NCBI GenBank assembly: GCA_005790505.1
Contig: SXUP01000016.1
Location: forward strand, 1-64,000
Direction: 5' to 3'
Length of the DNA stretch: 64,000 nucleotides
Source: Actinomycetota bacterium
Lineage (GTDB): Bacteria; Actinomycetota; Acidimicrobiia; Acidimicrobiales; Ilumatobacteraceae
Both the position numbers and the translations under genes were made by a program. The notes under the pieces were generated by a model, which did not search any database, was not told the origin of the DNA, and was given only the letters and a program-made list of their open reading frames with translations. This document shows, one piece after another, positions 1 through 64,000 of the stretch (position 1 is the first letter of the stretch; every line of letters starts with the position of its first letter).

Positions 1-135
1 GTGATGCCTGGAGACAATGTCATGATGACAGTGGAATTGGGCAAGCCAATTGCGATGGACGAGGGCTTGCGCTTTGCCATCCGCGAGGGTGGTCGCACCG
101 TGGGTGCTGGTCGCGTGACCAAGATTCTTAAGTGA
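1..135 (+). CDS. tuf: Elongation factor Tu, C-terminal end (partial)
   Basis: The window opens inside an open frame whose last 44 residues match the C-terminal beta-barrel domain of EF-Tu, including [12 protein letters not shown] and the terminal [21 protein letters not shown]-Tu is the GTPase that delivers aminoacyl-tRNA to the ribosome; its G domain lies upstream of the window. rpsJ follows 12 bases later, the usual tuf-rpsJ order of actinobacterial str/S10 regions, so the two are probably co-transcribed. The first base of the window is not the gene start. Confidence 0.95.
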
Positions 136-147
136 TAGGACGAAATA

Positions 148-462
148 ATGCCAAAAAGTAGTATCCGCATCCGCCTCAAAGCATTTGATCACGTCATCAT
201 TGATCAATCCACCCGAAAGATTGTCGAAACAGTCGGACGCACTGATTGTAAAATCATTGGCCCTATTCCATTGCCAACCGACAAGCACCGTTTCACGGTT
301 GTTCGGGGTCCTCACGTTGACAAAGACTCCCGTGAACACTTTGAGATGCGCATTCATAAACGCCTTATTGACATCATTGAGCCCAATGCCAAGACGATTG
401 ATTCACTTCAGAGAATTGAACTGCCTGCAGGTGTGGATATTGAAATAAAGATTCAGGGATAA
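148..462 (+). CDS. rpsJ: Small ribosomal subunit protein uS10 (NusE)
   Basis: The 104-residue product is full-length S10, with the conserved opening [14 protein letters not shown], the GPIPLPT segment and a C-terminal VDIEIKI. S10 sits in the head of the 30S subunit and also acts as NusE in transcription antitermination. A TAGGACG purine-rich stretch precedes the ATG. In most bacteria rplC follows directly; here two unrelated genes intervene before rplC at 3163, so S10 is cut off from the rest of the cluster that bears its name. Confidence 0.98.
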
Positions 463-497
463 TTTTTAAAGTATTCTTACCCTGATTTCTGTTTTTT
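453..497 (+). terminator. Possible weak terminator after rpsJ
   Basis: TCAGGG (453-458, overlapping the rpsJ stop region) can pair with CCCTGA (480-485) across an AT-rich loop, and a run of six T follows at 492-497. The stem is only six pairs with a long loop, so this is a tentative end of the tuf-rpsJ unit. Confidence 0.25.
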
Positions 498-524
498 GTT
501 GATCATCGTGATAAAACTTCAATC

Positions 525-1640
525 ATGAATGACGCGCATTGGATCAATCAGCCACCACAGCTTCCATCTAACAAGCGGCGCGCTCGCAGCCTTGCGGCAC
601 AGTTGGTTTCTTTTGTGATTGTTTTGGCGGTGGCAGGATCAGCTGGTTTCTTAGGGGGGCAATATTCCCAAGATGAAAACACATCATCAGGTGGACCACT
701 AGTCACTGCTCCTCCGGTGAGTGAAGTGTCAGTTGGTGCGTCAAGTATCGCCAAAGCAGCAAATGTAATTGCTCCAAGTGTGGTGACTGTTGATTCTGTA
801 AGTGATTCAGGTCAATCAGTAGGCTCAGGGGTAATCCTGAGTAGTGATGGTGAAATTCTTACTAACAATCACGTGATCGAAGGCGCATCTACTGTGCGTG
901 TGCGGCTCGGCGGCGAAACTGAACCACGCATTGCTGACGTGCTCGGCACCGATCCTGGCAACGATCTAGGACTCATCAAGTTGCGCAAGGCAACTGGGCT
1001 GACTGCTGCGACTCTTGCAGACCCTCTGAGTATTTTGGTCGGAGACCAGGTTGTTGCGGTTGGGTATGCACTTGATTTAGACGGAGGGCCAAGTGTGACA
1101 TCTGGAATTGTCTCGGCCCTCAATCGCACTCTTACGGTTGAAAATGGCGCCCTGAATGCTCTGATTCAAACCGATGCGGCGATTTCGTCTGGCAACTCGG
1201 GCGGTCCGCTCATCAACATGAGTGGTCAGGTGATTGGGATAAATACAGCAGTTGCTCGTGGAGACTCGTCAACGGCAGCAAACAATATCGGGTTTGCTAT
1301 TTCGGTTGGCGAAGTACTTCGCATCGTGCCAGTGCTGCGCAAACAAGCGAGTGGCTCATCACGTTCGGAAGGGTACTTAGGGGTTGGACTTTCTGATCGC
1401 AGTGATGGCGGACAAGGGGCACTGGTGTCCCAAATTGCTCCTGATTCTCCGGCAGAAAAAGCTGGACTCAGAGTTGATGACATTGTTCTCGAGGTCAATG
1501 ATCAGCCAATTACAGGTCAGGGTTCATTGATTGCGATTGTTCGCGACGCGATTCCGGGCGATGAGATCACCATCAGTGTGCTGCGCAAAGGCGCACGACT
1601 GGTGCTGACGGCAAAATTAGTTGTTCGCAAGGGCAACTAG
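525..1640 (+). CDS. Membrane-anchored HtrA/DegP-type serine protease with PDZ domain
   Basis: The 371-residue protein has one N-terminal membrane segment (about 24-45), an Ala/Ser/Pro/Val-rich linker, a trypsin-like S1C protease domain and one C-terminal PDZ domain (about 275-365, EGYLGVGL to VLRKGARL). The triad is visible: His116 in TNNHVIEG, Asp147 in GNDLGLIKL and Ser225 in SSGNSGGPL. Family members degrade or refold damaged proteins outside the membrane, with the PDZ domain sensing substrate C-termini. It lies between rpsJ and rplC in the same direction, an unusual place for such a gene. The substrate is unknown. Confidence 0.93.
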   Translation: MNDAHWINQPPQLPSNKRRARSLAAQLVSFVIVLAVAGSAGFLGGQYSQDENTSSGGPLVTAPPVSEVSVGASSIAKAANVIAPSVVTVDSVSDSGQSVGSGVILSSDGEILTNNHVIEGASTVRVRLGGETEPRIADVLGTDPGNDLGLIKLRKATGLTAATLADPLSILVGDQVVAVGYALDLDGGPSVTSGIVSALNRTLTVENGALNALIQTDAAISSGNSGGPLINMSGQVIGINTAVARGDSSTAANNIGFAISVGEVLRIVPVLRKQASGSSRSEGYLGVGLSDRSDGGQGALVSQIAPDSPAEKAGLRVDDIVLEVNDQPITGQGSLIAIVRDAIPGDEITISVLRKGARLVLTAKLVVRKGN

Positions 1641-1697
1641 TAGTTTTTTCAAACAGGCTGAACAACGTGCATTGTCACAACATGCATGGCAAAAGCG

Positions 1698-1703
1698 TAA
1701 GGT
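1698..1703 (+). promoter_or_regulatory. -10 element TAAGGT, leaderless geometry
   Basis: TAAGGT ends six bases before the ATG at 1710, and no Shine-Dalgarno sequence is seen. One of ten such TANNNT-N6-start arrangements in the window. Confidence 0.5.
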
Positions 1704-1709
1704 CTTTAT

Positions 1710-2912
1710 ATGCAAGATCTTGATGTCCACCTCGGCGGAAGTCGACCATTTGGTCTTGGGTATTGGCCGTTGCCTGAGGATGAGCCAGGTGTAGAGATTC
1801 CACGAGAGTCAATCAGATTGATTTCACCCGATGGTGCACTTGTTCGTGGACTTTTGTGGACACCTCCACGTGGTCAAAAATGGAAGACAGCAATTATTTT
1901 GACGCATCCGCGTGGTGATTTCAGTGTGCACTACGCCTGTCCTTTATTGGCAGCAGCAGGGTATGCGGTTTTGGGATTTTCTACCCGCTACATCAACAAC
2001 GACACAGATTGTTTGCATGAAAACTGCATCATCGATGTAAAGACGGCATTTGACGAGGTGATGCGACGTGGCGCCGAAGCGGTTGTGTTGCTTGGCAACT
2101 CAGGGGGCGGTTCGCTGATGGCAATGGCCAATGCACAACTCGGAATTGGTGACGGCTGGATTGGAATGGCAGCACATCCAGGTGAAGGGGTTTTTATGTT
2201 GCAGGTAATCGACCCGTCCGTGGCGGACGAGGACGACCCGTTCAGTCGCAACCCTGAACTAGATATGTACAACCCCGATAACGGTTGGCGCCCTTGGCCA
2301 GAGCGCAGCAATTATGACCCAAAGTGGCTTGCTCTTTATCGGGCGGCGCAAGTGGCTCGGGTGGCGCGCATTGATGAAGTCGCGCAAAAATCTTTGACTG
2401 ACGCCGAGGCCGCTGGATTGGCGTTAGTCGGGATAGATAAAGTTAAAAACCTGGAACTTTGGAGGGATTTGCGAGCCCGTCGAGTGTTCACCAAGTATCT
2501 GACGATTTATCGGACTTTGGCTGATCCAGCCTATTTGGACTTGACAATTGACCCTGATGATCGTCCAATGGGAAGTCTTTTTGCATTTCCTGACCCTTTT
2601 GAGGCCAATTATGGTCGAGGTGGGCTGGCCCGAACCATGACTAATCGGGGATGGCTGAGCACCTGGTCGGGGCTGTCAAGCCATGCCAAGTTGGCTTCCA
2701 CGATGCCCCAAGTCAGGGTGCCGACGATTTTGGTGCATCCGACCGCTGATACGGAGATTCGGGTCTGGCAAGCCAAGGAAATAGTCGCCAATGCGGGAGC
2801 AGCCGACATTACATATCACGAGATGAAAGGTGCGCCGCACTACCTTGAGGGCCATCGGCAAAAAGCTATTGAGGTCGTGGTGGACTGGCTGCGGGCTAGA
2901 TTCCCGTCCTGA
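1710..2912 (+). CDS. Alpha/beta hydrolase of unknown substrate
   Basis: The 400-residue protein has an alpha/beta-hydrolase core: an oxyanion-region motif TAIILTHPRGD, a nucleophile elbow GNSGGGSL (Ser near 130), and a C-terminal acid and base in HPTADTEIRVWQ and GAPHYLEGHRQ. There is no signal peptide, so it is probably cytosolic. A long insert (about 170-290) between elbow and C-terminal residues forms a large cap. The fold fits an esterase, lipase or dienelactone-hydrolase relative, but nothing identifies the substrate. It sits 69 bases after the HtrA gene and just before the ribosomal leader, and probably has its own promoter at 1698-1703. Confidence 0.8.
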   Translation: MQDLDVHLGGSRPFGLGYWPLPEDEPGVEIPRESIRLISPDGALVRGLLWTPPRGQKWKTAIILTHPRGDFSVHYACPLLAAAGYAVLGFSTRYINNDTDCLHENCIIDVKTAFDEVMRRGAEAVVLLGNSGGGSLMAMANAQLGIGDGWIGMAAHPGEGVFMLQVIDPSVADEDDPFSRNPELDMYNPDNGWRPWPERSNYDPKWLALYRAAQVARVARIDEVAQKSLTDAEAAGLALVGIDKVKNLELWRDLRARRVFTKYLTIYRTLADPAYLDLTIDPDDRPMGSLFAFPDPFEANYGRGGLARTMTNRGWLSTWSGLSSHAKLASTMPQVRVPTILVHPTADTEIRVWQAKEIVANAGAADITYHEMKGAPHYLEGHRQKAIEVVVDWLRARFPS

Positions 2913-3162
2913 AAGACTTTTGGAATAAGGGCGATCGCCCCGCCAAATAACCAAGTTCTGCCGATAGGGTTTTGGTTTCCTGAATGGGGGTTCGCCCTCG
3001 CTCAAGAGTATGACCGTCGTTTGGTCCAAACAATCGACGTCTGTGTAGGCCGCCTCGGTGGAACCGCATGGCACAACCCATCTAGGTGCTCCGCCGACAT
3101 AGTCGTGCGGAGCATTTGCATGAAGTAAGCAAATTTTTAACACAAGAGAAAAAGGTTGCCAA
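2913..3162 (+). promoter_or_regulatory. Structured leader upstream of rplC
   Basis: This 250-base gap has no credible gene. Its main feature is a strong hairpin at 3087-3114: TGCTCCGC pairs with GCGGAGCA, and inside it CGAC pairs with GTCG around an ATA loop with one bulged T, about 12 pairs in all. It ends 48 bases before the rplC start. Two other palindromes occur, GGGCGATCGCCC (2929-2940) and GTTTGGTCCAAAC (3019-3031). There is no T-run after the hairpin, so an autoregulatory leader of the ribosomal cluster is as likely as a terminator of the upstream gene. No convincing promoter hexamers were found. Confidence 0.5.
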
Positions 3163-3801
3163 ATGGCACAAAGAGCGATCGTCGGCGAAAAGGTCGGCAT
3201 GACACAGATTTGGGGAGATGATCAGCGCATCATCCCCGTCACCGTGTTGCGTGTCGACCCTGCGCGAATTGTTCAGGTCAAAACAACTGAGCGAGACGGC
3301 TACAACGCTGTTCAAGTGACTTTTGGCAACCAGGATGCCAGCAAACTAAATAAGCCAGAGGCCGGACACTTCGCCAAGGCTGGTGTGCAAGCTGGTCGTC
3401 GTCTTGTTGAATTGCGTCTTGACTCTGTTGATGGATTTGAAGTCGGTAAAGAAATTTGTGTTGATACGTTGACTGCTGGAGAAAAAGTTGATGTCACTGC
3501 GGTCAGTCGCGGTAAAGGTTTTGCTGGTGGAATGAAGCGCCACAATTTCAGCGGACAAGGGGCCAGTCACGGTAATCACAAGCATCATCGTGCTCCTGGT
3601 TCAATCGGATCATGTTCATTTCCGGGTCGTGTTCTCAAAGGTTTGCGGATGGCCGGGCATATGGGACACGACCAAGTGACCACGCTCAACCTTGTTGTCG
3701 TGCAGGCCGATCTTGAGCGCGGCTTGTTGTTGGTGCGCGGTGCAGTGCCCGGACCCAACGGTGGCGTTGTCATCGTTCGTAACGCAGTGAAGGCAAACTG
3801 A
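3163..3801 (+). CDS. rplC: Large ribosomal subunit protein uL3
   Basis: The 212-residue product is L3, recognised by VGEKVGMTQIW at the N-terminus and by the long loop GASHGNHKHHRAPGSIG that reaches toward the peptidyl-transferase centre. The ATG follows an AAAAGG ribosome-binding site. It is the first gene of the continuous ribosomal run and is followed two bases later by rplD. Its long structured leader suggests that this gene, not rpsJ, heads the transcript here. Confidence 0.97.
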   Translation: MAQRAIVGEKVGMTQIWGDDQRIIPVTVLRVDPARIVQVKTTERDGYNAVQVTFGNQDASKLNKPEAGHFAKAGVQAGRRLVELRLDSVDGFEVGKEICVDTLTAGEKVDVTAVSRGKGFAGGMKRHNFSGQGASHGNHKHHRAPGSIGSCSFPGRVLKGLRMAGHMGHDQVTTLNLVVVQADLERGLLLVRGAVPGPNGGVVIVRNAVKAN

Positions 3802-3803
3802 AT

Positions 3804-4427
3804 ATGACCTCAGTACCTATAACAAATACTTCTGGAAAGAAATCCGGCACAGTCGAGCTATCTGACGAACTTTTTTCAATCCAGCCAAATGTTCCGGTGA
3901 TGCACCAGGTTGTTACCGCACAATTGGCGCACCGCAGGGCTGGAACTCAGAGCACAAAGACACGTGCCGAGGTCTCAGGTGGTGGCAAGAAACCATTTAG
4001 CCAAAAAGGAACTGGTGGTGCCCGACAGGGTTCTACCCGCGCGCCTCATTACACGGGTGGCGGCATTGCTCTTGGTCCGCGTCCGCGTAAGTACAGCCAA
4101 CGAACCCCTCGCAAGATGGTCCGTTTGGCCTTGCGGTCTGCACTGTCAGATCGCAATCTTGCCGGACGTATTGTGGTTCTTGATTCTTGGAACATTGATA
4201 CGCCAAGCACCAAGAGTGCCATCACGGCTCTGAAGGCAATCGGAATTGAGGGCAAAGTGCTTGTTGTTCTGACTCCCCAAGATGATGCGGTGGCAAAGAG
4301 TTTGCGCAACGTCGTTGATGTTCAAATTGTCAGTATTGCAGAGCTGAATGCCTATGACGTGCTCTGCAACGATTGGCTTGTATTCACTCAAGCAAGCCTG
4401 CCAACGGCCAAGGAGGGTGACAAATGA
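3804..4427 (+). CDS. rplD: Large ribosomal subunit protein uL4
   Basis: The 207-residue product is L4, with the signature loop [27 protein letters not shown] that lines the exit tunnel. In several bacteria L4 represses its own operon by binding the leader mRNA; the hairpin-containing leader before rplC makes that worth considering here. The stop codon overlaps the rplW start in an ATGA, so L4 and L23 are translationally coupled. Confidence 0.97.
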
Positions 4428-4714
4428 AAGATCCACGCGACATCATCTTGTCCCCAGTTGTATCTGAAAAGAGCTACAGCCTCATGGAAAGTGACGTCTA
4501 CACGTTTCAGGTGCACCCTGATGCAACGAAGCCAGAAATTCACGATGCCATTGAAGCAATTTGGGGTGTCAAAGTTCTGAGAGTAAACACCGTGAACCGC
4601 AAAGGAAAACTTCAGCGGACACGCAACACCAACCGTATTGGCAAGCGTCCAAGCACAAAGCGCGCCATCGTGACCCTCGCAGCGGGAGACAAAATCTCGC
4701 TGTTTGAAAGCTGA
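4424..4714 (+). CDS. rplW: Large ribosomal subunit protein uL23
   Basis: The 96-residue product is L23, with the typical opening [15 protein letters not shown] and the central [12 protein letters not shown] followed by a basic stretch. L23 lies at the tunnel exit and is the docking site for trigger factor and SRP. It overlaps rplD by four bases and ends seven bases before the rplB ATG. Confidence 0.97.
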
Positions 4715-4721
4715 GCAAATC

Positions 4722-5558
4722 ATGGCTATTCGCAAACGCAAACCCACTAGTCCAGGTCGCCGTTTTCAGACGGTCTCTGACTTCAGTGAAATCACTAAGT
4801 CCACTCCTGAAAAAACTTTGCTTGCACCAATTAAAAACACTGGTGGTCGCAACTCATACGGTCGCAAGACTGCGCGTCACCGTGGTGGAGCGCACAAGCG
4901 CCAGTACCGAATCATCGACTTCAAGCGCATCAAAGATGGCGTAACGGCCAAAGTTGCAGCCATCGAATACGACCCCAACCGCACATGTCGCATTGCACTT
5001 TTGCATTATGAGGACGGAACCAAGGCATATATTCTTGCGCCCAAAGGTCTTGAAGTAGGACATCGTGTCGAAAGTGGTCAAGGCGCCGATATCAAGCCAG
5101 GAAATGCACTCTCGTTGCGTTACATCCCTGTCGGGACAACAGTGCACAATGTTGAGCTTCGCCCAGGACAGGGAGGGAAAATGGCTCGGTCTGCCGGAAC
5201 TGCGGTGCAGTTGGTGGCCAAAGACGGTGATTTCGCAACATTGCGAATGCCATCAACAGAAATGCGTCGCGTCTTGTTGGACTGTCGCGCAACTGTTGGT
5301 GAAGTCGGTAACGCCGAGCATGAACTCATCAAGATCGGTAAAGCAGGTCGTAACCGCTGGAAGGGTGTGCGCCCACAGACTCGCGGTGTTGCTATGAACC
5401 CAGTCGATCACCCGCTCGGCGGTGGAGAAGGGAAAACTTCCGGCGGTCGTCCAGCTGTTTCACCTTGGGGCAAACCAGAGGGTCGCACACGCGACAAGAA
5501 CAAGCCCTCACAATCACTTCTCGTTCGTCGTCGTCGCACCAGTAAGGGTCGGAGGTAA
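4722..5558 (+). CDS. rplB: Large ribosomal subunit protein uL2
   Basis: The 278-residue product is L2, which supports peptidyl-transferase activity and subunit joining. The C-terminal signature [21 protein letters not shown] contains the conserved histidine. I start it at the ATG giving [15 protein letters not shown], the family N-terminus; an in-frame ATG 18 bases upstream adds only six residues and overlaps rplW. Confidence 0.97.
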
Positions 5559-5561
5559 TTT

Positions 5562-5840
5562 ATGTCCCGCAGTTTGAAAAAAGGTGCGTTCGTGGACGAT
5601 CACTTGATGAAAAAAGTTGATGCCGCAAACGCAGCGGGTGATCGTAAGGTCATCAAGACCTGGTCCAGGCGATCCACTGTTATCCCTGACATGGTAGGTC
5701 ACACTTTTGCCATCCATGACGGACGCAAGCACGTGCCCGTTTATGTCACCGAGTCCATGGTTGGCCACAAACTGGGGGAGTTTGCCCCAACACGAACATT
5801 TAAATTTCACTCCGGACACGAAAAGACTGTGAAGAAATAG
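5562..5840 (+). CDS. rpsS: Small ribosomal subunit protein uS19
   Basis: The 92-residue product is S19, showing [15 protein letters not shown] and the conserved [12 protein letters not shown]-like segment [21 protein letters not shown]. It sits in the 30S head near the A and P sites. It lies three bases after rplB and two before rplV, in standard S10-cluster order. Confidence 0.97.
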
Positions 5841-5842
5841 CC

Positions 5843-6424
5843 ATGACTGGTCCAAAGCTGAATGAAGCAAATAACAAAGCCGGTACCAGAAGTGGCACCA
5901 AGGCAAGTGCACGATTCGTTCGTGGCTCTGCGTCCAAAGTGCGCGTGGTCTTGAATCTTATTCGTGATCAGGATGTGCGGCGTGCTGATGAAATCTTGCA
6001 GTTCACCGACCGTGAGGCTGCGCGAGTTGTGAGAAAGTTGCTGGCATCTGCGGTTGCCAATGCCGTCAACAATGACGGTCAAGACGCGGATGATCTTTTT
6101 GTGAAGGCTTGTTTTGCTGACGAGGGTCCAACGATGAAGCGATTCAGACCACGGGCCAAAGGTCGTGCTGGTCCGATTCTGAAGCGCTCGTCGCACATCA
6201 CAATCGTCGTTGCCCGAATGGGTGATGAAAAACTTGCGGCACGCGATGTCAAGTCGAGTGCACGCGGTTCAGCGCTTTCAAGCCGCCGTGCTCGTGTTGA
6301 AGGCTCTCGCAAGCGCTCCCCAGAAAAGGTGTCGTCATCTGCTGATCCAGCGCCAATTGTTGCAATCGAAGCGGACGAGGAGAACACCACTCTTGACGTC
6401 ACAACAGACGAAATGGAGAAGTGA
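5843..6424 (+). CDS. rplV: Large ribosomal subunit protein uL22 with long C-terminal tail
   Basis: Residues 20-130 are a normal L22: [21 protein letters not shown], and [26 protein letters not shown], which forms the hairpin in the exit tunnel. The protein is 193 residues, against about 110-120 for most bacterial L22. The extra 60-odd residues are Ser/Arg/Lys-rich, then acidic ([18 protein letters not shown]), and probably disordered. The stop overlaps the rpsC ATG as TGATG. Confidence 0.95.
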
Positions 6425-7311
6425 TGGGTCAAAAGATAAATCCTTACGGATTCCGACTCGGAATCACCACCGACTGGAAGAGCCGTTGGTTTAGCGAGCG
6501 CAAGTACAAGGACTACCTCACGGAGGACTGGAAAATTCGTGAGTACCTCATGGCCACGCTCGATGACGCGGCCGTGAGTCGTGTTGAAATTGAGCGGACA
6601 AGTGACAAGTTGCGGATTGATGTGCACACTGCACGCCCCGGAATCGTGATCGGTCGTAAGGGCGCCAAGGCAGATGAACTCCGCATCGGACTTGCAAAAA
6701 TCACCGGAAACAACAAATTGCAACTCAACATTGTCGAGATCAAACAGGCAGAACTTGACGCGGCTCTCATCGCGCAGGGTGTGGCAGATCAGCTGCTCAA
6801 TCGCATTGCTTTCCGTCGTGCCATGAAGCGGGCTGTGCAAAATGCGCAAAAATATGGTGCTCTTGGTATTCGGGTGCAGTGTTCTGGTCGTTTGGGTGGT
6901 GCTGAAATGAGTCGAACAGAGTGGTACCGCGAAGGTCGCGTGCCACTTCACACTCTGCGTGCAGACATTGACTACGGATTCCGCGAAGCGGCAACAAGTT
7001 CGGGACGCGTCGGTGTCAAAGTCTGGATCTACAAGGGAGACATACTTCCGTACAAGAGCCTGTCACAGGACAAGATCACCCAAGAAGCAGCAATGGCCGT
7101 GGGTGAAACTTCTGGTCAGTCGCAAACAGAAGTGCGTCGCGTGGTTTCTTCTGGTGGTCCCCGAATGCAAAAAGAACTCGCTGATGAGGTCGTGACTCCG
7201 TTGGTCACTGAGGCCGACCCTGAATTTGAACGCCTCTTGGAAGAAGAAGAACTGATCGAGAAGCGTCTCCATGAATCTCATCAGACACCCAAACTGCGTG
7301 GAGAGGATTAA
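6424..7311 (+). CDS. rpsC: Small ribosomal subunit protein uS3 with acidic C-terminal extension
   Basis: The 295-residue product is S3, starting [22 protein letters not shown] and carrying the KH-domain motif [18 protein letters not shown]3 is part of the mRNA entry channel. I start at the ATG overlapping the rplV stop; a GTG three bases earlier is an alternative. Usual length is about 210-240, so the last 50 residues (rich in E and [20 protein letters not shown]) are an extension, probably helical. Confidence 0.96.
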
Positions 7312-7313
7312 TC

Positions 7314-7730
7314 ATGTTGATGCCTCGAAAAATTAAGCACCGCAAGCATCATCGTGGTCGCATGACCGGAATATCAAAAGGTGGAAACGAGTTGGCCTTT
7401 GGTGAATTTGGTATTCAAGCTCTCGAACCTGGTTGGCTTTCCGCTCGTCAAATTGAAGCTGCTCGTGTGGCGATGACTCGTCATATCAAGCGTGGTGGAA
7501 AAGTATGGATCAACATTTATCCGGACAAGCCCGTTACCAAGAAGCCTGCAGAGACTCGCATGGGATCAGGCAAAGGCAACCCTGAATTCTGGGTCGCAGT
7601 AGTCAAGCCTGGACGCATCTTGTTTGAGTTGTCCTATCCATCAGAAGATGTTGCGCGCAAAGCACTTGATCGTGCTGTGCAAAAACTCCCCATCAAGGCT
7701 CGCGTGGTCTCACGCCATGACCCCATCTAA
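7314..7730 (+). CDS. rplP: Large ribosomal subunit protein uL16
   Basis: The 138-residue product is L16, with [19 protein letters not shown] at the start and the central [20 protein letters not shown]16 helps shape the A site and bind tRNA elbows. It lies two bases after rpsC. All conserved regions are present and the length is normal. Confidence 0.97.
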
Positions 7731-7748
7731 GAACAAGGCAGACACAAG

Positions 7749-7967
7749 ATGACACAATCAATTTCTGATCTCCGAGACATGGATCTCGTGGCACTTGTTG
7801 CGGAGTTGCGCGCCTCCAAACAAGAGGCGCTCAATCTGAGGTTCCGCAGCGCAACGGGTCAACTCGAGGACCATTCAGAGTTGCGTAAGGTGCGACGTCA
7901 AATCGCTCGCATAAATACGCTTATCCGACAGCAAGAAATTGCTGCCGCTGAAAAGACCGGAAAGTGA
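7749..7967 (+). CDS. rpmC: Large ribosomal subunit protein uL29
   Basis: The 72-residue helical product is L29, with the [27 protein letters not shown] pattern and [12 protein letters not shown] near the C-terminus. It contacts L23 at the tunnel exit. Its stop overlaps the GTG start of rpsQ (GTGA). Confidence 0.96.
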
Positions 7968-8248
7968 GTAATCCAATGAGTCAAGAAACAGGCACAGGCC
8001 GCAGTGCTCGCAAGGTTCGCGAAGGAGTCGTCGTGTCCAGCAAAATGGACAAAACAGTCGTCATCGCCATCATCGAACGCGTGCCCCACCCGAAGTACTC
8101 AAAGTTCGTGATGCGTACAAAAAAATTATACGCCCATGACGAAGCCAATGATGCTCAAGTAGGCGACCGAGTTCGCGTCATGGAGACTCGCCCGTTGTCA
8201 AAGTCAAAGCGTTGGCGCGTAATCGAAATAATGGAGCGTGCAAAGTGA
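7964..8248 (+). CDS. rpsQ: Small ribosomal subunit protein uS17
   Basis: The product of up to 94 residues is S17: [30 protein letters not shown] and the later [21 protein letters not shown]. The GTG at 7964 overlaps the rpmC stop in the coupled pattern used elsewhere here; an ATG at 7976 would shorten the protein by four residues. Its stop in turn overlaps the GTG start of rplN. Confidence 0.95.
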
Positions 8249-8613
8249 TTCAGCAAGAGTCTCGTCTACGCGTGGCCGACAATAGCGGAGCCAAAGAGGT
8301 CCTTGTCATTAAGGTCCTGGGCGGAACTCGTCGTCGTTATGCGTCCATCGGTGATGTTTTCATTGGAACAGTAAAAGATGCTATTCCAGGTGCAGGCGTT
8401 AAAAAAGGTGAGGTCGTGCGCTGTGTGGTCGTTCGCGTCAAAAAGGAAAAGCGCCGCTCGGATGGTTCCTACATTCGTTTTGACGAAAATGCTGCTGTTC
8501 TAATCAAAGAAGACCTCACCCCACGTGGTACCCGAATTTTTGGACCAGTTGGCCGTGAACTTCGTGACAAAAAATTTATGCGAATCGTTTCGCTCGCTCC
8601 GGAGGTGCTCTGA
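8245..8613 (+). CDS. rplN: Large ribosomal subunit protein uL14
   Basis: The 122-residue product is L14, full length, starting (M)[20 protein letters not shown] start at the GTG at 8245, which overlaps the rpsQ stop as GTGA and gives exactly the family N-terminus; an upstream in-frame start at 8212 would lie inside rpsQ. L14 forms an intersubunit bridge on the 50S surface. Confidence 0.96.
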
Positions 8614-8614
8614 C

Positions 8615-8917
8615 ATGAAGTTACGTAAAGGCGATCAAGTAAAAGTGTTGTCCGGAAAAGACAAAGGAAAAGTCGGAGAAATCCTCTCGGTGCACACAAA
8701 AGACAACAAAGTGGTGGTTTTGGGTGTAAATCGAGTTACCCGCCATCTCAAGGCGCGCAGCGCCAAGCAACCTGCTGGTCGAATTGAAACTGACCTACCA
8801 ATTGATGCGTCCAATGTCGTGCTTGTTCATAGCGGCGAACCAACCCGTGTTGGTTACAGGATTAATGAAGATGGCACCAAGGTGCGTATCGCCAAAAAGA
8901 CCGGAAAGGAAATCTGA
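8615..8917 (+). CDS. rplX: Large ribosomal subunit protein uL24
   Basis: The 100-residue product is L24, with the KOW motif [20 protein letters not shown] at its N-terminus. L24 initiates 50S assembly. The ATG one base after the rplN stop follows the GGAGG at 8601-8605 within rplN. Its stop overlaps the rplE ATG as TGATG. Confidence 0.96.
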
Positions 8918-9549
8918 TGACGACAACAACTACTGCGCCGCGCTTGAAAGAGCGTTATAACACTGAGATTCGTCAGGCCTTGCTGGTTCAGCTGGGGTTG
9001 AGCAACATCATGCAAGTGCCTACTCTGTCAAAGGTTGTTATCAACATGGGAGTTGGGCGAGCAACTCAACAGCCGTCGTTGCTAGAGGGTGCAGTCGCCG
9101 ACCTCACTCGTATTTCTGGTCAAAAGCCAGTTGTGACGAAGTCGCGCGACGCCATCGCCAACTTTAAGCTGCGCGAGAACCAAGCAATCGGATGCAAAGT
9201 CACACTGCGCGGAGATCGGATGTGGGAGTTTTTTGACCGTTTGTTGTCGGTTGCTATTCCTCGTATTCGTGACTTCCGTGGACTGCCTGCCAACTCTTGG
9301 GATGGTCACGGCAATTACACCTTCGGGCTCGCCGAGCAAACAGTGTTCCCGGAAGTTGACTTTGACAAAATTGATGCCCCACGGGGCATGGACATAACGA
9401 TTGTTACAACAGCAAAAACCAATGTGCAGGGCAAGGCATTGCTCGATGCATTTGGTTTCCCCTTCAAGCGTGGCAACGAGACGGGCGGACCACCAGCGAA
9501 AGCTAAGCGTCCAGCTCGTCCCGGTCAACGCGGCGGCAAGAAGAAGTAG
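8917..9549 (+). CDS. rplE: Large ribosomal subunit protein uL5 with basic C-terminal tail
   Basis: Residues 1-185 are L5: [51 protein letters not shown] and the [17 protein letters not shown] region. L5 binds 5S rRNA and contacts P-site tRNA. After the usual end there are about 25 further residues rich in K, R, P and G ([19 protein letters not shown]), so the protein is longer than the common 180-190. rpsN follows 17 bases later. Confidence 0.95.
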
Positions 9550-9566
9550 GCAGGCAAGGAAGAACC

Positions 9567-9752
9567 ATGGCAAAGAAATCACTAATCAATAAAGCAAACA
9601 CAAAGCCCAAGTTCAAGGTGCGTGGTTACACGCGTTGCAAACGTTGTGGGCGTGCCCGTTCGGTCTTGAAAAAATTTGGTCTGTGTCGCCTGTGCTTTCG
9701 TGAGTTGGCTCATGCCGGCGAAGTCCCCGGTATCACCAAGGCGAGCTGGTAG
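9567..9752 (+). CDS. rpsN: Small ribosomal subunit protein uS14, zinc-binding type
   Basis: The 61-residue product is the short zinc-binding S14 (type Z), with two Cys pairs, CKRCG and CRLC, and the ending [11 protein letters not shown]. It sits in the head of the 30S subunit. The zinc form implies that zinc-starvation replacement by a Cys-free paralog elsewhere in the genome is possible. AGGAAG precedes the ATG. Confidence 0.96.
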
Positions 9753-9762
9753 GTAAAACATT

Positions 9763-10164
9763 ATGATGACCGATCCAATCGCTGACATGCTCACCCGAAT
9801 CCGCAATGCCAATGTGGCTTTGCATGATGAAGTGGTGATGCCATCCTCCAAACAAAAAGTCGCTCTTGCAAAAATTCTCAAGTCCGAAGGGTACATCGTT
9901 GGCTATACGGTGGCTCCTTCAACAAAAGGACCAGGCGAACAACTTGCAGTGCAAATGAAATACACCGACAACCGTCACCGCACGATTTCGGGTCTAAAGC
10001 GCATCTCCACTCCTGGTCTGCGTGTCTATCGTGACTCAAAAACCGTTCCACGTGTCTTTGGAGGTCTTGGTGTTGCGGTCCTATCAACAAGTCAAGGTCT
10101 GATGACCGATCGTGAAGCGCGCAAGCGCAAGGTCGGCGGCGAAGTCCTGTGTTTCGTGTGGTGA
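9763..10164 (+). CDS. rpsH: Small ribosomal subunit protein uS8
   Basis: The 133-residue product is S8, with [16 protein letters not shown] and the C-terminal [22 protein letters not shown]. Two consecutive ATG codons (9763, 9766) are possible starts and differ by one Met. S8 binds 16S helix 21 and in E. coli represses the spc operon. rpsH lies ten bases after rpsN. Confidence 0.96.
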
Positions 10165-10183
10165 ATCAGAAAGGCCAGTAACT

Positions 10184-10723
10184 ATGTCTCGTATCGGAAA
10201 CTCACCTATCACAGTGCCAGCAGGCGTTGATGTCAGCATCGCTGGTGCTGACATTACTGTCAAGGGACCAAAGGGATCGCTCCACCGTAGTATTCCGGTG
10301 GAAATCACTGTCACTCAAGATGGTTCAACCATTACCTTGGCGCGTGCTGGAGACAGTCGTATCGAGCGTTCGCTGCACGGTCTGATGCGAACACTTGTCA
10401 ACAATATGGTTCTTGGTGTGACGGTTGGGTTCAGCAAAGAACTTGAAATCGTTGGTGTTGGTTACCGAGCAGAAGCGCAAGGGAAAAACCTCCGTTTGGC
10501 TCTTGGTTTCTCTCATCCAGTGATCGTGCCAGCACCCGCAGGTATCTCATTTGATATTCCGGCTCAGACCAAAGTAATTGTCAAAGGAATCGACAAAGAA
10601 CTTGTTGGTCAGGTCGCAGCAGATATTCGCTCCATCCGCAAACCAGAGCCTTACAAAGGCAAAGGTGTGCGTTATCTGAATGAGCGAGTCGTCCGCAAGG
10701 CCGGCAAGACCGGCAAGAAGTAA
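10184..10723 (+). CDS. rplF: Large ribosomal subunit protein uL6
   Basis: The 179-residue product is L6, starting MSRIGNSPITVPAGVDV and ending with KPEPYKGKGVRYLNERVVRKAGKTGKK. I use the ATG at 10184, which gives the family N-terminus; the frame stays open upstream to 10112 but that part overlaps rpsH. The last codons contain a tandem CCGGCAAGA duplication. Confidence 0.96.
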   Translation: MSRIGNSPITVPAGVDVSIAGADITVKGPKGSLHRSIPVEITVTQDGSTITLARAGDSRIERSLHGLMRTLVNNMVLGVTVGFSKELEIVGVGYRAEAQGKNLRLALGFSHPVIVPAPAGISFDIPAQTKVIVKGIDKELVGQVAADIRSIRKPEPYKGKGVRYLNERVVRKAGKTGKK

Positions 10724-10751
10724 CTCGGTAACAAGGAACTCGGTAACAAGG
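10722..10751 (+). repeat. Perfect tandem 15-bp duplication between rplF and rplR
   Basis: AACTCGGTAACAAGG occurs twice head to tail, from the rplF stop codon to just before rplR. Each copy ends in an AAGGAA ribosome-binding site; the second is correctly spaced for the rplR ATG at 10759. It looks like a recent slippage event in the spacer. Confidence 0.9.
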
Positions 10752-10758
10752 AAACATT

Positions 10759-11124
10759 ATGGGAAACATTGCAAAGAATCGTCGCGAAGGTCGCCTACGT
10801 CGCCACAGTCGTGTGCGCAAAAAAATCCATGGCACAGCTTTGCGTCCCCGTTTAGCAGTCCACCGCACGAACAAGCATTTCAGCATGCAACTTATTGACG
10901 ACGATGCGCGTTGTACTCTTGTTGCCGCATCGTCAGTAGAGAGTGGTCTGCGTTCTGAGAGCGGCGCAACTTCGGTAGCGGCAGGCAAGGTTGGTCAACT
11001 AGTAGCGGCACGTGCCAAGGCAGCCGGAATCACTACGGTCGTTTTTGACCGAGGTGGATACCTGTACCACGGTCGTGTTGCAGTTGCGGCTCAAGCCGCT
11101 CGTGAAGCAGGACTGGAGTTCTAA
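10759..11124 (+). CDS. rplR: Large ribosomal subunit protein uL18
   Basis: The 121-residue product is L18, the 5S rRNA-binding protein, with [27 protein letters not shown] and the terminal [26 protein letters not shown]. Its stop TAA overlaps the rpsE ATG as TAATG, so the two are translationally coupled. Confidence 0.96.
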
Positions 11125-11714
11125 TGAGTAACTATTCAAAAGCGGTAAATACAGCACCAGAACCTGGCGCATTGCGCGAGTCTCGCGTCATTCATATCAA
11201 CCGTGTGGCCAAGGTTGTCAAGGGCGGTCGCCGATTTTCATTCACAGCGCTCGTTGTAGTCGGTGATGGAAATGGTCGGGTTGGTCTGGGGTATGGCAAG
11301 GCAAAGGAAGTTCCCCTGGCGATTCAAAAAGGTACCGAAGAAGCAAAGAAAAATCTTTTCGATGTGGCACTTGCCGGAACAACAATCACTCACACAATTT
11401 TGGGAATCGCTGGCGCAGGTCGAGTGTTGCTCAAACCAGCTGCACCAGGAACTGGCGTAATCGCCGGCGGAGCCGCGCGAATCATCCTTGAAGAAGCCGG
11501 AGTCCATGACGTGCTCGCAAAGTCTCTCGGTTCAGCAAATGCGATCAATGTGGCGAGAGCCACGATTACTGGTCTTCAAGAACTGCAGCGTCCTGATGTT
11601 GTGGCGAAGCGTCGCGGTATTGCCGCTGACTCATTTGTTCCCAAAGGAATGCTCAAGGCATACACAGATCGTCAAAAGTCGACTCAGCAGGCGAGGGCAA
11701 CGGAACATGGCTGA
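11124..11714 (+). CDS. rpsE: Small ribosomal subunit protein uS5
   Basis: The 196-residue product is S5: the dsRBD-like N-domain with [27 protein letters not shown] and [15 protein letters not shown], then the C-domain [28 protein letters not shown]5 maintains decoding fidelity. The gene overlaps rpmD by eight bases. Confidence 0.96.
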
Positions 11715-11895
11715 AAAAACAATTACCGTTACACTTAAGCGCTCACGCTTTGGAGTTAAACCCAAAACTGCTGGCACCATTCGTGCGCTTGGTCTAAGAA
11801 AGATCGGTGACACCAACACACTGCCAGACAGACCAGAGATTCGGGGAATGATTGCCCGAGTCCCGCACCTAATTGAAGTACAGGAGAACAACTGA
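11707..11895 (+). CDS. rpmD: Large ribosomal subunit protein uL30
   Basis: The 62-residue product is L30: [35 protein letters not shown] start at the ATG at 11707 that gives [10 protein letters not shown]; the frame is open further upstream, but only inside rpsE. It lies two bases before rplO in the usual rpsE-rpmD-rplO order. Confidence 0.95.
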
Positions 11896-11897
11896 TC

Positions 11898-12383
11898 ATG
11901 CGCGTCGACGAACTTGCACCAGCACCAGGTAGCACTAAAAAAGCAAAACGAGTCGGTCGTGGTACTGGCGGAAAAGGCGGAAAAACCGCTGGTCGCGGTA
12001 CCAAAGGTCAATACGCACGCAACACCGTGGCGCGCGGTTTTGAAGGTGGACAGATGCCTCTCAAGCAACGCGTCCCAAAACTTAAGGGCTTCAATAACCC
12101 ATTCCGAGTTGAATATTACGCCGTCAATCTTGATGCGCTTGATGCGCTCGGTGCTTCCGAAGTAACTCCTGAGATCATGGTGGCAAAGGGACTTGCGCAC
12201 AAAGGAACCTTGATCAAAATCCTCGGGCGCGGAACTATTTCAACTGCCGTCAAGGTTTCTGCTCATGCTGTTTCCAAATCTGCCCAGAAAGCCATTATTG
12301 CGGCTGGTGGATCTGTGACATTATTGTCCCTACCTCATGCAATTCGACCACCCGCTAAGGGAAACCAGTTCACAAATCGCTGA
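11898..12383 (+). CDS. rplO: Large ribosomal subunit protein uL15
   Basis: The 161-residue product is L15, with the Gly/Arg/Lys-rich N-terminal segment KRVGRGTGGKGGKTAGRGTKGQ that penetrates the 50S core, then GGQMPLKQRVPKLKGF. Length is slightly above the usual 145-150. secY follows 27 bases later. Confidence 0.96.
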   Translation: MRVDELAPAPGSTKKAKRVGRGTGGKGGKTAGRGTKGQYARNTVARGFEGGQMPLKQRVPKLKGFNNPFRVEYYAVNLDALDALGASEVTPEIMVAKGLAHKGTLIKILGRGTISTAVKVSAHAVSKSAQKAIIAAGGSVTLLSLPHAIRPPAKGNQFTNR

Positions 12384-12410
12384 TATTTATTTGGCAACAA
12401 GGAGCAACTC

Positions 12411-13730
12411 GTGTTTTCAAACATGAAGAATATCTTCAAGGTCGAGGATCTTCGAAAGAAGGTGTTCTTCACACTTGTGATGATTGCCGTCTATCGCTTA
12501 GGTACAGCTATCCGAGTTCCCGGCGTTGATGCCGGCGCAGTTGCTCAGTTGCGTGAGTCTTCCAAGACCCAAGGTGCTCTTGGATTCCTGAACTTGTTTT
12601 CGGGTGGTGCTTTTAGTTCGTTCAGTATTTTTGCGCTGGGTATCATGCCCTACATTACGGCCAGCATCATCATGCAAGTCCTGAATGTGGTCATCCCAAA
12701 GTTGCAAGAATGGCAAGAGATGGGTGCTGTTGGGCAGCGGAAAATAACTCAATGGACCCGTTATGTTGCTATTGGTATAGCCGTTTTGCAGGGAGCAGGG
12801 CTCACATTTATTTTCGGGCAGGGTAGGGGCTCGGCTTTCTTCGGTGCAGCCGCAACCGCTCCTGATGTTGTGTTGCTTGATCCTTTTATGCCACGCGCGC
12901 TGCTGGTGATTCCATCACTTGTCGCCGGCACCGCATTGCTGATGTGGGTTGGTGAACTGATCAGTCAACGGGGTATCAGCAACGGAATGTCAGTCTTGAT
13001 CTTTAGTTCTGTCGTTTCCGGGTTGCCTTACGGCTATTACTCCATTCTGCAGAGCAAGAAATTCTTTATCTTTGGCATCTTGGTCGCAGTTTCTGTCGGA
13101 GTTTTGATTGCTGTTGTTCGAGTTGAGCTCGGTCAGCGTCGCATCCCTGTGCAGTTTGCCAAACGTGTTGTTGGTCGGAAAATGTTTGGCGGTCAAAGCA
13201 CTTACATTCCACTCAAGGTCAACCAAGCAGGCATTGTTCCCATCATCTTTGCGTCGTCGGTTTTGTTATTGCCTGTGTTGATGTCGAACATGTTGGGTAG
13301 CGCTGAGGGTTGGCGTGGTTCGGTAGCAAGGTTCGTCGACACGTACTTGATAAACAGCCAAAATGTCGTATACATCACGATTTTCTTTGGAATGATCGTG
13401 GCGTTTGCTTATTTTTATAATTCAATTGCCTTTGACCCGATCCGGCAGGCAGATCAACTGCGTAAGCAGGGTGGTTTTGTCCCCGGCATTCGGCCAGGGC
13501 CCCAAACAGAAAAATTCCTTGGTAAGGCTGTCAATCGAATCACACTGCCTGGCGCATTATTCGTTGCGACAATCGCAATTTTGCCCTACATAATTTTGTG
13601 GGCGGGAGATGTGCAATCATTTCCTTTTGCTGGAACAACTGTCTTGATCGCCGTTGGTGTGGCGCTTGAACTTATGCGTCAGATTAACAGCCAGTTGATG
13701 CTACGTAACTATGAGGGTTTTTTGAAGTGA
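12411..13730 (+). CDS. secY: Preprotein translocase subunit SecY
   Basis: The 439-residue protein has ten hydrophobic segments and is the channel of the Sec translocon. Recognisable parts include VFFTLVMIAVYRLGTAIRVPG at TM1, FALGIMPYITASIIMQ near TM2, and the cytoplasmic loop QFAKRVVGRKMFGGQSTYIPLKVNQAGI. The GTG start is set by AAGGAG nine bases upstream. It ends the spc cluster and precedes adk. Confidence 0.97.
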   Translation: MFSNMKNIFKVEDLRKKVFFTLVMIAVYRLGTAIRVPGVDAGAVAQLRESSKTQGALGFLNLFSGGAFSSFSIFALGIMPYITASIIMQVLNVVIPKLQEWQEMGAVGQRKITQWTRYVAIGIAVLQGAGLTFIFGQGRGSAFFGAAATAPDVVLLDPFMPRALLVIPSLVAGTALLMWVGELISQRGISNGMSVLIFSSVVSGLPYGYYSILQSKKFFIFGILVAVSVGVLIAVVRVELGQRRIPVQFAKRVVGRKMFGGQSTYIPLKVNQAGIVPIIFASSVLLLPVLMSNMLGSAEGWRGSVARFVDTYLINSQNVVYITIFFGMIVAFAYFYNSIAFDPIRQADQLRKQGGFVPGIRPGPQTEKFLGKAVNRITLPGALFVATIAILPYIILWAGDVQSFPFAGTTVLIAVGVALELMRQINSQLMLRNYEGFLK

Positions 13731-13767
13731 TTGCTCGCATCTTGGGATGCAGCGATCAGGTATCGAC

Positions 13768-14424
13768 ATGACGTCGGGGGCAAGATTAGTAATCCTTGGA
13801 AGACAAGGGGCGGGCAAGGGAACGCAATGTGTGCGTTTGTCGCGACATTTCGTGGTTCCACATATCTCAACAGGTGACATGTTGCGCGCAGCAGTTCGTG
13901 AAGACACTGAGGTTGGAGTGGCAGTAAAAGAAATCATGGATTCTGGTGGTTTGGTCGGTGACAGCACAATGGTGGCTCTCGTTAGAAAACGAGTCAATCT
14001 CGATGATGCGCGCACGCGTGGATACATCTTGGATGGCTTCCCGCGCACGGTAGTTCAGGCTCAAGCATTTGATGAAATGTCGACAGATCAGCCCTTAGAT
14101 GTGGTGCTTGACTTAGTGGTGCCGCGTGATTTGGTATTGCAGCGGTTGTCCTCTCGCCGTGTGTGCAGAGACTGTGGGACCAATTTCACGGCTCCGGCAG
14201 ACGAGCCTCGGCCGTGGACATGCGAGAACTGCGGGGGCGATGTGGTGCATCGCGCCGACGACACCCCCGACGCCATCAACCGGCGCCTAGATCTTTATGA
14301 ATCCCAAACTGCCCCTTTGATCGAGTTTTATGGTCTGACGGGCCGACTTGTTGAAATAGACGGCGTTGGCTCTCCTGACGAGGTATTTTTGAGGGCCACC
14401 TCAGCCGTTGATGCCCGATGCTGA
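13768..14424 (+). CDS. adk: Adenylate kinase with zinc-type lid
   Basis: The 218-residue product interconverts ATP + AMP and 2 ADP. The P-loop is GRQGAGKGTQC (Gln replaces the more common Pro), the AMP site includes STGDMLR and GFPRTVVQA, and the lid carries four Cys in CRDCGTNF and CENCGGD, a structural zinc site. I start at the ATG giving MTSGARLVILGRQG; an ATG at 13747 would add seven residues and neither has a good ribosome-binding site. The methionine aminopeptidase gene that usually follows adk is absent. Confidence 0.94.
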   Translation: MTSGARLVILGRQGAGKGTQCVRLSRHFVVPHISTGDMLRAAVREDTEVGVAVKEIMDSGGLVGDSTMVALVRKRVNLDDARTRGYILDGFPRTVVQAQAFDEMSTDQPLDVVLDLVVPRDLVLQRLSSRRVCRDCGTNFTAPADEPRPWTCENCGGDVVHRADDTPDAINRRLDLYESQTAPLIEFYGLTGRLVEIDGVGSPDEVFLRATSAVDARC

Positions 14425-14542
14425 GCCACTAAATCAGGCAAAAAGTCCCCAATCGGCACTTGGGTCATTGCAAATGCGCCGATAGCATTGTTTCTTGTCT
14501 CATCGCCAAGTGAGCGAAAAAGACTCTTCCGTTCCAATCAAT

Positions 14543-14549
14543 AAGGAGG
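14543..14549 (+). promoter_or_regulatory. Shine-Dalgarno AAGGAGG before a CTG start of infA
   Basis: AAGGAGG is the strongest ribosome-binding sequence in this gap and lies five bases before CTG at 14555. No ATG, GTG or TTG follows it at a workable distance in the infA frame, so it decides the infA start. Confidence 0.7.
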
Positions 14550-14554
14550 CCCTT

Positions 14555-14779
14555 CTGGCCCAGCCAAAAGAAGACGCGATTGTGCTTGATGGCACGATTC
14601 TTGAATCACTTCCGAACGCGATGTTTCGGGTAGAACTCGAGAACGGGCACAAAGTGCTTGCGCATATTTCGGGAAAAATGCGAATGCACTACATCCGCAT
14701 ACTTCCAGGCGACAAAGTCCAGGTGGAACTTACTCCATACGATCTCACTCGAGGTCGTATTACATATCGTTTTAAGTGA
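14555..14779 (+). CDS. infA: Translation initiation factor IF-1, probable CTG start
   Basis: The product is a 74-residue OB-fold protein: [48 protein letters not shown] and [11 protein letters not shown]-1 binds the ribosomal A site during initiation. The canonical N-terminus (about MAKPKE) aligns with (M)[12 protein letters not shown] if CTG at 14555 starts the gene, and a perfect AAGGAGG sits five bases before it. In-frame GTG at 14510 and TTG at 14495 lack a ribosome-binding site and would add 15-20 unrelated residues. Rare-codon initiation of IF-1 would recall the AUU start of E. coli infC, a fidelity-sensing autoregulation. Confidence 0.93.
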
Positions 14780-14786
14780 GACAGCA

Positions 14787-14900
14787 ATGAAAGTGCGCCC
14801 TAGCGTAAAGACAATTTGTGAGAAGTGCAGAGTCGTGCGTCGCCGTGGGCGCGTGATGGTTATTTGTGAAAATCCCAGACACAAGCAGCGCCAGGGCTGA
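14787..14900 (+). CDS. rpmJ: Large ribosomal subunit protein bL36, zinc type
   Basis: The 37-residue product is L36 with the zinc ligands of [24 protein letters not shown] (three Cys, one His). It lies seven bases after infA. The frame continues upstream within infA but the L36 N-terminus MKVRPSVK fixes the start. Confidence 0.96.
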
Positions 14901-14923
14901 GAAGAAAAAAGGACGAATAACAT

Positions 14924-15301
14924 ATGGCACGTATTGCAGGAGTTGATATCCCACGCGAAAAGCGGTTGGCGATTTCTCTGACATATATTTATGGCATTGG
15001 CCGAGCCACAGCTAAGAAAATTTGTCTAGCGGCGGGACTCAATGAGGACACGCGCGTGCGCGACCTCAACGAAGACGAACTTAATCGCATTCGCGCGTGG
15101 GTAGACGCCAATACAACAGTTGAAGGTGACTTGCGACGAGATGTTCAGCAAGACATCAAACGCAAAGTCGAAATCGGATGCCTGCAGGGTATTCGTCATC
15201 GCAAGGGCTTGCCTGTGCGTGGTCAACGGACACACACAAATGCCCGTACCCGCAAAGGTCCAAAAAAGACGGTTGCCAACAAGAAAAAGGCAGTGAGGTA
15301 G
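14924..15301 (+). CDS. rpsM: Small ribosomal subunit protein uS13
   Basis: The 125-residue product is S13: [26 protein letters not shown], the [15 protein letters not shown] motif, and the basic tail [20 protein letters not shown] that reaches P-site tRNA. An AAAAAGGACG site precedes the ATG. It opens the alpha cluster rpsM-rpsK-rpsD-rpoA-rplQ. Confidence 0.97.
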
Positions 15302-15307
15302 TTCATC

Positions 15308-15706
15308 ATGGCCAAGCCAACAGCGGGCGGTCGTCGTCCACGCAAGAGAGAGAAAAAGAATGTCACTTCAGGTGTCGTTCATATCAAGAGTTCGTTTAAC
15401 AACACCATTGTTTCGATCACTGATTTGGAAGGCAACGTGATTGCTTGGGCTTCGTCTGGTGCCGTCGGGTTCAAGGGTTCCCGGAAGAGCACTCCATACG
15501 CAGCACAAATGGCCGCCGAAAAAGCAGCCAAGGCAGCTATGGAACACGGTCTTCGCCGTGCTGAGGTTTTGGTCAAGGGTCCAGGTTCTGGTCGCGATAC
15601 GGCATTGCGCTCGATTCAAAATGCAGGCATTGAGGTTTCTGGAATCAAGGATGTGTCTCCGGTGCCGCACAATGGTTGTCGTCAAATAAAGCGACGGAGG
15701 GCGTAA
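15308..15706 (+). CDS. rpsK: Small ribosomal subunit protein uS11
   Basis: The 132-residue product is S11: [28 protein letters not shown] and [17 protein letters not shown]. It lies on the 30S platform near the E site. It is placed six bases after rpsM and three before rpsD. Confidence 0.97.
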
Positions 15707-15709
15707 CTT

Positions 15710-16321
15710 ATGGCTCGTTATATTGGTCCCAGGGTTCGCCTTTCTCGTCGTCTCAATGTCAACTTATTTGAGAATGAAAAGGGTAGCAAGGCTCTTGATC
15801 GCCGTCCTTTCCCTCCAGGAATGCACGGCAAGACCCGACGCCGCAGTGCTGGCAGTGAATACCTTGCGCAATTGCAAGAAAAGCAAAAGGCAAAATACAT
15901 TTACGGCGTTCTAGAGCGTCAGTTTCGAAACACCTACGAAGAAGCGAACCGTCTTGCAGGTCCAACAGGCGAAAACCTTTTACGCTTGCTTGAACAGCGA
16001 CTTGATAATGTGGTTTTTCGCGCAGGGTGGGGAAGCACTCGCCCCCAGACCCGCCAATTCGTGAGTCACGGTCTTATTCTTGTCGACGGCAAACGCGTCA
16101 ATATTGCGTCATACCGAGTCAAGAAGGGTCAAGTCGTGTCATTGTCGCCAAAGGCGCAGAACATGATTCAGATTCAACATAACATCGACACCCTTGACCG
16201 ACCACTTGTTGGCTGGCTTGAGGCTGGCGAGAAGCAAGTGACTGTGCGCGAATTGCCACAGCGCGAGCAAATTGATGTACCCGTCCGTGAACAGCTCATT
16301 GTTGAGTTGTACTCAAAGTAG
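15710..16321 (+). CDS. rpsD: Small ribosomal subunit protein uS4, zinc-free type
   Basis: The 203-residue product is S4, which nucleates 30S assembly. The N-terminal region (MARYIGPRVRLSRRLNVNLF) lacks the CXXC zinc knuckle found in many S4 proteins, so this is the Cys-free form. The S4 RNA-binding domain (LEQRLDNVVFRAGW to HGLILVDGKRVNI) is intact. S4 represses the alpha operon in E. coli; no equivalent element was identified here. Confidence 0.96.
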   Translation: MARYIGPRVRLSRRLNVNLFENEKGSKALDRRPFPPGMHGKTRRRSAGSEYLAQLQEKQKAKYIYGVLERQFRNTYEEANRLAGPTGENLLRLLEQRLDNVVFRAGWGSTRPQTRQFVSHGLILVDGKRVNIASYRVKKGQVVSLSPKAQNMIQIQHNIDTLDRPLVGWLEAGEKQVTVRELPQREQIDVPVREQLIVELYSK

Positions 16322-16353
16322 CCCTATCCGCTCCACCCCAGGAGAATAAAAAT

Positions 16354-17286
16354 ATGCTTGTTATCCAACGCCCAACAGTCGAAGCAATCGGCGAAGAGTC
16401 CAACAACCGTCAAAGTTTTGCGGTCGGACCACTCGAGCCTGGCTTTGGTCATACCATCGGTAACTCGTTGCGACGCACCTTGCTATCGTCAATTCCTGGT
16501 GCCGCAATCACCACTCTCAAGTTTGATGATGCTCAACACGAGTTCACCACTCTAAAAGGTGTGAGTGAAGACATCACCGAAATAATCCTCAACATCAAAG
16601 ACATTGTGTTAACCAGTGCAAGCGACGAGCCCATTGTCTTGCGCCTTGATGTACGCGGACCTGCTGTTGTTACGGCTGGTGACATTCCACTTACCTCAGA
16701 CATTGAGATTCTCAACAAGGATCTCCATATTGCCACGCTCAATACGACTGGTCATTTGGCTGTTGATATCACAATCGAGCGTGGGCGCGGATACTTGTCG
16801 AGTGAACGCGACGCCGAGAACCGCATCATTGGCGTCGTGCCAATCGACGCAATCTTTTCTGCAGTCCGTCGGGTCACATTCAACATCGAACCAACACGTG
16901 TGGCTCAAAGCACAAACTATGACCGTCTCGTTTTGGACATAGAGACAGATGGCTCAATTTCGCCACGCGAGGCACTCGCATCAGCGGGCGCAACCTTGCG
17001 CTCTCTTGTGGATCTGGTGGCTTGCATGTCAGACGAGCCACAAGGACTTGAACTCAGTGAGATACTTGGGGCAAATGTCGGTATGCCAGACCTTGACCAC
17101 CCAATTGAAGATCTTGACTTGAGCGAGCGTCCGCGTAATTGCCTCAAGCGTGGCCAAATCAATACGATCGGTGAACTGTTGCTGCGCTCTGAAGAAGACC
17201 TCCTCAACATCACCAACTTTGGTCAGAAAAGTCTTGATGAAATCATGCAGAAGCTTGACGAGCGCGGCTTGTCGCTGCGTCTTTGA
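16354..17286 (+). CDS. rpoA: RNA polymerase subunit alpha
   Basis: The 310-residue product has the N-terminal dimerisation domain (GPLEPGFGHTIGNSLRRTLLSSIPGAAIT) and the C-terminal domain (PIEDLDLSERPRNCLKRGQINTIGELL to NFGQKSLDEI) that binds UP elements and activators. CCAGGAG lies ten bases before the ATG. It is followed by rplQ, the invariant alpha-cluster order. Confidence 0.97.
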   Translation: MLVIQRPTVEAIGEESNNRQSFAVGPLEPGFGHTIGNSLRRTLLSSIPGAAITTLKFDDAQHEFTTLKGVSEDITEIILNIKDIVLTSASDEPIVLRLDVRGPAVVTAGDIPLTSDIEILNKDLHIATLNTTGHLAVDITIERGRGYLSSERDAENRIIGVVPIDAIFSAVRRVTFNIEPTRVAQSTNYDRLVLDIETDGSISPREALASAGATLRSLVDLVACMSDEPQGLELSEILGANVGMPDLDHPIEDLDLSERPRNCLKRGQINTIGELLLRSEEDLLNITNFGQKSLDEIMQKLDERGLSLRL

Positions 17287-17311
17287 GATCATCGAAATCT
17301 AAGGAGAGATA

Positions 17312-17686
17312 ATGCCAGCAACCCCACGTCGAGCCCGAAACTTTGGTGGCTCGTCCCAACATCAGAAATTAATGATGGCCAACCTTGCAGCGTCTTTGTT
17401 TGCCGCAGAAGGAATCGTCACCACAGAAGCCAAGGCCAAGGCATTGCGTCCTATTGCTGAAAAACTAATTACAAAAGCCAAAAAAGCGCAGGGCGATTCT
17501 CCAATGCGTGTTCATCGCATTCGTCAGATCGAGAGTTACCTCGGTGACAAAGAAATGACCACTAAATTAGTCAACGAGGTTGCCCCCCGATATTCATCGC
17601 GCAATGGCGGATACTTGCGTATTCTCAAACTCGGAACTCGTCAGGGTGACGCGGCGCCAATGGCGCGCATTGAATTGCTGAAATAG
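17312..17686 (+). CDS. rplQ: Large ribosomal subunit protein bL17
   Basis: The 124-residue product is L17: MPATPRRARNFGGSSQHQKLMMANLAASLF and the terminal NGGYLRILKLGTRQGDAAPMARIEL. An AAGGAGAG site precedes the ATG. It ends the ribosomal alpha cluster; a strong hairpin begins 29 bases after its stop, inside the start region of truA. Confidence 0.97.
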   Translation: MPATPRRARNFGGSSQHQKLMMANLAASLFAAEGIVTTEAKAKALRPIAEKLITKAKKAQGDSPMRVHRIRQIESYLGDKEMTTKLVNEVAPRYSSRNGGYLRILKLGTRQGDAAPMARIELLK

Positions 17687-17692
17687 TCTCCG

Positions 17693-18553
17693 GTGAAACC
17701 GGCAAAAAAATCTAAAAACGAGCCCGCCAATCGGCGGGCTCGTTTGATTGTGGCGTACCACGGTGCTGCGTTTCATGGTTTTGCCCTGAGCGAAGATGTT
17801 GAAACAGTTTCCAGTCGACTGAATGAAGCTCTGAGTACCATTACCCGCACACCCACTGAAGTCATTGGTGCTGGTCGAACCGATGCAGGCGTTCATGCCC
17901 GTGGACAAATCATTAGTGTTGACCTACCCGCAGCGTCTGATCTCTACACCATCGTGCGGAGCATAAACGGAATGTGTGCTCCACATTTAGCCGTGCGTGA
18001 TGCAGAGTGGGTGGCAGATGATTTCCATGCCCGCCACGACGCACTTTGGCGACATTACAAATACACGGTGCTGAACACTCCAACTCCTGATCCTTTTTTG
18101 GTGGAATATGCATGGCATGTTCGTGAGCCATTGTTATTGCCAGTAATGAGACTCGGCAGTGAGGCTTTAATCGGCACCCATGATTTTGGATCCTTTTGTC
18201 GCGCTCCAATTGTTTCTGACGAGCAACCAGTGCCATCCATGAAACGCAGGGTGATGATGGCTCGCTGGCAGGACACGGGCACTGGCATTTTCGAGTTTGA
18301 GATCCGAGCTAATGCTTTTTGCCACACGATGGTGCGATCAATTGTTGGATTGCTGGTCGAAATTGGTCAGGGAAAGCGCCCCGCTAGCGATGTTCGCTTT
18401 GCCATCGTCGCCAAAAACCGTATGGCGGCCACGCTCGTTGCCCCGCCTGAAGGGCTATGTCTTTGGGAGGTGGGGTACAAAGACCAGAATCAAGCCAGAT
18501 CTCACCCTTCAACCCCTAGAACTGACGGCTTAGTGGCCCGTTCTGGTTGCTGA
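17693..18553 (+). CDS. truA: tRNA pseudouridine(38-40) synthase TruA
   Basis: The product of up to 286 residues makes pseudouridine in the tRNA anticodon arm. The catalytic Asp is in GAGRTDAGVHARGQ, and YKYTVLN and FCHTMVRSIVG are typical of the family. The start is uncertain. The GTG at 17693 gives 17 extra basic residues (KPAKKSKNEPANRRAR) and no good ribosome-binding site, whereas TTG at 17744 or GTG at 17750 would start near the family N-terminus (LIVAYHGAAFHGF). The 13-bp hairpin covers this interval. Confidence 0.9.
   Translation: MKPAKKSKNEPANRRARLIVAYHGAAFHGFALSEDVETVSSRLNEALSTITRTPTEVIGAGRTDAGVHARGQIISVDLPAASDLYTIVRSINGMCAPHLAVRDAEWVADDFHARHDALWRHYKYTVLNTPTPDPFLVEYAWHVREPLLLPVMRLGSEALIGTHDFGSFCRAPIVSDEQPVPSMKRRVMMARWQDTGTGIFEFEIRANAFCHTMVRSIVGLLVEIGQGKRPASDVRFAIVAKNRMAATLVAPPEGLCLWEVGYKDQNQARSHPSTPRTDGLVARSGC
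17716..17745 (+). terminator. 13-bp perfect hairpin over the 5' end of truA
   Basis: AAACGAGCCCGCC (17716-17728) pairs perfectly with GGCGGGCTCGTTT (17733-17745) around an AATC loop. A-rich sequence precedes it and TTTGATTG follows, so it has the shape of an intrinsic terminator with an imperfect U-tract. It lies 29 bases after rplQ and within the reading frame of truA. It could terminate or attenuate the alpha-operon transcript, or hide the truA start. Confidence 0.65.
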
Positions 18554-18637
18554 AAGAGGTGCCCTGCTCGTATCCTTTCACAGTTGCGGATTTTGTCCGT
18601 GTGTTGGTGCCACAAGGGCGCCTTCAGGGAAGTTTTT

Positions 18638-19084
18638 ATGACTACGTATTCTCCAAAGGCAAATGAAATTGAGCGCGCATGGCATCTGATTGATGCTGAT
18701 GGTCTTGTATTAGGTCGCCTTTGCACTGAAGTCGCTCGCATTTTGCGTGGCAAGCATAAAACAGTTTTTGCCCCCCACATGGACATGGGCGATCATGTCG
18801 TCATTATCAATGCCTCAAAAGTTGTATTGACATCGGGCAAAGCCGAAAAAAATATGGTGTATTCATACAGTGGCTATCCAGGTGGTTTGTCTAGCGAAAC
18901 TTATGCAAAGTTGCTGGCGCGCAAACCAGATGACGCTATTCGCGGTTCGGTTGCTGGCATGTTGCCAAAGGGTCCCCTGGGCCGCCAGATGATCAAGAAA
19001 CTCAAGGTCTATGCCGGTCCAGTACATCCGCACGAATCGCAAGCACCAAACGTTCTCACTTTCGACCGCGCTAAAGCGCGCTGA
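18638..19084 (+). CDS. rplM: Large ribosomal subunit protein uL13
   Basis: The 148-residue product is L13: RAWHLIDADGLVLGRLCTEVARILRGKHK and GMLPKGPLGRQMIKKLKVYAGPVHPHESQ. The ATG giving MTTYSPKANEIERAW is chosen over an upstream frame extension. An 84-base gap precedes it and contains a small hairpin (GGTGCC-ACAAG-GGCGCC, 18606-18622) just before the AGGGAAG ribosome-binding site, which may be a leader element. L13 and S9 are co-transcribed. Confidence 0.96.
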   Translation: MTTYSPKANEIERAWHLIDADGLVLGRLCTEVARILRGKHKTVFAPHMDMGDHVVIINASKVVLTSGKAEKNMVYSYSGYPGGLSSETYAKLLARKPDDAIRGSVAGMLPKGPLGRQMIKKLKVYAGPVHPHESQAPNVLTFDRAKAR

Positions 19085-19102
19085 TTTATTTAGGAGTATC
19101 TC

Positions 19103-19498
19103 ATGGCCAACACACCTCTCACGCAGACAACAGGTCGTCGCAAAGAGGCGGTAGCTCGCGCACTGCTTCGCGCCGGCAACGGAACACACACCATCAACGG
19201 AAAAGCATTTGAAGCCTATTTTCCTACTGCGACACAACGAATGATCGTCGTAGAGGCCTTGAGAGTCACCGCCACAGAGACAACCTATGACATCGTGGCA
19301 AATATTTATGGTGGCGGAGTCAACGGTCAAGCAGGGGCATTGCGTATGGCAGTAGCTCGTGCATTGATAGAAATTAATCCAGAATCACGTCCTGCGCTCA
19401 AGAAGGCTGGATTGCTGACTCGCGACTCACGTCGCAAGGAAAGCAAAAAATACGGCCTTAAGAAGGCGCGCAAGGCTCCACAGTTCACCAAGCGTTGA
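19103..19498 (+). CDS. rpsI: Small ribosomal subunit protein uS9
   Basis: The 131-residue product is S9: TTGRRKEAVARALLRAGNGTHTINGK and the C-terminal tail LLTRDSRRKESKKYGLKKARKAPQFTKR, whose last Arg contacts P-site tRNA. It follows rplM by 18 bases with an AGGAG site. A short hairpin (GCGGG-CTTGT-CCCGC, 19506-19520) lies between it and glmM but has no T-run. Confidence 0.97.
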   Translation: MANTPLTQTTGRRKEAVARALLRAGNGTHTINGKAFEAYFPTATQRMIVVEALRVTATETTYDIVANIYGGGVNGQAGALRMAVARALIEINPESRPALKKAGLLTRDSRRKESKKYGLKKARKAPQFTKR

Positions 19499-19551
19499 TG
19501 CGTGTGCGGGCTTGTCCCGCCGCCAGTGCGCAGAAATATCGGTAGGCCGAC

Positions 19552-20895
19552 ATGCTTCACTTTGGTACCGACGGTGTTCGCGGAGTTGCGATCGACGAAC
19601 TCACTTCAGAACTAGTTCGCGATCTTGGCCGTGCTATTGCTCGCGTCTTGCAACCCGCTGCCATTGTTGTCGGTCGCGATACCCGCCAGAGTGGTCCAAT
19701 TATTGAGGCAGCGTTAATAGAGGGAATTGCGGCGGAGGGAGTGCCCGTTCACATGTTGGGTGTTGCACCGACACCAGCAGTTGCCTTCATCTCAGAGCGC
19801 TACAACTGGGTTGGAGTGGTAGTGACTGCATCACACAATCCATGGCAAGACAATGGAATCAAAGTATTTGCTGCCGGTGGGACAAAACTTACCGATTTCC
19901 AGCAGATTGAGGTTGAGCGAGAATGGCATGCCATAACTTCTGTAGATGATGGGGCGCCAGAAGCGCTCGTGCACGAAGCAAGTCATCTTTTGCAGGAATA
20001 CATCACCCATCGTGTGTCAATTGTTGGAGCGGGCAGATTGCAGGGTATGGCAGTTGTTTTGGACTGCGCCAATGGCGCGATGAGCAGTGTTGCACCGGAT
20101 GTTTTTAGGGCAGTTGGGGCCGATGTCACGGTCATCAATGAGTCGCCAAATGGCACGAATATAAATGCCCAATGTGGGGCTGCGTCACCCTCAGGGCTAT
20201 CTGCTGCCGTAAGTGCCGCATTACAAGTTGATGTTGGCATCGCCTTTGACGGAGACGGTGACCGGCTGATTGCAGTTGATGATTGCGGCACAATCGTAGA
20301 TGGCGATCGATTAATCGCCTTGGCAGCCACTGACTTGGCTGATCGTGGTTTGCTGCGTAATCGTGCAGTTGCAGTGACAGTCATGACCAACATTGGCTTT
20401 CACAAAGCAATGGACGCGCATGAAATAGATGTCGTAGTTACATCCGTCGGTGATCGAAATATTTTGCTCGCACTTGAGCAACGGGATTTAGTTTTAGGTG
20501 GTGAACAAAGTGGACATATCGTTCATCGAGCTCATGCGACCACGGGTGATGGACTCTTGGCTGCGTTGTTGCTGGTTGAATTTTTGCACCGCACACAACG
20601 GCCATTATCCCGGCATGCAGATGACATCATGATTTCGTATCCGCAGGTTCTGATCAACATCAGAACACCAGAGCAGGTATTTGCGCCAGCCGATCAATTT
20701 GTCCAAGAGATTGCCAATGCACAGCATGTCTTGGGCAAAGATGGACGGGTATTGGTTCGTTCATCTGGAACGGAGCCAATGGTGCGTGTCATGGTCGAGG
20801 CCGGCACCATTGAGATTGCACAACGAGTAGCAACAGAACTAGCAACTGCTGTTGCAGAGGCCTGTGGTGGGGATATGCAGGTCGGTAGCCTGTAG
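19552..20895 (+). CDS. glmM: Phosphoglucosamine mutase GlmM
   Basis: The 447-residue enzyme converts glucosamine-6-phosphate to glucosamine-1-phosphate for UDP-GlcNAc and peptidoglycan synthesis. Seen directly: the N-terminal LHFGTDGVRGVA, the phosphoserine loop VTASHNPWQDNGIKVF, the metal loop FDGDGDRLIAVD, and the sugar/phosphate loop VRSSGTEPMVRVMVE. The gene follows rpsI, as in other Actinomycetota, and precedes glmS by three bases, placing two consecutive amino-sugar steps together. Confidence 0.96.
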   Translation: MLHFGTDGVRGVAIDELTSELVRDLGRAIARVLQPAAIVVGRDTRQSGPIIEAALIEGIAAEGVPVHMLGVAPTPAVAFISERYNWVGVVVTASHNPWQDNGIKVFAAGGTKLTDFQQIEVEREWHAITSVDDGAPEALVHEASHLLQEYITHRVSIVGAGRLQGMAVVLDCANGAMSSVAPDVFRAVGADVTVINESPNGTNINAQCGAASPSGLSAAVSAALQVDVGIAFDGDGDRLIAVDDCGTIVDGDRLIALAATDLADRGLLRNRAVAVTVMTNIGFHKAMDAHEIDVVVTSVGDRNILLALEQRDLVLGGEQSGHIVHRAHATTGDGLLAALLLVEFLHRTQRPLSRHADDIMISYPQVLINIRTPEQVFAPADQFVQEIANAQHVLGKDGRVLVRSSGTEPMVRVMVEAGTIEIAQRVATELATAVAEACGGDMQVGSL

Positions 20896-20898
20896 TCC

Positions 20899-23800
20899 AT
20901 GTGCGGAATCATCGGCATCGTGTCACGTCCTACGAGTAGGGCGATTCCATCTCAAGACGACATCGTCGGACTTCTTGATCAGGCGACTGCTTGTCTGCCC
21001 CAGACTTCTGCCGTGGCAGAATTTTTGCACCGTGCTGATGCGATGTTGCGGGGTGATGCCGGAGTTCAGGCTCTTGCTGGCAATCTTGAAGTCGTTGGGG
21101 CAATCATCAGCAGGCTTGACGCTCTTGATGCATTTGCAGCCTCCGAAGAAAAGCGCATTGATGGATCTGATGCAGATGCAATACAACTTGAGACAGAGGC
21201 GAATTATCTGACGTCATTGCGTGATGCACTTTGGGCAATACGTCGCGATCGTCTGGGCACTGCTGATGCGGTGCACGCTTTGGCTGGACGAAATGCGAGT
21301 TCAACGTCGCTGTGCGGATACTTGAGTATCCAGCAAGCATTTTCGGCGATTGACAGACTCGAAGTTCGTGGCCGCGATTCAGCAGGCATCAGCGTCTTTG
21401 TCTGGGGAGATGCCCTCGATCCATCATCCAAAACTCTTGCTGAAAGCATCAATCAGCGCACCAAAGATGTGCTGTTCACGAACGGATCTGTGCGAGTGCA
21501 AGGGCACTGTCTCGTCTTTGTATATAAAGCAGCTGCCGAAATTGGTGAACTCGGTGACAACACGGCGGCAATGCGCTCTGCAATCATGGCTGATGATTTG
21601 CTGCGCTCGGTGCTTGCATTGCCTGGCGTGCGGGTGACCGTGTTGGGTCACACCAGATGGGCAAGTGTCGGAATTATCTCGGAACCCAATGCGCATCCAG
21701 TAAACAGCGAAGAACTTGACAAGGCATCAGACAATGTCTCAGTTGCAGTGCTCAATGGTGATGTCGACAATCACGCAGATCTCAAAGTCCGCCACTCCCT
21801 AAAGTTCGCTGAGCCCATCACCACTGATGCCAAGGTAATACCTGCGCTTGTGAATCGGTTTCGTGCCACCAATGAATCCACGGCAGATGCATTCAGACAG
21901 GCAGTGTCATCGTTCGAAGGATCGGTTGCTATTGGACTCTGTTCCGCTGATGCGCCTGGCAGTTTGTTGTTTGCGCTACACGGAAGTGGGCAAGGGTTGT
22001 GCATCGGACTTGCCGAAGACAGGTTCATCGTGTCCAGTGAGCCGTATGGACTTGTCGAAGAAACATTGTCATATATTCGCATGGACGGTGAATCTTTGGC
22101 GCACACCGACCAACCATCTAGCCGTGGGCAAATTATGTTGCTCGATGCCAACGGGGCTGGCACGGTTGCCGGCGCTCAGATGATTGCCTATGACGGCACA
22201 GAACTACCAATCACCGAGGCAGTCTTGACGACTGCTGAAGTTACTACTCGTGATATTGACCGTGGCGATGCGCCACACTTCTTGCTCAAAGAAATAATGG
22301 AGGCACCCAAGAGTTTTCATAAGACCCTGCGCGGGAGAATTGATGTTGTTGATTCTTTGTCGCGAGCTGACCTCGGAGAACTTTCGTTTCCTGCTGAAAT
22401 TGCCGCCCGACTAGCAGATGGTTCGTTGTCTCGCATTCGTGTTATTGGACAGGGCACAGCAGCGGTGGCGGGTCAATCGGTAGTTGGTGTTTTGAATACC
22501 CTTTGTGGTGGTGCGATACAGGTTGCAGCCACGACATCTACAGAGCTTTCTGGTTTTGCCATGCAGTCAGACATGAGCGACATGCTGGTTATTGCCGTAA
22601 GCCAAAGTGGCACAACCACAGATACGAATCGCACAGTCGACCTCGTGGCAACGCGTGGGGCATCAATTATTAGCATTGTAAATAGGCGTGGTAGTGAACT
22701 GGCAAACAAATCACATGGCGTGCTGTACACCTCTGACGGTCGTGATGTGGAGATGAGTGTCGCCAGTACAAAGGCGTTTTATGCACAGGTCGCAGCAGGA
22801 TCCTTGTTGTCGTGCGCAATCGCCGAGGCTGCGAACTTGGGTACCGCCCAAAAGCGACATCAAATCATTGAGTCACTTCGCCAAATGCCAGAGGCGATGC
22901 AAGAAGTCATTGCCTCGCGTCCTGCAATTGCTGCGGCAGCCCACCAGTTTGCTCCGTCGCGCCGATATTGGGCGGTAGTAGGCAACGGACCAAATGCAGT
23001 TGCTGCGCAGGAAGTCAGAATCAAGCTTTCAGAATTGTGTTACAAATCAATTTCATGTGACGTCACAGAAGATAAAAAGCACATTGACCTCAGTTGTGAG
23101 CCGATGATTTTGGTATGTGCGGCTGGATTAGGTGATGGCACTGCGAGCGATGTCGCCAAGGAAGTAGCCATCTTCAAGGCGCACAAAGCAATTCCTATTG
23201 TGGTTGCTACTGCGGGTGAGACTCGCTTTGATTCTGCTGCTGCATTGCTCACGGTGCCAGTTGTTGACCCTGCACTGGCATTTATTTTGTCAGCGATGGT
23301 CGGTCATATCTTTGGATACGAAGCAGCGTTGGCGATCAACAAGCTTGGTCTGCCACTGCGCGAGGCTCGTGAAGTAATTGAACACATTGTTGAACGAGGT
23401 GCCACTGGAGACATTGCTCTTCGTCGGGTGCAAGAGGGCATGGTGCTTCCGGCGCAACATTTTTTTGCAGCCCTGCAAACTGGTCAATACGACGGCAACC
23501 TCGAAGCATCCACGGCAGTCCAAATTGTCAATCTGTTGCGGGTGGTGATTGCTGTGAACCCACTTGAGGACTATCAGCGCGACACGGGTCGGCTCGCAAC
23601 ACCTGAAGGTTTGCTGGATGCCCTAATAACTGCTTTGACGCGCGGAATTGACGAGCTAACGCGGCCAATTGACGCAATCAAACATCAGGCCAAAACCGTA
23701 ACGGTCGGTATCTCTCGCAGTGAAGAAGGGCTCCTTGATCGTGAACTTGTCAAGGAAACACTTGCCGCCGGAGCTGCACGAGATCGTCTGTCGTATAAGA

Positions 23801-24294
23801 CCCTTAAAGTTTTGGCAGATCTTGATGCTGCTGTGTCTTCAGTCGTGGGTTTCACGCGTTATCGCATTGAGGGTGAAGTTGCTGATGGTGTTGCAACAAT
23901 ATCGATCGTTGATCGCGGTGGACTTGCCCGTGACCTGGCATCGCGCGTTGATCGCAATAGTTCTCTTGTTGGTACGAAGCGTCGTGTATCTAGTGAGCAA
24001 GAAGTACTGGTCGCTCGGGGCCGTAGTGACGGTCGTACCGTGATTCTGGTCCCTGAAGTAAAAGGTGCTCAGACAACAGGTCTTACGTTGTTGCATGTTG
24101 TTTTTCATAAACGCCTGCCAGCAACGACGGTAAGACACGTATTGCAGGGATATGACAACCGATATGAGCGGCTCGTGGACTGGGTAACAGAAACAGAAGG
24201 CTCTTTCCGTCAAGACCGTTTGGCTGAGGTGGATATTGCAGACTTGTTGATTCTTCCGGTCTCAGATACAGCTGATCATTGGCGAACAAAGTAG
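20899..24294 (+). CDS. glmS: Giant glucosamine-fructose-6-phosphate aminotransferase (GlmS-like, 1131 residues)
   Basis: GlmS makes glucosamine-6-phosphate from fructose-6-phosphate and glutamine. The N-terminal nucleophile is intact (MCGIIGIV, Cys2), as are RGRDSAGI (near 157), LGHTRWASVG (near 249) and NGDVDNHADL. Two SIS domains follow: the first (about 511-640) has SQSGTTTDTNRTVD and EMSVASTKAFYAQ, the second (about 688-810) WAVVGNGPNAVAAQEVRIKLSEL. Standard GlmS is about 600-620 residues. Here about 120 residues separate CGIIGIV from the DSAG motif, the glutaminase domain has other inserts, and about 280 residues of unrecognised sequence follow the second SIS domain, with no usual DXPRNLAKSVTVE end. 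It is one continuous frame next to glmM. Confidence 0.88.
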   Translation: MCGIIGIVSRPTSRAIPSQDDIVGLLDQATACLPQTSAVAEFLHRADAMLRGDAGVQALAGNLEVVGAIISRLDALDAFAASEEKRIDGSDADAIQLETEANYLTSLRDALWAIRRDRLGTADAVHALAGRNASSTSLCGYLSIQQAFSAIDRLEVRGRDSAGISVFVWGDALDPSSKTLAESINQRTKDVLFTNGSVRVQGHCLVFVYKAAAEIGELGDNTAAMRSAIMADDLLRSVLALPGVRVTVLGHTRWASVGIISEPNAHPVNSEELDKASDNVSVAVLNGDVDNHADLKVRHSLKFAEPITTDAKVIPALVNRFRATNESTADAFRQAVSSFEGSVAIGLCSADAPGSLLFALHGSGQGLCIGLAEDRFIVSSEPYGLVEETLSYIRMDGESLAHTDQPSSRGQIMLLDANGAGTVAGAQMIAYDGTELPITEAVLTTAEVTTRDIDRGDAPHFLLKEIMEAPKSFHKTLRGRIDVVDSLSRADLGELSFPAEIAARLADGSLSRIRVIGQGTAAVAGQSVVGVLNTLCGGAIQVAATTSTELSGFAMQSDMSDMLVIAVSQSGTTTDTNRTVDLVATRGASIISIVNRRGSELANKSHGVLYTSDGRDVEMSVASTKAFYAQVAAGSLLSCAIAEAANLGTAQKRHQIIESLRQMPEAMQEVIASRPAIAAAAHQFAPSRRYWAVVGNGPNAVAAQEVRIKLSELCYKSISCDVTEDKKHIDLSCEPMILVCAAGLGDGTASDVAKEVAIFKAHKAIPIVVATAGETRFDSAAALLTVPVVDPALAFILSAMVGHIFGYEAALAINKLGLPLREAREVIEHIVERGATGDIALRRVQEGMVLPAQHFFAALQTGQYDGNLEASTAVQIVNLLRVVIAVNPLEDYQRDTGRLATPEGLLDALITALTRGIDELTRPIDAIKHQAKTVTVGISRSEEGLLDRELVKETLAAGAARDRLSYKTLKVLADLDAAVSSVVGFTRYRIEGEVADGVATISIVDRGGLARDLASRVDRNSSLVGTKRRVSSEQEVLVARGRSDGRTVILVPEVKGAQTTGLTLLHVVFHKRLPATTVRHVLQGYDNRYERLVDWVTETEGSFRQDRLAEVDIADLLILPVSDTADHWRTK

Positions 24295-24300
24295 TTGCTG

Positions 24301-24666
24301 ATGCTTGGAATCGGAATTGATGCAATTGATATCGCCAGATTTAGATTGATGCTGGAACGGCGTCCGGAACTACGGGTACGCCTTTTTACACCTGCAGAGT
24401 GCACTGCGCTTGCCAACCGCCTGGACGCGACAGCCTCGCTGGCGGCAAGGTTCGCGGTGCGCGAAGCGGCGATGAAATCACTGGGAGTCGGGCTGGGGGC
24501 TTTTGATTTCCACGATGTAAGCATCGAGACTCAAGAGGGTGGTGCACCAAAATTGCTCGTGGTCGGACGTGCAGCAGAACTCGCAGAGCGCATGGGTGTC
24601 ACTGATTGGCGCGTGTCAATCAGTCACACGGACACAATGGCGATGGCTGTCGTGGCTGCGTTGTGA
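24301..24666 (+). CDS. acpS: Holo-[acyl-carrier-protein] synthase
   Basis: The 121-residue enzyme transfers 4'-phosphopantetheine from CoA to ACP for fatty-acid synthesis. The magnesium-binding motif GIGIDAIDIARF and the second motif RFAVREAAMKSLG are present, as is the C-terminal WRVSISHTDTMAMA. The ATG is six bases after glmS. Its stop overlaps the GTG of nnr as GTGA, the first of a chain of four-base overlaps that runs through most junctions to maf. Confidence 0.93.
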   Translation: MLGIGIDAIDIARFRLMLERRPELRVRLFTPAECTALANRLDATASLAARFAVREAAMKSLGVGLGAFDFHDVSIETQEGGAPKLLVVGRAAELAERMGVTDWRVSISHTDTMAMAVVAAL

Positions 24667-26066
24667 TTGCAGTCGTAACGCCTGAACAAATTAGGCAAGC
24701 AGATGCAGCAACGATTGCTGTGCTCGGTGGTTGCCCTGATGTCTTGATCAACAGGGCTGGTGCTGCGGTCGCTCATGTCGCGATTGGCATGATGGGTGGC
24801 GGTTATGGCAAGCGGGTCTTAGTTATCTGTGGCAAGGGAGATAATGGCAATGATGGGCGAGCCGCGGCACAGCGCTTGCGTCAACGCGGTGCACAAGTCA
24901 GAGAACTCGATGCTGCTGTTGCCGCCGAGGTTTTTGTTGACGTGCGAACCACTGATTTGGTTATTGATGCGGCGTATGGAATTGGTTTTCGTGGCACTTG
25001 GCAACCACCGATCGTGTTTGATGTTCCAGTCTTGGCAGTCGATATTCCAAGTGGGCTCAATCCAATGACCGGAGAAGCACAGGGCGCAGTTCTTGTTGCG
25101 AACACCACAATTACTTTTGCTGCACTCAAGCCTGGTCACCTACTTGGCGATGGTCCCGCGTTCTGTGGGGTGGTTGAATTGGCAGATATTGGTGTCGATG
25201 TTTTAGACCACTGTGCAGATGTTGATATTTTTGTTGTCGAAGCAGGAGACGTTGCATCCTGGATGACTCCGCGAGAACATGATGCCCACAAATGGAACAA
25301 CGGTGTTCGCGTTTTGGCAGGCAGTAGAGGAATGTCCGGAGCCGCGTCGTTGGTGTGTGCAGCTGCGATGCGTGCAGGTGCTGGCATTGTGCATGCATCA
25401 CTGCGCGACGATGCGGCACTTGATGTTGCTCTGCCCACCGAAGTGGTTCAACGGCGTCTTCCAGAGTCAGGTTGGGGTGATTTTATTGCGAGTGATCTTG
25501 GTCGATTTAAATCATTGATTATCGGACCAGGGCTTGGGCGTGGTGACGATGTGTTTGCCCAAGTTCGAGATGTGTTAGCAATCGCCGATATCCCAACCGT
25601 GATTGATGGGGATGGATTAATTGCAGCAATTGATCCATACAATTCACCTTCGGTGATTGCCGGTCGTCAAGCACCGACTGTCCTGACGCCCCATGACGGA
25701 GAATTTGCAGCACTTGGTGGCGACATTAACGATCCCAATCGAATCACTGCGACACGAGATTTGGCAATCAAGATGAACTGCACCGTCTTGCGAAAGGGAC
25801 CCACTACGATCGTGACATCCGTTGGTGGTCCTGTGTTGTTGGTGGTGTCGGGCGATAATCGCCTAGCCACTGCCGGAAGTGGTGATGTGTTGTCTGGGGT
25901 TATCGGGGCTCTATTAGCGCGCGGACTTGAGCCATTGACGGCGGCAGCAGGTGGTGCTCTGATTCACGGACTAGCAGGGCAGATGTCTCCGATTGAAGGC
26001 ACACTTGCACGTGATATTGCGGGCAATATTTCTGACGTGTTATCAGAACTAGTGGGCACCCGATGA
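24663..26066 (+). CDS. nnr: Bifunctional NAD(P)H-hydrate epimerase / dehydratase
   Basis: The 467-residue protein repairs NAD(P)H hydrates. The N-terminal epimerase half (YjeF_N, about 1-210) has VLVICGKGDNGNDGRAAA and VLAVDIPSGLNPMTG. The C-terminal ADP/ATP-dependent dehydratase half (about 225-467) has VLTPHDGEFAAL, VLRKGPTTIV and the nucleotide loop RLATAGSGDVLSGVIGALLA. The GTG at 24663, overlapping the acpS stop, gives (M)IAVVTPEQIRQADAATI, a typical start; upstream frame lies in acpS. Confidence 0.94.
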   Translation: MIAVVTPEQIRQADAATIAVLGGCPDVLINRAGAAVAHVAIGMMGGGYGKRVLVICGKGDNGNDGRAAAQRLRQRGAQVRELDAAVAAEVFVDVRTTDLVIDAAYGIGFRGTWQPPIVFDVPVLAVDIPSGLNPMTGEAQGAVLVANTTITFAALKPGHLLGDGPAFCGVVELADIGVDVLDHCADVDIFVVEAGDVASWMTPREHDAHKWNNGVRVLAGSRGMSGAASLVCAAAMRAGAGIVHASLRDDAALDVALPTEVVQRRLPESGWGDFIASDLGRFKSLIIGPGLGRGDDVFAQVRDVLAIADIPTVIDGDGLIAAIDPYNSPSVIAGRQAPTVLTPHDGEFAALGGDINDPNRITATRDLAIKMNCTVLRKGPTTIVTSVGGPVLLVVSGDNRLATAGSGDVLSGVIGALLARGLEPLTAAAGGALIHGLAGQMSPIEGTLARDIAGNISDVLSELVGTR

Positions 26067-27190
26067 CTGATTTTTCACAACGATGGGCGTGGGTTGATAT
26101 CAATCTGGGATTGATTCAACACAACACCGCAATTATTGCGCAACGAATCGCTCCTGCGGAAGTGTGGGCGGTAGTTAAAGCCGGCGCATACGGACATGGC
26201 GCAGTGCAGGTTTCCCAAGCGGCACTCACAGCAGGTGCGACTGGCTTGTGTGTCGCGCTCGTCGAAGAAGCAATTGCCTTGCGCGCTGGCGGAGTCACGG
26301 CTCCGATTTTATTATTGAGTGAACAACCCGCCTCGCAAGCCAACGACATCGTGTCGCACAATCTTATTGCCACGGTCTCGACAGTCATAGGGGCTAGTGC
26401 CATTGCGGTCGCGGCGGCACAAGTTGGTCGGGTCGTTGGTGTGCACATGAAAATTGATACTGGAATGCACCGCGTCGGAGTTGCCCCATCTGAAGCGCTG
26501 GCACTTGCGCAGTTCATCGGGTCGAGTGAATCTTTGCAGTTAGATGGTATCTGGACACACTTTGCAGTTGCTGACACACCGTCTCATCCCGCAAATGCGG
26601 CGCAATTGCAATTGTTTACAAGCACTCTTGACGCTCTGGCGTCACACGGGATTGCTCCACCTTATATTCATGCGGCAAACAGTGCTGCGGCATTGACAAG
26701 ACCAGACTCGCGTTTTTCAATGGCTCGGATCGGTATCGCGATGTACGGACTAGTGCCCGGTCCTGATGTGCGTGATGCTTGTGCTGGGCTTATTCCAGTG
26801 ATGTCGTTGCGGGCTCGTGTGTCGGCCTTGCGCTGGATAGAAGCAGGCGAGGCTGTGTCATACGGATTGCGCCGACCAGTGCTTGAGAAAAGCCTGATTG
26901 CCACAATTCCCCTCGGATATGCCGATGGAGTCCCGCGTCGGTTGTGGGAATCACGCACACCAGTGCTGATTAATGGGATACCCCGCGAAATTTGCGGAAC
27001 AGTGTCAATGGATCAATTGATGGTGGATTGTGGCACCGATAGTTCTGTAACTATCGGCGACGAGGTTGTTTTGTTCGGCACACAAGGCGAACACACAATT
27101 ACTCCAGATGACTGGGCCGCACGTTGTGCCACCATTGGATACGAGATTGTCTGCGGAATAAGTGCTCGCATGCAACGGCGGTACGTGTGA
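26063..27190 (+). CDS. alr: Alanine racemase
   Basis: The 375-residue PLP enzyme makes D-alanine for peptidoglycan. The PLP lysine is in VWAVVKAGAYGHGAV; the catalytic Tyr region is AVSYGLRRPV and PLGYADGVPRR; GTVSMDQLMVDCG is also characteristic. It starts with ATG overlapping the nnr stop (ATGA) and ends overlapping the tsaE GTG (GTGA). The acpS-nnr-alr-tsaE order is a common actinobacterial arrangement. Confidence 0.96.
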   Translation: MTDFSQRWAWVDINLGLIQHNTAIIAQRIAPAEVWAVVKAGAYGHGAVQVSQAALTAGATGLCVALVEEAIALRAGGVTAPILLLSEQPASQANDIVSHNLIATVSTVIGASAIAVAAAQVGRVVGVHMKIDTGMHRVGVAPSEALALAQFIGSSESLQLDGIWTHFAVADTPSHPANAAQLQLFTSTLDALASHGIAPPYIHAANSAAALTRPDSRFSMARIGIAMYGLVPGPDVRDACAGLIPVMSLRARVSALRWIEAGEAVSYGLRRPVLEKSLIATIPLGYADGVPRRLWESRTPVLINGIPREICGTVSMDQLMVDCGTDSSVTIGDEVVLFGTQGEHTITPDDWAARCATIGYEIVCGISARMQRRYV

Positions 27191-27684
27191 TCGCATTGTG
27201 TTCCAGATCTCTGCATGACACTCACGCTATTGCTGGTGTTATTGCTGATCTAGCCCGTCCTCGTGATGTCATTATTTTGGCAGGCGACATGGGTGCCGGC
27301 AAAACTGCTTTTGCAATTGGTTTTGCCCAGCATCTAGGCATCAGCGACGACGAGATGGTGGCGTCACCGACATTTACGCTGGTACACACTCACGACTCCG
27401 GACGTTTGCCGTTGCTGCATGCCGACGTATATCGCCTGCATCAAGTTGGAGAGGTTGCAGACCTGGGCTTACTTGAACAAGCAGACATGGGGCGAGTGGT
27501 GCTTGTGGAATGGGGAAATGTGGTTGCCGATGTGTTCGGAGATGTATTGACCATAGAACTGATGCCCATTGACGATGACGAAAATGCTCGTAATGTCTTG
27601 ATAACCGTCACGGGTCAAGCATGGGCATCGCGCTGGAAACAACTTGAGCGCGAACTCACGAAGTGGGATGAACTTGCATGTTAA
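27187..27684 (+). CDS. tsaE: tRNA t6A synthesis ATPase TsaE
   Basis: The 165-residue P-loop protein has Walker A GDMGAGKTAFAIGFA and the family motifs VASPTFTLVHTH and LLHADVYRL. It cycles the TsaB-TsaD complex that forms threonylcarbamoyl-adenosine at tRNA position 37. The GTG start overlaps alr; a frame extension upstream lies in alr. It overlaps tsaB by seven bases. Only TsaC/Sua5 of the four-protein pathway is missing from this cluster. Confidence 0.93.
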   Translation: MIALCSRSLHDTHAIAGVIADLARPRDVIILAGDMGAGKTAFAIGFAQHLGISDDEMVASPTFTLVHTHDSGRLPLLHADVYRLHQVGEVADLGLLEQADMGRVVLVEWGNVVADVFGDVLTIELMPIDDDENARNVLITVTGQAWASRWKQLERELTKWDELAC

Positions 27685-28394
27685 TTTTGGGAATCGAAAC
27701 TGCAGTCGAACACGTCAGTGTGGCGCTCGCAGATCACCGAGGAATACTGGCGACTAGTTTGCTGGCAAGTGATCGACGTCATGCCGAATCACTTACCCCA
27801 ATGATTCAATTTGTGTGTGCTCAGGCAAGCATCAACACGACAGAACTTGATGCAATCGCCGTTGATGCTGGTCCAGGGCTGTTCACTGGAATGCGTGTTG
27901 GTATTGCAACGGCTCAATCAATGGCATGGGCATTAGATATTCCAGTGATCCCTGTCTGCAGTCTTGACATCTTGGCGCAACGGGTGACGCGTTGTGATGA
28001 CATGATCGCCGCAGCGCTTGATGCTCGTCGTGGTGAGGTGTATTGGGCGCTGTTTCGGCCAGCGAGTGAGACCTCACCTATCGTGCAACGACTCACCGAA
28101 CCTGTCGTGACCGTGCCAGAAGAACTTGCAGCACTTTTAAATGAGCGCGCCCAAGAAGTGGTGTGTGTGGGTTCAGGGATTGAGCGATATAAAAGCAGGA
28201 TCGAATTTGTTTCAACGGCTCAATACGCGGGTCCTGCATATTCTCAACCAAATGCCGAAGAGCTCTTGACGATTGCAGCACAGCGCGCCATTCGAGAAGA
28301 GTGGGTGTCGGCGTGCGATGTAAAGGCCATGTACTTGCGTGTCCCGGATGCGGAAATAAATTGGGCCACCAGACAGACTGTGCAGGAAAACTGA
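27678..28394 (+). CDS. tsaB: tRNA t6A synthesis protein TsaB
   Basis: The 238-residue ASKHA-fold protein starts MLILGIETAVEHVSVAL and has VDAGPGLFTGMRVGIATAQSMAWAL and ALDARRGEVYWALF, typical of TsaB. It is the inactive scaffold partner of TsaD, lacking the metal-binding His pair seen in TsaD. It lies between tsaE and rimI in the coupled run. Confidence 0.93.
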   Translation: MLILGIETAVEHVSVALADHRGILATSLLASDRRHAESLTPMIQFVCAQASINTTELDAIAVDAGPGLFTGMRVGIATAQSMAWALDIPVIPVCSLDILAQRVTRCDDMIAAALDARRGEVYWALFRPASETSPIVQRLTEPVVTVPEELAALLNERAQEVVCVGSGIERYKSRIEFVSTAQYAGPAYSQPNAEELLTIAAQRAIREEWVSACDVKAMYLRVPDAEINWATRQTVQEN

Positions 28395-28395
28395 C

Positions 28396-28923
28396 GTGCG
28401 GGCGATGCGGAATTCTGAGACCAATCAACTTTCAATAGAGCCAATGCGCCGACGTCATCTGCGCCGAGTAATGGAGATAGAAGAGCAGGTTTATCCACGT
28501 CCGTGGACGCACAATACATTTGTCACAGAACTTGCACAGACACGCAGTGGTGCTCGGTACTACATGACTGCATATGTAGGTGACATATTGGTTGGCTACG
28601 CAGGCATGTTGTTCAGCGACCAGGATGCCCACATCACCAATATCGCTGTTGATCCTGATTGGCAACAACGGGGTGTTGCTACAGAATTAATGCTTGATGT
28701 TGGCTTCATTGCCCGTGACCGTCAATGCGATGCGCTCACGCTGGAGGTACGCCACACCAACACGCCCGCCCAAGAGCTGTATCGGCGTTTTGGGTTCGTG
28801 CCTGCAGGTGTTCGAAAAAAATACTACGAAAATCGTGACGATGCATTAATTATGTGGCGACATGGTGTGCAATCAGAAGAATTTGAGCAACGCCTGCGCT
28901 TTATTCAAGCAGGCCGAACATGA
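28396..28923 (+). CDS. rimI: Ribosomal-protein-alanine N-acetyltransferase RimI-like
   Basis: The 175-residue GNAT protein shows IEPMRRRHLRRVMEIEEQVYPRPW, the acetyl-CoA loop NIAVDPDWQQRGVATELM, and LEVRHTNTPAQELYRRFGFVPAGVRKKYY, a strong RimI pattern. RimI acetylates the N-terminus of S18 in E. coli; in Actinomycetota it may have broader substrates. A GTG (28396) and an ATG (28405) are both possible starts. It sits between tsaB and tsaD, a frequent arrangement, and overlaps tsaD by four bases. Confidence 0.92.
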   Translation: MRAMRNSETNQLSIEPMRRRHLRRVMEIEEQVYPRPWTHNTFVTELAQTRSGARYYMTAYVGDILVGYAGMLFSDQDAHITNIAVDPDWQQRGVATELMLDVGFIARDRQCDALTLEVRHTNTPAQELYRRFGFVPAGVRKKYYENRDDALIMWRHGVQSEEFEQRLRFIQAGRT

Positions 28924-29942
28924 CCGCAGTTGCTACTTCAAACACAGTGATACTCGGAATCGAAACGAGTTGTGATGAAACTGCCGCGGCTCTCGTTCTG
29001 GGGGGCAACGATGTGTTGTCGTCGGTGGTCAGTAGTCAGATTGACATTCACGCTCGTTTTGGTGGTGTTGTCCCAGAAGTGGCAAGCCGTGCCCATCTTG
29101 AATCAGTAATCCCCGTGGTGCAAGAAGCGGTGCGTACAGCAGGTATTGATCCTTCAAGAATTGATGGTGTCGCAGCAACTGTGGGACCTGGTCTTATTGG
29201 GGCGCTACTCGTGGGAGTGTCTACGGCCAAGGCCCTTGCTTTGGTTTGGGACAAGCCTTTTATCGGCGTCAATCACATGGAAGCACATTTGTACGCTGGG
29301 TTACTGGACGATCCCACATTGCAGTTTCCGCTCGTTGTCTTGCTGGTGTCGGGTGGTCACACAATGTTGGTCGAAATGGTTGACCACGGCACATACCGAA
29401 TGTTGGGCCGAACAATTGATGACGCTGCAGGTGAGGCCTATGACAAGGTGGCGCGATATTTAGATCTTGGATATCCGGGTGGACCAGCAATTGACGCTGC
29501 AGCCCAAAAGGGAAACCCCGAGGCAATTAATTTCCCGCGGGCAATGATGCATGACGGCCTGAATTTTTCGTTCAGTGGTCTCAAAACATCTGTCATCAAC
29601 CATGTTCGCAAGAATCCTGAGGTCTCCAATATTGATGTCGCTGCATCTTTTCAGGCAGCGGTTGTAGACGTCCTCGTTGCCAAGGCGATCATGGCGGCCC
29701 AACAAGTAGGTGCGACTGGTGTAGTGCTTGGCGGGGGTGTCGCTGCGAACTCACGCCTTCGGACACAATTGCAAAGCCAAGGAGAAATCAATGGTTTGCG
29801 TGTGGCGGTACCAAGTCCAGAAATGTGCACAGATAATGCAGCCATGATTGCGGCAGCGGGGTGGTATCGCTTGGGTTCTGACGGACCAACAGCGATGTCC
29901 GCTGGGGCAAATCCCAATCTTGCCTTACCGGTAATCTCGTGA
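28920..29942 (+). CDS. tsaD: tRNA N6-adenosine threonylcarbamoyltransferase TsaD
   Basis: The 340-residue catalytic subunit of t6A synthesis has ILGIETSCDETAAALV, the metal-binding HMEAH motif in GVNHMEAHLYAG, LLVSGGHTMLVEM and GGGVAANSRLR. Its ATG overlaps rimI (ATGA) and its stop overlaps the GTG of dus (GTGA). With tsaE and tsaB it forms the universal t6A machinery for ANN-decoding tRNAs. Confidence 0.96.
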   Translation: MTAVATSNTVILGIETSCDETAAALVLGGNDVLSSVVSSQIDIHARFGGVVPEVASRAHLESVIPVVQEAVRTAGIDPSRIDGVAATVGPGLIGALLVGVSTAKALALVWDKPFIGVNHMEAHLYAGLLDDPTLQFPLVVLLVSGGHTMLVEMVDHGTYRMLGRTIDDAAGEAYDKVARYLDLGYPGGPAIDAAAQKGNPEAINFPRAMMHDGLNFSFSGLKTSVINHVRKNPEVSNIDVAASFQAAVVDVLVAKAIMAAQQVGATGVVLGGGVAANSRLRTQLQSQGEINGLRVAVPSPEMCTDNAAMIAAAGWYRLGSDGPTAMSAGANPNLALPVIS

Positions 29943-31090
29943 CGGTTTCGCTACCCGAACGGCTGCCACTTGTTCTTGGCGATCGCATTGTGGCGCCGCC
30001 AATCGTTCTCGCCCCCATGGCTGGTGTAACCAATGCACCCTTCCGTAGTTTGTGTCGCTCATTTGGACCTGATCTCGTCTATGTCAATGAGATGGTGATG
30101 GCGGCTGCATTGATTCACGGCAATGCAAAAACAAATCGCATGGTCACATTTTCTGCCGACGAGGATTTCCGCAGTCTGCAGATTTATGGAAGTGACCCGG
30201 ACTTTGTCGCCAAGGCAGTGCGTCGGTTGTGTGAAAACGATGAAGTAGATCACATTGACATGAATTTTGGTTGTCCAGCCCAGAAAGTCACACGCAAGGG
30301 CGGTGGTGCGGCAGTTCCAGTGAAAAAAAACCTATTACGTGCCATCATGGCTGCTGCTGTTTGCGAGGCATCACGTTTTAGCGTTCCAGTGACATGCAAA
30401 TTTCGCATCGGAATCAATGATGAACTCACGACATACATAGATACGGGTCTGATTGCCCAAGACGAAGGCATCGCTGCTATTGCGTTGCACGCTCGCACCG
30501 CTGAACAACACTATGCAGGTGATGCCCGTTGGGGTGCAATCGCCAATCTCAAACGTGAGGTCACTCGGATTCCTGTTCTGGGGAACGGAGATATCTGGGA
30601 GGCGAGCGATGCAATAGAAATGATGCGTCAAACGAATTGTGATGGTGTGGTAATCGGGCGTGGTTGCCTAGGCAAACCATGGCTGTTCAGGGATCTCGTT
30701 GATATTTTTGCCGGACGAGAAATTCAACCGACTCCAACTTTAGGTTTCGTCACCGATGTGATGCTGAAACACGCAGAAGCATTATGTGTTCATCAGGGTG
30801 TTGAGTCTGGCATCCGCAGTTTTCGTAAACACACTGGTTGGTATCTGACTGGCTATCCAGTTGGTTCAGATATACGCCGCCGCATGTCAATGGTGTCGTC
30901 GCTCGCTGAACTCGCAACACTGAGCGCCGAACTGGACGCTTCATTGAATATTGTCACAGGCGGCGAACGCATCGCTCGCGGACATACCAACGGTCCAATT
31001 CGAGTGGTGTTGCCCGAGGGGTTTCTTGACACTGCAGATGATCTGACCCCACCTGCTGATTCTCATGTGACCACGCTGAGCGGCGGGTGA
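29939..31090 (+). CDS. dus: tRNA-dihydrouridine synthase (Dus family)
   Basis: The 383-residue flavoenzyme reduces uridines in tRNA D-loops. The TIM-barrel signatures are LAPMAGVTNAPFRSLCR, VDHIDMNFGCPAQKVTRKGGGAAV with the catalytic Cys, LHARTAEQHYAGDARW and VIGRGCLGKPWLF. It most resembles the DusB-like group of Gram-positives. GTG start coupled to tsaD, and its stop overlaps the GTG of maf. Confidence 0.94.
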   Translation: MTVSLPERLPLVLGDRIVAPPIVLAPMAGVTNAPFRSLCRSFGPDLVYVNEMVMAAALIHGNAKTNRMVTFSADEDFRSLQIYGSDPDFVAKAVRRLCENDEVDHIDMNFGCPAQKVTRKGGGAAVPVKKNLLRAIMAAAVCEASRFSVPVTCKFRIGINDELTTYIDTGLIAQDEGIAAIALHARTAEQHYAGDARWGAIANLKREVTRIPVLGNGDIWEASDAIEMMRQTNCDGVVIGRGCLGKPWLFRDLVDIFAGREIQPTPTLGFVTDVMLKHAEALCVHQGVESGIRSFRKHTGWYLTGYPVGSDIRRRMSMVSSLAELATLSAELDASLNIVTGGERIARGHTNGPIRVVLPEGFLDTADDLTPPADSHVTTLSGG

Positions 31091-31656
31091 ATTCTTTGCC
31101 TCAAAAACTAGTTCTCGCCTCACAGTCGCCACGTCGTCTTGAATTATTGCGTCGTATTGGCATTAATCCCATCGTGTGTGCTGCAGATATAGACGAGACA
31201 CCGTTTAGAAATGAGGATCCGATTTCGTATGTCAAACGGATCGCCGTCTGCAAAGTGCAAACAGTCGCTCACCGATTTACCAATGAGACCATTTTGGCAG
31301 CAGATACGACGGTCGAACTCGACGGCGTGATCTTTGGCCAACCCGTTGACAACAACAATGCCCGCTCCATGCTCGAGGCGCTTAGTGCCCGAACCCACAA
31401 TGTGCACACTGCGGTCAGCGTGTTGCGACCAGGGGGCGACATGCGTCTAGCGGTGGTGACTTCGAAGGTCACTTTTGTTGCCCTCAATCCACATCTTCTG
31501 GAGTGGTACATAGCCACAGGTGAGACCCAAGGCAAGGCTGGGGCCTATGCGGTTCAGGGGGCCGGGGGGGTTCTGGTAAAGCACGTGGAGGGCTCAATGA
31601 GCAACGTGGTGGGGTTGCCCCTGAACGAGATTGTGGTGCGAGACCTGCTCCATTAG
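31087..31656 (+). CDS. maf: Maf-like nucleoside triphosphate pyrophosphatase
   Basis: The 189-residue protein shows LVLASQSPRRLELLRRIG, the catalytic ILAADTTVELDG region and GKAGAYAVQGAGGVLVKHVEGS, all typical of Maf. Maf proteins hydrolyse dTTP/UTP or modified nucleotides. The conserved VaaDT-v reads LAADTTV here. It ends the coupled run; the groE control region begins within the next 20 bases. Confidence 0.93.
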   Translation: MNSLPQKLVLASQSPRRLELLRRIGINPIVCAADIDETPFRNEDPISYVKRIAVCKVQTVAHRFTNETILAADTTVELDGVIFGQPVDNNNARSMLEALSARTHNVHTAVSVLRPGGDMRLAVVTSKVTFVALNPHLLEWYIATGETQGKAGAYAVQGAGGVLVKHVEGSMSNVVGLPLNEIVVRDLLH

Positions 31657-31669
31657 CGAGATTCAAGAT

Positions 31670-31698
31670 GTGGCAACTGCGGCTCTGGTCGGTATCAT
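31670..31698 (+). promoter_or_regulatory. Putative sigma-70-type promoter of groESL
   Basis: GTGGCA (31670-31675, four of six matches to TTGACA) and TATCAT (31693-31698, five of six matches to TATAAT) are 17 bases apart. The predicted transcription start falls inside the CIRCE element immediately downstream, as expected for HrcA repression. Confidence 0.55.
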
Positions 31699-31724
31699 TA
31701 GCAATCGCACTCGCCGAGTGCTAA
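31698..31724 (+). promoter_or_regulatory. CIRCE operator (HrcA binding site)
   Basis: TTAGCAATC-N9-GAGTGCTAA matches the CIRCE consensus TTAGCACTC-N9-GAGTGCTAA with one mismatch in the left arm. It overlaps the last base of the -10 element and lies about 50 bases before groES, so HrcA would repress the chaperonin operon until heat stress. Confidence 0.93.
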
Positions 31725-31776
31725 CCCTTGGGCCGAACCGCGGACAGGGGAAATTTGCTCTTTTGAAGGGAACACC

Positions 31777-32070
31777 ATGAATTGGAAGCCACTTGATGAC
31801 CGTATTGTCGTAAAGCCAAATGAGGCCGAGCAGACAACTGCCTCAGGTCTTGTTATTCCAGACACTGCTAAGGAAAAGCCACAGCAGGGCACCGTGCTCG
31901 CAGTTGGTCCTGGCCGCTGGAGCGATTCAGAGGGCAAGCATTTTCCATTGTCAATCAAGGTTGGCGATGTCGTCTTGTACAGCAAGTACGGCGGCACCGA
32001 AGTCACCGATAGTGGTGATGATCTTCTTATTCTCACAAGCCGCGACGTCCTTGCCATTGTTGGCAAGTAG
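31777..32070 (+). CDS. groS: Co-chaperonin GroES
   Basis: The 97-residue product is GroES (Hsp10): [36 protein letters not shown], with the mobile loop around residues 20-34, and [18 protein letters not shown] precedes the ATG. Under the CIRCE element and directly upstream of groEL, it forms the standard class I chaperonin operon. Confidence 0.97.
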
Positions 32071-32079
32071 ACCTTTTAG

Positions 32080-33738
<1,659 letters not shown>

Positions 33739-33770
33739 TTCATCATCACCTGCTCATATTTACCCCTCGA

Positions 33771-33802
33771 CGATGGCTCGGACCGAACGGTTCGGGCCAT
33801 CG
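33771..33802 (+). terminator. Terminator-like hairpin after groEL
   Basis: CGATGGCTCGGACC (33771-33784) pairs with GGTTCGGGCCATCG (33789-33802) around a GAAC loop, 14 pairs with two G-U. It starts 32 bases after the groEL stop. The following GTTTATCT is only weakly T-rich, so termination may be incomplete or Rho-assisted. Confidence 0.7.
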
Positions 33803-33858
33803 GTTTATCTGGGCTCAGTTGTTGACAAACTCAGCAGGTATCGGTCGCTATTGGTCGG

Positions 33859-33864
33859 TACGCT
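33859..33864 (+). promoter_or_regulatory. -10 element TACGCT, leaderless geometry
   Basis: TACGCT ends six bases before the ATG at 33871, with no Shine-Dalgarno sequence. The identical hexamer at the same spacing precedes the ferredoxin gene at 47300. Confidence 0.5.
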
Positions 33865-33870
33865 TTGATT

Positions 33871-34047
33871 ATGCCTTTTGATCGACCTGCTCCTGATCTT
33901 GCCAAAGTAATTGCCGCCTGGGAAGCATGGGAAAAAGGTGAAGAAACTCCCGGTCGCGTGCTCACCAACATGAAAACTGCTGGTTTGGCAGAAGTCTTCA
34001 AAGAACTCAGCGCCACTGGTTGGGTCCCAACAGTCCCCACTGCATGA
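33871..34047 (+). CDS. Small conserved-looking protein of unknown function
   Basis: The 58-residue soluble protein reads as a compact helical domain: PAPDLAKVIAAWEAWEKGEETPGRVL then NMKTAGLAEVFKELSATGW. There is no signal peptide, membrane segment or Cys. Its stop overlaps the ATG of the Nudix gene (ATGA), so the two are translated together and may work together. I do not recognise a named family. The even codon use, coupling and own promoter-like element argue that it is real. Confidence 0.7.
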   Translation: MPFDRPAPDLAKVIAAWEAWEKGEETPGRVLTNMKTAGLAEVFKELSATGWVPTVPTA

Positions 34048-34727
34048 ATCGTCGCGCCGGCGGCGATCAGATTATTCCGCGTCCAGAAACATGGCGTCAT
34101 GGTGAGCCACCATTGTGGGCCAACCGGGATCTCAGTGTGCTTTCAGATTTTGCAAAAGTAAAGGCGCGACTCACTCTCGTACTTGATAGCTATCAACCGA
34201 CAATCTACGACGAGTTTGTTGCTGCCACTGATGCCAAACAGTCGGCGGTCTTAGTGGCATTGATGCCCCAAGATGAAGAGGTTCACGTGTTGCTTACGCG
34301 TCGGGCACAACATTTAAACAATCACAAAGGTGAAGTGTCCTTTCCGGGTGGACGTTTAGAGAGTGGCGAAACACCTCTGCAGGGTGCCTTGCGCGAAGCC
34401 CTTGAAGAAGTTGCGCTTGATCCAGACACGGTAAATGTCGTCGGTTGTATTGACAGTATCTCGACATTTGCAAGCAAAAGTATTATTTCACCCGTTATCG
34501 GCTTTATTCCACCTTCACTCCCGCTCGTACCTGACCCGGGAGAAGTTGCACGTGTTTTTACAGTCTCACTGCGGGATCTCGCGCGTTCCGATACGTACAG
34601 AAATGAGTGGTGGATGACATCTCGGGGGGACATAAATATTCATTTTTTTGAGCTTGATGACGAAACAGTGTGGGGTGCCACTAGTCGAATGCTGGTACAG
34701 CTGTTGGACATTATTACGCGTGAGTAG
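34044..34727 (+). CDS. Nudix hydrolase, probable CoA pyrophosphatase
   Basis: The 227-residue protein has a complete Nudix box, GGRLESGETPLQGALREALEEVAL, preceded by LLTRRAQHLNNHKGEVSFPGGR, the UPF0035-type lead-in that marks CoA pyrophosphatases (CoA to 4'-phosphopantetheine and 3',5'-ADP). The ATG overlaps the small upstream gene; an extension to 34020 would lie in that gene. Substrate is inferred from the motif and not proven. It converges with the phospholipase gene three bases away. Confidence 0.88.
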   Translation: MNRRAGGDQIIPRPETWRHGEPPLWANRDLSVLSDFAKVKARLTLVLDSYQPTIYDEFVAATDAKQSAVLVALMPQDEEVHVLLTRRAQHLNNHKGEVSFPGGRLESGETPLQGALREALEEVALDPDTVNVVGCIDSISTFASKSIISPVIGFIPPSLPLVPDPGEVARVFTVSLRDLARSDTYRNEWWMTSRGDINIHFFELDDETVWGATSRMLVQLLDIITRE

Positions 34728-34730
34728 TCG

Positions 34731-35189
34731 TCATGCTCCTGCGTATGTGCGGACCGTCCTGTAGAAAATATGAGCCCATGCCGTGCATGTCAGTTTCTCT
34801 AGTCGGGCACGAATTTTGCATGTATCGCGCATATCAATGCTGAACCTGCTGTCTATTCGTTGTCGAAGTGCTTCACTCCAGTAGATGCCACTATCAATGC
34901 GCTTGTAATTGCGGTAGGCAAAATCGTGTCTCTGACATGAAGATGTAAAATCAAATGTCCGACCAGTTGATCGGATGATCGGCACAGAGCAGCCATCTGA
35001 TTCCCAGTCAAGGGATTTATTGCGGGTTGGTGATGCAACCATCGCCATGAATTTTGGCAATGGTGTCGCAAAAACAATGGAGTCAACAAGGCCTTTTTGA
35101 AATCTTGATTGCGGAGTTGAATCATGAGCAGTTATAGGAGAGACCAGCATGCCCGTGGTCACGACGAGTGCACGCAACACGACAGCCAT
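34731..35189 (-). CDS. Secreted prokaryotic phospholipase A2
   Basis: The 152-residue protein has a signal-peptide-like start (about 1-21, VVLRALVVTTGMLVSPITAHD) and the prokaryotic phospholipase A2 core: DGCSVP, then SCQRHDFAYRNY with the catalytic His88 and neighbouring Asp89, as in the Streptomyces violaceoruber enzyme. Four Cys (67, 85, 124, 135) could form two disulfides, consistent with export. It would release fatty acids from sn-2 of phospholipids, with calcium. It lies 58 bases after ribH on the same strand; a small G/C hairpin at 35195-35211 covers its ribosome-binding site. Confidence 0.85.
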   Translation of the reverse strand: MAVVLRALVVTTGMLVSPITAHDSTPQSRFQKGLVDSIVFATPLPKFMAMVASPTRNKSLDWESDGCSVPIIRSTGRTFDFTSSCQRHDFAYRNYKRIDSGIYWSEALRQRIDSRFSIDMRDTCKIRARLEKLTCTAWAHIFYRTVRTYAGA

Positions 35190-35194
35190 GCGAA

Positions 35195-35211
35195 CCCCCT
35201 TTTGTTGGGGG
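35195..35211 (-). other. Short hairpin before the phospholipase start
   Basis: CCCCC and GGGGG flank a seven-base loop immediately upstream of the phospholipase ATG. On the transcribed strand the GGGGG arm is the likely ribosome-binding sequence, so folding would hide it. It has no T-run and is a weak terminator candidate for the rib operon. Confidence 0.35.
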
Positions 35212-35247
35212 AATGTGTGCCAGAAATCAGTCCAATGGACTTGACTG

Positions 35248-35730
35248 CTAGCGATTTAACTGGCGCAAGATGAGAACCATTTCTATTGCTCCGACTGCGG
35301 CTTCATCACCTTTGTTATCAAAACCTGGTCCGCTGCGGTCAATCGCTTGTTGTTCGTTTTCTACGGTCAGCACGCCAAACATGATTGGAACACCCGTTGA
35401 CAACTGGGCGTCTTGGATTCCACGAGCCGCTTGGCCAGCCACAAAATCAAAGTGAGCCGTGTCTCCACGAATGACCGCTCCCAAACAAATAATCGCATCA
35501 ACTTTTGCGCTCTTGGCCAAAGTCTGTGCAGCGAGTGGTACTTCAAATGCTCCGGGCACCCATATCTCGGAAATGTCAGAGTCACGAACACTCAAGCGCG
35601 CCAAGGCTCGCAATGCTCCATCTCTTAGAGCACACACAATGTGATCATTGAAGCGTGCAGCAATAATGCCGATACGTATGCCCTTCCCGTCGATGTCTGG
35701 CAGAGAAGAACTTGCCCCTATGCGTGTCAT
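35248..35730 (-). CDS. ribH: 6,7-dimethyl-8-ribityllumazine synthase
   Basis: The 160-residue enzyme condenses 5-amino-6-ribitylaminouracil with dihydroxybutanone phosphate. Seen: IGIIAARFNDHIVCALRDGAL, WVPGAFEVPLAAQTLAKS, CLGAVIRGDTAHFDFVAGQAARGI and FGVLTVENEQQAIDRSG. Its ATG overlaps the ribBA stop (ATGA). It is the last biosynthetic gene of the riboswitch-controlled riboflavin operon. Confidence 0.96.
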   Translation of the reverse strand: MTRIGASSSLPDIDGKGIRIGIIAARFNDHIVCALRDGALRALARLSVRDSDISEIWVPGAFEVPLAAQTLAKSAKVDAIICLGAVIRGDTAHFDFVAGQAARGIQDAQLSTGVPIMFGVLTVENEQQAIDRSGPGFDNKGDEAAVGAIEMVLILRQLNR

Positions 35731-36959
35731 TTTTCTCCTTCTCCGTCTTTGAGATCAATGGCATGACCCATGCGCTCACGCTTTGTGCGCAGGTATGCCT
35801 CGTTCTCAGGAGTTGGTTCCGTGTGAAGCGATACGCGTTCAACCACGGATAATCCGTAGCCACCAAGACCACCATACTTGGCAGGGTTATTAGTCATTAA
35901 ACGAATATTACGCACCCCAAGGTCAGCCAAAATCTGGGCACCAATACCGTATTCACGACTATCAACGGGTAACCCTAATTCTACATTGGCATCAACCGTG
36001 TCAAATCCTTGATCTTGAAGTGAATACGCTCGAATCTTGTGACCAATTCCGATGCCGCGACCTTCATGTCCGCGCAAGTACACCACAACTCCATGTCCAG
36101 CTTCTCCGACAAGTTGCATCGCCATTGCAAGTTGTGGGCCACAATCGCAACGTCTAGAAGCGAAAACATCCCCAGTTAAACACTCACTGTGCACCCGCAC
36201 CAGCACGGGGGTGTCGCTTGAGACAGTGCCTTTTACGAATGCCAAATGTTCAACTTGATCAATAGCGCTTCGGTATGCCACGCAATTAAATGTTCCAAAG
36301 ACCGTCGGAACAGTAGCCTCGCCCATGCGCTCAACGAGGCGCTCGTGATGACGGCGGTATTCTATTAATTGAGCAATTGAAGACAACAGCAAACCGTGTT
36401 GCGCACAAAACTTTCGCAAGTCAGGCAAACGCATCATGGTTCCGTCATCATTTTGAATTTCGCATATAACGCCAGCTGGCTCGCAACCTGCCAAGCGGGC
36501 AAGATCGACTGCTGCTTCCGTGTGGCCAGCACGCTTCAGAACACCGCCTTGGCGCGCACGCAGTGGGAAAATGTGCCCTGGTCGGGCAAATTCGGCGAAC
36601 CCCACGAGTTGATTTGCCAAACTACGAGCCGTTGCGGCGCGATCGGCAGCGCTGATACCGGTTGTTGTGCCATCAATGACGTCCACAGTGTCGGTAAATG
36701 CAGTGCGCTGGCTTTCGGTATTTTGATCAACCATCAGTGGCAGGCGCAAGTCATTACATCGCTCTTCAGTAAGCGGAACACAGACCACTCCAGTGGAGTA
36801 GCGAACAATAAAAGCCAGTTTTTCGGCACTAGCAAATTCTGCAGCCATGATGAAGTCACCTTCGTTCTCACGGTCTTCGTCGTCAACTATGACAACAATT
36901 TCACCACGTGCAATGGCGGCGATCACATCTTGGATGGGGGATAATGGGGTGTCAGTCAT
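35727..36959 (-). CDS. ribBA: Bifunctional DHBP synthase / GTP cyclohydrolase II
   Basis: The 410-residue protein joins two riboflavin enzymes. The N-terminal half (about 1-205) is 3,4-dihydroxy-2-butanone-4-phosphate synthase with VIVDDEDRENEGDFIMAAE and FPLRARQGGVLKRAGHTEAAVDL. The C-terminal half (about 206-410) is GTP cyclohydrolase II with the zinc ligands in SECLTGDVFASRRCDCGPQL, YLRGHEGRGIGI and RLMTNNPAKYGGLGGYGL. It overlaps ribD upstream and ribH downstream by four bases each. Confidence 0.97.
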   Translation of the reverse strand: MTDTPLSPIQDVIAAIARGEIVVIVDDEDRENEGDFIMAAEFASAEKLAFIVRYSTGVVCVPLTEERCNDLRLPLMVDQNTESQRTAFTDTVDVIDGTTTGISAADRAATARSLANQLVGFAEFARPGHIFPLRARQGGVLKRAGHTEAAVDLARLAGCEPAGVICEIQNDDGTMMRLPDLRKFCAQHGLLLSSIAQLIEYRRHHERLVERMGEATVPTVFGTFNCVAYRSAIDQVEHLAFVKGTVSSDTPVLVRVHSECLTGDVFASRRCDCGPQLAMAMQLVGEAGHGVVVYLRGHEGRGIGIGHKIRAYSLQDQGFDTVDANVELGLPVDSREYGIGAQILADLGVRNIRLMTNNPAKYGGLGGYGLSVVERVSLHTEPTPENEAYLRTKRERMGHAIDLKDGEGEK

Positions 36960-37975
36960 GACGCTGGGACTTTCTGTCGTTGAGGGGAGAAAATAATTTC
37001 AATGTCGCTTCCAAAGACCTCGACCATAGACAATGTGCCGCGCCACATTTGAGCCGCAGTAGTTTCCGGCAGACCATCAAACACGGGCAGAGTGTCTTCG
37101 TCGCCGCACACGATAGGAGCGATGTGAAAAATATATTCATCCACAAGGTTCTGCTCAAAAAAAGAACGAGCCACGCGCGACCCTGCTTCAACCATCGCCA
37201 CAATCACGCCTTGTCGACCTAAGTCCTCTAATAAATCTGTCAAGGAGCCAGACCATTCTTCGCATGGTTGCACTTTTGCGTCCGCAGGCACGGAGCCGAG
37301 TACAGATACCAACACAATGCGCCTTGGTGATTTGCCATCACAGTCGCGAACAGTCAGTAGCGGATCATCGGCACGCACCGTGGCGTTGCCAGTGATAATG
37401 ACATCGCTGTCGGCGCGTAGTTCGTGTACACGTCTCTGCGCTTCGGGGCCAGTAATTCGCTTTCGCCCACCTGGAAGCGTGATGCGGGCATCCATTGTGC
37501 ACGCCATTTTCAAGCGCACAAATGGTCGACCAGTAATGCGGTGATGAATGTAAGGATGTAGTTGCTTCTTGACTTCATCGGCACAAACATCACTGATGAC
37601 TTCAATTCCAGCGGCTTTTAATTGGTCAAGCCCACGACCAGCAACTAAAGAATCAGGATCTTTGATTCCGACTACAACTGTGCTGACTCCTGCATTGATG
37701 ATTGCCGTTGTGCACGCCCCAGTGCGGCCGATGTGAGCGCACGGCTCAAGGGTTGAATACAGGGTTGCCCCTTTAGTTGAAGCGTGCGCTGCGTGCGCTG
37801 CATTAAGTGCAACTATTTCTGCATGGGCACCACCCGGCGCAGATGTTGCTCCAGAAAAGACAGTTCCATCAGTACACACGACGACAGCACCTACCCACGG
37901 GTTGGGTCGGGCACGATGGCGTGCCGACTCGGCCACGCCCACGGCATGGCGCATCTGCGTCTGATGGTTATTCAT
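36956..37975 (-). CDS. ribD: Bifunctional riboflavin deaminase-reductase RibD
   Basis: The 339-residue enzyme has a zinc deaminase domain (about 1-140: RARPNPWVGAVVV, GGAHAEIVALN, TLEPCAHIGRTGACT) and a reductase domain (FVRLKMACTMDARI to GSRVARSFFEQNLVDEYIFHIAPIV). It carries out steps two and three of riboflavin synthesis. The ATG at 37975 lies four bases after an AAGGAG whose AAGG is the 3' strand of the FMN riboswitch closing stem. An in-frame extension upstream runs through the riboswitch and is not coding. Confidence 0.95.
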   Translation of the reverse strand: MNNHQTQMRHAVGVAESARHRARPNPWVGAVVVCTDGTVFSGATSAPGGAHAEIVALNAAHAAHASTKGATLYSTLEPCAHIGRTGACTTAIINAGVSTVVVGIKDPDSLVAGRGLDQLKAAGIEVISDVCADEVKKQLHPYIHHRITGRPFVRLKMACTMDARITLPGGRKRITGPEAQRRVHELRADSDVIITGNATVRADDPLLTVRDCDGKSPRRIVLVSVLGSVPADAKVQPCEEWSGSLTDLLEDLGRQGVIVAMVEAGSRVARSFFEQNLVDEYIFHIAPIVCGDEDTLPVFDGLPETTAAQMWRGTLSMVEVFGSDIEIIFSPQRQKVPAS

Positions 37976-37981
37976 ATGGCT

Positions 37982-38103
37982 CCTTGCTCCCATCCGGACT
38001 CTCACCGTCGGCCTCAGAATTTCACTGAGTCGGCCCCAGCACCGAGGCACTGGGGTTCGCGGGCTTTACCGCCGGTCGGGACTTGCACCCAAACCCTGCA
38101 AGG
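37982..38103 (-). promoter_or_regulatory. FMN riboswitch (RFN element)
   Basis: On the minus strand the 122 bases carry the RFN landmarks in order: CCTTGC closing strand, GGGTGCAAGTCCCGACCGG, CGGTAAAGCCCGCGA, a variable stem CCCCAG-CTGGGG, GCCGACTCAGTGAAATTC, GCCGACGGTGAGAGTCCGG and ATGGGAGCAAGG. The closing stem CCTTGC/GCAAGG includes most of the ribD Shine-Dalgarno sequence AAGGAG, so FMN binding should directly block ribD translation. Confidence 0.96.
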
Positions 38104-38161
38104 GGTGTATTTATGTCCCTTCAGGCTATGGCGCAATGTTCTCTGAAGCCAACTCGGAGAC

Positions 38162-39028
38162 CTAGTTTTGGGTCGATCGTGATAACTGCGCAAGCGTTGT
38201 CACCCCCACCAGAACAAGCGTGGCGCCCAAGACACGTGCAGGTGTGAGTACCTCGTTGAGAGCAACAACTCCCACGAGAATTGATACCACAGGCTCAATC
38301 GTGCTCAGCACGGCTGCTTCACCCGGTCCAACGCGAGAGACGCCCGCAAAAAATAATCCCATCGCCAAAATTGTCGACACCAGCGCCGCTCCCGTGATTG
38401 CTGCCCAGCCAGTGAAGTCGTCAGGCAGATCAAAGCGTTGAATACTCCAGAGTGCAAGATTTGCAGCCGCCGCACCAATCATCACGATCATTAGTGAGAT
38501 GGGTGCTCCTGCAATATGCACCAAACGACTTGAGACCAAGATATATCCCGTGTACCACAGAGCCGCACTCAGCATTAACAAGATTCCAACCCACGAACCA
38601 GACTGCACTTGTCCGCCTGTTAGGACCGCACCAATCACTGTCACAGGGAGACAGAGCAGCATCGCCCGCGTTGGTGAATGTCGAAATAGTAGCCAACTGG
38701 CCAATACGACAAATACTGGAAACATATAAAAAATTACTGTCGCCAGCGAGATGTCAATACGTTTCATTCCATAGAGGTAAAACGCAGACTGGACTGAGTA
38801 CCCAAGTGCTCCAAGCAAAAATAGTCGCAGAAACAAGTTGCGCTCGGGCCATGCCCGTGACTGTTGGCGCCTGCGCAACAGATGATGACCAGTCATAATG
38901 ATGGCAGCAATGCTAAAACGGGCCGTGAGCATGCCAAGGGGTTCGGCCCCGTGGTCATATGAGACATGGGCAAACCATGGGAGCAGTCCAAAGGCGGCAC
39001 CGCTGATCAAAATATAGATAATGCCCAT
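38162..39028 (-). CDS. EamA/DMT-family membrane transporter
   Basis: The 288-residue protein is almost wholly hydrophobic, with about ten membrane segments arranged as two EamA repeats (IYILISGAAFGLLPWFAHV in the first, VGILLMLSAALWYTGYILVSSRL opening the second, ending with LGATLVLVGVTTLAQL). DMT proteins export or import metabolites; the substrate is not evident. It lies upstream of the FMN riboswitch in the same direction, but 58 bases before it, so it may be transcribed through the riboswitch without being controlled by it. A role in flavin transport is speculative. Confidence 0.85.
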   Translation of the reverse strand: MGIIYILISGAAFGLLPWFAHVSYDHGAEPLGMLTARFSIAAIIMTGHHLLRRRQQSRAWPERNLFLRLFLLGALGYSVQSAFYLYGMKRIDISLATVIFYMFPVFVVLASWLLFRHSPTRAMLLCLPVTVIGAVLTGGQVQSGSWVGILLMLSAALWYTGYILVSSRLVHIAGAPISLMIVMIGAAAANLALWSIQRFDLPDDFTGWAAITGAALVSTILAMGLFFAGVSRVGPGEAAVLSTIEPVVSILVGVVALNEVLTPARVLGATLVLVGVTTLAQLSRSTQN

Positions 39029-39050
39029 CAGCCTTGAACGGTAGTTGGCG

Positions 39051-39056
39051 TAGCGT
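39051..39056 (+). promoter_or_regulatory. -10 element TAGCGT, leaderless geometry
   Basis: TAGCGT ends six bases before the ATG at 39063. The six bases AAAGGG could also act as a very close ribosome-binding site, so this case is ambiguous. Confidence 0.4.
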
Positions 39057-39062
39057 AAAGGG

Positions 39063-39968
39063 ATGGGTTTTGAAATTCACACCGCATCTCCACGAGGGTT
39101 CACGCAAGCATTTGTTCATCAAAAACCTCGCCCTCAAAATGACATCACACTCGTCTGCATACACGGGTGGCCAGAAACAAAGCGCATTTTCTGGAAAGTA
39201 ATAGAGCCCTTTGTTGCTGCTGGCTGCAATGTTGTGGTGCCAGATCTTCGTGGATTCGGTGATTCTGGACTGGCTCCAGACGGGTTTTATGACGTTGTGT
39301 CTCACGCCAAAGATGTTTATGCCTTAGTGCATGATCATCTTGGGTATTCCCGTGCAGTGCTGGTGGGTGGAGATCTAGGTGGACCAGTCATCCAAGAACT
39401 TGCACTGCGCTATCCGTCATGGGTTGATCGTATGGTTTTGTTCAATTCACCATTGCCGTTTGACAAAGAACGAATGGCAGACATGAATACCCGACCTCCA
39501 CGCGAATCTGCAGATTATTTTATTCGCCAAGGAACAGATGCAGATGCATTGGCTGCAGAGTTCACCACAGATGAACAACGCCGTCGGTATATCGCTACTT
39601 TTTATACGTCACGACATTGGGGTCATCCAGGTGGATTTACTCAAACAGAGGTGGACTTTCACACGGAGCCATTTGGCGATGCGGCAAAACTGCGGGCAAG
39701 TTTTGGCAACTATGAGACAGCATTTTTTGCCGATAAGCGCACTGAGCCATCATTGATGGGACCCAATACTCAGACTAAAACGCTTATTTTATTTGGGCCC
39801 AGTGATCATGTGATCTATCCAGATTTTGACAAGATGGCTGCTGTCGTATTTGACGACCATGTCGGACCTTTTCTGTTGCGTGACTGCGGTCATTTTGTCC
39901 CATGGGAAGCACCCCACGCTCTGGTGAGTGCGACTGTGGCATTTTGCGCAGATTTGCTCGTCTCCTGA
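39063..39968 (+). CDS. Alpha/beta hydrolase, epoxide-hydrolase/dehalogenase type
   Basis: The 301-residue protein has LVCIHGWPETKRIFWKVIEPF, VVVPDLRGFGDSG, the nucleophile elbow VGGDLGGPV with Asp instead of Ser, and a C-terminal DCGHFVPWEAP with the catalytic His. An Asp nucleophile in this context is typical of soluble epoxide hydrolases and haloalkane/haloacetate dehalogenases. No signal peptide. Substrate unknown. It is divergently oriented from the EamA gene with only 34 bases between. Confidence 0.87.
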   Translation: MGFEIHTASPRGFTQAFVHQKPRPQNDITLVCIHGWPETKRIFWKVIEPFVAAGCNVVVPDLRGFGDSGLAPDGFYDVVSHAKDVYALVHDHLGYSRAVLVGGDLGGPVIQELALRYPSWVDRMVLFNSPLPFDKERMADMNTRPPRESADYFIRQGTDADALAAEFTTDEQRRRYIATFYTSRHWGHPGGFTQTEVDFHTEPFGDAAKLRASFGNYETAFFADKRTEPSLMGPNTQTKTLILFGPSDHVIYPDFDKMAAVVFDDHVGPFLLRDCGHFVPWEAPHALVSATVAFCADLLVS

Positions 39969-40037
39969 CCACCTGCTGAAACCACACGGTATAAGCGTTG
40001 CCTGGAACGAGAGTCTGACGAAACAGCGCAGAAAAAT

Positions 40038-40385
40038 TTACTGTTTGCTGTCTTTGAGTGATTTAGCGATGGCACGATCTCGACGGGCGACACCGCGAAA
40101 CATCACAAAGCCGATGAAAGACAAACCCATGATCATGAGTCCAAAGACCGAATATTGCAACCAACCTCCACGATCTCCAGGTTGCTCAGGGGCTTTTCCG
40201 CAGTTCGGACGCGGATTGGAGTTGATGCACTGCGAGGGGTCTTCCTGTAAGTCGTAAACATAAGTCGTTGAGTCAGTGGTGTCAATAGAGTTGCCACCTG
40301 ACGAAGCATTAGCGACGATCGCACTAGGCGGTGCAATAAAGAGCATCATTGCGCCAAAAGTGATAGCGATAAAACGGCGCGACAT
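40038..40385 (-). CDS. Small exported membrane protein of unknown function
   Basis: The 115-residue protein has a signal-like hydrophobic N-terminus ([27 protein letters not shown]), a short polar region with two Cys ([10 protein letters not shown]), one membrane segment ([22 protein letters not shown]) and a basic C-terminal tail ([15 protein letters not shown]). I start at the ATG at 40385; the frame extends seven codons further. I do not recognise the family. It converges with the hydrolase gene on one side and is divergent from guaA on the other. Confidence 0.65.
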
Positions 40386-40423
40386 CTCTCTATCGTCACA
40401 CCTCAAGTAAGGTTCTACAAGTT

Positions 40424-42019
40424 ATGGCTCGTGAAACTTCACACACTGCCTGGCAGACCGATCAAAAGGCGAGCCAACCGCATGATGTCGTACTAGTGGT
40501 TGACTTCGGAGCGCAGTATGCCCAACTCATTGCCCGTCGCGTGCGCGAGGCTCAGGTTTACAGCGAGATTGTCCCCCATCAGGTAACCGCTGCCGAGGTG
40601 GTGGCCAAAGGAGCTCGTGCCATCATTTTGTCTGGTGGTCCAAAGAGTGTGCACATTGAGGGTTCCCCGGAACTTGACCCTTCAATTTATGACCTCGGAA
40701 TTCCGATTTTAGGAATCTGTTATGGGTGCCAACTCGTGGCACAACAACTTGGTGGCACGGTCTCTGGCGGTGGACGCGGTGAATACGGTCGTGCCACGGC
40801 GGTGCGCTCTGATACGGCGAGTTATTTGCTGGGTAAACAAACTCCCGCGCAATTCAACGTCTGGATGAGTCATTTTGATGCAGTCACAAGATTGCCTGTC
40901 GGATTCGTATCAACAGTAAGTACCGCAGATGCGCCGATGGCTGTGATTGAAAATAATTCTCGGCAGATATTTGGGGTGCAGTATCACCCTGAGGTCATTC
41001 ACACGGAGTTTGGACAAGATCTACTTCATCGTTTTTTAATCAATATTGCTGGTTGTCGTCCTGATTGGACAATGTCATCGATAGTCGAAGAACAAATTTC
41101 GGCGATTCGTTCCCAAGTCGGAACCGAGCGTGCGATTTGTGGACTGAGTGGGGGAGTTGATTCAAGTGTTGCTGCCGCACTTGTGCACCGAGCAATCGGC
41201 AAACAACTCACTTGTGTGTACGTTGACACCGGTTTGATGCGCCGCGGAGAAAGTGAACAAGTTGTGGAGACATTTCGTCGCAGTATGGGCATCGAACTCA
41301 TTCATATTGATGCAGGCCCACGATTTTTCGAGCGCTTGAAAGGCGTGACAGAACCGGAAGCAAAGCGCAAAGTGATTGGTGAACTATTTGTGCGAATTTT
41401 TGAGGAAAATACTGGCGGATTGACTGATGCAAAGTTTCTCGTGCAAGGGACTTTGTATCCAGATGTAATTGAAAGCGGTGGAAGTGATGGAACAGCAGCC
41501 GTAATCAAGAGTCATCACAATGTGGGTGGATTACCCGACGACATGACACTTGCGTTAGTAGAACCATTGCGCACATTATTCAAAGACGAGGTTCGCAAAG
41601 TCGGAACCCAACTTGGGCTTGCTGACGACATTGTTTGGAGGCAACCGTTTCCAGGTCCTGGTCTAGGAGTTCGCATCATCGGAGAAGTGACTCCCGATAA
41701 AGTGACCACCTTGCAACATGCCGATGAGATCGTGCGCCAAGAGATAACAGCGGCAGGTTTAGATCGCGAGATATGGCAAGCCTTCGCCGTGTTGGCAGAT
41801 ATCCGTAGCGTGGGGGTCATGGGTGATGAACGCACTTATGGCTGGCCAATCATTATTCGGGCTGTCACAAGCGAGGACGCAATGACAGCAGATTGGGCCC
41901 GTTTGCCCTATGAAGTGCTTGAACGCATGTCCCAGCGCATCATTAATGAGGTAAATGGCATTAATCGGGTGGTTTATGACATAACTTCCAAGCCCCCTGG
42001 CACTATTGAGTGGGAATAG
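40424..42019 (+). CDS. guaA: GMP synthase (glutamine-hydrolysing)
   Basis: The 531-residue enzyme converts XMP to GMP. The class I glutaminase half has [18 protein letters not shown], the Cys in [15 protein letters not shown] and the His-Glu in [13 protein letters not shown]. The ATP pyrophosphatase half has [15 protein letters not shown], and the dimerisation domain ends in [21 protein letters not shown] about ten bases before the ATG and the lack of a ribosome-binding site suggest a very short leader. Confidence 0.97.
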
Positions 42020-42040
42020 GCCTTGGTAGAGTGAGGGGGC

Positions 42041-43147
42041 ATGGTTCACCCTCTCCCTCGTCGGGGGCTTCGAGCCCTCCTTTGTGTTCTAGCCCTCCTC
42101 GGGGCGAACTCCTTTTTGGTTCTTGGTCCCGTTGGGGCGGGGCAGCTAAGGGCTGCCGGGGTAGACGACAAATCCCGTGAGGTCGCCGCTTTGGCCGACG
42201 AACTAGAGCGGCTGATAGATCGGATGAACTCCCTGGGTGAGGATTACGCCGAGGCCTTGACCTTGCAAGATGATCTTGCCATCGAACTAAAAGCGGCCAC
42301 CGAGGAGGTCGCTCGGACTGAGCAAGAGTTGGCCCAGATGCGTGGCACTTTGTACGTAGCAGCGGTGTCACAGTTTATGCAGGGTGGACGAAAAAGCACT
42401 CTTACTAATTTGCTGGCTAGCACCGATCGGGTGCAGGACTCGTTGCAGCGCAAGCAATTTACATCCATTGCATTAAACGCCGGCTCAATGTCGAGCGACA
42501 GACTAGACACATTGGCAACTGATCTGAAGAAACAACGAAAGAAACTTGAGAAAAAACAAGAGCAGGCAGAAAAACTTGCCATGACCGTCCTCAGTCGTCA
42601 ATCTGCAGCCGAAGAGTTAGCTGTTGTCTACGAACAACGCCAGGCTAGTGCAACTGGTGAACTTGCAGTTCTGCTGCGCCTCGAGCGTGATCGCAGAAGT
42701 CAATTGGCATTTGAAGAAGCCAAGAGAATCGCTGACGGCTTCAGCAAAAATTACGCCTCTTCGCGAAATCAATACAAAAACTTGCCCAAAGTTTCCGCCC
42801 AAAACCAGACTGTCGTCAACGCAGCCCTCTCTCAATTAGGTGTCCCGTATCGATACGCCCGCAGTAGTCCGGGCGTGGCCTTTGATTGTTCGGGCCTCAC
42901 AAGTTATGCGTGGGCAAAAGCAGGTGTCGGAATGCCGCGCAACTCAAGGGCACAATTCAATTCGTTACCTCATGTTCCAAAGTCAATGGCGATGCCTGGT
43001 GACTTAGTTTTCTCTGGAAGCCCCATTCATCATGTGGGAATCTATTTAGGTGGTGGTCGAATGGTGCATGCTCCGCGTTCTGGTGATGTGGTCAAAATTG
43101 GTGCCATCAACTGGGGTCGCGTCGTTGGTGTTGCTCGTCCCGGCTAA
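42041..43147 (+). CDS. Secreted NlpC/P60 peptidoglycan endopeptidase with coiled coil
   Basis: The 368-residue protein has a signal peptide (about 1-36, LCVLALLGANSFLVLGPVGAG), a long coiled-coil region (about 45-235, including KKQRKKLEKKQEQAEKLA) and a C-terminal NlpC/P60 domain (about 250-368). The domain has Cys in AFDCSGLTSYAWAKAG and His in HHVGIYLGGGRMVHAP. This is the layout of the RipA/CwlO-type hydrolases that cut stem peptides during actinobacterial cell separation; the coiled coil probably binds an activator. It begins 21 bases after guaA. Confidence 0.92.
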   Translation: MVHPLPRRGLRALLCVLALLGANSFLVLGPVGAGQLRAAGVDDKSREVAALADELERLIDRMNSLGEDYAEALTLQDDLAIELKAATEEVARTEQELAQMRGTLYVAAVSQFMQGGRKSTLTNLLASTDRVQDSLQRKQFTSIALNAGSMSSDRLDTLATDLKKQRKKLEKKQEQAEKLAMTVLSRQSAAEELAVVYEQRQASATGELAVLLRLERDRRSQLAFEEAKRIADGFSKNYASSRNQYKNLPKVSAQNQTVVNAALSQLGVPYRYARSSPGVAFDCSGLTSYAWAKAGVGMPRNSRAQFNSLPHVPKSMAMPGDLVFSGSPIHHVGIYLGGGRMVHAPRSGDVVKIGAINWGRVVGVARPG

Positions 43148-43182
43148 TGAGCCCTCAATCTTGACGAAGTACCGTAGAAGTC

Positions 43183-44205
43183 GTGCAGGGGATCGATGAA
43201 GTACGCGTGGAGCAGTGGCTCGATAAAAATGTCGAGGGAGTCGAGGGTCCCTATCAGTTCACATTAATTGCGGGTGGTCGTAGTAATCTCACGTTCCTTG
43301 TTGCAGATGCACACGCGACGCAATTTGTCCTGCGGCGTCCGCCACTTGGTCATGTTCTCGCCACTGCTCACGACATGGCGCGTGAACACAAGATAATAAG
43401 TGCTGTCGGAAAATCGTCTGTTCCGGTGCCACGCACGCTTGGATTATGTATGGATGAAACAGTCAATGGCGCACCTTTTTATGTGATGTCTTTCGTGGAA
43501 GGCAAAGTACTTTCGTCGGCCGAGGACGGGGAACTCCTGTCCCCAACCCTTCGGAAGCGCGCCAGTGAGCATCTTGTCGATGTGTTGGCAGACCTACACG
43601 CCGTTGACATTGATGCTGTGGGTCTGGGCGATCTGGCAAAACGCCAAGGTTATGTTGAGCGCCAAGTCAAGCGCTGGAGCACGCAGTGGGACAACTCTAA
43701 AACTCGGGAGTTACCTGCGATTGAGGAAGTCAGCCGGCTGTTGGCAGAAAATATTCCAGAGCAACAAAGTGTTGCTATCGCCCACGGTGACTATCGCTTT
43801 GGGAACTGCCTGACAAGTCTTGCCACCGGAAGTATTACGGCTGTTTTGGATTGGGAATTATGCACGCTTGGAGACCCACTCGCTGATCTGGGATATATCG
43901 GCGTGTACTGGAACGACTACGGACATCCCATCATGCGCGCCAATGATCCATCTGGCATCGAAGGGTTCTTGAACTACGACGACTTGGTGCAACGCTATGC
44001 CACGAGGACAGGTCGTGACGTCAGCAAAATTGGCTATTACAAGGCTTTTTCAAGTTGGCGTTTGGCTGTTATAAGTGAGGGCGTATATGCGCGCTATTTG
44101 CACGGTGCAATGGGAGACGACGGATTTGATCCAGAACCAATGAAAGACAGTACAACCCAATTAGCCGAGTCGGCACTTGAATCTTTGAAAGGTGCATTGA
44201 AATGA
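43183..44205 (+). CDS. APH-family phosphotransferase (ACAD10/11 N-domain type)
   Basis: The 340-residue protein is kinase-like: FTLIAGGRSNLTFLVADA, FVLRRPP, then the catalytic HGDYRFGNCL and metal-binding VLDWELCTLGDPLADLGY. These match the aminoglycoside/choline kinase fold, especially the branch linked to acyl-CoA dehydrogenases, which phosphorylates hydroxyacyl substrates. Antibiotic resistance is not implied. GTG start at 43183, with TACCGT ending seven bases before it. The stop overlaps the ATG of the next gene (ATGA). Confidence 0.88.
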   Translation: MQGIDEVRVEQWLDKNVEGVEGPYQFTLIAGGRSNLTFLVADAHATQFVLRRPPLGHVLATAHDMAREHKIISAVGKSSVPVPRTLGLCMDETVNGAPFYVMSFVEGKVLSSAEDGELLSPTLRKRASEHLVDVLADLHAVDIDAVGLGDLAKRQGYVERQVKRWSTQWDNSKTRELPAIEEVSRLLAENIPEQQSVAIAHGDYRFGNCLTSLATGSITAVLDWELCTLGDPLADLGYIGVYWNDYGHPIMRANDPSGIEGFLNYDDLVQRYATRTGRDVSKIGYYKAFSSWRLAVISEGVYARYLHGAMGDDGFDPEPMKDSTTQLAESALESLKGALK

Positions 44206-44945
44206 AACAACCCGGCAGTGATGCGTGGCAGAAGAGTTTGTTCACGGCCGCGAGTTTGACTCGCGACGTGTATCGTCGCGGCTCGGGTCCAGTTGTAGTC
44301 ATCGTGCATGAGATTCCTGGAATCACACCAGCCGTCGAAAAATTTGCCAATGATGTCGTCGCTGCTGGTTTCACTGTGGTGATGCCAAACCTGGTGGGTA
44401 CACGCGGCAAGGTTGCAAATAGGTCCTACATGGCTTCGTCAATGCTGAAAGTCTGCGTCTCACGCGAATTCAGCAATATGGCACTCAACAAAACCTCCCC
44501 AATTATTGCCTGGCTGCGGGCACTCGCGCGGTCGTTGCACATGGAGGTTGGTGGCAAAGGTGTGGGTGCAGTCGGAATGTGCTTCAGCGGTGGCTTTGCA
44601 CTCGCCATGATGGTGGACGACATCATGGTTGCGCCCGTTCTTTCACAACCATCAATGCCATTTTCTATTGGCAAGGATCGCAGCAGGGATCTCAACTTGA
44701 GTCCAGAAGATGCCATTGTGGTTCGCCAACGAGCAGAAGCTGGCTGTCAGGTTCTGGGGCTTCGGTTTGACAAGGACAAACTCGTAGGTGACAGATTTGC
44801 TGCGTTGCAGGACCTACTTGGTGACGGCTTTATTGCCGTTGAACTGCCATCCAAGAACCCCAGAGATCACAGCGTCCTCACTGAGCAACGCGACGAACCA
44901 AGCGTGGCACGGGTGATTGACTTCCTGCGCTCCAAGCTTTTGTAG
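44202..44945 (+). CDS. Dienelactone hydrolase family protein
   Basis: The 247-residue alpha/beta hydrolase has VVIVHEIPGITPAV, the Cys nucleophile elbow GAVGMCFSGGFALAM and a late His in NPRDHSVLT. The Cys nucleophile and the Glu in HEIPG are dienelactone hydrolase hallmarks, an enzyme of chlorocatechol/aromatic degradation, but the family is broad. It is translationally coupled to the APH-type kinase, suggesting one small catabolic unit. Confidence 0.87.
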   Translation: MKQPGSDAWQKSLFTAASLTRDVYRRGSGPVVVIVHEIPGITPAVEKFANDVVAAGFTVVMPNLVGTRGKVANRSYMASSMLKVCVSREFSNMALNKTSPIIAWLRALARSLHMEVGGKGVGAVGMCFSGGFALAMMVDDIMVAPVLSQPSMPFSIGKDRSRDLNLSPEDAIVVRQRAEAGCQVLGLRFDKDKLVGDRFAALQDLLGDGFIAVELPSKNPRDHSVLTEQRDEPSVARVIDFLRSKLL

Positions 44946-44977
44946 TTTGCCTTGCCCTGATACACCCTTTCAATATG

Positions 44978-45022
44978 GTGTAGTTGTAACACCAAATTAG
45001 TGTTATAGTGTAGTTTCTACAC
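44978..45022 (+). promoter_or_regulatory. Paired palindromic operator before the VWA gene
   Basis: Two 15-bp palindromes share the left half GTGTAGTT and the right arm ACAC: 44978-44992 (GTGTAGTTGTAACAC) and 45008-45022 (GTGTAGTTTCTACAC). Their centres are 30 bp apart, about three helical turns. AACAC/GTGTT (44988-45004) forms a third inverted repeat between them. A -10-like TATAGT (45004-45009) overlaps the second box. This fits cooperative binding of a dimeric repressor. Confidence 0.6.
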
Positions 45023-45050
45023 TTTATTGCTCATGAAAGGAGCCCCCCAT

Positions 45051-45740
45051 ATGACTATCAACCCAATAGCCCCCGTTTCTCACCTATACATCCTGATTGA
45101 CCGTTCTGGCTCAATGTCGTCAATTGTTAATGATGTAATCGGCGGATTCAACGAACTGATTGCCAACCAGGGTCGTGACGGCAGCGATGCCCGAGTAACA
45201 CTCGTTCAGTTTGACTCCCAAGACCCACAAGATGTGATCGTCGCTGGTGCCAATATCAGCGAAATCTGCAACCTTGATGGCCACTCATACATCCCCCGCG
45301 GTGGAACACCTCTACTCGACGCAACTGGACTTCTGATCGGTCGTGGTCGGGTTGAGCAAGCATCTCGTGCAGCCACTGGTTTGCCCAAGGAAAACATCGT
45401 GTTTGTCACCATCACGGACGGCGAAGAAAACCAAAGTCACGAGTACGACCTGGATCGCATTCGCACATTGGTCAAAGAATGCGAAGACGATCATGACTGG
45501 ACATTTGTGTTCTTGTCGGCAGGACTTGATGCTTATGCAGAAGCAGGTCGAGTCGGAGTCTCGGTCGGTTCAAGTCAGTCCTTTAGTCCCTCAAGCGTTG
45601 GCACAGTTCTTGCGTTTAGGAGCCTCGATACGAACCTCAAAAATTTCCGTGACAAGAAACGGCGTCATGAGACCACCGACAAGCACAAATTTTTTGAGTC
45701 CAAAGAAGCAGAAGACCAGCGCAATGAAGACGAGAACTAA
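45051..45740 (+). CDS. Von Willebrand factor A domain protein
   Basis: The 229-residue cytosolic protein is essentially one VWA domain. The MIDAS metal site is visible as LIDRSGSMSSI, with the conserved Thr in PRGGTPLLDATG and Asp in FVTITDGEENQSHEYD. VWA proteins mediate metal-dependent protein-protein binding. The C-terminus is charged (KKRRHETTDKHKFFESKEAEDQRNEDEN). An AAAGGAG lies eight bases before the ATG; a TTG start further upstream is less likely. The strong paired operator upstream suggests an inducible gene, function unknown. Confidence 0.85.
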   Translation: MTINPIAPVSHLYILIDRSGSMSSIVNDVIGGFNELIANQGRDGSDARVTLVQFDSQDPQDVIVAGANISEICNLDGHSYIPRGGTPLLDATGLLIGRGRVEQASRAATGLPKENIVFVTITDGEENQSHEYDLDRIRTLVKECEDDHDWTFVFLSAGLDAYAEAGRVGVSVGSSQSFSPSSVGTVLAFRSLDTNLKNFRDKKRRHETTDKHKFFESKEAEDQRNEDEN

Positions 45741-45748
45741 TCTCGTTT
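45728..45748. terminator. Possible bidirectional terminator between convergent genes
   Basis: AGACGAGA pairs with TCTCGTTT around an ACTAA loop, eight pairs with one G-U, spanning the stop codons of the VWA gene (+) and the SDR gene (-). A-rich and T-rich flanks suit either direction, but the stem is short. Confidence 0.35.
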
Positions 45749-46517
45749 AGCGCGGCCCACCATCAACATTCAGCAAAGATCCGGTGGTGTAACTGCTCGC
45801 ATCGCTTGCCAGATACAGCGCGGCACCAACTATTTCGTTGGGTTCACCGCCGCGCTGTAGGGCATAGTTCGTGCGGGCGGCTTTGCTGAATTGCTCAAGA
45901 TCCCAAGCTTTGGAAATGTCGGTTAAAAATGGTCCCGGCACGATGCAATTCACCCGCACTTTGGGCGCAAATGCTCGCGACAAGCTCATCGTCAAATTAT
46001 TTACTGCTGCTTTGGCTGCCCCATAAATGACTTCATTGGCACCGGGTCGCTGGCTTGAGATTGACGAGACATTAATTATTACGCCCCCATTATGTTTAGT
46101 CATATGCGTGCCAAGTATCGCTGACAACCGAAATGGACCTTTGAGATTTACTCCGAGTACTTTGTCAAAAAGATCCTCTGAAATCTGGTCAACTGACGGA
46201 TACAGGGGCGACATCCCTGCGTTGTTGACCAATATATCGACAGATCCAAATTCAGCAAGTGAGACGCGAGCAAGCTTGTCGGCGTCAGCCCATGAGGCAG
46301 CGTGGTACGCCACGGCGAGTGAGCGTTGACCAATTGAGCGAATTTCATCAGCGACGACTTCACAGTTCTCTAACTTGCGACTGGCCACGATGACATGCGC
46401 TCCATGTTGGGCAAATGTCAGCGCCATTTCTCGTCCCAGCCCCCGACTACCACCTGTAATAAGTGCCACTCGTCCAGTAAGGTCAAATAAGTTTCTTGAT
46501 GTCTGTGGATTTGTCAT
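45747..46517 (-). CDS. Short-chain dehydrogenase/reductase
   Basis: The 256-residue classical SDR has the cofactor loop ALITGGSRGLGREMALTFA, NNAGMSP, the catalytic INVSSISSQ and YGAAKAAVNNL (Tyr-x-x-x-Lys), and a C-terminal SSYTTGSLLNVDGGPR. The Arg in GGSRG and an R after VASR favour NADP(H). The substrate is not predictable. It overlaps the yaaA stop by four bases and so is its operon partner. Confidence 0.9.
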   Translation of the reverse strand: MTNPQTSRNLFDLTGRVALITGGSRGLGREMALTFAQHGAHVIVASRKLENCEVVADEIRSIGQRSLAVAYHAASWADADKLARVSLAEFGSVDILVNNAGMSPLYPSVDQISEDLFDKVLGVNLKGPFRLSAILGTHMTKHNGGVIINVSSISSQRPGANEVIYGAAKAAVNNLTMSLSRAFAPKVRVNCIVPGPFLTDISKAWDLEQFSKAARTNYALQRGGEPNEIVGAALYLASDASSYTTGSLLNVDGGPR

Positions 46518-47263
46518 AGTTGTGTCACTTTCACCTTAAGCGTGGAACTGCGAAAAGATTGCATGGCTTCTTCAATGTTGGCACCATCGGCAAAGGTCTC
46601 CAGAACGTGACGAACAAAGAGACCCTTTGTGGCTTTTGCCTCGTGTCCAACAGCCTTACCAGTTTTTGCCAAAAAAGATACCTCAATAAAATTCACACGG
46701 TCGCTGAAAACAGCGCGATGTTCAATCGTCAGTAAATCCAATACGGGACGTTTTTTTGCAAAGGCGCGAACTGCTGATGAAACAGATTCACGCCAAAAGT
46801 TCGACATCACGCCAAGTTCGCCGAGCCGCGCACCCATCTTGAGGCGATAGTCGGGGAGTGCATCGCCAGCAGTGATGATTCCGGCCAGACCAGAGGGCAC
46901 GAGCAGTGACCGGAGCGCAGACTTTCTAATTGCCAATGGCAAAGAGGCGAGGTCAAGGTGATCCCACACAACGCCGGTATATCGCTGCCATGCAGGCAAT
47001 GTCGGCGATGTAAGAAGTGTCAAGTTGGCATGTTGAGCGCGTTCAAGATGTGCGCCACTGACACCAAGAAGTTTTTGAGAGCCACCGTCTTGAGTGCTTA
47101 AAGCTGTAATCACACGTTTGCGTTGTGCTGCAAGTTCAGTAAATGTCCCCGCTAAAAGTGACCAACGCGATCCAGGTATCCCGCCAGTTGCTTTGCCTTC
47201 TGAAGGGGGTAGCAAGATTATTGGTAAAATGCGTTGAGACGATGTCAAAGATCTAGTTCCCAC
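46514..47263 (-). CDS. yaaA: YaaA family peroxide-stress protein
   Basis: The roughly 249-residue protein has the YaaA (DUF328) signatures IILLPPSEGKATGG, YTGVVWDHLD, PDYRLKMGARLGEL and the late KATKGLFVRHVLE. In E. coli YaaA limits free iron during hydrogen peroxide stress and binds DNA. The frame extends to 47338, overlapping the divergent ferredoxin gene. I prefer the GTG at 47263, which has CAGAAT exactly six bases upstream in the leaderless geometry used by neighbours. Confidence 0.88.
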   Translation of the reverse strand: MGTRSLTSSQRILPIILLPPSEGKATGGIPGSRWSLLAGTFTELAAQRKRVITALSTQDGGSQKLLGVSGAHLERAQHANLTLLTSPTLPAWQRYTGVVWDHLDLASLPLAIRKSALRSLLVPSGLAGIITAGDALPDYRLKMGARLGELGVMSNFWRESVSSAVRAFAKKRPVLDLLTIEHRAVFSDRVNFIEVSFLAKTGKAVGHEAKATKGLFVRHVLETFADGANIEEAMQSFRSSTLKVKVTQL

Positions 47264-47287
47264 TTGCTGATTCTGCCCGATTAGTTC

Positions 47288-47293
47288 TACGCT
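47288..47293 (+). promoter_or_regulatory. -10 element TACGCT of the ferredoxin-P450 unit
   Basis: TACGCT ends six bases before the ferredoxin ATG. A -35-like TTGCTG lies at 47264-47269, 18 bases upstream. The divergent yaaA promoter overlaps this 36-base interval, so the two units may be expressed together or compete. Confidence 0.55.
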
Positions 47294-47299
47294 GGCACT

Positions 47300-47494
47300 A
47301 TGCAAATACGGGTGGATGCCGAAAAATGCCAAGGTCATAGCCGTTGTTATGCCCTAGCACCCGAACTGTTTGACATTGATGATTATGGCAATGCTCACGA
47401 ACTAAACGACGGGGTTGTGCCGCCCGAACTAGAAGTGCGAGCCCGACTAGCACAGGCAAATTGTCCAGAGTTCGCCATCATCATCGGTGATTGA
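47300..47494 (+). CDS. 3Fe-4S-type ferredoxin, P450 partner
   Basis: The 64-residue protein is a small single-cluster ferredoxin: CQGHSRCYALAPELFDIDDYG and the terminal LAQANCPEFAI. His replaces the second Cys of the usual CX2CX2C motif, a feature of the ferredoxins encoded next to actinobacterial cytochromes P450, consistent with a 3Fe-4S or alternatively ligated cluster. It is followed 48 bases later by a P450 gene and very probably passes electrons to it. Confidence 0.9.
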   Translation: MQIRVDAEKCQGHSRCYALAPELFDIDDYGNAHELNDGVVPPELEVRARLAQANCPEFAIIIGD

Positions 47495-47542
47495 CTAAAG
47501 ATCTACGTAACTACATATTCAATTAATTTAAGGAATCCCCCG

Positions 47543-48775
47543 ATGCCATCCATTTACGGACCAGTCACTGACTGGGCAAGCGACTTTGATCATGCCGAGC
47601 CGGCTTATAACGCCAATGTTCATCAGATTTGGGATGACTTGCTGAACAAGCAGCAGTGCCCCGTGGCCCACACGGAGCGTTATGGGGGTGCATGGTTGCC
47701 GATCACGCATGAACATGTGCGTGAGATTGCCTATGACACAGAGCATTTCACGAGTCGTTCCGTTGTTGTGGGTGTCACAAAGCCGAGTCAATTTGACCCT
47801 CAACCACCACCATCGCCGATTGGCAACGCGCCGCCAATCAGTAGTGACCCACCATTTCATGCAGAAGCAAGACGCTTGCTTCTGCCAGCGTTCTCCCCAA
47901 AAAAAATTGATCCGTGGGCCCCAGAAATTCGTCGGATATGTCATCAACTGATTGACGAGATGGGTGATGTGCAATTTATTGATGCCGCCCAGCAATACAG
48001 TCAAGATATTCCGGTTCAAGTCATCGCCCGCATGCTTGGTTTCCCCGTCGAAGACGCAGATAAATTTCGGAACTTCGTGCACCTCGTACTTGAAAGTGTC
48101 AACGAAGATCGTGAAACCCGTCTCGCTAAGTTCATGATCTTTGACGAGTATCTAACCGTTCAGGTCAATGACCACATCTTGAATCCACGTGACGACCTGA
48201 CGACCTACCTGCTCAATGCCGAAATAATGGGCAACAAGTTGTCACCAGAACATGTAGGCGGAACAATCATTTTGCTGCTTGTGGCAGGAATTGACACAAC
48301 TTGGAGTGGAATCGGTTCGTCTCTGTGGCATTTGGCTTCCAATGCCGTTGATCGTCGTCGTTTGGTGGACAATCCTGCCATGATTCCCGTAGCCGTTGAA
48401 GAGTTCTTGCGGGCTTACGCTCCTGTCACAATGGCGCGACTCGTGCGTGAAGATTTTGATTTTCATGGGCATGCGATGAAAGAGGAAGACTGGGTCTTGC
48501 TTCCGTTCCCTGCGGCCAATCGGGATCCAAAGGTGTTCGATAACGCTGATGCCGTGATTATTGACCGCCAAGAGAACCGTCACGCCGCCTTTGGACTCGG
48601 GATTCATCGTTGTCTGGGCTCAAACTTGGCGCGACTTGAGATGAACATCGCAGTTGAGGTTTTCTTGGAGCGATTCCCTGATTTTGAGTTGAACGAGTCC
48701 GAAGAAGTGACATGGAGCGTAGGCCAGGTGCGCGGACCTCGCAAACTTCCTGTGCGTGTCACAGCCCGCTCGTAG
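47543..48775 (+). CDS. Cytochrome P450
   Basis: The 410-residue soluble monooxygenase has the I-helix oxygen-binding motif LLLVAGIDTTWSGI, the K-helix ExxR in VEEFLRAYAPV, and the haem loop AAFGLGIHRCLGSNLARLE with the thiolate Cys near 357. An AAGGAA precedes the ATG. Class I type: electrons should come from the adjacent ferredoxin and a reductase encoded elsewhere. Family features do not reveal the substrate; fatty acids, terpenes and sterols are all possible. Confidence 0.96.
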   Translation: MPSIYGPVTDWASDFDHAEPAYNANVHQIWDDLLNKQQCPVAHTERYGGAWLPITHEHVREIAYDTEHFTSRSVVVGVTKPSQFDPQPPPSPIGNAPPISSDPPFHAEARRLLLPAFSPKKIDPWAPEIRRICHQLIDEMGDVQFIDAAQQYSQDIPVQVIARMLGFPVEDADKFRNFVHLVLESVNEDRETRLAKFMIFDEYLTVQVNDHILNPRDDLTTYLLNAEIMGNKLSPEHVGGTIILLLVAGIDTTWSGIGSSLWHLASNAVDRRRLVDNPAMIPVAVEEFLRAYAPVTMARLVREDFDFHGHAMKEEDWVLLPFPAANRDPKVFDNADAVIIDRQENRHAAFGLGIHRCLGSNLARLEMNIAVEVFLERFPDFELNESEEVTWSVGQVRGPRKLPVRVTARS

Positions 48776-48778
48776 ACT
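48773..48778 (+). promoter_or_regulatory. -10 element TAGACT, leaderless geometry
   Basis: TAGACT overlaps the P450 stop codon and ends six bases before the helicase GTG. No Shine-Dalgarno sequence is present. Confidence 0.5.
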
Positions 48779-48784
48779 GACCGA

Positions 48785-51019
48785 GTGTCCGTCGCAAATC
48801 CTGACCAACTCAACCCCAATCAACACGAGGCGGTCTTTCATGTTGGTGGTCCGCTTTTAGTTATTGCAGGTGCTGGCAGCGGCAAGACCCGCGTTCTCAC
48901 TCAACGCATCGCTCATCTAGTGCGAACAGGGGTACACCCCATGCATATTTTGGCCATCACCTTTACCAACAAGGCTGCCGACGAAATGCGGCATCGGGTG
49001 GCAGACCTTGTTGGAGAAGTTGCAAGCAAAATGTGGGTCAGCACTTTTCATAAGGCCTGTGTTCGCATGTTGCGCATGAACGCCGACCTCATCGGCTATA
49101 ACAAAGCCTTCACGATTTATGATTCACAAGACAGCAAGCGTCTCGTTGGCTATGTCATTCGAGACATGGGTCTTGACCCACGCAAGTTTTCAGCGGGCGC
49201 ATCACAAGCACGAATCAGTCTCTGGAAAAACGAACTCATTGATGTTGGCAAGGCCCATGACATCGCCAGCAATGTCGTCGATAAAAAGCACGCCGAAATT
49301 TTTGCCGAATACCAGAACCGTCTTTTTCGGGCCGGTGCGATGGACTTTGATGATCTCTTGCTCAATACGGTCAGACTTTTGCGCGAATGCCCGGATGTGT
49401 TGGCCATGTATCAGACCCGCTTCAAACACATTCTGATTGACGAATACCAGGACACTAACCAGGCCCAAAACCAAATCGTACTGATGCTGGGCGCGATACA
49501 TCACAATGTTTGTGTTGTCGGCGATACGGACCAAAGTATTTACAAGTTTCGTGGTGCAGATTTTCGCAATCTGACAGAATTTGAAACTGCATTCCCTGAT
49601 GCAACAGTGGTAGTGCTGGCGCAAAATTATCGCAGCACGCAGACTATTCTTACGGCTGCAAACGCAGTCATCACGCACAACACTGGTCGCCATCCAAAAG
49701 ACCTATGGACGGCTCACGGAAGCGGTGACAAAATCGTTCGGTATTTCGCCCAAGATGAACACGACGAAAGCGGTTGGGTGGCGAGCACCGCGGAACATTT
49801 GCACGAAGCAGATGCTCGTCCATGGCGTGAAATGGCGGTGTTTTATCGCGCCAACTCGCAAAGCCGCGTCATGGAAGAAGCGCTTATGCGTCGCGGAATT
49901 CCGTACAAGGTTGTAGGCGGAACCAAGTTCTACGAACGCCGAGAAGTTCGCGATGCGTTGGCATATTTGCGAGCAGCAGCCAATCCAGACGATGAAATAA
50001 GTCTGAAGCGCATCATCAATGTCCCAAAGCGTGGCATTGGCGATACCAGCCTTGCCAAAGTTGATGCCTGGGCTCATCAACACGGCATCAGTTTTCGTCA
50101 AGCACTTAGCGATTGCGCCAACACGGGTGTTGGCGCAGCAGGAGTCCGTGGTATCAAAGTTTTTCTTGAACTGATGGATGCACTTCATCATGCTATTTCA
50201 GACGGGCCGTCTGAAGTTCTAAAGATGGCAATGGACCAGAGTGGTTACATCCGCGAACTCGAAGAACAAGACACCGTTGAATCAGCGGGCCGACTCGAAA
50301 ATGTGGCGGAGTTCATCGGGTCCGCAGCTGAATACACAGTTGTTGATGAGTTTCTTGAGCAGGTGTCACTCGTTGCTGACACCGATGAGCTTGACGATGA
50401 AAATCATATTGTCCTAATGACAATGCACGCGGCAAAAGGTTTAGAGTTCCCGATTGTGTTCATAATCGGATGCGAAGATGGGGTATTCCCACACAATCGC
50501 AGCCTGTTGGACCCTCAAGAACTAGAAGAAGAACGACGTCTCGCCTATGTTGGCATCACGCGCGCTCGTGAGCAGTTGTATGTGTCGCATGCCTGGCAAC
50601 GCATGTTATTCGGGCAAACCCAGTACAACCCACCGTCACGATTCTTGTCCGAAATTCCTTCTGAACTTTTTGAACGTCAAGGTGCAGTTGACTCCGGAGT
50701 AGACAGTGGTCGAGTGTTCGGTCGAAGTGCATCTGACTGGAACAATTCAGAACTTCCGCAATACAGAAAAGCAGAGGGTTCATCACCTGCCCGTTCATAT
50801 GACAAGCCATCAACAGCGCGCGCTGAGCGGCGTGGCTCTGATGAGTTCAGCCATCTCAAAGTAGGAGACGATGTAGAACATTCAATTTTTGGAGAAGGTG
50901 TCATCATTGAACTGCGTGGTACTGGCGAAAAGGCTGAGGCAACTGTTCGTTTTTCTCGTGTTGGTACAAAGCACCTTGCCCTTGGATGGGCACCACTGAA
51001 GAAACTCTCCGATGATTAG
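48785..51019 (+). CDS. pcrA: UvrD/PcrA-type DNA helicase
   Basis: The 744-residue superfamily 1 helicase has motif I VIAGAGSGKTRVLTQRI, Ia AITFTNKAADEMR, II ILIDEYQDTNQAQ, III VVGDTDQSIYKFRGAD, IV VLAQNYRSTQTIL, V VLMTMHAAKGLEFPIVFI and VI RRLAYVGITRARE. It unwinds 3'-5' in nucleotide excision repair and removes RecA or RNA polymerase from DNA. The C-terminal residues (about 690-744, VGDDVEHSIFGEGVIIEL) are the Tudor-like RNA-polymerase-binding region of PcrA. It starts with GTG 9 bases after the P450. Confidence 0.95.
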   Translation: MSVANPDQLNPNQHEAVFHVGGPLLVIAGAGSGKTRVLTQRIAHLVRTGVHPMHILAITFTNKAADEMRHRVADLVGEVASKMWVSTFHKACVRMLRMNADLIGYNKAFTIYDSQDSKRLVGYVIRDMGLDPRKFSAGASQARISLWKNELIDVGKAHDIASNVVDKKHAEIFAEYQNRLFRAGAMDFDDLLLNTVRLLRECPDVLAMYQTRFKHILIDEYQDTNQAQNQIVLMLGAIHHNVCVVGDTDQSIYKFRGADFRNLTEFETAFPDATVVVLAQNYRSTQTILTAANAVITHNTGRHPKDLWTAHGSGDKIVRYFAQDEHDESGWVASTAEHLHEADARPWREMAVFYRANSQSRVMEEALMRRGIPYKVVGGTKFYERREVRDALAYLRAAANPDDEISLKRIINVPKRGIGDTSLAKVDAWAHQHGISFRQALSDCANTGVGAAGVRGIKVFLELMDALHHAISDGPSEVLKMAMDQSGYIRELEEQDTVESAGRLENVAEFIGSAAEYTVVDEFLEQVSLVADTDELDDENHIVLMTMHAAKGLEFPIVFIIGCEDGVFPHNRSLLDPQELEEERRLAYVGITRAREQLYVSHAWQRMLFGQTQYNPPSRFLSEIPSELFERQGAVDSGVDSGRVFGRSASDWNNSELPQYRKAEGSSPARSYDKPSTARAERRGSDEFSHLKVGDDVEHSIFGEGVIIELRGTGEKAEATVRFSRVGTKHLALGWAPLKKLSDD

Positions 51020-51049
51020 ATCCCGAAGTTGTCCAATTCGTTTGTCAAC

Positions 51050-51055
51050 TACAAT
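51050..51055 (+). promoter_or_regulatory. -10 element TACAAT, leaderless geometry
   Basis: TACAAT ends six bases before the ATG at 51062; the intervening GGAGCC contains GGAG but too close to the start for a normal ribosome-binding site. A TTGTCC lies 15 bases upstream. Confidence 0.5.
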
Positions 51056-51061
51056 GGAGCC

Positions 51062-51934
51062 ATGACATTTCGACCCGATATCGGTGCCATTGACTTGATG
51101 ATTGGTTTTCCATTTCCCGACAAACATGTCGTGTATGACTATTTGCGGGCAGTTTCAAAAGACAAAGACTCACAAGATCAACAATTTCCCGTCGGATATA
51201 TGTTCAAGGACACGCCCGCCGAACTCGGTGACGATGATCCCATTGACTACACATTTTCCAGGATGAACTCTCACAACATCTCGGCTGGATTATTTAGTTT
51301 GTCCGGTATTGCTCTCGAAGCCCGACGTAAGTTTCCTGATCGTGTGTTTCTCTCTCTCGAGATAGATCCCAATGACATCACTGGAACTGTACGCGAGATC
51401 AGAAGCACCCATGCTCAGCACGGACTCACGGCGGTCACAACTTTTCCGGCGGGTTGCAATCCCCAAGTTCCTGTCAGTGATCGTCGGTACTACCCGATCT
51501 ATCAAACATGCATCGATCTGAATTTGCCCATCATCGCTAACGCAGGCGTTCCAGGGCCGCGTGTTCCCGGGGCTTGTCAACATGTCGAGCATTTTGATCA
51601 AGTTTGCTACGACTTTCCAGAACTCCGAATCGTGATGCGCCACGGCGCTGAGCCATGGGAAGAACTTGCCGTCAAACTGATGCTCAAGTGGCCCGGGCTT
51701 TATTACATGACAAGTGCATTCGCTCCGAGGTATTTTCCGCGAGCAATTATTGATTACGCCAACACTCGTGGTGTCAATAAGATTATGTACGCAGGATATT
51801 TTCCAGCCGGCCTCACAATTGAGCGGATATTCACCGAATTGCCCGATGTCGCATTCAGGGACCATGTGTGGCCCCATTTCCTCCGCAACAACGCGATCAA
51901 GGTGTTCAATTTGGGGCTTGAACCACAAGAATAA
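51062..51934 (+). CDS. Amidohydrolase family 2 (metal-dependent, TIM barrel) protein
   Basis: The 290-residue protein resembles the amidohydrolase_2 family of decarboxylases and hydrolases: IGAIDLMIGFPF, SLEIDPNDITGTVREIRSTHAQHGLTAV, YQTCIDLNLPIIANAGVPGPRV, VMRHGAEPWEELAVKLM and MYAGYFPAGLTIERIF. The usual N-terminal HXH metal site is not obvious (D-x-M at that point), so the metal site may be altered. I start at ATG 51062 rather than TTG 51029, which would add 11 residues. Confidence 0.78.
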   Translation: MTFRPDIGAIDLMIGFPFPDKHVVYDYLRAVSKDKDSQDQQFPVGYMFKDTPAELGDDDPIDYTFSRMNSHNISAGLFSLSGIALEARRKFPDRVFLSLEIDPNDITGTVREIRSTHAQHGLTAVTTFPAGCNPQVPVSDRRYYPIYQTCIDLNLPIIANAGVPGPRVPGACQHVEHFDQVCYDFPELRIVMRHGAEPWEELAVKLMLKWPGLYYMTSAFAPRYFPRAIIDYANTRGVNKIMYAGYFPAGLTIERIFTELPDVAFRDHVWPHFLRNNAIKVFNLGLEPQE

Positions 51935-52058
51935 GGGTGTTTTGGATTTATTTACCCAAAATTCAGAATGAATGTGGTGCTTAGTTGTGCCTTGGAAACT
52001 CAGAGAAGTTAGTTTTCCCGAGGGTAATTCCCATTCCTCTATAGAAAAGGTATAAAAA
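51935..52058 (+). other. 124-base gap before the fasciclin gene
   Basis: No gene is seen. TATAGA (52041-52046) and an AAAAGGTATAAAAA stretch lie close to the start of the next gene and may hold its promoter or ribosome-binding site; AAAAGG is well placed for translation. Confidence 0.3.
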
Positions 52059-52604
52059 ATGAAGAAAATAATTGGAAGTGTTTTTGCAGGGCTACTGTTG
52101 CTGAGTGCTTGTGGAAGTGACGCAAGTGACTCCGCGACACCAGCTGTCGACACAACTGCTGCTGGTTACGCAGATGAGGCCAAAGACATTGTGGCTGTCG
52201 CGAGTGAGAATGAAGACTTCAGCACACTTGTTGCTGCTGTCACCGCAGGTGGTTTAGTTGAGACTTTGCAAGGTGAGGGTCCGTTCACGGTATTCGCACC
52301 GACCAATGCTGCATTTGCTGCGCTACCTGAAGGTCTGCTCGACAAGTTGCTTCTCCCAGAAAATAAGACAACCCTCGCGGCGATCTTGACCTATCATGTG
52401 GTCGCTGGAAAAGTGATGGCCGCCGATGTTGCAGCAGGAGATGTTGCAACTGTTGAAGGTTCAAACATCGCCCTTGGCACCACAGACGGTGTACAAGTCA
52501 ACGACGCGACAGTGACATCGGCTGATATCGCAGCAAGCAACGGAGTCATTCACGTTATTGACAAGGTTCTAGTTCCACCAACTGTGGACCTGTCGTCTCT
52601 CTAA
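52059..52604 (+). CDS. Fasciclin (FAS1) domain lipoprotein
   Basis: The 181-residue protein has a lipoprotein signal peptide with lipobox LLSACGSD (Cys near 18), a Ser/Asp/Thr-rich spacer and one FAS1 domain: DFSTLVAAVTAGGLVETLQGEGPFTVFAPTNAAFAALP, LTYHVVAGKV, and NGVIHVIDKVLVPP. FAS1 domains mediate adhesion or bind ligands at the cell surface. The gene is monocistronic, closed by a strong terminator. Confidence 0.94.
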   Translation: MKKIIGSVFAGLLLLSACGSDASDSATPAVDTTAAGYADEAKDIVAVASENEDFSTLVAAVTAGGLVETLQGEGPFTVFAPTNAAFAALPEGLLDKLLLPENKTTLAAILTYHVVAGKVMAADVAAGDVATVEGSNIALGTTDGVQVNDATVTSADIAASNGVIHVIDKVLVPPTVDLSSL

Positions 52605-52618
52605 ATTAATCAAAAGAA

Positions 52619-52661
52619 GTGGGGTGCTGAGTCTTAACTGGCTTAGCACCGCACTTTTTTT
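52619..52661 (+). terminator. Intrinsic terminator after the fasciclin gene
   Basis: GGTGCTGAG (52623-52631) pairs with CTTAGCACC (52642-52650), extended by GTG/CAC beyond one mismatch, and is followed by seven T (52655-52661). This is the clearest Rho-independent terminator in the window. The next gene's -10 element starts just three bases later. Confidence 0.9.
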
Positions 52662-52663
52662 GT

Positions 52664-52669
52664 TATAGT
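52664..52669 (+). promoter_or_regulatory. -10 element TATAGT, leaderless geometry
   Basis: TATAGT ends six bases before the GTG at 52676, with no Shine-Dalgarno sequence, directly after the upstream terminator T-run. Confidence 0.6.
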
Positions 52670-52675
52670 TCGCCA

Positions 52676-53503
52676 GTGCGGAGAATTTTTTCCACAATTT
52701 TTGGTTGCTTGAGCATCATCTGTCTGTGCTTTTGGATAATTTCGATGGTGCTGATCGGATTTGTCTCTTCTTCGCAGTCTGCAAGGTCATCTGTAAAATC
52801 GGCGCTCTCGAACACCGCTGTGCGCGACGCAATCGCAGATGAATTTGTCATAAAACTCGAAGAAGGCGATGGCGACGTTGGGTCGGAGTTTATATATTCA
52901 GTAGCGAGACCCCTAATCGTCAACGCTGTTTCTGATGTCTTGGGTGTGCCAGCCGTGAAAGACTTCGCTGGTGATGTTGCCGTAAAAATGTATGCGGTAT
53001 ACGTTGAAGACGCCCCTGCGACCAAGATTGATATTTCCTATCTCACAGAAACCGCTCTGGGAGCGATTCGGCTTGTTGACATCTCGGTTTCCAAAGATGA
53101 TGATCCACAACTAGACCCAATTAATGCCGAAAAAAAACAGGATGACCCCGACATCAAGTCGATTCGGGATTTGGCTCAATCAGGTGTCTGGCTTTTCTTG
53201 ATTCTTGGATTACTACTGCAGATAGCAGCGTGGTTTTTGAGTAAGGCAGGACTCTGGAAGAAGTTGCAGTATCTCGGAATGCGGCTCGCCATTGGTGGGG
53301 TCATCTTGTATGTTGCACTCACTGTTGCAAAGTCAAGGATTCCTCAGTCAATGTCTGACAACGAGGCTGCCGCAAAGGCAATTACAGATCTTGTAACAAG
53401 TCCGATGCTGACGCGATTCTTGATCATGACAATCGTGGGCGTTGTCGCTGGTGTCGCAGGTTTTGTTCTGCACGGCAAAAACGCTTCAACAGTTAAGTCT
53501 TGA
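52676..53503 (+). CDS. Four-helix membrane protein of unknown function
   Basis: The 275-residue protein has four predicted membrane segments: about 8-30 (FGCLSIICLCFWIISMVLIGFV), 170-190 (WLFLILGLLLQIAAWFL), 203-222 and 243-265. A soluble domain of about 130 residues lies between the first two and is probably extracytoplasmic. It resembles in outline small actinobacterial membrane proteins with an N-terminal anchor and a loop of SARSSVKSALSNTAVRDAIADEFV type, but I do not recognise a named family. The end overlaps the convergent HPP gene by 11 bases. Confidence 0.75.
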   Translation: MRRIFSTIFGCLSIICLCFWIISMVLIGFVSSSQSARSSVKSALSNTAVRDAIADEFVIKLEEGDGDVGSEFIYSVARPLIVNAVSDVLGVPAVKDFAGDVAVKMYAVYVEDAPATKIDISYLTETALGAIRLVDISVSKDDDPQLDPINAEKKQDDPDIKSIRDLAQSGVWLFLILGLLLQIAAWFLSKAGLWKKLQYLGMRLAIGGVILYVALTVAKSRIPQSMSDNEAAAKAITDLVTSPMLTRFLIMTIVGVVAGVAGFVLHGKNASTVKS

Positions 53504-53996
53504 CGGGATAACGACGCCAGGCAAAAGGTGCATTAATAGCGACCGCAAGTACCACGAGCAAGACTGCATTAAGTAGCACCGGTCGCCAGATGAATTCAAA
53601 TCCAAGATCAGTAACTGCTTCGCCGCCAATCACGGCAGTCAGTGCCGTACCGCCACTGGGCGGGTGCATGTATCCGAGGCGGACCATCGCCCCTGTGTGC
53701 AGACCAACAGCAATAGCGATGGCAAGGGGAAGATTGTTGAAAATTTGGGCAGAGGCAACTCCCAAAAACGCTCCGACAACGTGAGCAAGAACCATAGGTA
53801 CTGGTTGTGCCGCAGGAGCCGTGGGCATTGTGAAAAGTATGACGGCTGAAGCGCCCATTGACACCACAAGCAACGGCGCAGTACCTCCGAGGATCGCGTC
53901 GGACACCAGCCACGTAATCGCAATTCCAAGGGCAGCGCCTATCGCGCTGATGGAAGCGTCTTTGTTGTTGCTTCTCGGGGATGGCAAAAGATTCAT
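53493..53996 (-). CDS. HPP family membrane protein
   Basis: The 167-residue protein has four membrane segments and the motif that names the family, in YMHPPSGGTALTAVIGG. Early Ala/Gly-rich helices (SAIGAALGIAITWLVSDAILGG) and a final helix (LLNAVLLVVLAVAINAPFAWRRYP) match. Some HPP proteins are reported to move nitrite in plastids and cyanobacteria; that role is not shown here. It follows the GNAT-AAA+ gene by nine bases on the same strand and is probably co-transcribed with it. Confidence 0.88.
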   Translation of the reverse strand: MNLLPSPRSNNKDASISAIGAALGIAITWLVSDAILGGTAPLLVVSMGASAVILFTMPTAPAAQPVPMVLAHVVGAFLGVASAQIFNNLPLAIAIAVGLHTGAMVRLGYMHPPSGGTALTAVIGGEAVTDLGFEFIWRPVLLNAVLLVVLAVAINAPFAWRRYPVKT

Positions 53997-54005
53997 ATTT
54001 GTCTT

Positions 54006-55271
54006 TTAGGTGCGACCGAAGCGCTTGGACTCATCGGTGAATTGTTTGGCAATCTCAGTCGTGATTGAAGCGTTTGTTCCAGCAATTGACTTTGATAAGT
54101 CTTGTCGTGTGACGTGACTTGGCTCAAAGCCGTTGCGGGCGCGATCAAATGCGATGCTGGCTGCACGTTGTGAAGCGAGTTCGATGTCTCCTGGAGTGAA
54201 ACCTTCTGTGGTCTTCACCAACTCATCAATATCAATGTCCCGAGAATCTAGACGACTGAGCATGCTCGTCCACAACGCATTGCGGGCCACTTTATCCGGA
54301 GGACCAATTGGAATAACGAGGTCAAATCGGCCTGGTCGCAAAACAGCGGGATCAATGTTATTGACAAAGTTTGTGGCGCAGACAAGCAAATGACCAGCTG
54401 GCGTTCGGAACGACGGAATCATTTTGAGCAGTTCATTTACCACGCCGCGCGTGCCGGGACTCTCTGAACGAGCCGTCGCAATCTCATCTACTTCATCGAT
54501 GAATACGACGATGTTTTCAAGTTTGAGTAATTCGGTGAGGGCGTTGCGGAGTTCGGCTGCAAGAGACAATTGACCACTGTCTAATTTCGATGGAAGCAAT
54601 TCAACAAAAGGCCAGCCCAGTCGCCCGGCAATGGCGCGGGCAAAAGTTGTCTTGCCTGTTCCGGGAGGGCCAAACAACATGACTGCCGATGGCGCGTTTA
54701 CACCAATCTTGCCGGCCAACTCTGGGTCAGCAAGAGGTGCAATTATGCGGTTTTCGATCAAAGTTTTTTCGGTATCCATACCTGCAACTCGATCCCACAA
54801 TGTTGCATCGCAAAGTTCTCCACCCCACTGGTCAAGAACCCGCATTGCAGAAGGCTCAATGGGTTCAGATTTTTCGTAGAGCACAAGACCGTGAATGGGA
54901 TGAAAGCCCCGATTGACGAGAGCAGTTTGTCCCGCTTCAAAATTGGTTAGTAGCGCTGAGATCTTGCGTACTCCTTCGTGCAACAATTTTTCTTCAAGAC
55001 GCTGCAACATTGCAGAGCCAATTCCTTGATGCCGCCAACTGGGGCTAATTGCAACAATATTTATCCAGGCGTCATCATTGCTGATTCGACTGGACACCAG
55101 GCCAACTACTTCGTTTTCGGCAACAGCGACAATTGCAGGCGAACCAGCACTCGTATCGGCAACAAACTTCGCAATGTCAACTGGCCTTGAATCGGCGACA
55201 CCACGACACAATTCAAGAAGACGCACTGCCGAAGACATGTCACCAGGCACTAAATCGCGAACATTGAACAT
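54006..55271 (-). CDS. GNAT acetyltransferase - AAA+ ATPase fusion protein
   Basis: The 421-residue protein joins two domains in one frame. Residues 1-135 are a GNAT acetyltransferase with the acetyl-CoA loop VAISPSWRHQGIGSAML and FEAGQTALVNRGFHPI. Residues about 155-400 are an AAA+ ATPase of the classic AAA type: Walker A GPPGTGKTT (201-209), Walker B VVFIDE (255-260), sensor-1 Asn301, and arginines 312/315 in VLRPGRFDLVIP, then a small helical lid (EGFTPGDIELASQRAAS). No protease or membrane anchor is present. AAA domains of this type remodel proteins; the GNAT part might acetylate the target. Confidence 0.92.
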   Translation of the reverse strand: MFNVRDLVPGDMSSAVRLLELCRGVADSRPVDIAKFVADTSAGSPAIVAVAENEVVGLVSSRISNDDAWINIVAISPSWRHQGIGSAMLQRLEEKLLHEGVRKISALLTNFEAGQTALVNRGFHPIHGLVLYEKSEPIEPSAMRVLDQWGGELCDATLWDRVAGMDTEKTLIENRIIAPLADPELAGKIGVNAPSAVMLFGPPGTGKTTFARAIAGRLGWPFVELLPSKLDSGQLSLAAELRNALTELLKLENIVVFIDEVDEIATARSESPGTRGVVNELLKMIPSFRTPAGHLLVCATNFVNNIDPAVLRPGRFDLVIPIGPPDKVARNALWTSMLSRLDSRDIDIDELVKTTEGFTPGDIELASQRAASIAFDRARNGFEPSHVTRQDLSKSIAGTNASITTEIAKQFTDESKRFGRT

Positions 55272-55277
55272 GTCCTC

Positions 55278-55283
55278 ATACTA
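55278..55283 (-). promoter_or_regulatory. -10 element TAGTAT, leaderless geometry
   Basis: On the minus strand TAGTAT ends six bases before the ATG of the GNAT-AAA+ gene; GAGGAC lies between and is too close to be a standard ribosome-binding site. Confidence 0.5.
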
Positions 55284-55349
55284 TGACAACTCTTAGTTAA
55301 AGCCCGACAACGTGCGATGCAAAATATGCTCAATGAGCAAAGCGCCTCG

Positions 55350-56018
55350 CTAACTAGTAAAGGCTTCAACTGGCAGATCGCGCTCACCTGCAATTATGGC
55401 GGTGACAATACGGGCAGCCACCGCATCGGGTGCCAGACCGACTGGCATCTTTGGCGCGACTCCGGCAACAGGACGCGTAGCCAGCCCAGTTTCGGTGTGT
55501 GGGGGTCGGGCATCAATCACGTCAATGCGGCGGCGACGCAGTTCACGTCCGACAGCTAACATCGCAGCCCAAGCAGCGGCTTTTGATGCGCTGTATGCGG
55601 CCATTCCGCTGACAGGTTGTGTGGCAACGACACCGGAGAGGTTGACAAAAAACCCTCCATCATTTATGTGCGATGAACTTTCGCGCAACATCACGATCGG
55701 TGCGATTGCATTCACGGCAAACAATCGAGCAATCGTTGCGTCATCTAAATCAGCAATCGCGCCAAAGGCAACCAGCCCCGTTGCGTTGATCACACCGTCA
55801 AACGGCGCGACAGACTCAAATGCAGTCCTCAAAGCTTCATGATCAGTGATATCTGCTAAGGCGTATTGAAAAACAGTAGCGCCATCTAGTCGTGTGTGGT
55901 CACGCACGATCGCTGAAACGCGTGCACCAGCAGTTGTGAGATGGGCGGCAAGACGAGCACCCAAAACACCAGTCGCTCCAACTACAACAATATGCTTTCC
56001 ACTTATCTCTCGTGTCAC
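55350..56018 (-). CDS. Short-chain dehydrogenase/reductase
   Basis: The 222-residue SDR has the cofactor loop HIVVVGATGVLGARLAAHL, GVINATGLVAFG in place of NNAG, the catalytic VNLSGVVATQPVSGMAAYSASKAAAW (Tyr-x-x-x-Lys) and a shortened C-terminus. It is slightly shorter than the usual 245-255. GTG start with GAAGGGA upstream. No operon partner is evident; the substrate is unknown. Confidence 0.87.
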   Translation of the reverse strand: MTREISGKHIVVVGATGVLGARLAAHLTTAGARVSAIVRDHTRLDGATVFQYALADITDHEALRTAFESVAPFDGVINATGLVAFGAIADLDDATIARLFAVNAIAPIVMLRESSSHINDGGFFVNLSGVVATQPVSGMAAYSASKAAAWAAMLAVGRELRRRRIDVIDARPPHTETGLATRPVAGVAPKMPVGLAPDAVAARIVTAIIAGERDLPVEAFTS

Positions 56019-56061
56019 TTTATTTTGGTCCCTTCAAAATTGTTTACTTTTTAAAAAAGCG

Positions 56062-56433
56062 CTACAGCGCCAGGTGACGAGTTATTTCTGAGAAAAATTT
56101 CTCGGGCGACTTGTCACATGCTGCAATCTCGCTAGCGCTCATCAACAAAGTCACCTCACCGGATGAATCTCGTAAAACAACCGCAGGATATTTGCCGTTG
56201 ACGCAGCGCCGCACATCCTCAGGTTGATCGTTGCGATGAAATGTTTCAAATTTTATGCCTAGTTCACTGTCAAGTTTTGTTTGACAACCGCGCCATTTGG
56301 ACTTTTCACGAAACAGCGAATGTGTGATGTCGCACAGACTGCAATGGCGCACACCGAGTCTGGCACCAACCCAATAAGACATTTCACCCCACAGTGTCGC
56401 ATCGGCGTCATAGACACCAATTAATTGAGGCAT
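56062..56433 (-). CDS. Unrecognised 123-residue protein with Cys pair
   Basis: The protein is soluble, with LIGVYDADATLWGEMSYWVGARLGVRHCSLCDITHSLF at its N-terminus and five Cys, including a CSLC pair that could bind metal or form a redox disulfide. The second half has PAVVLRDSSGEVTLLMSASEIAAC. The order of strands and the CXXC suggest a thioredoxin-like or small alpha/beta fold, but I cannot name a family. It lies between an SDR gene and another unknown gene on the same strand. Confidence 0.7.
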   Translation of the reverse strand: MPQLIGVYDADATLWGEMSYWVGARLGVRHCSLCDITHSLFREKSKWRGCQTKLDSELGIKFETFHRNDQPEDVRRCVNGKYPAVVLRDSSGEVTLLMSASEIAACDKSPEKFFSEITRHLAL

Positions 56434-56439
56434 GTCTCA

Positions 56440-56445
56440 AAACTA
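56440..56445 (-). promoter_or_regulatory. -10 element TAGTTT, leaderless geometry
   Basis: On the minus strand TAGTTT ends six bases before the ATG at 56433. A TTGGCA lies 19 bases further upstream (56465-56470). Confidence 0.5.
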
Positions 56446-56547
56446 CACGAAAATAAAATTAGGGTGCCAAGTCTTGCGATCAAGAAGCCTGCCCGTGTTA
56501 TCGCAGAGTTGTAGTGACTCCCTAAATCGTGCGTCGTGACTTGGCAG

Positions 56548-57030
56548 TTATTTACCATCGCGTAAATCGATGTACAAAGTTTTTCGATTCTCAACGATGG
56601 GTCGCACATCGGTGGGTAGGGCGAGTTGCTCAGGAGTCAAAGTTCGGTTGTTGCAGTCAGTGAAGTTTCGAGTGTTGGGAGTATGCGTCACCAAACATGT
56701 CGCATCTGAATCTGCTGGGTGTCCGTAATACACCTGCCATCCCCGCGTGGGGTCAGCGCCAGTGTGGTCGAGCACAATTGAGCGCGTACCGTTGGGGCTT
56801 TTGAGGTCAGGGAACAAAAGTGGCCCGCCCGTGTCGACAGCACGAGCAATTGACTCAACAGGACCTACTTCAAAGATTCGGGCGCCCAGATTGGTCATAT
56901 TTGCGGGGCGATTTGAGATGTAGCTAGCCATACCCCACGTTGCCAACATCAGTAGGGCAAAAAAGGCAATTCCCAGCCCAACAGGAACAACAGCACGAGC
57001 AAAAGGGGAGCGAAGTTTTGGAAGTGGCAC
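56548..57030 (-). CDS. Single-pass membrane protein of unknown function
   Basis: The 160-residue protein has one membrane segment near its N-terminus (about 13-37, VVPVGLGIAFFALLMLATWGMASYI) followed by a polar domain, probably outside the membrane. That domain has two Cys (CLVTHTPNTRNFTDC) which could pair, and ends LPTDVRPIVENRKTLYIDLRDGK. I do not recognise it. The GTG start has CACAAT six bases upstream, close to the leaderless pattern. It is divergent from the B12-binding gene. Confidence 0.7.
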   Translation of the reverse strand: MPLPKLRSPFARAVVPVGLGIAFFALLMLATWGMASYISNRPANMTNLGARIFEVGPVESIARAVDTGGPLLFPDLKSPNGTRSIVLDHTGADPTRGWQVYYGHPADSDATCLVTHTPNTRNFTDCNNRTLTPEQLALPTDVRPIVENRKTLYIDLRDGK

Positions 57031-57087
57031 ATCTCTATTGTGGCTGGTTGGAGCGACGTTGCCCTCACGGCGTAAGGTTTAACTTCT

Positions 57088-57492
57088 GTGAAGCGCCTCT
57101 ACCGTGTCGTCGTCGCCACGCCTGGTTTGGACGGTCATGACCGGGGGGCCAAGACCATCACCCGCGCTCTTCGCGACCATGGTTTTGAAGTCATCTACAC
57201 GGGTCTGCACCAAACTCCTGAGCAGATTGCCGAGACTGCGTTGCAAGAAGACGTTGATGTCGTGGGCTTGTCTCTTCTGTCGGGTGCGCATCTCACCCTT
57301 TTCCCGCGGGTGATGGAGGAACTGCGCACAAGAGATCTTGGGGATATTTTGATTTTTGGCGGTGGCGTGATTCCAGATGCCGATGCGCGTGTGTTGAACG
57401 AGCAAGGCGTCTCCAAGATTTTTGGTCCAGGCTCCTCTCTAAAAGACATCTGTATTTGGCTTGAAGAAGAACTTGACAACAGGGAGCAATAA
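57088..57492 (+). CDS. Stand-alone cobalamin-binding subunit of methylmalonyl-CoA-type mutase
   Basis: The 134-residue protein is a B12-binding domain: VVVATPGLDGHDRGAKTITRALRDHGFEVIY contains the DXHXXG cobalamin-ligating motif, followed by DVDVVGLSLLSGAHLTLFP and ILIFGGGVIPDAD, which mark the GXGG region. It is the small subunit of a split acyl-CoA mutase; the catalytic subunit is not in the window. GTG start. It abuts sucC with no gap, so it is co-transcribed with succinyl-CoA synthetase, consistent with propionate/methylmalonyl-CoA entry into the TCA cycle. Confidence 0.92.
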   Translation: MKRLYRVVVATPGLDGHDRGAKTITRALRDHGFEVIYTGLHQTPEQIAETALQEDVDVVGLSLLSGAHLTLFPRVMEELRTRDLGDILIFGGGVIPDADARVLNEQGVSKIFGPGSSLKDICIWLEEELDNREQ

Positions 57493-58641
57493 GTGGATTT
57501 ATTTGAATACCAGGGCAAACAGTATTTTGCCCGCTATGACATACCGGTCTCAGCAGGTGGGGTTGCCCTCACTGTTGACGAAGCAGTAGCCATCGCCAAC
57601 AAAGCCGGGTATCCCGTCGTCGTTAAAGCTCAGGTCCAAGTTGGTGGCCGAGGCACAGCGGGCGGTATCAAGTTGGCCAATGATGAGGCCGAAGTACGAA
57701 CGCACGCCGGAAACATTTTGGGTATGGATATCAAGGGTCATGTCGTCAAGCGTGTTTGGGTTGAGAATGCGTCTGACATTAAAGAGGAGTACTACGCGTC
57801 GTTCACATTAGATCGCGCAGCCAAGCAACATCTTTTGATGCTCAGTGTTGAAGGTGGTGTTGAGATTGAGGTAGTTGCAGCAAAAAATCCAGATGCAATT
57901 GTGAAGTTGCATGTCAATCCTGTCGATGGTTTATCACTAGCAGTTGCGCACAAGGCTGCCGTTGATGCCAAGATTCCGACACAAGCGCAAGCAGGGGTGG
58001 CAGAGATGTTGGTGAAGTTGTATCGCTGCTACACAGAGGGTGATTGTGATTTAGCCGAAATCAATCCGCTCATCTTGAAGCCAAGTGGTGAAATACATGC
58101 ACTTGACGCCAAGGTGAGTTTGGACGAGAGTGCTGAGTTTCGGCACCCTGAGTGGGCTGAATTCATGGCCACGGTCGAACTTGACGCGCGCGAAAAACTT
58201 GCCCGCGAATATGGCCTGCAATACATCGGTCTTGATGGCACGGTTGGCATTATTGCCAACGGTGCAGGGTTGGCGATGAGCACCCTTGATGTGGTCAATC
58301 AAGTCGGCGGAACCGCGGCAAATTTCCTTGATATTGGCGGTGGTGCAAATGCTGATCTGATGGCGCATGCGCTTGAAGTAATCAATTCCGATAAAAATGT
58401 GAAGAGTATTTTTATCAATATCTTTGGTGGCATAACGCGCGGTGAAGAAGTCGCCAAAGGCATTGTCGAAGCAATGTCTCGCGTTGACTTGCGCGCACCA
58501 ATTGTGATTCGACTTGACGGAACAAATGCCCAGGAGGGCAGAGAGATTTTGGCTAATGCTGGAATCCCTGCTTCAAAGTTGACGAGTAAACCCACAATGT
58601 TGGATGCCGCGCGCGCGGCTGTCGAACTTGCCCAAAAATAG
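57493..58641 (+). CDS. sucC: Succinyl-CoA synthetase subunit beta
   Basis: The 382-residue ATP-grasp protein starts (M)DLFEYQGKQYFARYDIPVSAGG and has VVKAQVQVGGRGTAGGIKLA, AEINPLIL, and the GTANFLDIGGGA-like GGTAANFLDIGGGAN. With SucD it interconverts succinyl-CoA and succinate with nucleotide triphosphate formation. The GTG directly follows the stop of the B12-binding gene. Confidence 0.97.
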   Translation: MDLFEYQGKQYFARYDIPVSAGGVALTVDEAVAIANKAGYPVVVKAQVQVGGRGTAGGIKLANDEAEVRTHAGNILGMDIKGHVVKRVWVENASDIKEEYYASFTLDRAAKQHLLMLSVEGGVEIEVVAAKNPDAIVKLHVNPVDGLSLAVAHKAAVDAKIPTQAQAGVAEMLVKLYRCYTEGDCDLAEINPLILKPSGEIHALDAKVSLDESAEFRHPEWAEFMATVELDAREKLAREYGLQYIGLDGTVGIIANGAGLAMSTLDVVNQVGGTAANFLDIGGGANADLMAHALEVINSDKNVKSIFINIFGGITRGEEVAKGIVEAMSRVDLRAPIVIRLDGTNAQEGREILANAGIPASKLTSKPTMLDAARAAVELAQK

Positions 58642-58650
58642 GAAACGATT

Positions 58651-59550
58651 ATGGCAATTTTTGTAGATCAAAACACCAAAGTCATTGTGCAGGGGCTCAC
58701 TGGAGGACAAGGTAAATATCATGGGCTACGCAACAAGGCATACGGCACCCAAGTAGTCGCTGGAGTTACGCCTGGAAAAGGTGGTCAAGATGTAGAAGGT
58801 GTTCCCGTTTACGACACCGTTGCTCAGGCCGTGCAAGCAACTGGTGCAAATGCATCATTTGTAACAGTGCCCCCCAAGGCTGCACCGGCTGCAATTTTGG
58901 AGGCTGCTGCCGCTGGTGTCACATTTATCGTTTGCATAACAGAAGGTATTCCGGCTCAAGACGAAGCTCACACATACAACACATTGGTGCGTGACTACCC
59001 CAATGTTAGATTGCTCGGGCCTAACTGTCCCGGAATCATTAGTCCTGGAAAATGCAATATCGGAATCACTGCTGGTGAAATTGCGCAGTTGCCAACGGCC
59101 AAGGGACCAAATGTTGGAATCGTGTCGCGGTCCGGAACTCTCACCTATCAAGCATTGCACGAGCTCAAACAACTTGGAATTGGTGTGAGTACTTGCGTCG
59201 GCATCGGCGGAGACCCGGTTCCTGGAACATCTTTCATTGACTGTCTGCGCGAGTTTCAAAACGATCCAGAGACTCACGCCATTATCATGATCGGCGAAAT
59301 TGGTGGATCAGCCGAAGAAGAAGCGGCAGACTTCATCTCGGCGCACGTCACCAAGCCAATGTCTGCATATATTGCAGGCGTTACTGCTCCTGCGGGCAAG
59401 AAGATGGGTCACGCTGGCGCCATCGTGTCGGGCGGTAAAGGAACGGCACAAGGCAAGATGGACGCATTACGTGCAGCAGGGGTGCGAGTGGGGTTGAACC
59501 CCACAGAGGCTGGTGCGCTGATGGCCGACATTGTTAAAGGTCTTGGCTAA
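58651..59550 (+). CDS. sucD: Succinyl-CoA synthetase subunit alpha
   Basis: The 299-residue protein binds CoA and carries the phosphohistidine, in GHAGAIVSGGKGTAQGKMDAL. The N-terminal VQGLTGGQGKYHGLRNKAYGTQVVAG and GIVSRSGTLTYQALHELKQLGIG match the family. It lies nine bases after sucC with a GGAAACGA site and is adjacent to purH (no gap). Confidence 0.97.
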   Translation: MAIFVDQNTKVIVQGLTGGQGKYHGLRNKAYGTQVVAGVTPGKGGQDVEGVPVYDTVAQAVQATGANASFVTVPPKAAPAAILEAAAAGVTFIVCITEGIPAQDEAHTYNTLVRDYPNVRLLGPNCPGIISPGKCNIGITAGEIAQLPTAKGPNVGIVSRSGTLTYQALHELKQLGIGVSTCVGIGGDPVPGTSFIDCLREFQNDPETHAIIMIGEIGGSAEEEAADFISAHVTKPMSAYIAGVTAPAGKKMGHAGAIVSGGKGTAQGKMDALRAAGVRVGLNPTEAGALMADIVKGLG

Positions 59551-61059
59551 ATGCCGCGCGCACTTTTGTCGGTTTATGACAAAAACGGCATTGTCGAGTT
59601 TGCCTCGGCATTGCACCAACTTGGATGGGATCTGTTGTCTAGTGGGGGCACTGCAAAAGTAATCGCCGATAATGGAATTCCGGTCATCGATGTTGCCGAG
59701 ATAACAGGACTAGGGCCAATTCTTGATCACCGCGTTGTCACACTGCACCCCAAGATTCATGGTGCACTCTTGGCAGATATCGGCAACCCTGCACATATTG
59801 CTGAGATGTCGCAATATGGAATCGAGCCAATTTCATTAGTGGTGGTCAACCTGTATCCGTTCACAACAGATCCAGGAATTGAGTTGATTGATATTGGTGG
59901 ACCAGCGATGGTCCGTGCTGCTGCCAAAAACCATGCTCATGTTGGAGTGATCGTTGATGTCAGTGATTATGAGGGTGTCCTCAATTTGATAAGGCACGAT
60001 GATTTTGATGTTGTTGCGCGTCGACAATTGGCGGCAAAAGCCTTTCGCATTACGAGTGCTTATGACGCTGCAGTGGCCGCATGGATGGGGAGCGACATTG
60101 AAAACATTATTGACGCCACGCTTCCGCCGGTTTTGACAGTTGTCGGAGAACGAGATGAGATCTTGCGCTACGGCGAAAATCCGCATCAGGTTGGCGCACG
60201 ATATAGATTGCCTGGTCTCAGAAGTTGGTGGGACTCTGCATTGCAATTGAATGGCAAAGAGATGAGCTACTTAAATGTCTTTGACACTGAGGCAGCGTGG
60301 CAACTAGTCAATAAGTTCGATGCGCCTGCAGCTGTGATTGTCAAGCATGCCAATGCATGTGGCGTGGCAACGGGTGAATCAATTGACGACGCATATCTTC
60401 GGGCGCATGCCGCAGATCCAGTCAGTGCTTTTGGTGGAATAATCGCCCTGAATCGCGCAGTCACAGATCAAACCGCCCGAGCAATAACCGAGGTGTTCAC
60501 AGAAGTGGTTGTTGCGCCTGGATTCAGCGCTGGGGCACTCGAAATTTTGTGTGCAAAACCTTCGCTCCGACTTCTTGAGGCAACAGCACCATTCAACGAA
60601 AACGCACTTCAAGTGCGCAGTATCGACGGTGGATTATTGGTGCAAACAATAGATGAGGTTGACGAACCACTCGATCTCTATACCGTGGCAACAGAGCGCA
60701 CACCAACCGACACTGAATGGACCGACTTATTGATGGCGTGGCAAGTTGCAGCAGCAACATGGAGCAACGCAATTGTGTTGGTCAAAAATGGTGTCGCAGT
60801 GGGTGTTGGCGGGGGACAACCTAATCGAGTTGATGCCGCCCGAATTGCCATTGGTCGTGCTGGGCAGAATGTGTCTGGTTCTTCGGCCGCAAGTGACGCG
60901 TTTTTCCCTTTTCGTGACACCATTGATGAGTTGGCAAAAGCTGGTGTGACAGCAATTATTCAGCCAGGCGGAAGTGTTCGTGACGCAGAATCAATTGCCG
61001 CAGCGAACGAGCACGGTATGGCGATGGTGGTTACTGGAGTTCGTCATTTTCGGCATTAA
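59551..61059 (+). CDS. purH: Bifunctional AICAR transformylase / IMP cyclohydrolase
   Basis: The 502-residue enzyme does the last two steps of IMP synthesis. The MGS-like cyclohydrolase domain (about 1-195) has LLSVYDKNGIVEFASAL and DHRVVTLHPKIHGALLAD; the transformylase domain has LRYGENPHQVGARYRL, IVKHANACGVATG, ADPVSAFGGIIALNR and SDAFFPFRDTIDELAKAGVTAIIQPGGSVRD. It starts directly after sucD. Confidence 0.97.
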   Translation: MPRALLSVYDKNGIVEFASALHQLGWDLLSSGGTAKVIADNGIPVIDVAEITGLGPILDHRVVTLHPKIHGALLADIGNPAHIAEMSQYGIEPISLVVVNLYPFTTDPGIELIDIGGPAMVRAAAKNHAHVGVIVDVSDYEGVLNLIRHDDFDVVARRQLAAKAFRITSAYDAAVAAWMGSDIENIIDATLPPVLTVVGERDEILRYGENPHQVGARYRLPGLRSWWDSALQLNGKEMSYLNVFDTEAAWQLVNKFDAPAAVIVKHANACGVATGESIDDAYLRAHAADPVSAFGGIIALNRAVTDQTARAITEVFTEVVVAPGFSAGALEILCAKPSLRLLEATAPFNENALQVRSIDGGLLVQTIDEVDEPLDLYTVATERTPTDTEWTDLLMAWQVAAATWSNAIVLVKNGVAVGVGGGQPNRVDAARIAIGRAGQNVSGSSAASDAFFPFRDTIDELAKAGVTAIIQPGGSVRDAESIAAANEHGMAMVVTGVRHFRH

Positions 61060-61121
61060 TAAATAGCCCTATTTCAAAGAACCAAGTTTCAACACACCTC
61101 ACTTAACTCGCCCATATCCCT

Positions 61122-61127
61122 TAGAAT
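61122..61127 (+). promoter_or_regulatory. -10 element TAGAAT, leaderless geometry
   Basis: TAGAAT (five of six to TATAAT) ends six bases before the metF GTG. No Shine-Dalgarno sequence lies between. The clearest case of the pattern. Confidence 0.65.
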
Positions 61128-61133
61128 GGTGTC

Positions 61134-61994
61134 GTGACACAAATCAGTGCTCTGTTGCGGGCAGGAAGAACTTTTTCCTTTGAATTTTTCCCGCCCAAAA
61201 ATGACGAGGCTCAGGCTGTATTGGCGCGCACGATTGTCGAACTTGAACCTTTGGCTCCGAGTTTTGTAAGTGTTACCTACGGCGCGGGTGGTTCTACGCG
61301 CGAGCGCACTCGTGATCTGGTTGTGCAGATGCGCCACGAGACAAAGATTCCCCCGATGGCTCATCTCACATGTGTGGGGCACGTGCACCAAGAAATCGAA
61401 GACATTATTGCTGCTTATGTTGAGGCCGGTGTCGAAAATGTTTTGGCTCTTGCTGGTGATTTACCCGCTGACGGAACAGATTCTCCGCCAAGTGACTACA
61501 TCTTTGCTACAGATCTGGTGGAGCACCTACGCAGTATTTCCGACATGTGTATCGGTGTCGCTGCTCACCCTGAGGGGCATCCACGGTCACCCGATATGAC
61601 ATCAGATCGCCAATACCTGGCGGCTAAGTTGCAGTTGGCTGATTTTGCAACGACACAATTTTTCTTTGAAGCAGAGCACTATGTGCGCCTTGTGAACGAA
61701 CTCGCCGATCTAGGTTGCACCAAGCCGGTGATTCCTGGAATCATGCCGGTCACAAATTTATCCCAAGTTCAGCGGATGGCTGCGATGTCAGGAACTGAGT
61801 TCCCTACATGGTTGCATGATGATTTGGCGACAATGAAAACACCAGAGGAGGTTCGTCGTGTCGGGGTTGAGGCGGCTACCCGACTGTGTGCTGAGTTGCT
61901 TGAGGCCGGTGCGCCAGGTTTGCATTTTTACACTCTCAATCGTTCGACTGCGACGAGAGAAATTTACGCAGAACTCGGACTTCCGGTTGGTTAA
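61134..61994 (+). CDS. metF: 5,10-methylenetetrahydrofolate reductase
   Basis: The 286-residue flavoenzyme makes 5-methyl-tetrahydrofolate for methionine synthesis. Signatures: FSFEFFPPKNDEAQ, FVSVTYGAGGSTRERT, MAHLTCVGH, NVLALAGDLP, and GVAAHPEGHPRSPD. The GTG start has no ribosome-binding site and a -10 element six bases upstream. Its 74-base upstream gap separates it from purH, so it has its own promoter despite the shared folate theme. Confidence 0.95.
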   Translation: MTQISALLRAGRTFSFEFFPPKNDEAQAVLARTIVELEPLAPSFVSVTYGAGGSTRERTRDLVVQMRHETKIPPMAHLTCVGHVHQEIEDIIAAYVEAGVENVLALAGDLPADGTDSPPSDYIFATDLVEHLRSISDMCIGVAAHPEGHPRSPDMTSDRQYLAAKLQLADFATTQFFFEAEHYVRLVNELADLGCTKPVIPGIMPVTNLSQVQRMAAMSGTEFPTWLHDDLATMKTPEEVRRVGVEAATRLCAELLEAGAPGLHFYTLNRSTATREIYAELGLPVG

Positions 61995-62000
61995 TTCGCC

Positions 62001-63956
62001 ATGAATCAAACTGACCTCCACGAAAACGGAACACCAGCGTGGGGAGCCAGACGCGGGCCAGTGATGCCCTATATTCCGGCACTTGACGGTTTGCGGGCTC
62101 TGTCTGTTATTGCCGTGATTGTGTATCACGCTAACAGCGGCTGGCTTGGTGGTGGATTTTTGGGTGTAGAAGTATTTTTCGTTATTTCCGGATACTTAAT
62201 CACGTTGTTGCTTCTCGCTGAGAGAGAAAGAAGTGGCACGGTGTCTCTGCGTGACTTCTGGATGCGCAGAGCACGACGATTACTGCCGGCGTTGTGGACG
62301 TTGTTGGCATCACTCACGATTTGGTGTTTATTTTTTGATCGTGAGCGATTGGGAATGTTGCGCGGTGATGTTTTTGGGGCCCTTACCTATGTGTCCAATT
62401 GGTTCAACATTTGGTCTGGTTCTTCATACACTTCAGCTTTCTCGTTTGCACCGTTGCGTCATCTGTGGTCATTGGCAGTAGAAGAGCAGTACTACTTGGT
62501 TTGGCCAGTCGTCATGCTTATTGTGCTTCGGCGCATGAAACAGCGGGCATTACCCCTGATTGGGCTAGTTTTTGTGGCGATTGCCGTGGCGATTGCCGTG
62601 GCGACGGCGATGGTGTATCGCTCGGGTCCAATTGACACTTTTGCTAAAACTCCGGAGCAATTCATGTCCATTTTTGGACATCGTGTGTTGCGCATTGATT
62701 TTTTATATCTCGGCACTTTTAGTCGCGCGACCGGATTGTTTTTGGGCTCAGGTTTGGCGATGATGTGGCGGCCCTGGACTCTTGCTCGAGGCAAGGTCGC
62801 GCGCACTGGGAGGGCTTTAGATCTACTTGGAATTGGTGCTATTGCAGCACTTGGATACATGATGTGGAGTTTTCGCACTGTTGTTGAAAGTGTTGATGTG
62901 GGTCAACAGGGCTATGGCTTGTTGTATCAAGGTGGATTTTTTCTGGTTGGCTTGGCATCTATTGTTGCAATTGCAGCGGTGACTCATCCGCGCTCGGAGT
63001 TCGGCCGATGGGTGATTGGCAACCCCATCTTTGTGTGGGTGGGGGTGCGCAGTTATGGCCTTTATTTGTATCACTGGCCAATTTTTCAGTTGTACCGAAA
63101 AAGTGCAGGTACACCTCTAACACTCGAGCAATTTTGCTGGCTGATGCTGGTGTCACTGGTGGTGACTGAGTTGTCATATCAATTCATTGAAATCCCAATT
63201 CGGCGCGGCAAATTATTGCCGTGGTGGCGAGCACAGCGGGCATCCCTTGGTGCATTGCAGATGAGAGCGAGGCGCAAAGTCGGTGCTGCAGTCCTGCTGG
63301 TGTCAGTGTTGCCAATTTCCGCCGTTGGGGCATTGGTGACTGCAGATGTCGTACCTGATGACATCACACAAAACTTGAACGACAATGAAGATGCCGTGAC
63401 AAATGTGATGATCAGTACAACAACGATAGTCAGCACCGATACAACAATGGTGGTTGCCCCGTCAACGCCCGTTACTCTTGCGCCAGTAAAGCGAATTGAT
63501 GTTCTCGCAGTTGGAGATTCGGTCATGCTCGGCGCGGCACGCAAACTCAAAGCCAAGGGAATCACGGTGGACGCAGAGAAAAATCGGCAGTTCCATGAGT
63601 CACTTCAGATTTTTGGTTATCTCAATGCCACCGGAGAACTTGGTGACAATGTGGTCATCCATTTGGGAACCAATAACGGCACAACGAAGCAAACCCTTGA
63701 CCGAATTATGAAAGCACTGGTCAATGTGCGCCAGGTTGTTTTTTTGACAACCCATGTACCCACTAGGGGCTGGCAACGAAAGACCAATGCGCTCATTGCC
63801 GCCCTGCCCAAGCAATATCCCAATGTCAAAGTCTTGTACTGGAACGCCATTACCCAAGAGCATCCAGAGTTTTTTGCGGGCGACAAAGTGCACCTCAAAC
63901 CCGCTGGTCAAGATTTCTATGTAGAGCAGGTTTTAGCTGCATTGGGGCGCTCTTAG
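62001..63956 (+). CDS. OafA-like membrane O-acyltransferase with SGNH domain
   Basis: The 651-residue protein has an acyltransferase-3 domain (about 20-390) with ten membrane segments, opening IPALDGLRALSVIAVIVYH and containing GFLGVEVFFVISGYLITLLL, DFWMRRARRLLPALW and HLWSLAVEEQYYLVWP. After an extracytoplasmic Thr/Val linker comes an SGNH hydrolase-like domain (about 490-651): DVLAVGDSVMLGAA, VIHLGTNNGT, and DKVHLKPAGQDFY. Such proteins O-acetylate cell-surface sugars. It follows metF by six bases. Confidence 0.94.
   Translation: MNQTDLHENGTPAWGARRGPVMPYIPALDGLRALSVIAVIVYHANSGWLGGGFLGVEVFFVISGYLITLLLLAERERSGTVSLRDFWMRRARRLLPALWTLLASLTIWCLFFDRERLGMLRGDVFGALTYVSNWFNIWSGSSYTSAFSFAPLRHLWSLAVEEQYYLVWPVVMLIVLRRMKQRALPLIGLVFVAIAVAIAVATAMVYRSGPIDTFAKTPEQFMSIFGHRVLRIDFLYLGTFSRATGLFLGSGLAMMWRPWTLARGKVARTGRALDLLGIGAIAALGYMMWSFRTVVESVDVGQQGYGLLYQGGFFLVGLASIVAIAAVTHPRSEFGRWVIGNPIFVWVGVRSYGLYLYHWPIFQLYRKSAGTPLTLEQFCWLMLVSLVVTELSYQFIEIPIRRGKLLPWWRAQRASLGALQMRARRKVGAAVLLVSVLPISAVGALVTADVVPDDITQNLNDNEDAVTNVMISTTTIVSTDTTMVVAPSTPVTLAPVKRIDVLAVGDSVMLGAARKLKAKGITVDAEKNRQFHESLQIFGYLNATGELGDNVVIHLGTNNGTTKQTLDRIMKALVNVRQVVFLTTHVPTRGWQRKTNALIAALPKQYPNVKVLYWNAITQEHPEFFAGDKVHLKPAGQDFYVEQVLAALGRS
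62574..62604 (+). repeat. 12-bp tandem repeat inside the acyltransferase gene
   Basis: GTGGCGATTGCC occurs twice in tandem plus a partial third copy, encoding VAIAVAIAVA within a membrane helix. The frame is kept, so copy changes would lengthen or shorten that helix by four residues. Confidence 0.85.
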
Positions 63957-63967
63957 GGGTGAGCGCC
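63946..63967 (+). terminator. Hairpin at the end of the acyltransferase gene
   Basis: GGCGCTC pairs with GAGCGCC around an eight-base loop containing the stop codon. No T-run follows, so its role as terminator is tentative. Confidence 0.4.
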
Positions 63968-63982
63968 TACGCTTAGAGGTCT

Positions 63983-64000
63983 ATGACAACCCCCACAAGA
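63983..64000 (+). CDS. Possible start of the next gene (truncated by window)
   Basis: An ATG with five further open codons (MTTPTR) begins 27 bases after the acyltransferase stop. TACGCT, the hexamer used before two other genes, lies nine bases upstream, and GAGGT is placed as a ribosome-binding site. Too short to identify. Confidence 0.3.

Follow-up and report, generated by a model that had tools for sequence, protein, structure and literature searches.

Hexamers of the form TANNNT that stand a fixed short distance before start codons in this freshwater genome are very probably housekeeping sigma-70-type -10 elements of leaderless transcripts, with the transcription start predicted on the start codon itself. 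Because the box lies only six to nine bases before the start codon, translation is predicted to begin at the first base of the mRNA, which probably holds for about one fifth of all genes. The support computed here consists of the fixed position of the motif, its excess, its conservation, its exclusion of Shine-Dalgarno (SD) sites and a pyrimidine-purine step at the start codon. In addition, some of the boxes are fused with the stop codon of the gene upstream. The host belongs to the freshwater acidimicrobiians of acIV type; among named relatives, its UvrD is closest to that of an actinobacterial freshwater bin of acIV (91%) and to those of other freshwater Acidimicrobiia. Four public MAGs titled Bifidobacterium breve (L037, L038, L050 and L093) carry a UvrD 60-68% identical to that of the host, and their names look wrong.

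In the 64,000-nucleotide stretch of DNA analysed here (the window), an earlier note had listed ten genes with TANNNT exactly six bases before the start codon and two near-misses at the same position. All ten hexamers and their spacings are present in the sequence as listed, and so are the near-misses CAGAAT before 47263 (minus strand) and CACAAT before 57030 (minus strand). Further boxes are found in the window at spacings of 7 to 9 bases, before 20899, 39028 (minus strand), 42041, 43183, 45033, 57088 and 63983. The sites are as follows.

1698..1712, plus strand: TAAGGT-N6-ATG, start 1710, upstream of a 400-aa protein.
20886..20901, plus strand: TAGCCT-N7-ATG, start 20899, long glmS-like gene; the box lies within the end of glmM.
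33859..33873, plus strand: TACGCT-N6-ATG, start 33871, 58-aa ORF with a 4-base overlap with a NUDIX gene.
39026..39043, minus strand: TACCGT-N9-ATG, EamA transporter gene 38162-39028; divergent partner of 39063, absent from the earlier list.
39051..39065, plus strand: TAGCGT-N6-ATG, start 39063, alpha/beta hydrolase; divergent from 39028 (minus strand), gap 34.
42027..42043, plus strand: TAGAGT-N8-ATG, start 42041, NlpC/P60 protein.
43170..43185, plus strand: TACCGT-N7-GTG, start 43183, APH-fold kinase.
45018..45035, plus strand: TACACT-N9-ATG, start 45033; the inverted repeat AGTGTAG-TTT-CTACACT has the box as its right arm.
47261..47275, minus strand: CAGAAT-N6-GTG, start 47263, yaaA; near-consensus.
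47288..47302, plus strand: TACGCT-N6-ATG, start 47300, 64-aa ferredoxin.
48773..48787, plus strand: TAGACT-N6-GTG, start 48785, uvrD/pcrA; the TAG also serves the P450 gene 47543-48775 as its stop codon.
51050..51064, plus strand: TACAAT-N6-ATG, start 51062, amidohydrolase.
52664..52678, plus strand: TATAGT-N6-GTG, start 52676, 275-aa protein; the box is the one support for this start.
55269..55283, minus strand: TAGTAT-N6-ATG, start 55271, GNAT-AAA ATPase.
56431..56445, minus strand: TAGTTT-N6-ATG, start 56433, 123-aa protein.
57028..57042, minus strand: CACAAT-N6-GTG, start 57030, 160-aa protein; near-consensus.
57073..57090, plus strand: TAAGGT-N9-GTG, start 57088, B12-binding-domain protein; divergent from 57030 (minus strand).
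61122..61136, plus strand: TAGAAT-N6-GTG, start 61134, metF.
63968..63985, plus strand: TACGCT-N9-ATG, gene starting at 63983.

The claim that most of the listed genes have no SD site is borne out, with nine of the ten showing not even a 4-base match and the tenth, at 1710, a 4-base match only. Their description as unit-leading was looser, having been inferred only: just 39063 and 47300 are divergent, and uvrD at 48785 lies 9 bases behind a same-strand gene. For most of the other listed genes, 42-132 bases separate the start from a preceding gene on the same strand. None of the ribosomal protein genes in the window is boxed at its called start, a comparison confounded by the fact that most of them sit in one long operon run.

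Several of these loci have features of their own. Divergent pairs such as the one at 39026-39065 place two predicted leaderless promoters face to face within less than 45 bases. The inverted repeat directly before the 45033 gene (45000-45035, plus strand) looks like an operator over a promoter. The glmS-like gene (20899-24294, plus strand) encodes 1131 aa, almost twice the usual length; the GlmS profile covers no more than residues 246-812, and both ends carry long additional stretches. At 47300-48775 (plus strand) the gene of the 64-aa 4Fe-4S ferredoxin adjoins that of the cytochrome P450, and the two proteins are likely a redox pair. Finally, the gene at 54006-55271 (minus strand) fuses a GNAT acetyltransferase to an AAA ATPase; within the genus, its full-length relatives are patchily distributed and confined to a subset of the genomes.

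For a genome-wide count, we used 1.34 Mb including the window, out of a 2.01 Mb, 66-contig assembly (50% GC), and called genes from coding potential and start-codon identity only, blind to the sequence upstream of the start. On a stretch of E. coli this caller found 40 of 42 annotated genes, 32 of these 40 with the exact start; since it is exact on only about 80% of starts, the genome fractions given here are approximate. Among the listed starts, 47300, 52676 and 56433 were missed or placed elsewhere by the blind caller, the ferredoxin gene (47300) being missed.

The earlier note had staked its reading beforehand on a genome-wide excess of TANNNT at -12, and this excess is strong: 139 of 1195 blind-called genes carry the hexamer there, compared to a mean of 10.55 per offset between -60 and -21 (Poisson, 5e-102). 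The spacing of exactly six bases stands as the mode and not as a rule, because offsets -13, -14 and -15 (spacings 7, 8 and 9) are enriched too, with 54, 35 and 37 genes against the same background. On the other side, offsets -11, -10 and -9 fall below background (4, 7 and 8 genes), giving a sharp lower limit at -11. The proposed contrast between leading and internal genes is also found. The -12 rate is 18.2% for divergent genes; for same-strand genes it is 12.0% at gaps of at least 60 bases, 15.9% at gaps of 20-59 and 4.8% at gaps below 20. Summed over spacings 6-9, the excess amounts to 18.6% of genes overall; it is 30.3% among divergent genes and 8.5% among tightly packed ones.

The identical procedure applied to 300 kb of E. 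coli found TANNNT at -12 in 0 of 235 genes. In Corynebacterium, Streptomyces and Rhodococcus, leaderless genes with the same motif and offset are known. Run on a sample of Rhodococcus pRHL1, the identical script gave a weaker peak, with 6 (-12) and 4 (-13) of 124 divergent genes compared to 0.6; like the host, this sample peaks at -12/-13, but unlike the host it has no boxes at -14 or -15. Few boxes were found in an order-mate with 76% GC (G014), a genome on which the simple gene caller performs poorly.

The boxed genes differ from the others in how translation would begin. An SD match of at least 5 bases precedes 11 of 264 boxed genes compared to 181 of 931 others (p = 4e-11). The start codons of the boxed genes are 188 ATG, 75 GTG and a single TTG, a codon used by 44 of the 931 others. 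As the assembly yielded no 16S gene, we used those of genus mates; their 3′ ends keep CCTCCTTTCT, with the anti-SD present, so that genes other than the boxed ones can still use SD initiation.

Alignment of 117 spacing-6 starts brings out T at -12, A at -11 and T at -7, together with G at -3, a pyrimidine at -1 and a mild preference for G/C at -10. No -35 consensus appears in this alignment, no position between -42 and -14 exceeding 0.05 bits. The pyrimidine at -1 is present in 66%, 71%, 71% and 75% of genes at spacings 6, 7, 8 and 9, respectively, compared to 51% of unboxed genes, which suggests that promoters with spacing 9 may also start on the start codon. We rejected a one-codon error in the called start as the origin of the spacing-9 peak: in those genes the codon 3 bases upstream is never ATG, GTG or TTG.

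The box is conserved in orthologues. For metF, TANNNT stands at exactly -12 in 29 of 29 genomes of the genus. All 30 orthologous ferredoxin loci carry a box, 24 at spacing 6 and 6 at spacing 7, with varying middle triplets (TACGCT, TAGTCT, TAGTAT, TAACAT, TAGGAT and others). The amidohydrolase gene keeps it in 5 of 5 loci down to 58% identity, again with variable NNN, and uvrD has TANNNT at spacing 6-9 in 66 of 81 distinct Acidimicrobiia loci, mostly without stop fusion. The closest relatives share the CAGAAT box of yaaA; in several others CACAAT-N7-ATG takes its place. The AAA gene at 55271 keeps its box in the 95%-identical relative; in six relatives further away, no box stands at the start as aligned. 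Accordingly, the claim that the motif settles uncertain starts holds for metF, ferredoxin, amidohydrolase and uvrD, whose orthologues keep the box, and is weaker for 55271, where only the 95%-identical relative does.

We also compared reciprocal best pairs between the host and a genus mate (G001), using only pairs with consistent starts. The box is kept in 24 of 34 pairs with a boxed host gene and occurs in 5 of 97 with an unboxed one (p = 9e-14), and controls shifted by 20, 30 and 40 bases have almost no boxes. Since the species compared are related, the conservation in orthologues is not fully independent evidence. Taken with the avoidance of SD sites, the near-absence of TTG and the pyrimidine before the start codon, all of which fit, it supports the earlier leaderless reading.

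Could the hexamers be chance matches in a genome of 50% GC, picked out while scanning many genes? TANNNT has three fixed bases only, and the starts at 52676 and 56433 were chosen with the motif in view. Nonetheless, we give this explanation practically no weight: the genome-wide excess was counted on blind starts, the window alone has TANNNT at -12 in 7 of 75 blind-called genes compared to about 0.7 expected (p = 5e-6), and orthologues conserve the exact offset. It is highly improbable, too, that the motif is a feature of translation initiation or of structure (an AT-rich, unfolded stretch) in a leadered mRNA and not a promoter. The box does lie near the usual SD position, yet it has the specific form T-A-NNN-T with a variable middle, it avoids SD sites and it is far rarer before genes at gaps below 20 bases than before divergent genes. 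Moreover, of 20 pairs with a short divergent gap (25-44 bases), 17 are boxed, 8 of them on both sides and 9 on one.

A more serious competitor, which we regard as possible if doubtful, accepts the boxes as promoters and gives the transcripts very short leaders of 1-5 nt, at least at spacings 7-9. The enrichment of these spacings and the spacing of 9 kept in uvrD orthologues speak for it, and spacings of 8-9 could mean leaders of 1-3 nt. Against it stands the pyrimidine at -1 at spacings 7-9, the pattern predicted for promoters that have a longer discriminator and still begin transcription at the A or G of the start codon. We retain transcription from the start codon itself as the preferred reading. 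RNA polymerase, placed by the -10 box, would begin RNA synthesis at the start codon's first base, yielding an mRNA without a 5′ leader whose 5′-terminal AUG or GUG would be bound by ribosomes without an SD site. This mode would be used by about 19% of genes overall and by 30% of the divergent ones, and in compact same-strand runs the -10 box could overlap the upstream stop codon.

Such an overlap, in uvrD and others at gaps of 9-12 bases, might be an artefact in which stops supply the TA by construction, since a TAA or TAG at gap 9 automatically places TA at -12. We consider this unlikely on account of the T that completes the hexamer. T is the sixth base after TAA/TAG in 24 of 45 cases at gaps 9-12, compared to 22 of 136 at gaps 14-60 (p = 3e-6) and 7 of 76 at gaps 0-8, and the genus mate G001 repeats the effect (11 of 14 compared to 4 of 44, p = 2e-6). 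The choice of stop also shifts to TAG, with 33 TAG, 12 TAA and 8 TGA at gaps 9-12 compared to near-equal use in the comparison set (64, 72 and 73). In Acidimicrobiia further removed, the sixth base shows the same tendency less strongly and without significance (7 of 15 compared to 12 of 51). In E. coli there is no sixth-base T effect after stops at gaps 9-12; the Rhodococcus pRHL1 sample has no TAA/TAG stops at these gaps and hence offers no material for the fusion test.

Beyond the closest lineage, the box of uvrD orthologues is mostly not a stop (TACAAT, TACACT and TAAGAT closing no long frame), and its promoter is therefore independent of the stop. Both the excess of T and these stop-free boxes led us largely to reject the uvrD box as a by-product of the upstream stop codon. 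The fusion of stop and -10 box is thus statistically real in the genus and not only an artefact of construction. It is likely a recurrent, selected arrangement at gaps 9-12, preferring TAG, by which the next gene of a tight same-strand run could be transcribed alone, from a leaderless promoter, with no intergenic promoter DNA. In a limited search we found no description of it in the literature, and this apparently undescribed fusion is the part of our results with some claim to novelty.

TA-led (leaderless) genes have been described for Actinobacteria and Deinococcus-Thermus by Zheng et al. 2011 (PMC3160421). Their genes are like ours in having TANNNT about 12 bases before the start, no SD site and no leader, and in making up some 20% or more of genes; unlike in that survey, whose main text names no acidimicrobiian, the host here is a freshwater organism of 50% GC in which spacings 8-9 are clearly used. 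The 2011 survey scored almost every actinobacterial genome as positive, and the signal in this lineage is accordingly expected and not surprising. The cleanly testable features of TA-led genes were all observed here: box excess, lack of SD sites, ATG/GTG starts, lack of a -35 motif and conservation in orthologues.

According to the parts of Cortes et al. 2013 (PMC3898074) drawn on here, mapped starts of Mycobacterium tuberculosis prefer C at -1 and a purine at +1, with a TANNNT -10 and no -35 motif, and 22-26% of expressed genes are leaderless, ribosomal protein genes excluded. The host shares the TANNNT -10, the lack of a -35 consensus and the pyrimidine at -1. It differs in that starts were mapped by RNA-seq in that study and are predicted here, and in the overlap with stop codons, which does not appear in those parts of the paper.

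Among the papers we searched, we found no report on leaderless genes in Acidimicrobiia, acIV or Ilumatobacter. Our analysis extends the known leaderless kind of gene to an uncultured freshwater lineage, genus-wide, and provides a workable rule by which start codons can be corrected and promoters located in the genomes of this lineage without culture. Owing to the fusion of stop codon and -10 box, apparent operon members may be units of their own, a point of importance when regulation is read from compact genomes.

Follow-up and report, generated by a model that had tools for sequence, protein, structure and literature searches.

The GNAT-AAA proteins form a real family that is patchily distributed in Actinomycetota. 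They are not a chance fusion, since the full-length two-domain protein recurs in many genomes and plasmids and the distances of its GNAT and AAA halves are correlated. The member described here is encoded in the window, by which we mean the whole 64,000-nucleotide stretch of Ilumatobacteraceae DNA that was analysed. Its gene occupies positions 54006-55271 on the (-) strand, as do all parts of the protein given below, and consists of a single ATG-started frame of 421 aa with no internal stop. The gene has full-length relatives elsewhere, and the GNAT-then-AAA architecture of its product is near certain.

The GNAT domain spans residues 1-135 (54867-55271), with the Acetyltransf_1 core at residues 43-108 (Pfam E 7e-12, 46 bits against a cut-off of 20.7), and contains the acetyl-CoA pyrophosphate loop RHQGIG at residues 80-85 (55017-55034), of the R/Q-x-x-G-x-G/A type. 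The AAA core follows at residues 197-322 (54306-54683; Pfam AAA, E 1e-27), with Cdc48/VAT as its best solved relatives, and the AAA lid at residues 345-386 (54114-54239; Pfam AAA_lid_3, E 1e-7). Within the ATPase lie Walker A, GPPGTGKT, at residues 201-208 (54648-54671), the Walker B region at residues 254-260 (54492-54512), of which VVFIDE forms residues 255-260, and a stretch running from the sensor-1 residue N301 to the Arg fingers R312 and R315 (NFVNNIDPAVLRPGR; 54327-54371). The original prediction had read this frame as a GNAT domain joined to a full AAA ATPase. Both Pfam domains were indeed found in the uninterrupted 421-aa frame, the N-terminal region matched a GNAT profile, and the loop, Walker, sensor-1 and Arg finger residues had all been assigned correctly.

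Predicted structure agreed with Pfam on the GNAT fold. The AlphaFold2 model of residues 1-144 (pLDDT 81, pTM 0.78) showed the order of strands and helices found in GNAT, and its Foldseek matches, among the matches listed, were GNAT enzymes led by phosphinothricin acetyltransferase (PAT) and RimI. The full-length AlphaFold2 model, built from a shallow alignment, had its best PDB matches in the AAA modules of FIGL-1, p97 and katanin. It is only moderately confident (pLDDT 73, pTM 0.53), and how it places the two domains relative to each other is therefore uninformative.

Spread of the family

At least 77 distinct relatives with identical domain order and similar length were recovered, and the family alignment comprises 77 distinct members. 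Most are 420-450 aa long, reaching 470 aa in some Frankia; the window protein, as one polypeptide with GNAT before AAA, falls in the overall range of about 420-470 aa. At E <= 1e-40, a relative is carried by 28 of 397 sampled Actinomycetota genomes (about 7%) and, within the window's own family, by 29 of 151. At E <= 1e-60, 12 of 247 genomes in the class and 14 of 299 in another order had a match. Among the named genomes that were scanned, freshwater acIV/Ilumatobacteraceae bins had 86-95% identity to the window protein and Frankia/Protofrankia relatives 43-47%. Open reading frames in the loci of high-GC relatives were called by codon-position scoring. Two relatives were irregular. One genome holds a second copy (L137, 659-1468; G070:C16) in which the AAA half is open, at 63% identity, while the GNAT half lies outside that open frame and an IMP dehydrogenase-like gene adjoins. 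The gene of another relative (L122, G746) is interrupted in frame by a TGA, which makes it either a pseudogene or the result of a sequencing error.

Beyond Actinomycetota, the search covered plasmid, phage and viral collections as well as one genome scan with peptides of the window protein, which would miss distant members. In 23 plasmid records the match spanned at least 80% of the window protein, at identities below 60%; near-complete matches, among the matches listed, came from plasmids of Rhodococcus, Kitasatospora, Embleya, Saccharopolyspora, Streptomyces, Arthrobacter, Paenarthrobacter and Tsukamurella. A protein of an archaeal (Natrinema) plasmid aligned over 80% of the query and has a AAA domain but no Pfam GNAT match, and on this evidence it is not a member. 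No full-length copy was found in 50,697 phage records, and there were at least 8 matches in viral contigs, all of them partial among the matches listed and located in or around the AAA part. An origin in phages or viruses was rejected on these grounds.

Several members already bear the RefSeq name 'bifunctional GNAT family N-acetyltransferase/ATP-binding protein', which is an automatic annotation. No experimental study of a GNAT-AAA fusion was found in open-access papers. Thus, the earlier remark that no characterised protein has this pairing stands as far as the open-access literature goes, although the pairing itself had been named. Both halves are well-known folds; what they form together has a database name but, as far as we found, no experiment.

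The ATPase half and the acetyl-CoA loop

Residues K207, T/S208, D259, E260, N301, R312, R315 and D317 are invariant in all 77 aligned members. Walker A, Walker B, the sensor-1 Asn and the Arg fingers of the SRH are thus present throughout, and by its motifs the AAA half is assigned to the classic clade (Cdc48/FIGL/katanin-like) of AAA ATPases. By sequence, the closest solved relatives of the family profile were VAT and Cdc48. Five further residues, W220, N279, E280, K283 and C298, are likewise invariant (77/77) and look like family signatures. Arg fingers work across subunits in ring AAA proteins. The pore-loop-1 position, residues 230-239 (LDSGQLSLAA; 54555-54584), was located by alignment to the pore loop of an archaeal VCP-like ATPase (KYYGQSE / KWVGESE) and is without the usual aromatic residue, which is absent in 76 of the 77 members and present in one. 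The family thus differs in this position from threading unfoldases such as Cdc48 D2, PAN and FtsH. Some threading AAA rings, such as Cdc48 D1, carry non-aromatic pore residues too, so the missing aromatic is suggestive only.

The GNAT half is more variable. Among 30 representatives, the AAA core had the highest mean pairwise identity (61%), followed by the linker (41%), the C-terminal part (37%) and GNAT (34%). The distance matrices of GNAT and AAA were correlated (r = 0.77; none of 1000 permutations was as high), and both halves have therefore travelled together. Of the 77 members, 66 have an intact acetyl-CoA loop (R/QxxGxG/A) and 11 a degenerate one, so that the presence of acetyl-CoA-binding residues in homologs, on which the original prediction depended, holds for the larger part of the family but not for all of it. 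On the tree of linker, AAA and lid, the state of the loop changes about three times. In one well-supported clade the loop is lost throughout while every ATPase residue is kept. Pfam GNAT scores of the loop-degenerate members are above the cut-off in several and just below it in others, and from these scores the GNAT fold seems to persist there.

Genomic surroundings

A TM_HPP membrane protein is encoded at 53493-53996 (-) (Pfam E 8e-41), nine bases downstream of the fusion gene, exactly where the original prediction had placed it. An SDR oxidoreductase gene lies upstream on the same strand at 55350-56018 (-) (Pfam adh_short, E 1e-23) and is not conserved as a neighbour. The Pfam scan of neighbours in the window gave HPP, SDR, fasciclin and amidohydrolase, and three genes without a match above the cut-off. 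The fasciclin-domain frame (52059-52604), with a lipoprotein-like N-terminus, is ordinary; another frame of 160 aa (56548-57030), to which Pfam gave no match, carries a single hydrophobic segment at its N-terminus. When 76 genes flanking about 28 loci were scanned with Pfam, no family was present in more than three. In the nearest relative (L036, 2592-5860 and the next 3357 bases; also G025:C16, L139), SDR, GNAT-AAA and HPP genes occur in this order twice in tandem, with a 3357-base period and 16 mismatches in about 3.27 kb, which is either a recent duplication or an assembly artefact. On the Rhodococcus plasmid pDK2 (L115, 9984-11842) Hsp20 genes precede the fusion gene, and a Dyp-type peroxidase gene and an encapsulin shell gene come after it, in a single instance.

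The original prediction had further suggested HPP as a membrane partner. It is very improbable that the fusion and the HPP protein are a two-gene working unit. Within the clade of close freshwater relatives at >= 86% identity, HPP does lie directly downstream in at least 10 different contigs, even though the upstream gene varies, but it is missing beside one relative of that same clade (L092/L045) and beside all relatives at <= 65% identity. Usually the GNAT-AAA gene stands alone, without an HPP neighbour, and the survey of adjacency among relatives rejects HPP as a family-wide partner. Nitrite transport has been reported for cyanobacterial and chloroplast HPP proteins (Maeda et al. 2014, cited in PMC10605003), and nothing in our analysis ties it to the fusion.

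Two loci pointed to the maturation of hydrogenase. In one genome (G430) the fusion gene comes after hypC-hypD and a DUF6390 gene, 5 bases from the latter, and a Kitasatospora plasmid copy is convergent with hypE at a distance of 16 bases. A chaperone for maturation of hydrogenase or another metal enzyme would also suit the copies near formate dehydrogenase-like genes (G393) and after a proton-antiporter-type operon (G348). However, such adjacency was limited to one carrier among 28, no HypD match was found in the window's own genome, and HypD occurred in 18/28 carriers as against 185/369 non-carriers, which is not significant over the 397 genomes (Fisher p = 0.17). The association with hyp genes that this reading calls for was not borne out in these genomes, and we consider the reading very improbable. 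That the protein is an IetA-type ATPase of anti-phage defence is hardly probable either. The AAA half matches IetA profiles with 110 bits, and the patchy presence and plasmid carriage of the family would fit defence, but the match extends no further than the generic AAA core, and other classic AAA families match at least as well. An IetAS system would also have the protease IetS adjacent; no protease partner adjoins in the window, no neighbours recur, and the phage records mentioned above hold no full-length copy.

Possible mode of action and comparison with known systems

In classic AAA proteins such as VAT/Cdc48, FIGL-1, katanin and p97, the N-domain recruits the substrate. We tentatively favour, at less than even confidence, a reading in which the GNAT domain is the partner-recognising N-domain of an ATP-driven AAA ring, often with acetyl-CoA, and the ring remodels or switches its partner. 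The subunits of this classic-clade ATPase would form a ring driven by ATP; the N-terminal GNAT domain would recognise a partner protein or ligand, in many members with acetyl-CoA bound; and ATP hydrolysis would remodel or switch the partner without threading it through the pore. We infer ring formation, partner recognition by GNAT and non-threading remodelling alike, and favour recognition by GNAT because the motor half is invariant, the GNAT half is variable and the N-domains of classic AAA proteins pick the partner. The near-constant domain order and length in 77 distinct members speak for it, and the ring reading draws support, by analogy, from ring remodellers (VAT/Cdc48, FIGL-1, katanin and p97) being the best relatives in sequence or fold.

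The chief rival reading takes the protein for a genuine acetyltransferase, acting on a protein lysine or N-terminus or on a small molecule, with an ATP-driven helper: the AAA ring would expose the acceptor site or gate the reaction by ATP. We regard this as possible, if on the unlikely side. That 66/77 members keep the loop speaks for real catalysis, rather than recognition only, in the greater part of the family. Moreover, the GNAT half is modelled confidently and its best folds, among the matches listed, are catalytic N-acetyltransferases (phosphinothricin acetyltransferase and RimI). The rival takes the loop-less clade as a secondary loss, and about three changes on the tree are consistent with derived loss. 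Against it, GNAT evolves faster than the AAA core, a whole clade loses the loop yet keeps every ATPase residue, and the Pfam scan of the 76 flanking genes gave no linked acceptor gene. The two readings differ in whether the in vivo role requires acetyl transfer. The coupling of acetylation to remodelling in the original prediction thus survives in part: a GNAT fold coupled to ATP-driven remodelling is still the leading reading, but the 11/77 members that have lost the loop, set against ATPase residues that never vary, weaken the case for acetylation as a family-wide activity.

Going further, the family might represent a class of ATP-driven machine, with a GNAT N-domain on a non-threading AAA ring and acetyl-CoA as signal or donor in most members, so that remodelling would be tied to the acetyl-CoA state of the cell, and with one clade having kept the machine and dropped acetyl-CoA binding; taken as a whole this is rather unlikely. 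Since the motor is invariant whether or not a member has the loop, the family offers a natural test of acetyl transfer versus mere recognition. Should acetyl-CoA binding gate the motor, protein remodelling would be linked directly to metabolic state in Actinomycetota, among them culturable strains of Frankia, Rhodococcus and Kitasatospora.

Comparison with the RefSeq bifunctional GNAT/ATP-binding proteins of Rhodococcus opacus B4 (WP_007297117.1) and Kitasatospora (WP_331742139.1) revealed shared domain order and length and about 45% full-length identity; there is no structural difference, and the window protein is a member of the same group. The family has its fold in common with phosphinothricin acetyltransferase, RimI and YpeA, and most members also share their RxxGxG acetyl-CoA loop, but it differs from these enzymes in the AAA motor fused on and in the 11/77 members with a degenerate loop. 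Fusions of the TmcA/NAT10 type likewise combine GNAT with a P-loop ATPase in a single chain, as in the window protein, but their ATPase module is of the helicase type and precedes the GNAT, and they act on RNA. With Cdc48/VAT/p97 and FIGL-1/katanin the window protein has the AAA core, Arg fingers and AAA lid in common. Cdc48/VAT, however, have two AAA modules and the usual N-domain, whereas the window protein has one AAA module with GNAT in the N-domain's place, and its family is set apart from Cdc48/VAT/p97 and FIGL-1/katanin by its own W220-P-F-x-E and N279-E-L-L-K motifs and by a pore loop without the aromatic residue.
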